Shown here piece by piece: positions 1 through 20,213 of a stretch of 20,213 nucleotides of DNA; position 1 is the stretch's first letter; every line of letters begins with the position of its first letter. Source of the DNA: a virus. A program made the translations under genes and the position numbers. Under the pieces are notes generated by a model that saw nothing but the letters and a program-made list of their open reading frames with translations, ran no database searches and was not told the origin of the DNA. The stretch lies in the IMG/VR virus record IMGVR_UViG_3300007734_000431, positions 1 to 20,213 of that record; one strand, written 5' to 3'.

Positions 1-105
1 TACGCTGGTTAGGCGCTGCTGGCCCGCTGAGGCGTAGGCCAAGCAAGCGTAACCCTCTAGTGGCCAAGTTATGCTTACTCATAAGCGCATTACTAATCAT
101 TAACA
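1..105 (+). repeat. Conserved leader block, unit A copy
   Basis: Identical to 16195-16299 except base 69 (T here, C there). It covers the leader and signal-peptide codons of the transglycosylase. TACGCT (1-6)/AGCGTA (46-51) and TGGCC (20-24)/GGCCA (37-41) could form nested stems in the leader. Confidence 0.9.
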
Positions 106-398
106 CACAAGAGGCAAGAGCATATAACCCATCTATAGAGGCCTACAAGCTCTATGCTCATATGATGGTAGGTAGCGATAAGCAATACAGGTGCCTGGTA
201 GAGCTATGGGATCGTGAGTCGCATTGGAACCCTAAGGCTGATAACCCTAAGAGCAGCGCATATGGCATACCTCAGTTACTTAATATGACTACTACTAATC
301 CATATAGGCAGATAGAGTTAGGTGTTAAGTACATAACTAAACGTTATGGTAATAGCTGTAAGGCATTGGCTAGACATAAGAGAGTAGGTCATTACTAA
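60..398 (+). CDS. Secreted lytic transglycosylase-like protein (unit A)
   Basis: A 112-aa protein that probably cuts peptidoglycan glycan strands outside the membrane. Residues 2-21 form a signal peptide (short basic start, Leu/Ile-rich core, ARA before the mature YNP). The mature part has the lysozyme-like signature WDRESHWNPKA, with Glu53 the likely catalytic acid, then SAYGIPQ and a C-terminal GVKYITKRYGNSCKAL region; Cys45 and Cys100 could form a disulfide. This pattern is typical of short SLT/Rpf-like domains of Actinobacteria and their phages. The start is GTG, chosen because the signal peptide begins there and the diverged copy at 16254 uses the same one. The stop overlaps the HNH start (TAATG). 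Placing a cell-wall enzyme before the terminase, away from the lysis genes, is unusual. It could act at entry or in lysis. Confidence 0.8.
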   Translation: MAKLCLLISALLIINTQEARAYNPSIEAYKLYAHMMVGSDKQYRCLVELWDRESHWNPKADNPKSSAYGIPQLLNMTTTNPYRQIELGVKYITKRYGNSCKALARHKRVGHY

Positions 399-739
399 TG
401 GCTAAGGCAGGCGACCCCAGGTTAAAGCGTGCTTATCGTGATGGCTTTCGCACACGCATACTGCAGCGTGATGGCTATGTCTGCTTTTACTGTGGCCAAG
501 ATGCAGACCAAGTGGATCACGTGATACCGATATCTAAAGCGCCTGAGTTAGTGGTAAGTAGTGATAACGCTGTTGCCTGTTGCAAGCGTTGTAATACGAG
601 TAAGGGTAATAGGTCACAGGGGCTTTTTTTAGCCAAGAGCGCTACCCCCCCTGTCTTTTCAGACTCTTTATCCCCGAGGACAGCCGTACGGGGCGTACAA
701 GGCCCCTGTAAGGGTCAGGAGAGCCAAGATAAAACCTAA
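398..739 (+). CDS. HNH endonuclease (unit A)
   Basis: A 113-aa HNH nuclease. The fold is seen as a zinc knuckle, Cys29-x2-Cys32 and Cys62-x2-Cys65, around the core DHVIP (His41 as general base), an Asn in DNAVAC (57), and the closing CNTSKGNR. The first 20 residues are basic and the last 35 look disordered. In HK97-like phages, HNH proteins next to the terminase take part in DNA cleavage during packaging, and the position here, overlapping the terminase start by one base (TAATG), fits that role. The codons CTT TTT TTA (residues 76-78) and a C7 run are kept in both units. Confidence 0.88.
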   Translation: MAKAGDPRLKRAYRDGFRTRILQRDGYVCFYCGQDADQVDHVIPISKAPELVVSSDNAVACCKRCNTSKGNRSQGLFLAKSATPPVFSDSLSPRTAVRGVQGPCKGQESQDKT

Positions 740-2157
740 TGGCTACCAAACCTAACCAGCCGCGTACTGGGGCAACTAGACCACGCTTAGAAAACACACC
801 GCTAAAAGGCATAACCCGAGGTGTAGAGGTCGCGCGCCTGGCCGAGGATATCGGCCTGCCTTTATTGCCCTGGCAAAGCTACGTACTTAACGATCTATTG
901 ACGATTGATAAGAATAAGCAATTCATACGCAAAACTGCCCTAGTTTTATGCGCTAGGCAAAACGGCAAAAGCCACCTAGCGCGGATGCGTGTATTAGGTG
1001 GCCTGTTTCTATTTAATGAGCGTAACCACGTCATTATCTCTAGTGCTAGAGCTATGGCCTTGACTACCTTTAGAGAAGTAGTAGATGCCATCGAGGCAGC
1101 CCCGCAGTTACGGGCGCAGCTAAAACAAGTCAAATACACTAACGGGGCTGAGGCCATTATCTTAAAAAGCGGGGCAAGGCTTGACGTTAAGGCGGCTACT
1201 AGAGATTCAGCGCGCGGCGCTACGGCAGATTTCTTATTTATTGATGAGTTACGCGAGGTGGACGAGCTGGCCTACAGCGCAGCCCTGCCAGTAACTCGCG
1301 CAAGGCCTAACGCGCAAACCTTGCTAGCAAGTAACAGCGGCGATGCCTTTAGCACTACCTTAAATGACCTACGCGAGCGATGCCTATCGCACCCGCCTGC
1401 CTCAATGGGCTATTACGAGTACAGCGCCCCGCAGTTTGCAGCCCTTACGGATCGTAAAGCCTGGGCTATGGCTAACCCTGCGCTAGGCGTTTTGATTACT
1501 GAGGCCTCAATAGCTGAGGCGCTAACTACGCAAACTACCGAGCAATTTAGGACAGAAACTCTTTGCCAATGGATCGATAGCCTGCAAAGCCCCTGGCCTC
1601 ACGGATCGGTTGAGGATGCAAGTGATATTAACCTGAGTATGGCCCCTGGGCCGCTTACAGTCTTTGCCTTTGATGTTAGCCCGAGCAGGCGCGATGCAAG
1701 CCTAGTTATGGGGCAGATATTACCTAGCGGCAAGATAGGCGTAGCCGTGCTAGAAACTTACAGCTCACAGGTGGCAGTAGATGAGGTAGTCATAGCTGCA
1801 AGTGTTAAAAAATGGTGCGATATGTACTACCCGCGTGTAGTCTGCTATGACAAGTACACTACGGCCTCAATAGCACAGCGTTTGCAGATGGCAGGGGTGC
1901 AAACCCGCGATGTATCGGGGCAGAGCTTTTATACCGCCTGTTCGGACTTCCACGATGCCCTAACCAATGACAGGCTGCGACATAGCGGCCAGGATCAACT
2001 CGTGCAACAGATGAGCAACTGCGCGGCTAAAACTAACGATAGTAGCTGGCGTATTGTGCGCCGTAAGTCTGCAGGGGCCGTAGATATACCTATTGGCCTA
2101 GCTATGGTAATTCACGTACTAGCTCAGCCTGTATCTGAGGCTAAGGTTTATAGTTAG
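739..2157 (+). CDS. terL: Large terminase subunit (unit A)
   Basis: A 472-aa packaging motor and nuclease. The ATPase half has Walker A in ARQNGKS (72-78), Walker B FLFIDE (165-170, Glu170 catalytic) and the coupling motif ASN (197-199). The nuclease half, RNase H-like, has Asp312 (FAFDVSPSR), Asp371 (YDKY) and Asp449 (VDIPIGLAMV). Length and motif order fit the HK97/phage terminase family. No small terminase was recognised; the HNH protein or an unseen protein may do that job. The start overlaps the HNH stop. A 54-bp gap with the portal promoter follows. The unit B homologue has the same length but an in-frame TGA at codon 387. Confidence 0.95.
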   Translation: MATKPNQPRTGATRPRLENTPLKGITRGVEVARLAEDIGLPLLPWQSYVLNDLLTIDKNKQFIRKTALVLCARQNGKSHLARMRVLGGLFLFNERNHVIISSARAMALTTFREVVDAIEAAPQLRAQLKQVKYTNGAEAIILKSGARLDVKAATRDSARGATADFLFIDELREVDELAYSAALPVTRARPNAQTLLASNSGDAFSTTLNDLRERCLSHPPASMGYYEYSAPQFAALTDRKAWAMANPALGVLITEASIAEALTTQTTEQFRTETLCQWIDSLQSPWPHGSVEDASDINLSMAPGPLTVFAFDVSPSRRDASLVMGQILPSGKIGVAVLETYSSQVAVDEVVIAASVKKWCDMYYPRVVCYDKYTTASIAQRLQMAGVQTRDVSGQSFYTACSDFHDALTNDRLRHSGQDQLVQQMSNCAAKTNDSSWRIVRRKSAGAVDIPIGLAMVIHVLAQPVSEAKVYS

Positions 2158-2211
2158 ACACGCCGAGCCTATATATAACTTTTTACCTGTGGATAACCTA
2201 TAATCCGCACT
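2158..2211 (+). promoter_or_regulatory. Leaderless portal promoter with DnaA-box-like spacer (unit A)
   Basis: A perfect TATAAT at 2199-2204 lies seven bases before the portal ATG (2212), so transcription should begin at or next to the start codon, giving a leaderless mRNA; there is no Shine-Dalgarno. The -35 region (about 2175-2181) is weak. The spacer holds TGTGGATAA (2188-2196), the reverse complement of the DnaA box TTATCCACA. The same arrangement recurs at 18386-18410. Confidence 0.7.
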
Positions 2212-3375
2212 ATGGGTCTATTACAAACTTTAGGCATAACTAAAAAAGATGTAACCGCCCAATTAGCCCCTGCCATAATGAACCAGGGCTACGGTGCTGG
2301 CGTTTATAGTTTTGGTGGTTTATACGGCTCAGGTAATGGCACTCCATTTATGGATCGTTACATAGCTTTGCAAGTACCAGCTGTAGCTAGATGCCGTAAT
2401 TTAATTGCAGGCGTAATCTCTAGTATAGATTTAGAGTTATACAAAAAATCTACAGGCGCAGAATTAGAAAGCCCTTTATGGTTGGAGCAGCCTGATATGC
2501 GGCAGCCACGTAGCGTTACTATTGCTATGAGCGTTGATAGCCTCTTATTTTATGGGGTCTGTTACTGGCGCGTAACTTCATTGTATGCCGATGATGGCAG
2601 GCCTAGCGGTTTTGAGTGGATAGCTAATACTCGTGTAACTGTTACAACTAATAAAGATGGCAGCGAGGTACAAAGTTATGCTGTTAATGGCGTTGTAACG
2701 CCTATGGCTGGTATTGGCAGTTTAGTCACTTTTCAAAGTTTATTACCTGGCGTACTCGAAAGTGGCGCATCCACAATACAGAGCGCGCGTGATGTACAAA
2801 AAGCGGCAGCTGTTGCAGCTGCTACACCTATGGCTACAGGATTTATTAAAAATAGTGGTGCTGACCTGCCTGAGGCACAAGTTAGCGGCATATTAGCCGC
2901 GTGGAAGGCCGCGCGCGCATCTCGATCTACTGCATACTTAACTAGCACCCTGGATTATCAAACTGTGGGCTTTAGCCCTAAAGATATGCTTTACACAGAG
3001 GCTAGCCAGTACTTAGCTACAGAGATAGCGCGTTTAATGAACGTGCCTGCATATTACATAAGCGCAGATATGAATAACTCTCTCACATATCAAAATATAT
3101 TAGATGGCCGTAAAGAATTTGTAGCTTATTCTTTGCAACCATTTATTAGCGCAATCGAGGACAGGTTATCTATGGATGATATTACAGCGCACGGCAACGT
3201 AGTGCGTTTTGCTATAGATGAGAGTTTCTTACGCGCCGATACTACTGCTCGCTTAGCAGCGTTAGAGAAGTTATTACAACTTGGTTTAATTGATGTACCA
3301 ACTGCACAATCTATGGAGCAACTAAGCCCTATGGGAATCAAAGAAGGAGCTGTACAAAATGAAATTAACGTTTAG
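2212..3375 (+). CDS. Portal protein (unit A)
   Basis: A 387-aa HK97-type portal, the dodecameric ring through which DNA enters and leaves the head and to which the tail binds. Support: typical length for compact siphovirus portals, the early segment ALQVPAVARCRNLIAG (about 53-68), and the late signature LMNVPAYYISADMNNS followed by a TYQN...FVAYSLQPFISAIE helix, which is the family hallmark. It lies between terminase and protease-capsid as expected. The ATG start has a leaderless promoter and is at the same place in both units. The last 17 bases overlap the capsid gene in both units. Confidence 0.92.
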   Translation: MGLLQTLGITKKDVTAQLAPAIMNQGYGAGVYSFGGLYGSGNGTPFMDRYIALQVPAVARCRNLIAGVISSIDLELYKKSTGAELESPLWLEQPDMRQPRSVTIAMSVDSLLFYGVCYWRVTSLYADDGRPSGFEWIANTRVTVTTNKDGSEVQSYAVNGVVTPMAGIGSLVTFQSLLPGVLESGASTIQSARDVQKAAAVAAATPMATGFIKNSGADLPEAQVSGILAAWKAARASRSTAYLTSTLDYQTVGFSPKDMLYTEASQYLATEIARLMNVPAYYISADMNNSLTYQNILDGRKEFVAYSLQPFISAIEDRLSMDDITAHGNVVRFAIDESFLRADTTARLAALEKLLQLGLIDVPTAQSMEQLSPMGIKEGAVQNEINV

Positions 3376-4933
3376 CGGCGTAGTACAGGCCGTAGATGCA
3401 GGCGAGCGCCGAGTTATCGCTGGCAAGATAGCACCCTACGATGGCGAAATAGGTTATACAAGTGCGGGCAAAGTAGTATTTAGTAAAGGATCAATTACTG
3501 CAGCTAACCCCGATAAAATTAAATTGTTAATGTCACACGATAATAGCCAACCTGTAGGGCGTATGATTTCGATACAGTCTGCAGAAGATGGCCTTTACGC
3601 TAGCTTTAAGATAAGTAGTAGCACACGCGGTAACGATGCAATTTTGCTAGCCCAGGAACAACTAATGGACGGCCTTTCCGTCGGGGTTGAAGTGACAGCC
3701 TCGGAGCCTAAAAAAGGTTATCTCCTGGTGACGGCGGCAACTTTGCGCGAGGTTTCGTTAGTCGAAGCTGCCGCCTTTCCAAGTGCCGCCGTGCAAAGTA
3801 TTGCCGCTAGCGAAAGTGAAGCGGTAGATAAAAACCAACTAACCCAACCCGAAAGCGAGGCCGCTGTGACTACAGCCCCCGAAACTCCAACCGAGGATAG
3901 CACCGAGGCTGCACCTGTAGTAGAGGCAGCACGGCCAATTATCCGATCTAACCCGCTAGATTCCCAGCGAGTACGTACACCTATTACATCAATGGGCGCA
4001 TACACAGAGCATAAGATTAAGGCAGCCCTCGGTAACGAGGATTCTAAACTTTATGTAACTGCAGCCGATGACAGTTTCTCAACAAACCCAGCTTTTAACC
4101 CAACTCAGTACCTAAGCGAGTTTCCAACTAATACACGTTTTGGCACACCATCTATAGATGCTTGCTCACGCGGCACTTTGCCAGCTAGCGGTATGACTAT
4201 TAACGTGCCATCTTTGGTTACAAGTGCAGGCGGCCAGTCAGGCGTAGCACCTAGTGTAACTGTTGAGGCCGAAGCTGGAGCCGTACAAAATACAGGTATG
4301 GTTACAGAATATTTATCAGGCACAATTAACAAGTATTCAGGTATGAACACTCTTAGCATTGAATTACTAGAACGCTCTGATCCTAATTTCTACTCTGAAT
4401 TAACACAGCAACTACAAAACGCCTACCTCAAAACCCTAGATACCACCGTAAATGCAGCACTCATAACTGCGGGTACTGTTGCTACAACTGCACAGGCAGC
4501 TACATCGGCTGGCATTATTGGTTATACCTCAGAGGCATCACGTTTGGTTTATGAGGCTACTGGCTACTTTGCTAACAATTACATCGCTAACGGCTCACAA
4601 TGGCAGCTACTATTAGGCGCATCTGATACAACAGGCCGCCCTATTTACTCAGCTAGCCAGCCAATGAACGCAGGCGGGCTAACACAGCCTGGCTCTATTC
4701 GAGGTAATGTACTTGGCCTTGATCTCTATGTAGATAAGAACTTTGCAGCTAGCACTACTGTAGATGACTCAGCAATTATCCTTGCACCTGAGGCCTTTAC
4801 TGTGTACCAATCCCCTACTGCATATATGTCAGTTAATGTCGTATCCAACTTACAGGTACAGGTAGCCATCTATGGCTATATGGCAACTATTGCCAAGATG
4901 CCTAAGGGTATTATCCGATTTAACTTCACCTAA
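3359..4933 (+). CDS. Prohead protease-major capsid fusion (unit A)
   Basis: A 524-aa polyprotein. Residues 1-150 are an HK97-type (S78/U35) prohead protease: His60 in LMSHD, Ser107 in MDGLSVGV and Glu136 in REVSLVEAAAF form the expected catalytic set. Residues 150-205 are an acidic Glu/Thr/Ala/Pro linker that may act as a scaffold (delta) domain. Residues about 210-524 are the HK97-fold capsid protein, ending in an IYGYMATIAKMPKGIIRF strand-rich tail. Fusion saves space and is common in small actinophages. AAGGAG at 3344-3349 sits nine bases before the ATG. A possible internal GTG start at codon 170 could give capsid without protease. A hairpin follows the stop. Confidence 0.93.
   Translation: MKLTFSGVVQAVDAGERRVIAGKIAPYDGEIGYTSAGKVVFSKGSITAANPDKIKLLMSHDNSQPVGRMISIQSAEDGLYASFKISSSTRGNDAILLAQEQLMDGLSVGVEVTASEPKKGYLLVTAATLREVSLVEAAAFPSAAVQSIAASESEAVDKNQLTQPESEAAVTTAPETPTEDSTEAAPVVEAARPIIRSNPLDSQRVRTPITSMGAYTEHKIKAALGNEDSKLYVTAADDSFSTNPAFNPTQYLSEFPTNTRFGTPSIDACSRGTLPASGMTINVPSLVTSAGGQSGVAPSVTVEAEAGAVQNTGMVTEYLSGTINKYSGMNTLSIELLERSDPNFYSELTQQLQNAYLKTLDTTVNAALITAGTVATTAQAATSAGIIGYTSEASRLVYEATGYFANNYIANGSQWQLLLGASDTTGRPIYSASQPMNAGGLTQPGSIRGNVLGLDLYVDKNFAASTTVDDSAIILAPEAFTVYQSPTAYMSVNVVSNLQVQVAIYGYMATIAKMPKGIIRFNFT
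3849..3882 (+). promoter_or_regulatory. Possible internal start for free capsid protein (unit A)
   Basis: GAGG at 3857-3860 lies five bases before an in-frame GTG (3866-3868, codon 170). A block of about 33 bases here is identical in unit B, whereas the rest of the linker differs in sequence and length. Initiation here would give a 355-aa capsid protein without the protease. Confidence 0.35.
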
Positions 4934-4947
4934 GCAATAACTCAATA

Positions 4948-4983
4948 GTGGGTAGGGCATATTTAGCCCTTTGCCCTACTCAC
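4948..4983 (+). terminator. Hairpin after capsid gene
   Basis: GTGGGTAGGGCA (4948-4959) pairs with TGCCCTACTCAC (4972-4983) as a 12-bp stem with one G-U pair and a 12-base loop. It starts 15 bases after the capsid stop and ends just before the next ribosome site. No U tract follows, so it may be an attenuator, an mRNA 3'-end stabiliser or a processing site. Confidence 0.5.
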
Positions 4984-5003
4984 CTAACGTAAGGAGTACC
5001 GAT

Positions 5004-5657
5004 ATGGCCGCTACATATGTAACAGCCGCTACGCTTAAAGCTAGCCTCGGTGTCGGTACTCTTTACGATTCTTACAGCTGGATAGAGGACACCTGCCAGG
5101 CAGCCCAAGATTTAATTAACGGGTTTTTATGGTTTGATAACACGCCTGTAGTAGGCACAGCTTTAGTGTCCAATGTTGCTACAGTTATGTTAGCCAACCC
5201 TGGCATATTTACTACGGGCCAATCTGTAACTATCGCTGGGGCTGGTTCTACCTTTAACGGCACATACACCATTACGGCCACTATCCCCTTTAGCACAGGC
5301 AATAGCAATATCCTGCCAGCCTTTAATATGCAGCTTAACTACTGGCAATTTTCGCAGGGTTATAGCTTTATTCAATATGCCAAGACTGCATCGGATCAAA
5401 ACTTTAGGCGCGTACTTCCATACGGCACGGCTACGGGCGATGATACAAAGACTGCCACCTATGCCAATACGCCCGCCATAAATGCCGCCGCGCTAATCCT
5501 GGCAGAGAATATATGGACTGCGCGCTTTAGCACACAAAACGGCGGCACGGGCGTAGATGGATATAGCCCTAGCCCGTTTAAGATGAGCAATACGCTTATG
5601 GCATCTATTAGAGGTTTACTAGCACCTTACCTTAACCCTAGCGCTATGGTCGGCTAG
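5004..5657 (+). CDS. Head-tail connector protein
   Basis: A 217-aa protein directly after the capsid gene, where siphoviruses encode the adaptor (gp6/gp15-like) that binds the portal. The start is set at ATG 5004 because AAGGAG (4991-4996) is seven bases upstream; a longer frame from TTG at 4971 would lie inside the hairpin and has no ribosome site. The N-terminus (ATYVTAATLKASLG, then a helix with DTCQAAQDLINGFLWF) looks like an adaptor helical start. A middle part of about 40 residues is a beta-rich insert (VSNVATVMLANPG...GQSVTIAGAGSTFNG) similar in style to tail or Ig-like decorations. The C-terminal half has the helix NAAALILAENIWTARF. The role rests mainly on position. Confidence 0.65.
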   Translation: MAATYVTAATLKASLGVGTLYDSYSWIEDTCQAAQDLINGFLWFDNTPVVGTALVSNVATVMLANPGIFTTGQSVTIAGAGSTFNGTYTITATIPFSTGNSNILPAFNMQLNYWQFSQGYSFIQYAKTASDQNFRRVLPYGTATGDDTKTATYANTPAINAAALILAENIWTARFSTQNGGTGVDGYSPSPFKMSNTLMASIRGLLAPYLNPSAMVG

Positions 5658-6050
5658 ATGACTGCCGCAATTACTACGCTGCGCAGCACTATCGCTGCCG
5701 CTCTTGCTAATGCCTCAGTATGGAGTACTTACGCTTACCCACCAAGCACTTTAGTAGCTAACAGCGTTGTAGTGGCCCCTGCCGATCCATACATAACACC
5801 TAGCAATAATAGTTACTCGACTATAGCCCCTATGGCAAACTTTAAGATTATATGCACTATACCTATGTTTGATAACGCTGGAAACCTTGCAGGCATAGAA
5901 GACACAATAGTAGCGGTGTTTGTTTTACTAGCAGCTAGCACTATTGTATTTAACGTTAGTGCAGTATCAGCGCCTAGCGTGTTAAGCGTTGCTAGCGGTG
6001 ATTATCTAACGGCAGATTTAACCATAAATATACTAACGAGCTGGAGCTAA
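5658..6050 (+). CDS. Putative head closure or tail terminator protein
   Basis: A 130-aa protein starting at the base after the previous stop (TAGATG). Its layout is an N-terminal helix (TAAITTLRSTIAAALAN), then short beta strands (FKIICTIPMF, DTIVAVFVLLAAS) and a final strand ADLTINILTSW. Size, layout and position between the connector and the tail tube match neck or tail-terminator proteins (lambda U or HK97 gp10 region). No specific motif proves it. Head closure and tail terminator are equally possible. Confidence 0.5.
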   Translation: MTAAITTLRSTIAAALANASVWSTYAYPPSTLVANSVVVAPADPYITPSNNSYSTIAPMANFKIICTIPMFDNAGNLAGIEDTIVAVFVLLAASTIVFNVSAVSAPSVLSVASGDYLTADLTINILTSWS

Positions 6051-6054
6051 AACT

Positions 6055-6171
6055 ATGGCACTAACAGATGAAGATAAAGCATTTTTAATCAAGATAGGCC
6101 AAGAGCTGCCTAGCGAGGTTAAAGAAACAAAACCAACTAAAGAAACACAAATAGAAAAGGATGAGGCATAA
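6055..6171 (+). CDS. Small charged protein, 38 aa
   Basis: A short frame between the neck and tail tube genes, starting MALTDEDKAFLIKIGQ and ending in a Lys/Glu/Thr-rich tail (KETKPTKETQ). GGAG at 6043-6046 lies eight bases before the ATG, and the stop is three bases before the tail tube start. The strong ribosome site and the exact fit between neighbours argue that it is translated. It has no Cys, no membrane segment and no recognised family; the tail is probably disordered. Function unknown. Confidence 0.6.
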   Translation: MALTDEDKAFLIKIGQELPSEVKETKPTKETQIEKDEA

Positions 6172-6174
6172 GCG

Positions 6175-6585
6175 ATGGCTATATTTTTATCTAACGGGGT
6201 AATAGTTACGCTAAATAGCGTGGCCCTATCCGATCACGTAACAAGCGCAACAATTAACCGCAGCTTTGATGAGCTAGAGGTTACAGCTATGGGCGATACA
6301 GCTCACAAGTTTGTTAAGGGCCTAGAGGCCAGCACAATTACTCTAGATTTTCTTAACGATACTGCATCCTCTAACGTGCTACAGACTTTGCAAGCTGCCT
6401 GGGGTACAACTGTTGCACTAACGCTTAAGCAAACTAGCGCTGCAATTTCAGCTACAAACCCTGAGTATCAAACTACCGTGCTTGTAAATAACACTACAGA
6501 TATTAACGGCGGCCCCGCTGATATCAGCACCCAAAGTTTAACTCTAACCTGCAATAGCGTAATTGTTGTAGATACAACACCGTAA
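6175..6585 (+). CDS. Major tail tube protein
   Basis: A 136-aa beta-rich protein. The opening FLSNGVIVTLNSVALSDHV, the segment ATINRSFDELEVTAMGDTAHKF and the later ASTITLDFLND are typical of actinophage and other siphovirus tail tube subunits, which stack as hexamers around the tape measure. Next come the chaperone pair and tape measure, as in the canonical tail order. The ATG follows the 38-aa gene by three bases. Confidence 0.82.
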   Translation: MAIFLSNGVIVTLNSVALSDHVTSATINRSFDELEVTAMGDTAHKFVKGLEASTITLDFLNDTASSNVLQTLQAAWGTTVALTLKQTSAAISATNPEYQTTVLVNNTTDINGGPADISTQSLTLTCNSVIVVDTTP

Positions 6586-6610
6586 CCAACAAAGATAAGG
6601 GGCTAAACAA

Positions 6611-6865
6611 ATGGCACAACTAAAGATAACAAGGGCTGACGGATCGGTGTCTGAGCATCAGATAACCCCGCGTATTGAGTATGCCTTTGAGCTGTACGCT
6701 AAAAAAGGTTTCCACAAAGCCTTTAGAGACGATGAGAAGCAAAGCGATGTGTATTGGCTAGCCTGGGAGTGCATACGCACTAGCGGCGAGACTGTACCCG
6801 TGTTTGGGGCAGCGTTTTTAGATACCTTGGCTAAGGTCGAGGTACTAGACGATAACCCCCTGTAG
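6611..6865 (+). CDS. Tail assembly chaperone, short form (gpG-like)
   Basis: An 84-aa protein with a beta start (AQLKITRADGSVSEHQITPRIEYAFELYAKKGFHKAF) and a middle DVYWLAWECIR helix, which is the usual look of gpG-like tail chaperones. These bind the tape measure and help the tube polymerise. AGGGGC upstream may be the ribosome site. Just before its stop (TAG 6863) is a C5 run where a -1 shift would join it to the T frame. Position between tail tube and tape measure supports the call. Confidence 0.78.
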   Translation: MAQLKITRADGSVSEHQITPRIEYAFELYAKKGFHKAFRDDEKQSDVYWLAWECIRTSGETVPVFGAAFLDTLAKVEVLDDNPL

Positions 6866-7035
6866 TAGTGGGGCGCGGTAACTTTGGTTACCTCATAGCG
6901 CAGTTAGCCGTAGAAACAGGCATCGCGCCCCAGGCTTTACTAGATTTAGATAGCGTAATGCTAGCTAATATATTACAGGTATTAAAGGATCGAGCAAAGG
7001 AGATGCAGAATGCCCAGCGTAGAAATAAGAGGTAA
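6611..7035 (+). CDS. Tail assembly chaperone, -1 frameshifted form (gpGT-like)
   Basis: Joined product of about 141 aa: bases 6611-6859 are read normally, then reading resumes at 6859 in the -1 frame to TAA 7033-7035. The added 58 residues (RGNFGYLIAQLAVETGIAPQ, then LLDLDSVMLANILQVLKDRAKEM and a basic end) look like the T domain of actinophage chaperones, which contacts the tape measure. A shift is possible only in a short stretch, because the -1 frame has TAA at 6853-6855 and the normal frame stops at 6863. Within it, only the CCC codon at 6857-6859 re-pairs perfectly after slipping to 6856-6858. Reinitiation at GTG 6868 is the alternative for making the T part alone. Confidence 0.72.
6856..6932 (+). 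promoter_or_regulatory. Programmed -1 frameshift signal
   Basis: Slip site CCCCC (6856-6860), an 8-base spacer, then a perfect 9-bp GC-rich stem TGGGGCGCG (6869-6877) with CGCGCCCCA (6924-6932). Inside it lies a second hairpin, GGTAAC-TTTG-GTTACC (6877-6892; base 6877 can join only one stem). Spacing and strength fit a -1 frameshift stimulator. Confidence 0.65.
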
Positions 7036-7621
7036 TACAGACCTACGTAAGGCACTACGCCGCTTTGCACCTGACCTAGATAAAGAGCTACGCAAAGAAT
7101 TAACTAGAGCGCTAAAGCCTGTAGTAAAACAGGCTAGAGGTTTTGTACCTGCAACAGGTGACATTATGAGCGGCTGGCAGCCTCGATCCTTTAGTGAGGC
7201 TCGCTTCCCGTTTTATGATTCTCAGGTCATAACCCGAAATATAGGTTTTAGTACAGGCGTATCTAAGCCTAATAAAAACGGCTTTACCTCTAATGCTCGT
7301 ATATTTAATAAATCAGCTGCAGGTGCTATCTATGAAACCGCAGGCCGTTTAGGACAGCCTCAGCCCTGGGTAGGGCCTAAAGCGGGTGGGTCAAGCCATA
7401 AAGTGAGTAGGTCAAACTGGCAAGGCGCAGGCCGTCAATTTATAGATAACCTTAACCGCGAGCCGCTTGTATCTAGCCTAGTAGGGCGTGGCCGTTTAAT
7501 CTATAGAGCCTGGGCGCTCAATAGGGGCATAGCCCTAGCTTTATCTATGAAGGCTTTAGATAAGGCTATAGATACTTTCTACCAGCGCGCAAACGCTGGC
7601 ACCTTAGATAAGGCTGCCTAA
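7010..7621 (+). CDS. HK97 gp10-like tail/neck protein
   Basis: A 203-aa basic protein. The N-terminus VEIRGNTDLRKALRRFAP, then a charged helix DKELRKELTRALKPVVKQARGFVP, resembles the HK97 gp10-like family of neck or tail completion proteins. Aromatic and Gly-rich middle segments follow (FPFYDSQVITRNIGF, GRLGQPQPWVGPKAGG). AAGGAG (6997-7002) is seven bases before the ATG, which lies within the end of the T frame. Its place between chaperone and tape measure is later than usual for gp10; a minor tail role is possible. Confidence 0.55.
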   Translation: MPSVEIRGNTDLRKALRRFAPDLDKELRKELTRALKPVVKQARGFVPATGDIMSGWQPRSFSEARFPFYDSQVITRNIGFSTGVSKPNKNGFTSNARIFNKSAAGAIYETAGRLGQPQPWVGPKAGGSSHKVSRSNWQGAGRQFIDNLNREPLVSSLVGRGRLIYRAWALNRGIALALSMKALDKAIDTFYQRANAGTLDKAA

Positions 7622-9624
7622 TGGCCGAGAACGCTAATGTAAATATAAATCTTAACTCTAAAGCCGACCTTAAAGGTTTTAAGCAAGCCGAGAGCGCTAG
7701 CTCAAAACTAGCCAAGAGTGCTAAAAAGTTAGGCGTAGCTTTAGGCCTGGCCTATAGTGCTAAGGCGATAGTCTCTTATAGCAAGGCCGCGATGATGGCA
7801 GCTAGTCAAGACCAAAAGGCTCAAAAGATATTAACTAATAATCTTAAAAACGTAGGCCTAGCCTATGCCGCTATTGATGCTGAGAGCTTTATACAGTCAA
7901 TGGAGAAGCAAACAGCTATTCTTGATGATGATTTAAGGCCCGCTTATTCTCAGTTAGCCCAGGTTACAGGATCAGTCAAAAAGACCCAAGACCTTATGGG
8001 CTTAGCCTTTGATGTATCAAGCGGTAGCGGGCTTGACTATGCCTCTACTGTAGATATTTTAAGCCAGGCCTATGTAGGCAACACAAAAGGATTAAAGCAA
8101 CTTAATTTAGGCCTGACCCAGGCTGAGTTAAAGGCTATGAGTTTTGATGAAATACAAACAAAATTACGGCAAAACTTTGCAGGCGCAGGTGGCATAGCCT
8201 TAGATACATACGCAGGCTCTATGGCTAAGTTAAGCGTAGCTACGTCTAACGCTAGCGAGACTATAGGCGGTGCCTTATTAGATGCTGTTGTAAAAGTTAC
8301 TGGCAGTAAAGGTATAGATGGACTTATCAGCAAGGTAGATACCCTAGCTAGCAGTATTGCCTCAGTTATTACACAGATTGGCAATATGGTAGGTGCGCTC
8401 AACGGTAACGAGGCGCAAAAGGCTTTTAGCCCTGGCTTTATGGTAAGCGGCGGGCGAGCAGGTAGTTTTAGAGTAGGCCCTACAGGCGCAGGCAATATGG
8501 CTATGAGCGTACAGAGCCAGGATTTACAAAAGTCTTCAGCGGCAGCGGCTAAGACCGCCGAGGCGCTAGCAAAAAAACGAGCTAATGAATTACTAACTAC
8601 AACTAAAAAAACGGCTAAGACCGCTAGCGATGCCGCGGCTAAAAAAGCAATAGCAGATAAAAAGTCTGCCGATTTAGCTAAAGCCGCTGCAAACTTTGAC
8701 ATAAGCCGCATCTCAATAGCTGCAGCCCTAAAAGCTACATACGATAACGATACAAAACTGCGCTTATTGGCGATGCAGGCTATAGAAGATGATGAAGGCG
8801 AGAAGGCCTTAGGTTATTTAACTCAATTAAAAATTCTCCAAGACTCTGTACAAACTGCCAAACTAGCAGGCATAACTACAATTAGTAATGCTGCATTAGA
8901 GGCGCTCCAATTTTTATTATTTAAAGAATTATCTGCCATTGATTCAAGTAGTATGGCTGAGGCAGATAAAAATGCAGCCAAAGATGCAGCGTTCAAGAAG
9001 TTTAACGATGCAATAGTCAAGCAGGGCGGCCTAGCTGCGGCTAATGAGTATAACGAGCGCACACAGATACAGCTAACCTCTATAGCCAAGTTAGCAGCTT
9101 TGCAGGGCTACGGGGCTGCCCTTGCCACGCTTAACACAATAATGGTAAGTAATGAGCTATCAATAGCTAAGACTCAATCGGCTAATGATCTAGCGCGCTT
9201 TGATGCACTTAAAGCCTACATAGCTTTGCTAGGTACTGCCTATGATGCCGCTAGAGCTTTAGCAGCTGCTAACGCGGCGGCAGCTGTTATTGTGCCTAAA
9301 GTACCTATAATCCCGCCATATGTGCCTAAACCTGTGCCAAGAGGAGTTTTACCTGACTATATGGATGACCCGATTATCCCGCCATATGTGCCTAAACCTG
9401 TGCCAAGAGGAGTTTTACCTGACTATATGGATATATCTAACTCTATTGGCAATATGTCAAATGCAACAGGCAACGGTGCAAGCAACGGCGCAGGTGACAC
9501 AGTAGTAAATATAAGTGCAGGAGTTATAGCTGCCCCCGATGAGTTTGCCCGTATGGTACAAAAAGCTATACAAAATGCTAACCGTTTTGGCAATAAACTT
9601 GACTATGCAGGGTCTATAGAGTGA
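7621..9624 (+). CDS. Tail tape measure protein
   Basis: A 667-aa protein that sets tail length and fills the tail tube. It begins NVNINLNSKADLKGFKQAES, a standard tape measure start, then a long Ala/Lys/Ser-rich helical body (about 25-560) with hydrophobic stretches such as IGGALLDAVVKV. Residues about 565-605 are Pro-rich and contain a 22-aa unit (IIPPYVPKPVPRGVLPDYMD) present twice. The C-terminus has VNISAGVIAAPDEFARMVQKA, a common ending. At 667 aa it is short, which predicts a tail of roughly 100 nm by the usual scaling. No lysozyme or peptidase motif was seen. It starts in a TAATG overlap and ends in a GTGA overlap. Confidence 0.87.
   Translation: MAENANVNINLNSKADLKGFKQAESASSKLAKSAKKLGVALGLAYSAKAIVSYSKAAMMAASQDQKAQKILTNNLKNVGLAYAAIDAESFIQSMEKQTAILDDDLRPAYSQLAQVTGSVKKTQDLMGLAFDVSSGSGLDYASTVDILSQAYVGNTKGLKQLNLGLTQAELKAMSFDEIQTKLRQNFAGAGGIALDTYAGSMAKLSVATSNASETIGGALLDAVVKVTGSKGIDGLISKVDTLASSIASVITQIGNMVGALNGNEAQKAFSPGFMVSGGRAGSFRVGPTGAGNMAMSVQSQDLQKSSAAAAKTAEALAKKRANELLTTTKKTAKTASDAAAKKAIADKKSADLAKAAANFDISRISIAAALKATYDNDTKLRLLAMQAIEDDEGEKALGYLTQLKILQDSVQTAKLAGITTISNAALEALQFLLFKELSAIDSSSMAEADKNAAKDAAFKKFNDAIVKQGGLAAANEYNERTQIQLTSIAKLAALQGYGAALATLNTIMVSNELSIAKTQSANDLARFDALKAYIALLGTAYDAARALAAANAAAAVIVPKVPIIPPYVPKPVPRGVLPDYMDDPIIPPYVPKPVPRGVLPDYMDISNSIGNMSNATGNGASNGAGDTVVNISAGVIAAPDEFARMVQKAIQNANRFGNKLDYAGSIE
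9311..9432 (+). repeat. 66-bp tandem duplication in tape measure gene
   Basis: Bases 9311-9366 and 9377-9432 are identical over 56 bases with a period of 66 bases (22 codons), so the reading frame is kept. The copies encode Pro-rich IIPPYVPKPVPRGVLPDYMD. Exact identity suggests a recent duplication. Confidence 0.95.
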
Positions 9625-10859
9625 GCGTACCTACCCTTAACGCTTTTATTAACTTTAGTACAGGCCCTAGCTTTGCTCAAGCGATGATATTAGACCAGGG
9701 TATTTTAGATACTAATGTGCTTGCCGATGCCACTAGCGTAATAGTTGATGTCTCAGACCAGGTAAATTACATAAGTACCAATAGAGGCAGAGATGCCGAA
9801 GCTGACCAATTTCAAACAGGTACGCTAACCCTGCGTATTGTGGATCAGAACGGGGATTTTAACCCTCAAAACTCCAACAGCCCTTACTCGGGCCTGCTCG
9901 ATCCTATGCGCAAGGTAGAGATATCGGCTACTTTTGCTAGTGTTACCTATCCTATCTTTATGGGCTATATCACTAGCTATAGCACAACTACTCCTAGAGA
10001 TGTAGGTGAGTTGGTTTTTACCACTATAACGGCTGTAGATGCTTTTAGGCTCGCGCAAAATGCACAGATAGCAACAGTAAGCGGAACAAGTGCAGGCCAG
10101 TTATCAGGGGCCAGGATAGATAATTTACTAGATGCTATTAGTTGGCCTAGCTCTATGCGAGATATAGACACAGGTCTAACTACTATGCAGGCAGACCCAG
10201 GCACGGCGCGCACGGCCCTAGCAGCTATGCAGACTGTAGCAACTAGCGAGTATGGCGCGCTCTATGTTGATGCTACGGGCAGTTTTGTAATGCAAGATCG
10301 CTCAGTTACGGCTAGCTCTGTCTCAGCTACAGCTACAGTCTTTAACGATAATGGCACAGGTATTGCCTATAATAATGCTGTATGGGTGCTAAATGATGTG
10401 CTTGTCTATAATGAGGCTAATGTAACTCGGACAGGCGGGGCAGTACAGACCGCTAGCGATGCAGCATCTATAGCTAAATACTTTTTACACTCCTATAACC
10501 AGCAAAACTTACTAATGCAAACCGATGCTGTAGCCCTTGATTATGCACAGGCCTATGTAACTAGCAGGGCTGAAACTACTGTGCGCTGTGATGCTATAAC
10601 CCTGGATTTATACACTAATAACTACAGCACAGGCATTATTGCAGCCCTTGATCTTGATTTTTTTGACCCAATTACTATAACCACTACACAGCCAGGCAGC
10701 TCTACATTGACAAAAACCCTACAAGTCTTTGGTAAATCAATGGAGATTACGCCTAATTCTTGGCGTGTAACTATGACTACCTTAGAGCCTATTATTGATG
10801 CGTTTATTTTAGACAGCGCCCTTTACGGGATTTTAGATACCAATGTACTATCCTACTAA
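9621..10859 (+). CDS. Minor tail protein
   Basis: A 412-aa protein that begins with GTG inside the tape measure stop (GTGA). Its first part (DVSDQVNYISTNRGRDAEAD, then TGTLTLRIVDQNGDFNPQN and LLDPMRKVEISAT) matches the common actinophage minor tail or baseplate-hub type, and the later half has domain-like stretches DATGSFVMQDR and ITPNSWRVTMTTLEP. It likely sits at the tail tip. The octapeptide GILDTNVL occurs at residues 27-34 and again at 403-410, each preceded by ILD. The short C-terminus after that repeat hints at loss of a further domain. Confidence 0.7.
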   Translation: MSVPTLNAFINFSTGPSFAQAMILDQGILDTNVLADATSVIVDVSDQVNYISTNRGRDAEADQFQTGTLTLRIVDQNGDFNPQNSNSPYSGLLDPMRKVEISATFASVTYPIFMGYITSYSTTTPRDVGELVFTTITAVDAFRLAQNAQIATVSGTSAGQLSGARIDNLLDAISWPSSMRDIDTGLTTMQADPGTARTALAAMQTVATSEYGALYVDATGSFVMQDRSVTASSVSATATVFNDNGTGIAYNNAVWVLNDVLVYNEANVTRTGGAVQTASDAASIAKYFLHSYNQQNLLMQTDAVALDYAQAYVTSRAETTVRCDAITLDLYTNNYSTGIIAALDLDFFDPITITTTQPGSSTLTKTLQVFGKSMEITPNSWRVTMTTLEPIIDAFILDSALYGILDTNVLSY

Positions 10860-10881
10860 CTATGAAAGAAGCAGGTGAATA

Positions 10882-11811
10882 ATGGCTAAGCAGACCTTTA
10901 CTACGGGGCAAGTGCTTACGGCGGCGCAGATGACAAGCCTGCAGCAAACAGCCCTTGGAGGTGGATCGACTACGGCTAAGACGGCTAGCTACACGCTAGT
11001 GGCCGCCGATGCTGGCACAGTAGTACAGATGAACAGCGCGAGCGCTACAACGATCACAGTCAATACAGCCCTGTTTGCAGCTGGTGACACGGTACAAATA
11101 CAAAATGTGGGGGCAGGAGTCTGCACAGTAACGGCAGGCACGGCAACAGTTAGCACTAGCTCTACGCTAGCCTTAAAACAATACGATGCAGGCAGCCTAT
11201 ATTTTAACACTACTAGTGCGGCCTTCTTTTTTGCAATAGATGCCGCCGATAGCACATCGCCATTAACTACTAAAGGCGATCTATACGGCTTCTCCACACT
11301 TGACGCGCGTATCCCAATAGGCACAAATAACCAAGTGCTCACGGCAGACTCAGCCCAGGCTCTAGGATTAAAATGGGCTACACCTTCTAGCGGTGGTAAA
11401 GTTTTGCAGGTTGTAAGTGCAACTTACGGAACGGAAGTTAATACTACATCATCAAGTTTTGTCGATACAGGGCTAACCTTAGCAATTACTCCAACACTTA
11501 ATACATCAAAAGTTTTAATATTGATATCGCAACACTATACGGCTCACGGTACATCAGGCGATGGAATTCTTGCAAATAATATCTTACGCGGAGCGACTTC
11601 AATTTTTGCTAATACTTACGGCGTACTCTTTAATATGGGAAGCACAAATCTAGGCGGTGGTAATTGGGGCTATACTCTTTTAGATTCACCTGCAACAACT
11701 AGCGCAACGACATATAAAACACAGTTCAAGCGCATTAGTTCAAGCGGAACACAAACAGCGCAATTTGGTTCAGCAACCAGCACAATTACATTATTAGAAA
11801 TAGGTGCATAA
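10882..11811 (+). CDS. Tail fibre-like / receptor-binding protein
   Basis: A 309-aa Thr/Ser/Ala-rich, beta-rich protein. The N-terminus AKQTFTTGQVLTAAQM is the usual start of phage fibre proteins. Residues 36-100 form a Gly/Thr/Val repeat-like sheet (GDTVQIQNVGAGVCTVTAG). Residues 125-165 hold the frequent fibre motif SPLTTKGDLYGF...IPIGTNNQVLTADS...LGLKWATP. Residues about 173-309 are a separate C-terminal domain (VLQVVSATYGTE... ending TITLLEIGA), probably the host-contact head. Codon choice from about 11400 looks more A/T-rich than before. It is followed with overlap by a small partner gene. Confidence 0.72.
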   Translation: MAKQTFTTGQVLTAAQMTSLQQTALGGGSTTAKTASYTLVAADAGTVVQMNSASATTITVNTALFAAGDTVQIQNVGAGVCTVTAGTATVSTSSTLALKQYDAGSLYFNTTSAAFFFAIDAADSTSPLTTKGDLYGFSTLDARIPIGTNNQVLTADSAQALGLKWATPSSGGKVLQVVSATYGTEVNTTSSSFVDTGLTLAITPTLNTSKVLILISQHYTAHGTSGDGILANNILRGATSIFANTYGVLFNMGSTNLGGGNWGYTLLDSPATTSATTYKTQFKRISSSGTQTAQFGSATSTITLLEIGA

Positions 11812-12068
11812 TGGCAAAAGGTTCAGAAGTTTTAGAAATGTTGTTACCTAATGGTGGCTGGACAATTATTGATAATGCGTTCGATTCAATCATCTATGAT
11901 GTAGGCGTTACACCTGTTACAAAGGCTCAATTTGATGCAGGTTTTGCAGAATATGATGCTTGGAAAGTAAACAAAGATGCACAGGCAGAAGCAACCAAAG
12001 CAGCAGCACAGGCTAAACTTGCAGCACTTGGCTTAACTGCCGATGATCTAAAGGCGTTAGGGCTTTAA
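11811..12068 (+). CDS. Small fibre-associated protein
   Basis: An 85-aa protein overlapping the fibre stop (TAATG). Residues 1-45 are mixed (MLLPNGGWTIIDNAFDSIIY), residues 46-75 an Ala/Lys/Glu helix, and the end is KLAALGLTADDLKALGL, an ending common among short phage proteins next to fibres. Like the fibre's last domain, the gene appears A/T-richer than others. A chaperone or fibre tip component is a reasonable guess by position only. Confidence 0.55.
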   Translation: MAKGSEVLEMLLPNGGWTIIDNAFDSIIYDVGVTPVTKAQFDAGFAEYDAWKVNKDAQAEATKAAAQAKLAALGLTADDLKALGL

Positions 12069-12094
12069 TAAACAACCGATAAAGGAGAGCAATT

Positions 12095-12463
12095 ATGGGG
12101 CCAGTACAGTTTAATGTAAGTAATGAAACTAAATACGATCTACGCATACAGGCATCCAACGGCGCACAAGCTGGGGCTCCATCAGGGGCTAGCACTAGCC
12201 TAAGTTTTACACCCGATGACACAAATATTACCTGTGCGATGCGCTGGTATCAGGACGGCATCTGCATATTGCAGGGCAGCGTGGCTTGGTCAGCTGGGGG
12301 CTCAGGGGCAGATGACGGTTGGAGTACAAGTAATTTAATCTGTATGAACGGGCAAGCTAACGGCGTGGGCTTTAGTGGCTGTAATGAAGGATGGGTGGAG
12401 CTTCAGCCTTTTAATCTTATGGCTAACGGCGGCGAGGTTAGCGTTACCTACACCAATGCCTAA
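12095..12463 (+). CDS. Unknown protein with four Cys, 122 aa
   Basis: Not recognised. AAAGGAG lies just upstream of the ATG. The protein is beta-rich (FNVSNETKYDLRIQAS, TSLSFTPDDTNITCAMRWY, GEVSVTYTN) and Gly/Ser/Asn-rich, with four Cys (in ITCAM, GICIL, LICMN and GCNEG) that could form two disulfides. No signal peptide or membrane segment. It lies between fibre and lysis genes, so a virion surface role is possible, but nothing in the sequence proves that. Confidence 0.5.
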   Translation: MGPVQFNVSNETKYDLRIQASNGAQAGAPSGASTSLSFTPDDTNITCAMRWYQDGICILQGSVAWSAGGSGADDGWSTSNLICMNGQANGVGFSGCNEGWVELQPFNLMANGGEVSVTYTNA

Positions 12464-12928
12464 ATGCTAACAAGCTATAACGGATGGCCTGCATCTAAGG
12501 ATCAGGCCGAGATAGGCATAAAATCCTATTCCGTGCCAGGCACTCTTATTAAACTGCGATGTGCCGAAAAGGTAGCACCTCTCCTAGTAGGCTTTGCTGC
12601 AGAATTTCATAACTTAATAGAGCCGTTAGATGTAGGGGCCTTAGATGACTGGGGCTATGCCTTTAGGATGGTGCGAGGCACTACCGATAAATTAAGTAAC
12701 CACGCAAGCGGCACAGCCCTCGATCTAAATGCAAGTAAGCACCCATTAAAATCTATAAATACTTTTGAGCCTGCTAAGGTTCCAATGTTAAAAGCTCTAT
12801 GTAAAAAGTACGGGCTAACCTGGGGCGGGGAGTGGACTAGACCCGATCCGATGCACTACGAGATAAGCATTAACGCAGTCAAGGTGGCAGCGCTAATAAC
12901 TCAACTAGGGCTAGAAAAGAGCGAGTAA
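12464..12928 (+). CDS. M15-family peptidase endolysin
   Basis: A 154-aa zinc peptidase that should cut peptide cross-links of peptidoglycan (VanY / L-Ala-D-Glu endopeptidase type). The metal site is visible: His80 and Asp87 in SNHASGTALDLNA and His131 in DPMHYE, with an acidic GGEW (Glu123) near. Length matches single-domain phage M15 endolysins; no cell-wall binding domain and no signal peptide, so release depends on the holin next door. The ATG follows the previous stop directly. Confidence 0.9.
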   Translation: MLTSYNGWPASKDQAEIGIKSYSVPGTLIKLRCAEKVAPLLVGFAAEFHNLIEPLDVGALDDWGYAFRMVRGTTDKLSNHASGTALDLNASKHPLKSINTFEPAKVPMLKALCKKYGLTWGGEWTRPDPMHYEISINAVKVAALITQLGLEKSE

Positions 12929-13117
12929 ATGAAAGAGCAACTAAAGGCCGCTGGCCTATCCTACCTACGCGCGGCTATATCGTGCGTGGGTGCGCTGTAC
13001 CTTAGCGGTATATCAGATCCTAAAGTATTAGCTAATGCTTTTATAGCTGGCCTTATCGGGCCTCTGATTAAGGCACTACAGCCAGGCGAGAAGCAATACG
13101 GCATAGGCTCTAAGTAA
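12929..13117 (+). CDS. Holin
   Basis: A 62-aa protein with two short hydrophobic helices (about 11-28, LSYLRAAISCVGALYL; and about 33-49, LANAFIAGLIGPLIKAL) and a basic tail. Size, topology and position between endolysin and a second small membrane protein fit a class II holin. Phrases such as LRAAIS...DPKVLANAFIAGLIGP resemble small actinophage holins. It should form membrane holes at the end of infection. It starts at the base after the endolysin stop. Confidence 0.72.
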   Translation: MKEQLKAAGLSYLRAAISCVGALYLSGISDPKVLANAFIAGLIGPLIKALQPGEKQYGIGSK

Positions 13118-13330
13118 GTGAGCGCGCAGGGGTGGATGGCTTTAATCTTAGGGGTTATTGCTATCCTCTCTGCCTTCTATGGCGGGGTGCGCTTTATCGT
13201 CAAGGCGCTAGTGGCTGAGTTACTGCCCGATAATAACGGGGGCCATAACCTGCGAGGCCGTGTAGATCGTATCGAGGTCAAGGTGGATAGGATTTACGAG
13301 CTGTTGATAGAGGCCAAACTATCGCGCTAG
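13118..13330 (+). CDS. Second lysis-cassette membrane protein
   Basis: A 70-aa protein starting at GTG just after the holin stop. One membrane segment (about 6-33, WMALILGVIAILSAFYGGVRFIV) is followed by a charged coiled-coil-like helix (RGRVDRIEVKVDRIYELLIEAK). The pattern, one membrane helix plus coiled coil beside a holin, matches partner or antiholin-type proteins in other actinophages. Role inferred from place and topology. Confidence 0.6.
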   Translation: MSAQGWMALILGVIAILSAFYGGVRFIVKALVAELLPDNNGGHNLRGRVDRIEVKVDRIYELLIEAKLSR

Positions 13331-13436
13331 CGTGTCGCGTTGCTAAATGTCATACCCAGGGGTCATACTTTAACTACAACGCCGAGGGGCTAACTCGGAA
13401 TAGGTAGCCTAATCGGCCCGATGTTAGGGGCTAAGT
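13331..13436 (+). promoter_or_regulatory. Structured gap, possible regulatory region
   Basis: GTCATAC is repeated directly (13349-13355, 13362-13368). A CCGAG/CTCGG hairpin with a 7-base loop spans 13382-13398. A second, imperfect hairpin (13407-13433) has the core ATCGG-C-CCGAT (13412-13422) and outer AGCC...GGCT. AGGGGC upstream of the next ATG may be its ribosome site. No good promoter was found; it may end the lysis transcript or control the next operon. Confidence 0.4.
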
Positions 13437-13598
13437 ATGATGATAGATATATCGTTTATAGTGTTATGTTTTATAGCGCTAGTTTTATGGGCTGTAATGA
13501 TGTGGACTATAGGCTTTAAGCAAGGTCGGCAAGAAGGCTACACAGCTGGCTATATGAAAGGCCGCAACGTAGGCCGCAGCTCGGTAAATACAAAATGA
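13437..13598 (+). CDS. Small membrane protein, 53 aa
   Basis: Starts MMIDISFIVLCF and has one hydrophobic helix (about 4-25) followed by a basic Gly/Arg-rich tail GFKQGRQEGYTAGYMKGRN, a spaced GxxxGR/EGYxxGY pattern that recurs in small actinophage membrane proteins. AGGGGC is a candidate ribosome site. Its TGA overlaps the next ATG (ATGA), suggesting translational coupling. Function unknown. Confidence 0.62.
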   Translation: MMIDISFIVLCFIALVLWAVMMWTIGFKQGRQEGYTAGYMKGRNVGRSSVNTK

Positions 13599-14206
13599 GC
13601 AGCTTTTTAGATAACTACGAGCTAGCCAATGACACAATTAAAAGGTTTTGGATTGAGCATCCAACAGGGCGCATTATGCCTATTATTGTAGATATTGACT
13701 TAACGGCTGGCTGGGTGCTATTCAAGGTTGAGGTGTATCGAGAGTATGAGGATCACCAGCCTAGCGCCATAGGCCACGCATACGGTAATGTAAACTTTTA
13801 CCCTGCCAATATGAAGCGCTGGATGGTAGAAGATGTAGAAACTAGCGCAATAGCCAGGGCCATAAAGCTACTTACACCGAGCGCCGAGCGCCCGAGCCGT
13901 GAGGATATGCAAAAGGTAGAGGCGCTAAAGCCAATGCCTGATAACACAGATTTTTGGGCTACTAACCCTGCAGCTGCAGCTATACCAACACTAGCCGAGG
14001 CTGTAACTACCCTGGCTACGTCAATGGGGGCAATAAGCGCCCCAGGGGTACCTAATTGTAATCACGGGGCTAGGGTATGGCGCACGGGTGAAAAGAACGG
14101 CAAAGCCTGGGCTAACTATGGCTGCACAGAAAAGAGCCGTACTAACCAATGCGCCCCTGAGTGGTATGTATTGGCAAGCGATGGAAGCTGGAAGCCGCAA
14201 CTATGA
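13595..14206 (+). CDS. Erf/Rad52-like single-strand annealing protein candidate
   Basis: A 203-aa protein. Residues 1-100 (DTIKRFWIEHPTGRIMPIIV, VLFKVEVYREYED, then VETSAIARAI at 81-90) follow the pattern of phage recombination proteins in which the ETSAIGRAL-like helix is a hallmark. A linker is followed by a C-terminal zinc-finger-like part with Cys155, His157, Cys177 and Cys186, a tail known from relatives. It should bind single-stranded DNA for recombination or for circularising or concatenating genomes. ATGA overlaps on both sides put it in an operon with neighbours. A general single-strand binding protein is the alternative. Confidence 0.62.
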   Translation: MSSFLDNYELANDTIKRFWIEHPTGRIMPIIVDIDLTAGWVLFKVEVYREYEDHQPSAIGHAYGNVNFYPANMKRWMVEDVETSAIARAIKLLTPSAERPSREDMQKVEALKPMPDNTDFWATNPAAAAIPTLAEAVTTLATSMGAISAPGVPNCNHGARVWRTGEKNGKAWANYGCTEKSRTNQCAPEWYVLASDGSWKPQL

Positions 14207-14394
14207 GCCGATACAGCGAGATAATAAACCTTAACGCTATGACAGCCAAGCTATTAGATGATGGCGAGGTTATCGCAGAATACAAGGTAGAAACCTGCGA
14301 TAAATGCGCTCGCATTACACAGTTAGATAAGTTTGGCTATCAGAAAAGCGATCCTGCTAATAATTTAATATGGTTTTGTAAAGAGTGCAGGTAA
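14203..14394 (+). CDS. Small zinc-ribbon protein, 63 aa
   Basis: Starts at ATG 14203 in an ATGA overlap with the previous stop; a longer upstream start was rejected because the extension only repeats the other frame. Two pairs, CDKC (about 42-45) and CKEC (59-62), form a likely zinc ribbon; the middle is NNLIWF. No named family. It may bind nucleic acid or a partner protein, as many phage zinc ribbons do. The stop overlaps the next gene (TAATG). Confidence 0.6.
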   Translation: MSRYSEIINLNAMTAKLLDDGEVIAEYKVETCDKCARITQLDKFGYQKSDPANNLIWFCKECR

Positions 14395-14906
14395 TGGGGG
14401 TTAAAGTTACTTTATCGCACACAATGGTTAAACAAGTAATACATATTGGTAAAGAGCGAGCAGTTAATTATGGATCAGAGCATATAAATTATAAAATTAA
14501 ACTACACGGCGATATTACCTTTAACGAGTTTATAACTAGGCAAGTGTTATATGTAGCTACCGAGATGGCTGTATGCGTGTGGTCGGGTATCCCAGGGGCC
14601 GTGCCAAACAATGAAAACAGAAAAGAAAAAGCCGATGTAGGGGCCAATATGGAAGTAAAATACAACACCGACGGCCCTGATCTATTTATAGATGATACTG
14701 ATAGGCCAAGCGACATAGCTATTCTTACTAAAGGCGCGTGGCCTACTTTTGAGTTAATGGGCTGGGCTAAGGTGGCCGATGTGCAACAGCCGCAATATGC
14801 CTTTATGCGCCCTGGTACTTATCGTATGTTGGCTAGCGAGCTAAGGCCTATGGATCACCTAGAGGTAAAAGGAGATACGGCCTATGAGCGATTACATACG
14901 CTTTGA
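14394..14906 (+). CDS. Possible PD-(D/E)XK nuclease
   Basis: A 170-aa protein starting at ATG 14394 (TAATG overlap); a start nine bases earlier is possible. The central DVGANMEVKY gives a D...ExK pattern as in PD-(D/E)XK nucleases, after a long helix with FNEFITRQVLYVATEMAVC. The later WPTFELMGWAKVADVQQPQY and MRPGTYRMLASELRPM resemble a phage family with the same end (gw...a...w...YxVxxxxLRPM). Place among recombination and modification genes supports a nuclease role, but the active site is only a partial match. Confidence 0.48.
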   Translation: MGVKVTLSHTMVKQVIHIGKERAVNYGSEHINYKIKLHGDITFNEFITRQVLYVATEMAVCVWSGIPGAVPNNENRKEKADVGANMEVKYNTDGPDLFIDDTDRPSDIAILTKGAWPTFELMGWAKVADVQQPQYAFMRPGTYRMLASELRPMDHLEVKGDTAYERLHTL

Positions 14907-15042
14907 GTGCAGAAAGTGCAAGAAAGTAACCAACCAGCTAGAGCGCATAGTTACCGATAACCTGCCGCCTAATGTAAAGGTGTTGGAGTGTAGCGTATGT
15001 GGCATTATGGGCGTGTGCTTATTAGAGGCTACCGATGCTTAA
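14884..15042 (+). CDS. Small zinc-ribbon protein, 52 aa
   Basis: A short frame starting at ATG 14884 with AAGGAG (14869-14874) nine bases upstream, the clearest ribosome site in the cluster. Product: MSDYIRFECRKCKKVTNQLE, then VLECSVCGIMGVC. Two Cys pairs (Cys9/Cys12 and Cys36/Cys39, plus Cys45) suggest a zinc ribbon. It overlaps the gene before by 23 bases and the methyltransferase by 8. Function unknown; nucleic acid binding is plausible. Confidence 0.62.
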   Translation: MSDYIRFECRKCKKVTNQLERIVTDNLPPNVKVLECSVCGIMGVCLLEATDA

Positions 15043-16105
15043 AATAGGCTCGCTCTGTACGGGTTACGGCGGCCTTGATATGGCAGTAGAGGCTTACTAT
15101 GGGGCAGAAACTGTGTGGGTATCGGAGTTTGACAAGTACGCTAGTAAAGTCATAGAGGCAAGAATAAATAAGCCTAACTTAGGTAACTTAAAAGTAATTA
15201 ACTGGGCTGAGTTAGAGCCTATAGACATACTCACGGCTGGATATCCTTGCCAGCCCTTTAGCCACGCAGGACTTAGAAAGGGTGTAGAAGATGAAAGACA
15301 CTTATGGCCATATATCAAAACAGCCATTAGCACATTACGACCCAGCTACGTCATCTTGGAAAACGTACGAGGACATTTTGGACTTGGGTTTAGAGAAGTC
15401 CTCTGTGACTTTACCTCTATCGGGTATGACGTGCGATGGACTCTTATACGAGCTAGTGACGTTGGAGCGCCCCATAGACGAGAGCGACTATTTATCCTTG
15501 CCTACCCCAATAGCACACGATGGCCACGAGCCAAGCCCAGCGACCTTCAAGCGCAACAGTCCTGGAATAGCAGCAGTAATACTTATGAATATACCAACAC
15601 CGACGGCCAGCGGTGCTATCTGGGACAAAACTACGGCAACGAGGTCGAATATCAAGGGCAATCACAACTTATCGCTAGCCGACTGGTCGAAGCAATTACT
15701 ACCCACACCGACGGCGATACACGTACGCAATCACGACGAGCCAGTAGAGAATTACGAGCAGAGAGTACAGGACTACAAAGAGGGCAAGACAAAGGGCAAG
15801 CCAGGGGCCAGTCTAGGGGTAGCGTTAAGACTGTTTCCGACACCGACGACGGGCGAGGGGTCAGGACAGTGCCGAGATTATCGCAGCGATATGACCCACG
15901 CAGCTCTATGCACTTGCAAGAAGTACCGACTCCATTGGATCAAGGTAAATTAAATGTAAAGTTCGTTGAATATATGATGGGCTTGCCTAATGGATGGGTA
16001 ACAGATATAGACTTACCACGCGCTCAAATGCTTAAGATATTGGGTAATGGTGTTGTACCTCAACAGGCTTATAGAGTTTTAGAATTGCTCAATAATGTTA
16101 AATAG
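15035..16105 (+). CDS. C5-cytosine DNA methyltransferase
   Basis: A 356-aa enzyme that transfers a methyl group from SAM to cytosine C5. Motif I SLCTGYGGLD (6-15), motif IV TAGYPCQPFSHAG with nucleophile Cys72, motif VI ENV (109-111), motif VIII GAPHRRERLF (144-153) and motif X LGNGVVPQQA (336-345) are intact. Residues about 155-300 form a variable region, the likely target recognition part, rich in NTDG/DTDD-like turns and Gln/Arg. The closing LNVKFVEYMMGLPNGWVT is typical of phage enzymes. It may protect phage DNA from host restriction; no paired restriction enzyme was seen. A 220-codon ORF in the +1 frame overlaps residues 86-306. The stop is right before the DnaA-box-like cluster. Confidence 0.93.
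   Translation: MLKIGSLCTGYGGLDMAVEAYYGAETVWVSEFDKYASKVIEARINKPNLGNLKVINWAELEPIDILTAGYPCQPFSHAGLRKGVEDERHLWPYIKTAISTLRPSYVILENVRGHFGLGFREVLCDFTSIGYDVRWTLIRASDVGAPHRRERLFILAYPNSTRWPRAKPSDLQAQQSWNSSSNTYEYTNTDGQRCYLGQNYGNEVEYQGQSQLIASRLVEAITTHTDGDTRTQSRRASRELRAESTGLQRGQDKGQARGQSRGSVKTVSDTDDGRGVRTVPRLSQRYDPRSSMHLQEVPTPLDQGKLNVKFVEYMMGLPNGWVTDIDLPRAQMLKILGNGVVPQQAYRVLELLNNVK
15291..15953 (+). CDS. Overlapping +1-frame ORF, PTPTA-motif family
   Basis: A 220-codon frame inside the methyltransferase gene. AAAGGG (15277-15282) lies eight bases before its ATG. The product begins MKDTYGHISKQPLAHYDP, then SSWKTYEDIL, LPLSGMTCDGLLYEL and four motifs of the form (L/I/F)PTPxA-like: 70-78, 101-108, 137-142 and 182-188. 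Phrases such as SSWKT, PxSGM..G and LPTPTA..G are known from phage methyltransferase-associated proteins, so the frame does not look random. In this region the main frame encodes motifs VI-VIII and the variable part, and each PTP motif falls on a PN/NTD/HTD/DTD turn. It may be a translated overlapping gene, or a relic of a frame change in the family. Confidence 0.5.
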   Translation: MKDTYGHISKQPLAHYDPATSSWKTYEDILDLGLEKSSVTLPLSGMTCDGLLYELVTLERPIDESDYLSLPTPIAHDGHEPSPATFKRNSPGIAAVILMNIPTPTASGAIWDKTTATRSNIKGNHNLSLADWSKQLLPTPTAIHVRNHDEPVENYEQRVQDYKEGKTKGKPGASLGVALRLFPTPTTGEGSGQCRDYRSDMTHAALCTCKKYRLHWIKVN

Positions 16106-16194
16106 TTATCCACAGAAGTTATCCACAGGGGGTGTGGACAAAGCGACACACCGCCCTCACCAGCACTTATACCCTTACCTATTGACAGCTGCGG
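16106..16194. promoter_or_regulatory. Cluster of three DnaA-box-like sites, candidate origin
   Basis: Two direct perfect boxes TTATCCACA (16106-16114, 16119-16127) and one on the other strand, TGTGGACAA (16133-16141), the complement of the actinobacterial form TTGTCCACA. They are spaced 13-14 bases apart and lie in the only gap between methyltransferase and unit B. TTGACA at 16182-16187 could be a -35 box but no good -10 follows. Confidence 0.6.
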
Positions 16195-16299
16195 TACGCT
16201 GGTTAGGCGCTGCTGGCCCGCTGAGGCGTAGGCCAAGCAAGCGTAACCCTCTAGTGGCCAAGCTATGCTTACTCATAAGCGCATTACTAATCATTAACA
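16195..16299 (+). repeat. Conserved leader block, unit B copy
   Basis: Partner of the block at 1-105, with one base difference. The window begins exactly at the first base of this block, so its extent further upstream cannot be compared. It is the natural joining point between the two units. Confidence 0.9.
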
Positions 16300-16595
16300 T
16301 AGAGCCAGTAAGAGCTGCATATAACCCAAACATAGAGGCATATAAGCTCTATGCTCATATGATGATAGGCAGCGATAAGCAATACAGGTGCCTGGTCGAG
16401 CTATGGGATCGTGAGAGCCATTGGAACCCTAAGGCTAATAACCCTAAGAGCAGCGCATACGGCATACCTCAACTGTTACATATGACCAGCACTAATCCAT
16501 ATAGGCAGATAGAGTTAGGTGTTAAGTACATAACTAAACGTTATGGTAATAGCTGTAAGGCATTGGCTAGACATAAGAGAGTAGGTCATTACTAA
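16254..16595 (+). CDS. Secreted lytic transglycosylase-like protein (unit B)
   Basis: A 113-aa homologue of the first gene, about ten residues different, most of them in the signal peptide end (INIEPVRAAYNP) and three in the middle. Glu54 in WDRESHWNPKA and SAYGIPQ are kept. One Ala codon is inserted near the cleavage site. The frame is open back to ATG 16095, but that extension would cross the DnaA-box-like cluster and bury the signal peptide, so the GTG at 16254 is preferred. The last 105 bases (16491-16595) are identical to unit A. The stop abuts the next ATG (TAAATG) instead of overlapping as in unit A. Confidence 0.8.
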   Translation: MAKLCLLISALLIINIEPVRAAYNPNIEAYKLYAHMMIGSDKQYRCLVELWDRESHWNPKANNPKSSAYGIPQLLHMTSTNPYRQIELGVKYITKRYGNSCKALARHKRVGHY

Positions 16596-16937
16596 ATGGC
16601 TAAGGCAGGTGATCCACGCATACAGCGAGCCTATCGCTACACCTTTAGGACTAGGATACTGCGCCGTGATGGCTTTATCTGTTATTACTGTGGTGGTGAT
16701 GCTGACCAGGTCGATCACGTTATCCCAATCTCTGTAGCACCTGAGCTAGTGGTCAATGCTGAGAACGCTGTTGCCTGTTGCAAGCCGTGTAATACGAGTA
16801 AGGGTAATCGCCCACAGGGGCTTTTTTTAGCCAAGACGGCTACCCCCCCTGTCTTTTCTGACCTTTTATCCCCAAAAACGTCTGTAATGACCCAGCAAGG
16901 CCCTTGTACTGGCCAACCCGAGCAGGATAAAAACTAA
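16596..16937 (+). CDS. HNH endonuclease (unit B)
   Basis: A 113-aa homologue with both zinc Cys pairs (CYYC, CKPC), DHVIP and CNTSKGNR intact, so it should be active. The C-terminal tail after residue 90 differs more (LLSPKTSVMTQQGP). The T7 and C7 runs of the unit A gene are kept. It overlaps the terminase start by one base. Confidence 0.88.
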   Translation: MAKAGDPRIQRAYRYTFRTRILRRDGFICYYCGGDADQVDHVIPISVAPELVVNAENAVACCKPCNTSKGNRPQGLFLAKTATPPVFSDLLSPKTSVMTQQGPCTGQPEQDKN

Positions 16938-18355
16938 TGGCAACCAAACCTAAACAGGCGCTACGAGGGGCGGTCAAACCACGGCTTGAAAACAAACCGC
17001 TGAAAGGCCCCAGCCGTGGCGATGAAGTTGCACAGCTGGCCGAGGATATTGGCCTGCCGCTTTTACCCTGGCAACGCTACGTAATGCAGGATATGTTGAC
17101 GATAGATAAAAATAAAATGTTTATTAGAAAGACAAACTTGCTATTGACCTCACGCCAACAAGGAAAGAGCCACCTGGCGCGTATGCGTATCCTGGCGGGT
17201 TTATTCTTGTTTAACGAGCGTAACCACGTGGTTATCTCCTCAGCGCGATCTATGGCATTAACGACTTTTAGAGAAGTGGCACAAGCTATAGAGGATGCAC
17301 CTATCCTAAAAAAAGAGCTAAAGAGCATCCGTTATGCAAACGGTAATGAGGCTATAGTCCTAAAGTCAGGTGCCCGCCTAGATGTTAGAGCTGCTACACG
17401 TGACTCAGCCCGCGGTGCCACGGCAGATTTTCTATTTATAGATGAACTACGAGAAGTTGACCAAGTTGCTTTTGCAGCTGCGATGCCAGTAACCCGCGCA
17501 CGGCCAAACGCCCAAACCCTACTAGCCAGTAATGCAGGCGATGCTTTTAGCGTGACGTTAAACGAGTTAAGGGAGCGATGCCTAGCACACCCGCCTGAGT
17601 CTTTAGGCTATTACGAGTACAGCGCCCCACAGTTTGCAGCTTTAGATGATCGTAAAGCCTGGGCGCAAGCCAACCCAGCTTTAGGCATATTGGTAACTGA
17701 GGCATCTATTCAAGAGGCGCTCACGACACAAACCACCGAGCAATTTAGGACGGAGACGTTATGCCAATGGATAGATAGGCTACAATCACCGTGGCCCCAC
17801 GGCAGCGTTGAGGATGCCAGCGACATAACCCTAAAAATGGCACCTGGGCCTTTAACTATTTTTGCCTTTGATGTTAGCCCGTCTAGGCGCGATGCAAGTC
17901 TTGTAATGGGTCAACTATTGCCTGACGGGCGCATAGGCGTAGCTGTATTAGAGACTTACAGCTCACAGGTTGCCGTAGATGAGCTAGTTATAGCTGCAAG
18001 TATTAAAAAATGGGCTGACCTGTATTACCCACGTTTGGTTTGCTATGACAAGTACACCACTCAGAGTATTGCCCAGCGTTTACAAAATGCAGGGTGACAA
18101 ACTCGCGACATATCAGGGCAGAGCTTTTATACAGCTTGTTCAGACTTTCACGATGCCCTGGTCAATGATCGGCTACGCCATAGCGGCCAAGATTTACTTA
18201 TACAACAAATGGCCAACTGCGCAGCTAAAATAACACCCGATGCCTGGCGAATTGTGCGCCGTAAATCGGCTGGCCCTGTGGATATTCCAATCGGCTTAGC
18301 TATGGTTATTCATATCCTGGCTCAGCCTGTATCTGAGGCTAAAGTTTACGTTTAG
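16937..18355 (+). pseudogene. terL: Large terminase with in-frame TGA (unit B)
   Basis: The full frame has 473 codons, as in unit A, but codon 387 is TGA (18095-18097), where unit A has GTG (Val). Upstream the ATPase motifs are intact (SRQQGKS, FLFIDE, ASN) and so are the first two nuclease aspartates (FAFDVSPSR, YDKY). The stop cuts off the last nuclease segment (VDIPIGLAMV). Downstream the frame stays open to TAG 18353-18355 with mostly synonymous changes, so the damage is recent, is a sequence error, or the stop is read through. GGGGTG in A versus GGGTGA in B could come from two compensating one-base changes. TGA serves as an ordinary stop elsewhere (9622, 13596, 14204, 14904), so recoding is unlikely. 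Confidence 0.75.
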
Positions 18356-18409
18356 ACACGCCGAGGTTGTGTATAACTTTATACCTGTGGATAACCTATA
18401 ATCCGCCCT
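18356..18409 (+). promoter_or_regulatory. Leaderless portal promoter with DnaA-box-like spacer (unit B)
   Basis: TATAAT (18397-18402) lies seven bases before the portal ATG at 18410, and TGTGGATAA (18386-18394) fills the spacer. The stretch ACCTGTGGATAACC through TATAATCCGC is unchanged from unit A, though the upstream half of the gap differs. Confidence 0.7.
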
Positions 18410-19573
18410 ATGGGTCTATTGCAAACTTTTGGATTATCTAAAAAAGATGTTACTGCCCAGCTAGCCCCTGCCGTTATGTCACAAGGTTACGGCGCTGGCG
18501 TTTATAGCTACGGCGGCCTGTATGCAACTGGCAACGGTGCCCCGTTTATGGATCGCTTTACAGCTTTGCAAGTGCCAGCTGTTAATCGTTGCCGTAATTT
18601 AATTGCAGGCGTTATATCAAGTATTGATTTAGAGCTATACAAAAAATCTACAGGTGTAGAAATGGAAAGCCCGCTATGGCTTGACCAACCCGATATGCGC
18701 CAACCACGTAGCGTAACTATTGCTTATACCGTTGATTCACTTTTATTTTATGGCGTTGCATATTGGCGCGTTACAAGTTTGTACGCCGATGACGGGCGCC
18801 CTAGCGGTTTTGAGTGGGTTGCTAATACTCGCGTAACTGTTACAACTAACAAATATGGCGATGAGGTTGAGTATTATTCTGTTAATGGTGAGCGCGCACC
18901 TATGGCGGGTATTGGATCACTCGTTACTTTTCAATCTTTGTTACCTGGCGTATTAGAGACAGGTGCCCGCACAATACAAGCTGCAATAGATTTAGAAAAG
19001 GCCGCAAGTGTTGCAGCTGCTACACCAATGCCTACAGGATTTATTAAAAATAGTGGTGCCGATTTACCTGAGGCACAGATAAGCGGTTTGCTGGCTGCGT
19101 GGAAAGCAGCACGTGCATCACGCAGTACAGCATATTTAACAAGTACTTTAGATTATCAACAGGTTGGCTTTAGTCCTAAAGATATGATGTACAACGAGGC
19201 CAGCCAGTATTTAGCTACACAGATAGCGCGTTTAATGAACGTACCTGCATATTACATAAGTGCAGATATGAATAACTCAACGACTTACCAAAATATCTTA
19301 GACGGGCGCAAGGAGTTTGTCGCATATTCTTTGCAACCGTTTATCAGCGCTATTGAAAACCGTTTATCTATGGATGATATTACGGCGCACGGTAACGTAG
19401 TGCGCTTTGCGTTAGATGAAACTTTTTTACGTGCCGATACTGCAGCACGTTTAGATGCAATAGAGAAAATGCTCAATTTAGGTTTAATTGATCTACAACA
19501 AGCTCAGAGTATGGAACAGCTAAGCCCAATGGGCCTTAATGAAGGGAACGGCACTAATGATATTAACCTTTAG
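18410..19573 (+). CDS. Portal protein (unit B)
   Basis: A 387-aa portal, the same length as in unit A, with the same HK97 signature (LMNVPAYYISADMNNS, FVAYSLQPFISAIE). Differences are scattered and mostly mild (for example MDRYIA/MDRFTA). It starts leaderless like its partner and overlaps the capsid gene by 17 bases. Nothing looks broken, which contrasts with the terminase before it. Confidence 0.92.
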   Translation: MGLLQTFGLSKKDVTAQLAPAVMSQGYGAGVYSYGGLYATGNGAPFMDRFTALQVPAVNRCRNLIAGVISSIDLELYKKSTGVEMESPLWLDQPDMRQPRSVTIAYTVDSLLFYGVAYWRVTSLYADDGRPSGFEWVANTRVTVTTNKYGDEVEYYSVNGERAPMAGIGSLVTFQSLLPGVLETGARTIQAAIDLEKAASVAAATPMPTGFIKNSGADLPEAQISGLLAAWKAARASRSTAYLTSTLDYQQVGFSPKDMMYNEASQYLATQIARLMNVPAYYISADMNNSTTYQNILDGRKEFVAYSLQPFISAIENRLSMDDITAHGNVVRFALDETFLRADTAARLDAIEKMLNLGLIDLQQAQSMEQLSPMGLNEGNGTNDINL

Positions 19574-20213
19574 TGGCAATATAGAGGCAGTAGATAGTGG
19601 AGACCGCCGCACTATTTCAGGCAAAATTGCACCTTACGGTGAGGTTGGTTATACAAGCGCGGGCAAAGTAGTTTTTGCTGAGGGTTCAATTAGCGCACCT
19701 GAGCCAAGCCGAGTAAAACTTTTAATGTCGCACGATAACTCAAAGCCAGTTGGACGTATGCAAAGCATTACATCTGCCAAAGACGGTTTATATGCAAGTT
19801 TTAAGGTAAGTGCCTCATCACGGGGCAGCGATGCAATTTTGCTAGCCCAGGAACAACTTATGGACGGCTTATCCGTTGGTGTGGAAGTTACCGCATCAGA
19901 GCCTAAAAAAGATTATCTCCTGGTCACCGCTGCCACCTTACGCGAGGTGTCACTTGTTGAGAGCGCTGCCTTTGCCAGCGCTGCGGTGCAAAAAATTGCT
20001 GCCGCTGCAGGCGATATGCCTGTGGATGCTGCTATGTCACAAAGTACAAAAGTTACAACTACCAATACGGTAATAAACACAACCACAACCGAAACCGAAA
20101 CCGAAAGCGAGGCCGCTGTGACTACAGCCCCCGATCAATCCGCACCTGAGGCAGTAGATGCCACAGAGCAGGCTGCACCTACAGTAGAGGCAGCTCGTAA
20201 AATCATCCTACCA
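19557..20213 (+). CDS. Prohead protease-capsid fusion, 5' part (unit B)
   Basis: An open frame of 219 codons cut by the window end. Protease residues His59 (LMSHD), Ser106 (MDGLSVGV) and the Glu in REVSLVESAAF are kept, so the protease should work. The linker is longer than in unit A: it adds a Gln/Thr/Asn stretch (AMSQSTKVTTTNTVINTTTT) and a Glu-Thr repeat before the shared ESEAAVTTAP. GAAGGGA upstream serves as ribosome site. The capsid half lies beyond the window. Confidence 0.9.
   Translation, partial: MILTFSGNIEAVDSGDRRTISGKIAPYGEVGYTSAGKVVFAEGSISAPEPSRVKLLMSHDNSKPVGRMQSITSAKDGLYASFKVSASSRGSDAILLAQEQLMDGLSVGVEVTASEPKKDYLLVTAATLREVSLVESAAFASAAVQKIAAAAGDMPVDAAMSQSTKVTTTNTVINTTTTETETESEAAVTTAPDQSAPEAVDATEQAAPTVEAARKIILP
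20100..20133 (+). promoter_or_regulatory. Possible internal start for free capsid protein (unit B)
   Basis: GAGG (20109-20112) and in-frame GTG (20118-20120) repeat the unit A arrangement within an identical block of about 33 bases, while the linker sequence on both sides differs. Confidence 0.35.

Follow-up and report, generated by a model that had tools for sequence, protein, structure and literature searches.

The described phages closest in organization to the DNA considered here are Gordonia phage SallySpecial (Emperorvirus, MG812496) and Arthrobacter phage Decurro (Decurrovirus, cluster AN, KT355471). The former has a linear genome of 15.9 kb with cohesive ends, encodes its major capsid protein and maturation protease in a combined gene, and carries an HNH gene that is annotated as split across the genome ends (misc_feature 15576-15896 and 1-96). 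The latter, at 15.5 kb, also has a fused protease-capsid gene, and its HNH gene is the last one at the right end. For Arthrobacter phages, PMC5513430 gives a range of 9-13 nt for cohesive ends with a 3' extension.

Gene content and relatives

The window, by which we mean the whole of the IMG/VR virus contig analyzed here (20,213 bp), shares much of this organization. As in other small cohesive-end actinophage-like siphoviruses, the protease is fused to the major capsid protein, an HNH gene lies across the right end of the genome, and the spacing between the two cohesive-end (cos) sites, 16,198 (646 to 16844), falls inside their range of approximately 14-17 kb (Table 1). A major tail protein was also among the genes identified by Pfam and PHROGs scans, and an in-frame TGA is found at 18095-18097 inside the terminase large subunit (TerL) gene of the second copy, unit B. 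Neither the Pfam scan (20 window proteins) nor the PHROGs scan (10) detected an integrase, whereas SallySpecial carries one together with a small terminase and a repressor. Decurro differs in having its HNH gene inside one end and three small genes before the terminase.

Identity to the isolates is low, the SallySpecial portal matching that of the window at 30.3% over 75% of the query and the Decurro capsid at 42.6% over 27%. Among isolated phages, the best-ranked TerL matches were 29.5-29.9% identical (the best 25 of 1524 all being below 60%) and the portal matches 30-31% (the best 12 of 208, all below 60%), and no DNA match for window positions 1-8000 was found in the isolated-phage collection. 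Placement in the genus Decurrovirus or Emperorvirus was rejected for want of close protein or DNA identity among the matches listed. The distant TerL, capsid and portal matches listed were mostly to phages of actinobacteria, and portal matches in viral contigs amounted to at least 600 stretches. Several uncultured contigs (L004, G056 (L129/L331), L085 and L333) are colinear with the window where they match, at 73-98% DNA identity by piece, and two of them (L004 and L085) contain the cos 13-mer described below. All four are different strains, however, L004 being joined to another left arm and L085 having no DNA methylase. On these comparisons, the phage is most likely an uncultured freshwater relative of the known small cohesive-end phages.

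The first-pass annotation had described genes that recur head to tail in one order, and self-comparison bears this out. Positions 1-3807 and 16195-20002 are 77.3% identical over 3,827 columns (E 0.0), positions 3841-3944 and 20093-20208 are 75% identical, and both copies are ordered SLT, HNH, TerL, portal, protease-capsid. The families of matching stretches are offset by 16194-16198, with the final piece at 16252, and the longest exact shared stretch is one of 105 bp (294-398 and 16491-16595), followed by one of 68 bp (1-68 and 16195-16262). The exclusion of a simple terminal repeat, or of an over-read of one genome, likewise holds, since the copies are only 77% identical; a genome with direct terminal repeats was rejected on the same ground, as these would have to be identical. 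That the repeat begins at window base 1, which had been taken to favor an assembly branch point, is true but carries little information, because there is no sequence to the left of base 1.

Table 1. Features assigned to the window from its sequence and from comparison with relatives
Feature	Position	Strand	Evidence or remark
Right end of phage X, a second clade-A phage	1-645	+	best relatives L129, L086, L085, L127
SLT lysis gene in the right end of phage X	60-398	+	
HNH endonuclease gene cut by cos 1, 5' part in X	398-739	+	Pfam HNH, E 1.1e-7
cos 1, 13-nt cohesive end CCCCCCTGTCTTT	646-658	+	pile-up of relatives' contig ends
Complete phage genome, left to right cohesive end	659-16843	+	16,185 bp plus 13-nt overhang
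Terminase large subunit, unit A	739-2157	+	phrog_9, E 2e-62
Portal protein, unit A	2212-3375	+	Pfam Phage_portal, E 2e-33
Prohead protease fused to major capsid protein	3359-4933	+	Peptidase_S78, E 7.5e-11; phrog_2263 major head protein, E 4.3e-58
M15-type endolysin	12464-12928	+	Pfam Peptidase_M15_4, E 6.2e-14; phrog_1512 endolysin, E 3.8e-21
C5-cytosine DNA methylase	15035-16105	+	Pfam DNA_methylase, E 3.9e-44
SLT lysis gene in the complete genome's own right end (open frame as listed)	16095-16595	+	Pfam SLT, E 4.7e-5
Second HNH frame, begun in the complete genome and finished in phage Y	16596-16937	+	in frame at cos 2
cos 2, same 13-mer, heterologous join	16844-16856	+	closest relative changes exactly there
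Left end of clade-B phage Y: TerL, portal, start of protease-capsid	16857-20213	+	L206 and L166 matches

The cohesive-end site and the gene that crosses it

The position of the site is given by where the contigs of relatives stop. Among the contig ends of loci L004-L171 that could be placed near cos on either strand, 19 of 34 starts coincide exactly with the window equivalent of 659, immediately after the 13-mer CCCCCCTGTCTTT, and 14 of 31 ends coincide exactly with 645, immediately before it, with 4 more at most one base off. The 13-mer is absent from both kinds of contig end, and occurs in identical form twice in the window. It was exact in 92 of the 103 matches listed with up to two mismatches allowed, a list that takes in chance matches away from cos as well as overlapping loci. 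Relatives which both begin and end at cos (G003, G009, G019 and G067) are 14.9-15.8 kb in length. In end polishing, 3' overhangs are trimmed away while 5' overhangs are filled in; with 13 bases missing from both kinds of end, the gap fits a 13-nt 3' cohesive end, the polarity of which is presumptive.

Of 131 junctions, 130 keep the HNH frame open across cos, the two of the window among them (the exception being L009), and the frame stops 60-84 nt past the site. The other two frames, which served as a control, are open in 0 and 1 of the 131. As judged from these reading frames, a conserved HNH gene is whole only once the genome ends are joined. A literature search found no paper on HNH genes spanning cohesive ends; the arrangement itself is already known, given the split gene of SallySpecial and the terminal position of HNH in Decurro.

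Relatives on either side of the second site

To the left of cos 2 the window closely follows L004, which matches positions 14860-16872 at 98.2% and runs through both 16195 and the 105-bp block. Per 500-bp bin, identity from 15001 on is 96.6-100%; in 50-bp steps it falls locally to 78-92% at 16394-16543, then returns to 100% over the final 300 bp before cos 2, the final 322 bp before the 13-mer being exactly those of L004. Past the site, the left arm of L004 is just 55.6% identical to that of the window over 144 nt, whereas the 250 bp following the 13-mer are 97.2% identical to L206, the right end of which is in turn 61.3% identical to that of the window over 111 bp. Positions 16326-20213 match L166 at 90.9%. 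The left arm of L004 reappears in L294 (97.7% over 87 nt) behind a right end of 58% identity, and among the contigs examined none except the window links the left arm of phage Y to this right arm. The fine identity profiles were computed with free end gaps and may therefore overstate the lower identities; full-length alignments and exact matches also underlie what is claimed for cos 2.

With L004 continuous across 16195 and the 105-bp block alike, the order of genes there is the natural one, and L086 shows the same order across this region. The heterologous join lies at the second cohesive-end site, and the complete unit is therefore 659-16843. The earlier proposal that different co-occurring phages are joined head to tail stands as far as the sequence tells, although its placing of the junction is not supported, and its whole minimal siphovirus-type genome is indeed present as one complete unit, but from cos to cos rather than from 1 to 16194. 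Positions 1-645 are 85.7% identical to the complete genome's own right end over 600 bp. On the strength of these alignments, we assign 1-645 to another strain of the same clade and 16857-20213 to a different clade.

Other over-length contigs were sought by self-comparison of 34 long contigs of relatives (22 + 12; G037, G038, G063 and G065 with stretches missing). Head-to-tail repeats were present in 24 of them, ten being 100% identical over 72-127 bp, as over-read circles would give, five 98.6-99.6%, six 87-97% and three mostly below 80%. The last three are G040 (pieces of 65-81%), G057 (68%) and G081 (68%), from samples 3300011339, 3300011335 and 3300011338 as a set. G040 consists of two different genomes joined at cos, 29.7 kb in all, and in the single contig G081 one right end (100% over 114 bp) occurs with two left ends that are 62.9% alike. 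BLAST found no such repeat in nine contigs (G037, G065, G004, G010, G017, G006, G088, G074 and G075), among which G065, from 3300007734, enters at its far end a left arm that over 53 nt is 45% identical to its own. G013 has inverted copies in place of a head-to-tail repeat.

According to PMC7553992, 3300007734/7735 and 3300011113-11116 are Lake Soyang viromes, prepared from CsCl-purified virions with TruSeq libraries made without amplification, sequenced with 2 x 300 reads and assembled with SPAdes (k 27-127), the deposit being limited to contigs of at least 10 kb. Samples 3300011334-11339 are probably the same group's Han River viromes, made much alike (PMC7265639), the assignment to these IMG numbers being our own. 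We compared 141 junctions by full-length alignment, 16 of them in this Korean series, and termed a junction concordant where a near relative of its right end (from another sample, outside the series) also had a left arm of identity at least 0.75. With right-end identity of at least 0.80, 7/14 junctions in the series and 9/117 elsewhere were discordant (Fisher p 2.2e-4), as were 6/10 and 11/103 at 0.85 (p 7.1e-4) and 4/6 and 8/88 at 0.90 (p 2.1e-3). Starting from the left arm, the corresponding counts were 4/10 and 4/112 at 0.80 (p 1.4e-3), 4/7 and 5/104 at 0.85 (p 6.6e-4), and 3/4 and 2/88 at 0.90; for all of these statistics, the cut-offs were of our choosing and the junctions lack mutual independence. 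For the window itself, cos 1 is concordant and cos 2 discordant at a right-end cut-off of 0.80, while at 0.85 and 0.90 cos 1 is concordant and cos 2 has no neighbor to compare. From the left arm both joins are concordant at 0.80 and 0.85, and at 0.90 there is one of each, cos 2 being discordant. As such, the class test is soft, its outcome for the window shifting with the cut-off.

Origin and meaning of the join

It can be read from the sequences directly where the ends lie, that they have one 13-mer in common, that the switch falls exactly at cos 2, and that ends change partners from one contig to another. We consider it probable that the window holds a complete linear genome of approximately 16.2 kb (659-16843) whose sticky ends were joined to those of two related but different phages, at cos 1 to the right end of X and at cos 2 to the left end of Y. 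The tandem itself is most likely no feature of any genome. The higher share of discordant joins in the Korean series also speaks for this reading. The identical overhangs of different virion DNAs, presumably 3', would anneal end to end after extraction, the annealed joins would be sealed during library making, and true reads would then cross the joins, which the assembler would follow. An assembly join through shared words of at least 27 is unlikely, because the ten listed left-arm neighbors of cos 2 share only 2-7 nt to the left of the 13-mer. Against the sticky-end reading we count the mosaicism of some relatives (L015 has a TerL 96% identical to unit A and DNA 94-97% identical to unit B at 18501-20000), the mixed interior bins detailed below, the soft class test, the L004 dip at 16394-16543, and that among the contigs examined the window alone links its two arms.

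It is conceivable, though in our judgment unlikely, that the switch lies in the interior instead, the assembly passing from a strain A (right end R_A, left arm L_A) to a mosaic strain Z (R_B, L_B) by way of shared interior sequence, in which case both cos joins would be self-joins. Joins of R_A type with L_A type do recur in L085 and, over 118 nt, in L086, mosaicism is common, and six over-length relatives have copies that are 87-97% alike. From 6501 on there are 21 bins of 500 bp. Four of them (7501-8500 and 9501-10500) find their best match outside the clade-A group, namely in L025 or L099, and two are without a match; the other 15, by contrast, are best in one group (L004/L143, L127, L129 or L086). 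Also opposed to an interior switch, L333 covers 6295-11250 at 82.3% and, as a single contig whose left region is of A type, spans 2872 to 12896, and G056, again as a single contig, runs from the window equivalent of 3312 to a right end of this group, its left region being 90.4% identical to copy A and 74.7% to copy B; L_B, for its part, is linked to this interior in no contig examined. Given the predominance of one relative group in the bins and the spans of L333 and G056, 659-16843 reads as one genome. Right-arm and left-arm distances correlate at 0.58 across 67 crossing joins and at 0.31 across 12 interior-linked ones (from the 72 junctions found, L179 and L158 were removed manually, and three whose right arms were short were omitted); the interior-linked genomes are too few for this to separate the models.

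A hybrid concatemer, in which a host would ligate the cohesive ends of two phages in a co-infected cell before packaging, would be permitted by identical 13-nt ends. Cutting at cos would restore monomers, so hybrid joins should be rare in virions, yet the discordant joins are commonest in a series of which the Lake Soyang part was made from virion DNA; we regard this origin as improbable. The location that the first-pass annotation had favored, with the chimera arising in the 105-bp block near 16491-16595 or else at 16195, fares worse still and is very improbable. It can draw on the exact repeats of 105 and 68 bp and on the 150-bp stretch over part of which L004 departs from the window, but both flanks of the block match L004, which continues at 96.6-100% per 500 bp through the two proposed sites, and L086 has the same order. 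As for tandem prophages, the other origin that had been entertained, or a real double genome, the head-to-tail order is what either would give. Both are very improbable, given the lack of an integrase among the scanned proteins and the size of relatives bounded by cos, which are single units. In a TerL search of genome contigs for a host, a scan that reaches close relatives only, 45 stretches matched the pattern and none was confirmed.

Should joining take place in nature, a broader scenario may be drawn, to which we give little credence: a guild of freshwater phages, with terminases down to approximately half identical, would share one public 13-nt sticky end, their genomes would join in co-infected cells, and their arms would reassort at cos. 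Each join would give the HNH protein the other phage's tail, because cos cuts the HNH gene, and the tail of this protein would thus be swapped.

In a literature search that took in few subscription journals, no paper was seen to attribute chimeric virome contigs to the annealing of cohesive ends. On the sticky-end reading that we prefer, an over-length contig which resembles a tandem or recombinant genome can consist of different phages that share a cohesive end and are joined there, and a suspected false tandem may be checked by locating the site at which the contigs of relatives stop and seeing if the closest relative switches exactly there. The same comparison places the physical genome ends for a large group of uncultured phages.

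Variable DNA near the right end and repeats in the probable tape-measure gene

A gene for a C5 DNA methylase adjoins the right end, which precedes the cohesive-end site (cos), and we observe the gene to be 97-100% identical, per 500 bp, to L004, one of the loci of uncultured relatives. The gene is absent from L085, and in L086 approximately 570 bp stand in its place. A further segment has no match in L004, L127, L129 or L086, all of which match its flanks, at 79-86% and 89-98%. Within the probable tape-measure gene lie two near-identical (97%) 63-bp repeats, spaced at 66 bp and encoding a proline-rich unit, and L004 and L333 likewise have repeats at the equivalent position.

Positions of the features discussed (window coordinates)
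Feature	Position
Repeats in probable tape-measure gene	9304-9432
Unmatched segment	14398-14859
C5 DNA methylase	15035-16105
TGA within unit-B TerL	18095-18097
Unit-B DNA matched by L015	18501-20000

The terminase side of cos

The frame of the terminase large subunit (TerL) in unit B, the diverged second copy, is interrupted by an in-frame TGA; no internal stop was found in the TerL of relatives among the matches listed. In L015 (3300011114_000443), TerL is 96% identical to that of unit A, the first copy, while its DNA is 94-97% identical to unit B at 18501-20000, and this locus is a mosaic within the left arm, natural or artefactual.

Inverted copies and contig ends

One 19.7-kb contig, G013 (L025, L179), carries diverged copies inverted head to head (84.6% over 1.45 kb, plus further pieces), and inverted TerL pieces are also found in G014 and G031; these arrangements are possibly assembly artefacts. 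Eight loci (L109, L118, L148, L151, L152, L160, L161 and L164) end 1-8 nt beyond the cos 13-mer with differing tails, as if the assembler had met many left partners there.

Follow-up and report, generated by a model that had tools for sequence, protein, structure and literature searches.

The methyltransferase gene and the reading frame nested in it

The window, by which we mean the whole analysed stretch of 20,213 nucleotides of viral DNA, carries on its plus strand a gene (A, 15035..16105) for a C5-cytosine DNA methyltransferase of 356 aa, which matches PF00145 with an E-value of 3.9e-44 over residues 3-350 (Pfam) and phrog_363 with an E-value of 2.4e-64 (PHROGs). The C5 methyltransferase motifs of A follow each other in order, with motif I starting at 15053, IV (PCQ) at 15245, VI (ENV, here LENV) at 15356, VIII at 15479, IX (VEYMMGLP) at 15965 and X (GNGVV) at 16043. 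Nested in A, on the same strand and in the +1 frame, is a second ORF (B, 15291..15953) of 220 codons with an ATG start and a TAA stop; all of its 663 nt lie within A, which is read in frame 0. A preliminary description of this DNA, made from the letters alone, had pointed out the nested ORF, and we find it as described there.

The first part of B (YDPATSSWKT ... PLSGMTCDG ... YEL; 15291..15500, plus strand), here termed the N-terminal domain, lies over motifs V-VIII of A and is conserved in both frames. It is followed on the same strand by four modules with PTP motifs: module 1, PTPIAHDGHEPSPATFKRNSPGIAAVILMNI, at 15501..15593; module 2, PTPTASGAIWDKTTATRSNIKGNHNLSLADWSKQLL, at 15594..15701; module 3, PTPTAIHVRNHDEPVENYEQRVQDYKEGKTKGKPGASLGVALRLF, which is also present in the distant loci L017, L020 and L023, at 15702..15836; and module 4 with a conserved C-terminus, ...CTCKKYRLHWIKVN, at 15837..15950. 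The individual +1 motifs noted before, SSWKT (15351), SGM (15420) and the four PTP motifs (15501, 15594, 15702 and 15837), are all in place, and they overlie motif VI of the main frame and its AYPN, NTDG, HTDG and DTDD turns. The part 3' of the B stop (15954..16105, plus strand) belongs to A only and holds motifs IX and X. Upstream, a possible ribosome site of B, AGAAAGGG, is found on the plus strand at 15275..15282, 8 nt before the ATG, and a TAG stop in the B frame at 15285..15287, two codons before it.

Positions 1-3807 and 16195-20002 of the window share 77% identity, and their genes (HNH, terminase, portal and others) are arranged alike. One genome length is ~16.2 kb; beyond it, the contig continues with another, related phage genome, and it is probably a chimeric assembly; the contigs of some relatives are likewise ~16 kb long.

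A protein search, as had been proposed for the +1 product, found relatives of B in 127 phage records (tblastn), together with a match to phrog_1008 ('DNA methyltransferase') with an E-value of 3.8e-22 at profile positions 61-204 (PHROGs). Positions 259-315 of the same profile match the C-terminus of A, the match to motifs IX-X being to A residues 302-350 and not to B. The profile spans a B-type region joined to IX-X, whereas the window splits the two between frames, and the matches to B and to the A C-terminus imply that a family with B-type sequence and an IX-X end in one protein exists; the description shown for phrog_1008 has no mention of an overlap with the methyltransferase gene. Proteins of this kind, with PTPTA and ...GNGVVPQQA in one chain, had been mentioned in the preliminary description, and they are indeed found, both among loci with a split B (L079, L086, L017) and among fused ones (L080, L095, L096). 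B gave no Pfam match at threshold and none in NCBIfam or PADLOC. A resemblance to designed Kelch repeats (SAKe6) among PDB sequence matches was discarded, as it arose because a 20-residue motif recurs in the target, and no single stretch reached significance.

Selection on both frames and the start of B

For the window, 24 further freshwater sequences and 3 actinophage relatives, the A protein was kept and its codons redrawn synonymously from codon usage. In the window, the redraws gave an expectation of 4.9 B-frame stops in the part over motifs V-VIII and of 7.0 in the rest, with 0 observed in both. For the freshwater relatives, ~5-7 stops were expected in the first part and 3-9 in the rest, and none were found except one in L038; for the GC-rich actinophages, the stop count is uninformative, as too few stops are expected. 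The one exception, a TAA in frame at B codon 16 (L038:3254-3721), occurs in a relative that is otherwise conserved, as either a real loss or a sequence error. Scattered stops in the relatives, which the preliminary description had named as evidence against B, are thus absent apart from this one, and the +1 frame stays open and conserved.

Among the freshwater relatives, with the exception of the near-copy L024, identity to B of the window is 40-93% over motifs V-VIII, where 23-32% would be expected, and 42-98% after motif VIII, where 18-33% would be expected. Over the latter part, the identity of A is 26-81% in the same relatives and 26-57% in all but the closest ones; the B frame is there better conserved than A, as in L028, with 92% for B and 57% for A. 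In a control stretch of A outside the overlap, +1-frame identity is about that expected for divergent relatives. In the reverse test, with B fixed and its codons redrawn, 3-12 stops in A were expected per segment and 0 found, and the codon usage of A is disturbed inside the overlap only, being normal before and after. With an HMM of the B N-terminal domain, real loci scored 49-105 bits, compared with means of 14-37 bits in synonymous redraws of A.

On the strength of the stop, identity, reverse-redraw and codon-usage tests, we consider both frames to be under selection, and, as judged from these sequences, dual coding of A and B is close to certain. That the +1 ORF is no gene and stems from codon bias and the conserved motifs of the methyltransferase is very improbable: A does impose some likeness on its +1 frame, which is why the redraws still average appreciable scores with the B model, but the observed scores, openness and identity lie far outside the redraws, and beyond motif VIII it is B that is more conserved. 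At the level of selection, the synonymous redraws rule out a chance ORF or a shadow of A.

The preliminary description had also given B a ribosome site of its own. The sequence AGAAAGGG is present, but in synonymous redraws it proved no stronger than the chance product of the Arg-Lys-Gly codons of A; for this reason it is weak evidence alone and only compatible with such a site. The ATG of B is kept in 28/28 sequences, being one codon earlier in L019 and L043. In the AT-rich set, codon usage alone (Asp codon GAT) would retain it with a probability of ~0.77 in each sequence, and its conservation in that set, partly free via the GAT codons of A, was discarded as proof of the B start. It carries more weight in L087 and L082, two GC-rich actinophages that also keep the ATG and in which GAT is uncommon (3/25 and 5/28 Asp codons, respectively).

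Internal initiation at ATG 15291 is the best reading of these data, with programmed frameshifting to a fusion the less likely one; the TAG at 15285-15287 shows that B of the window is not entered by a frameshift from upstream. A model in which programmed ribosomal frameshifting from A joins A and B in one chain, placing the PTP region in cis and leaving no separate B, could draw on the fused relatives (ShiLan gp70, Ramsey gp69, L177-L191), as they suggest that a cis arrangement can work. We nevertheless consider it unlikely, given that conservation extends to the ATG of B and to the domain preceding any useful shift site, that the B-frame TAG precedes this ATG by two codons, that a fusion in the window would take two shifts, first into B and then out again to reach IX-X, and that B of the proteobacterial type, described below, starts 4 nt after the start of A.

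Distribution, architectures and exchange of modules

In nearly all of ~300 loci checked, which span phages and prophages of Actinobacteria, Proteobacteria and others, the B N-terminal domain overlaps A in the +1 frame. By the N-domain HMM, nearly all B-type loci have this domain in the +1 frame of A, either overlapping A or next to it, and none has it in another frame. In the loci surveyed, the overlap is the rule and not peculiar to the gene of the window, a point that the preliminary description had missed. B of the proteobacterial type (MSWLFSQAL...) begins 4 nt downstream of the A start, spans nearly the whole gene and is free of stops in 80/80 viral contigs. The start of A (ATG, GTG or TTG) lies exactly 4 nt before the ATG of B in 75/80 of these loci, e.g. 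ATGAATGAG, with a GA-rich ribosome site just upstream of the paired starts in the proteobacterial examples inspected; with the starts this close, a single ribosome site would suffice for both frames. In L097-L176, the two start codons, 4 nt apart, are found around position 1997-2001.

When bacterial and archaeal genomes were scanned with the proteobacterial B set, 79 loci were obtained; their sources include Pseudomonas, Acinetobacter, Enterobacteriaceae, Chromobacterium, Halomonas, Verrucomicrobia and Nitrospirae MAGs. Such a scan starts from B-type patterns, so that it gives no share among all C5 methyltransferases. Contigs cut inside the gene apart, A is present in the -1 frame under B in these loci, and no free-standing B was found among the 79. 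Nine loci seemingly without A turned out to be misses of the motif pattern or contigs ending inside the gene. The phage methyltransferases L048-L078, a distinct and distant group, several with GEQVA instead of ENV, also contain nested +1 ORFs of 230-540 aa, several of them with WPTP repeats and RWLMG-type ends; this group was tested less fully, with the B model scoring less clearly, or not, above the redraws in 4/5 cases.

The same parts (motifs I-VIII, the N-domain, the PTP modules, IX and X) are divided between the frames in four ways; each of the four architectures has them all, and they stay linked. In the proteobacterial type, X is in A and IX in B; in the window, Gordonia JKSyngboy and CheeseTouch, and Rhodococcus ReT1v-2, IX and X are in A and the PTP modules in B only; in Upyo, Samy, Float294, phiBT1 and L017, IX and X are both in B; and in Ramsey, ShiLan and prophiGD91-2, the PTP modules and IX-X are fused into the A frame, with the N-terminal domain of B persisting as a short nested ORF. 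In a tree of the A core, the proteobacterial type stands apart and the other three change into one another; the four states require 7 changes. The classes derive from motif patterns, by which 47/328 loci could not be assigned, and the tree was quickly built and has many weakly supported forks. An old frame swap or overprinting had been suspected in the preliminary description, and both are supported by the relatives, in which IX-X and the PTP region changed frame repeatedly. The mycobacteriophage loci L081 (Jarcob) and L095 (ShiLan) are near-identical and one deletion apart; the deletion joins the N-domain of B to motif VIII and PTP-IX-X in one frame, with A truncated after VI.

ShiLan gp70 and its fused relatives have their PTP modules between VIII and IX of the methyltransferase chain. 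Relatives of the window share its modules 1-4 in combinations such as 1-3-4, 1-2-3, 1-2, 1-3 and 2-4, which end in the same kind of C-terminus (YRLHWIKV in the window). Module 3 remains 62-66% identical in loci where the likeness of A drops to 33-38%. As far as sequence comparison goes, this pattern looks like an exchange of recognition cassettes.

An out-of-frame ORF in a phage methylase gene is also known from the ShiLan domain, an HNH homing endonuclease reading frame inserted in the methylase (PMC11855218); it resembles B in being out of frame but is an insertion and no overprint of the core. B as a hidden homing endonuclease of this kind is hardly conceivable: both are out-of-frame ORFs within actinophage methylase genes, yet the ShiLan domain has been inserted and matches HNH, whereas B overlies the conserved methyltransferase core with no insertion and has no HNH match in Pfam or PHROGs.

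A proposed two-subunit enzyme and its known counterparts

A and B probably form a heteromeric C5-cytosine methyltransferase, with A as the catalytic subunit and B contributing modular target recognition. In this proposal, A would supply motifs I-VIII and, after a long spacer, IX-X; B, initiated internally at ATG 15291, would supply the N-terminal domain (SSWKT/SGM) and the four PTP modules, which would take the place of a target-recognition region and read the target sequence; and the two chains would assemble to the active enzyme, probably an orphan methyltransferase marking the phage DNA. In C5 methyltransferases, the target-recognition domain is located between motifs VIII and IX. A seems to be without such a region, because its VIII-IX stretch is a poorly conserved spacer. 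A separate B protein, its binding to A and target reading by the PTP modules are inferred from sequence. In AlphaFold2 predictions, B alone gave no fold (pLDDT 39), while the fused relative L177 gave a good methyltransferase core that was matched to M.HhaI with an E-value of 3.5e-13 and no confident fold for its PTP modules; the recognition role of the modules is therefore argued from their position and modularity.

B could also be a real overprinted protein with another job, for example inhibiting a host nuclease or regulating A. Such a role would suit a protein that is conserved and has no Pfam match at threshold and no NCBIfam or PADLOC match, but it is rather unlikely, as IX and X shift between A and B, and PTP between B and the methyltransferase chain, which fits one enzyme, and no B was found apart from A in the genome scan. 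Multispecific phage C5 methyltransferases (Bacillus phages SPbeta and phi3T) carry several recognition domains. They share with the window family a variable VIII-IX region of exchangeable modules, a likeness in arrangement; in the window family, however, most of the modules are read in another frame.

Among characterised enzymes, M.EcoHK31I and M.AquI are, in our analysis of motif layout, the nearest, and the window fits their kind and differs in the partition. M.EcoHK31I is a YGGCCR methyltransferase, the beta chain of which Lee et al. reportedly described in 1995 as encoded inside alpha in another frame. It is a two-chain enzyme with motifs I-VIII and X in alpha and IX in beta, and its predicted recognition domain is placed in alpha (PMC3404938). 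Judged by motif layout, the proteobacterial relatives, with X in A and IX in B, match this arrangement. The window likewise has two conserved frames, and two predicted chains, in one gene region, but IX and X are both in A, B ends before IX, and the recognition-like modules are in B and not in the counterpart of alpha. In M.AquI, the large chain has motifs I-VIII and the small chain the distal variable region with IX-X (PMC3404938); it is resembled by the split relatives L079, L086 and L017, whereas the window keeps IX-X in A and has B overlapping A along its whole length. A non-exhaustive search of the open literature found no description of the overlap as a widespread feature.

Annotations usually list a single one of the two proteins: PGAP in E. 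coli shows the methyltransferase alone, and phage annotations contain either A or B by itself, or shortened forms of both. In phiBT1 (L093, 1227-1727 and 1345-2277), gp9.1 is annotated as a DNA methylase, possibly inactive; an unannotated +1 ORF of 310 aa, with a PTP motif and motif X, lies over and beyond it. Hundreds of relatives of the overlap are cut or hidden by annotation rules that allow one gene per stretch. We predict that phage methylases deemed possibly inactive, such as phiBT1 gp9.1, are active together with a partner missing from the annotation, and that A may fail when its gene is cloned without B or recoded synonymously.

Long overlaps on the same strand with selection shown on both frames are rarely documented in bacteria and phages, and the natural frame-swap variants of this family are material for studying the origin and resolution of overlapping genes. 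More tentatively, a large share of phage C5 methyltransferase genes might be dual-coded, with an overprinted specificity subunit locked to the catalytic gene across phyla, and with PTP modules exchanged as cassettes, necessarily legible in two frames, of which each module or combination would set the target.
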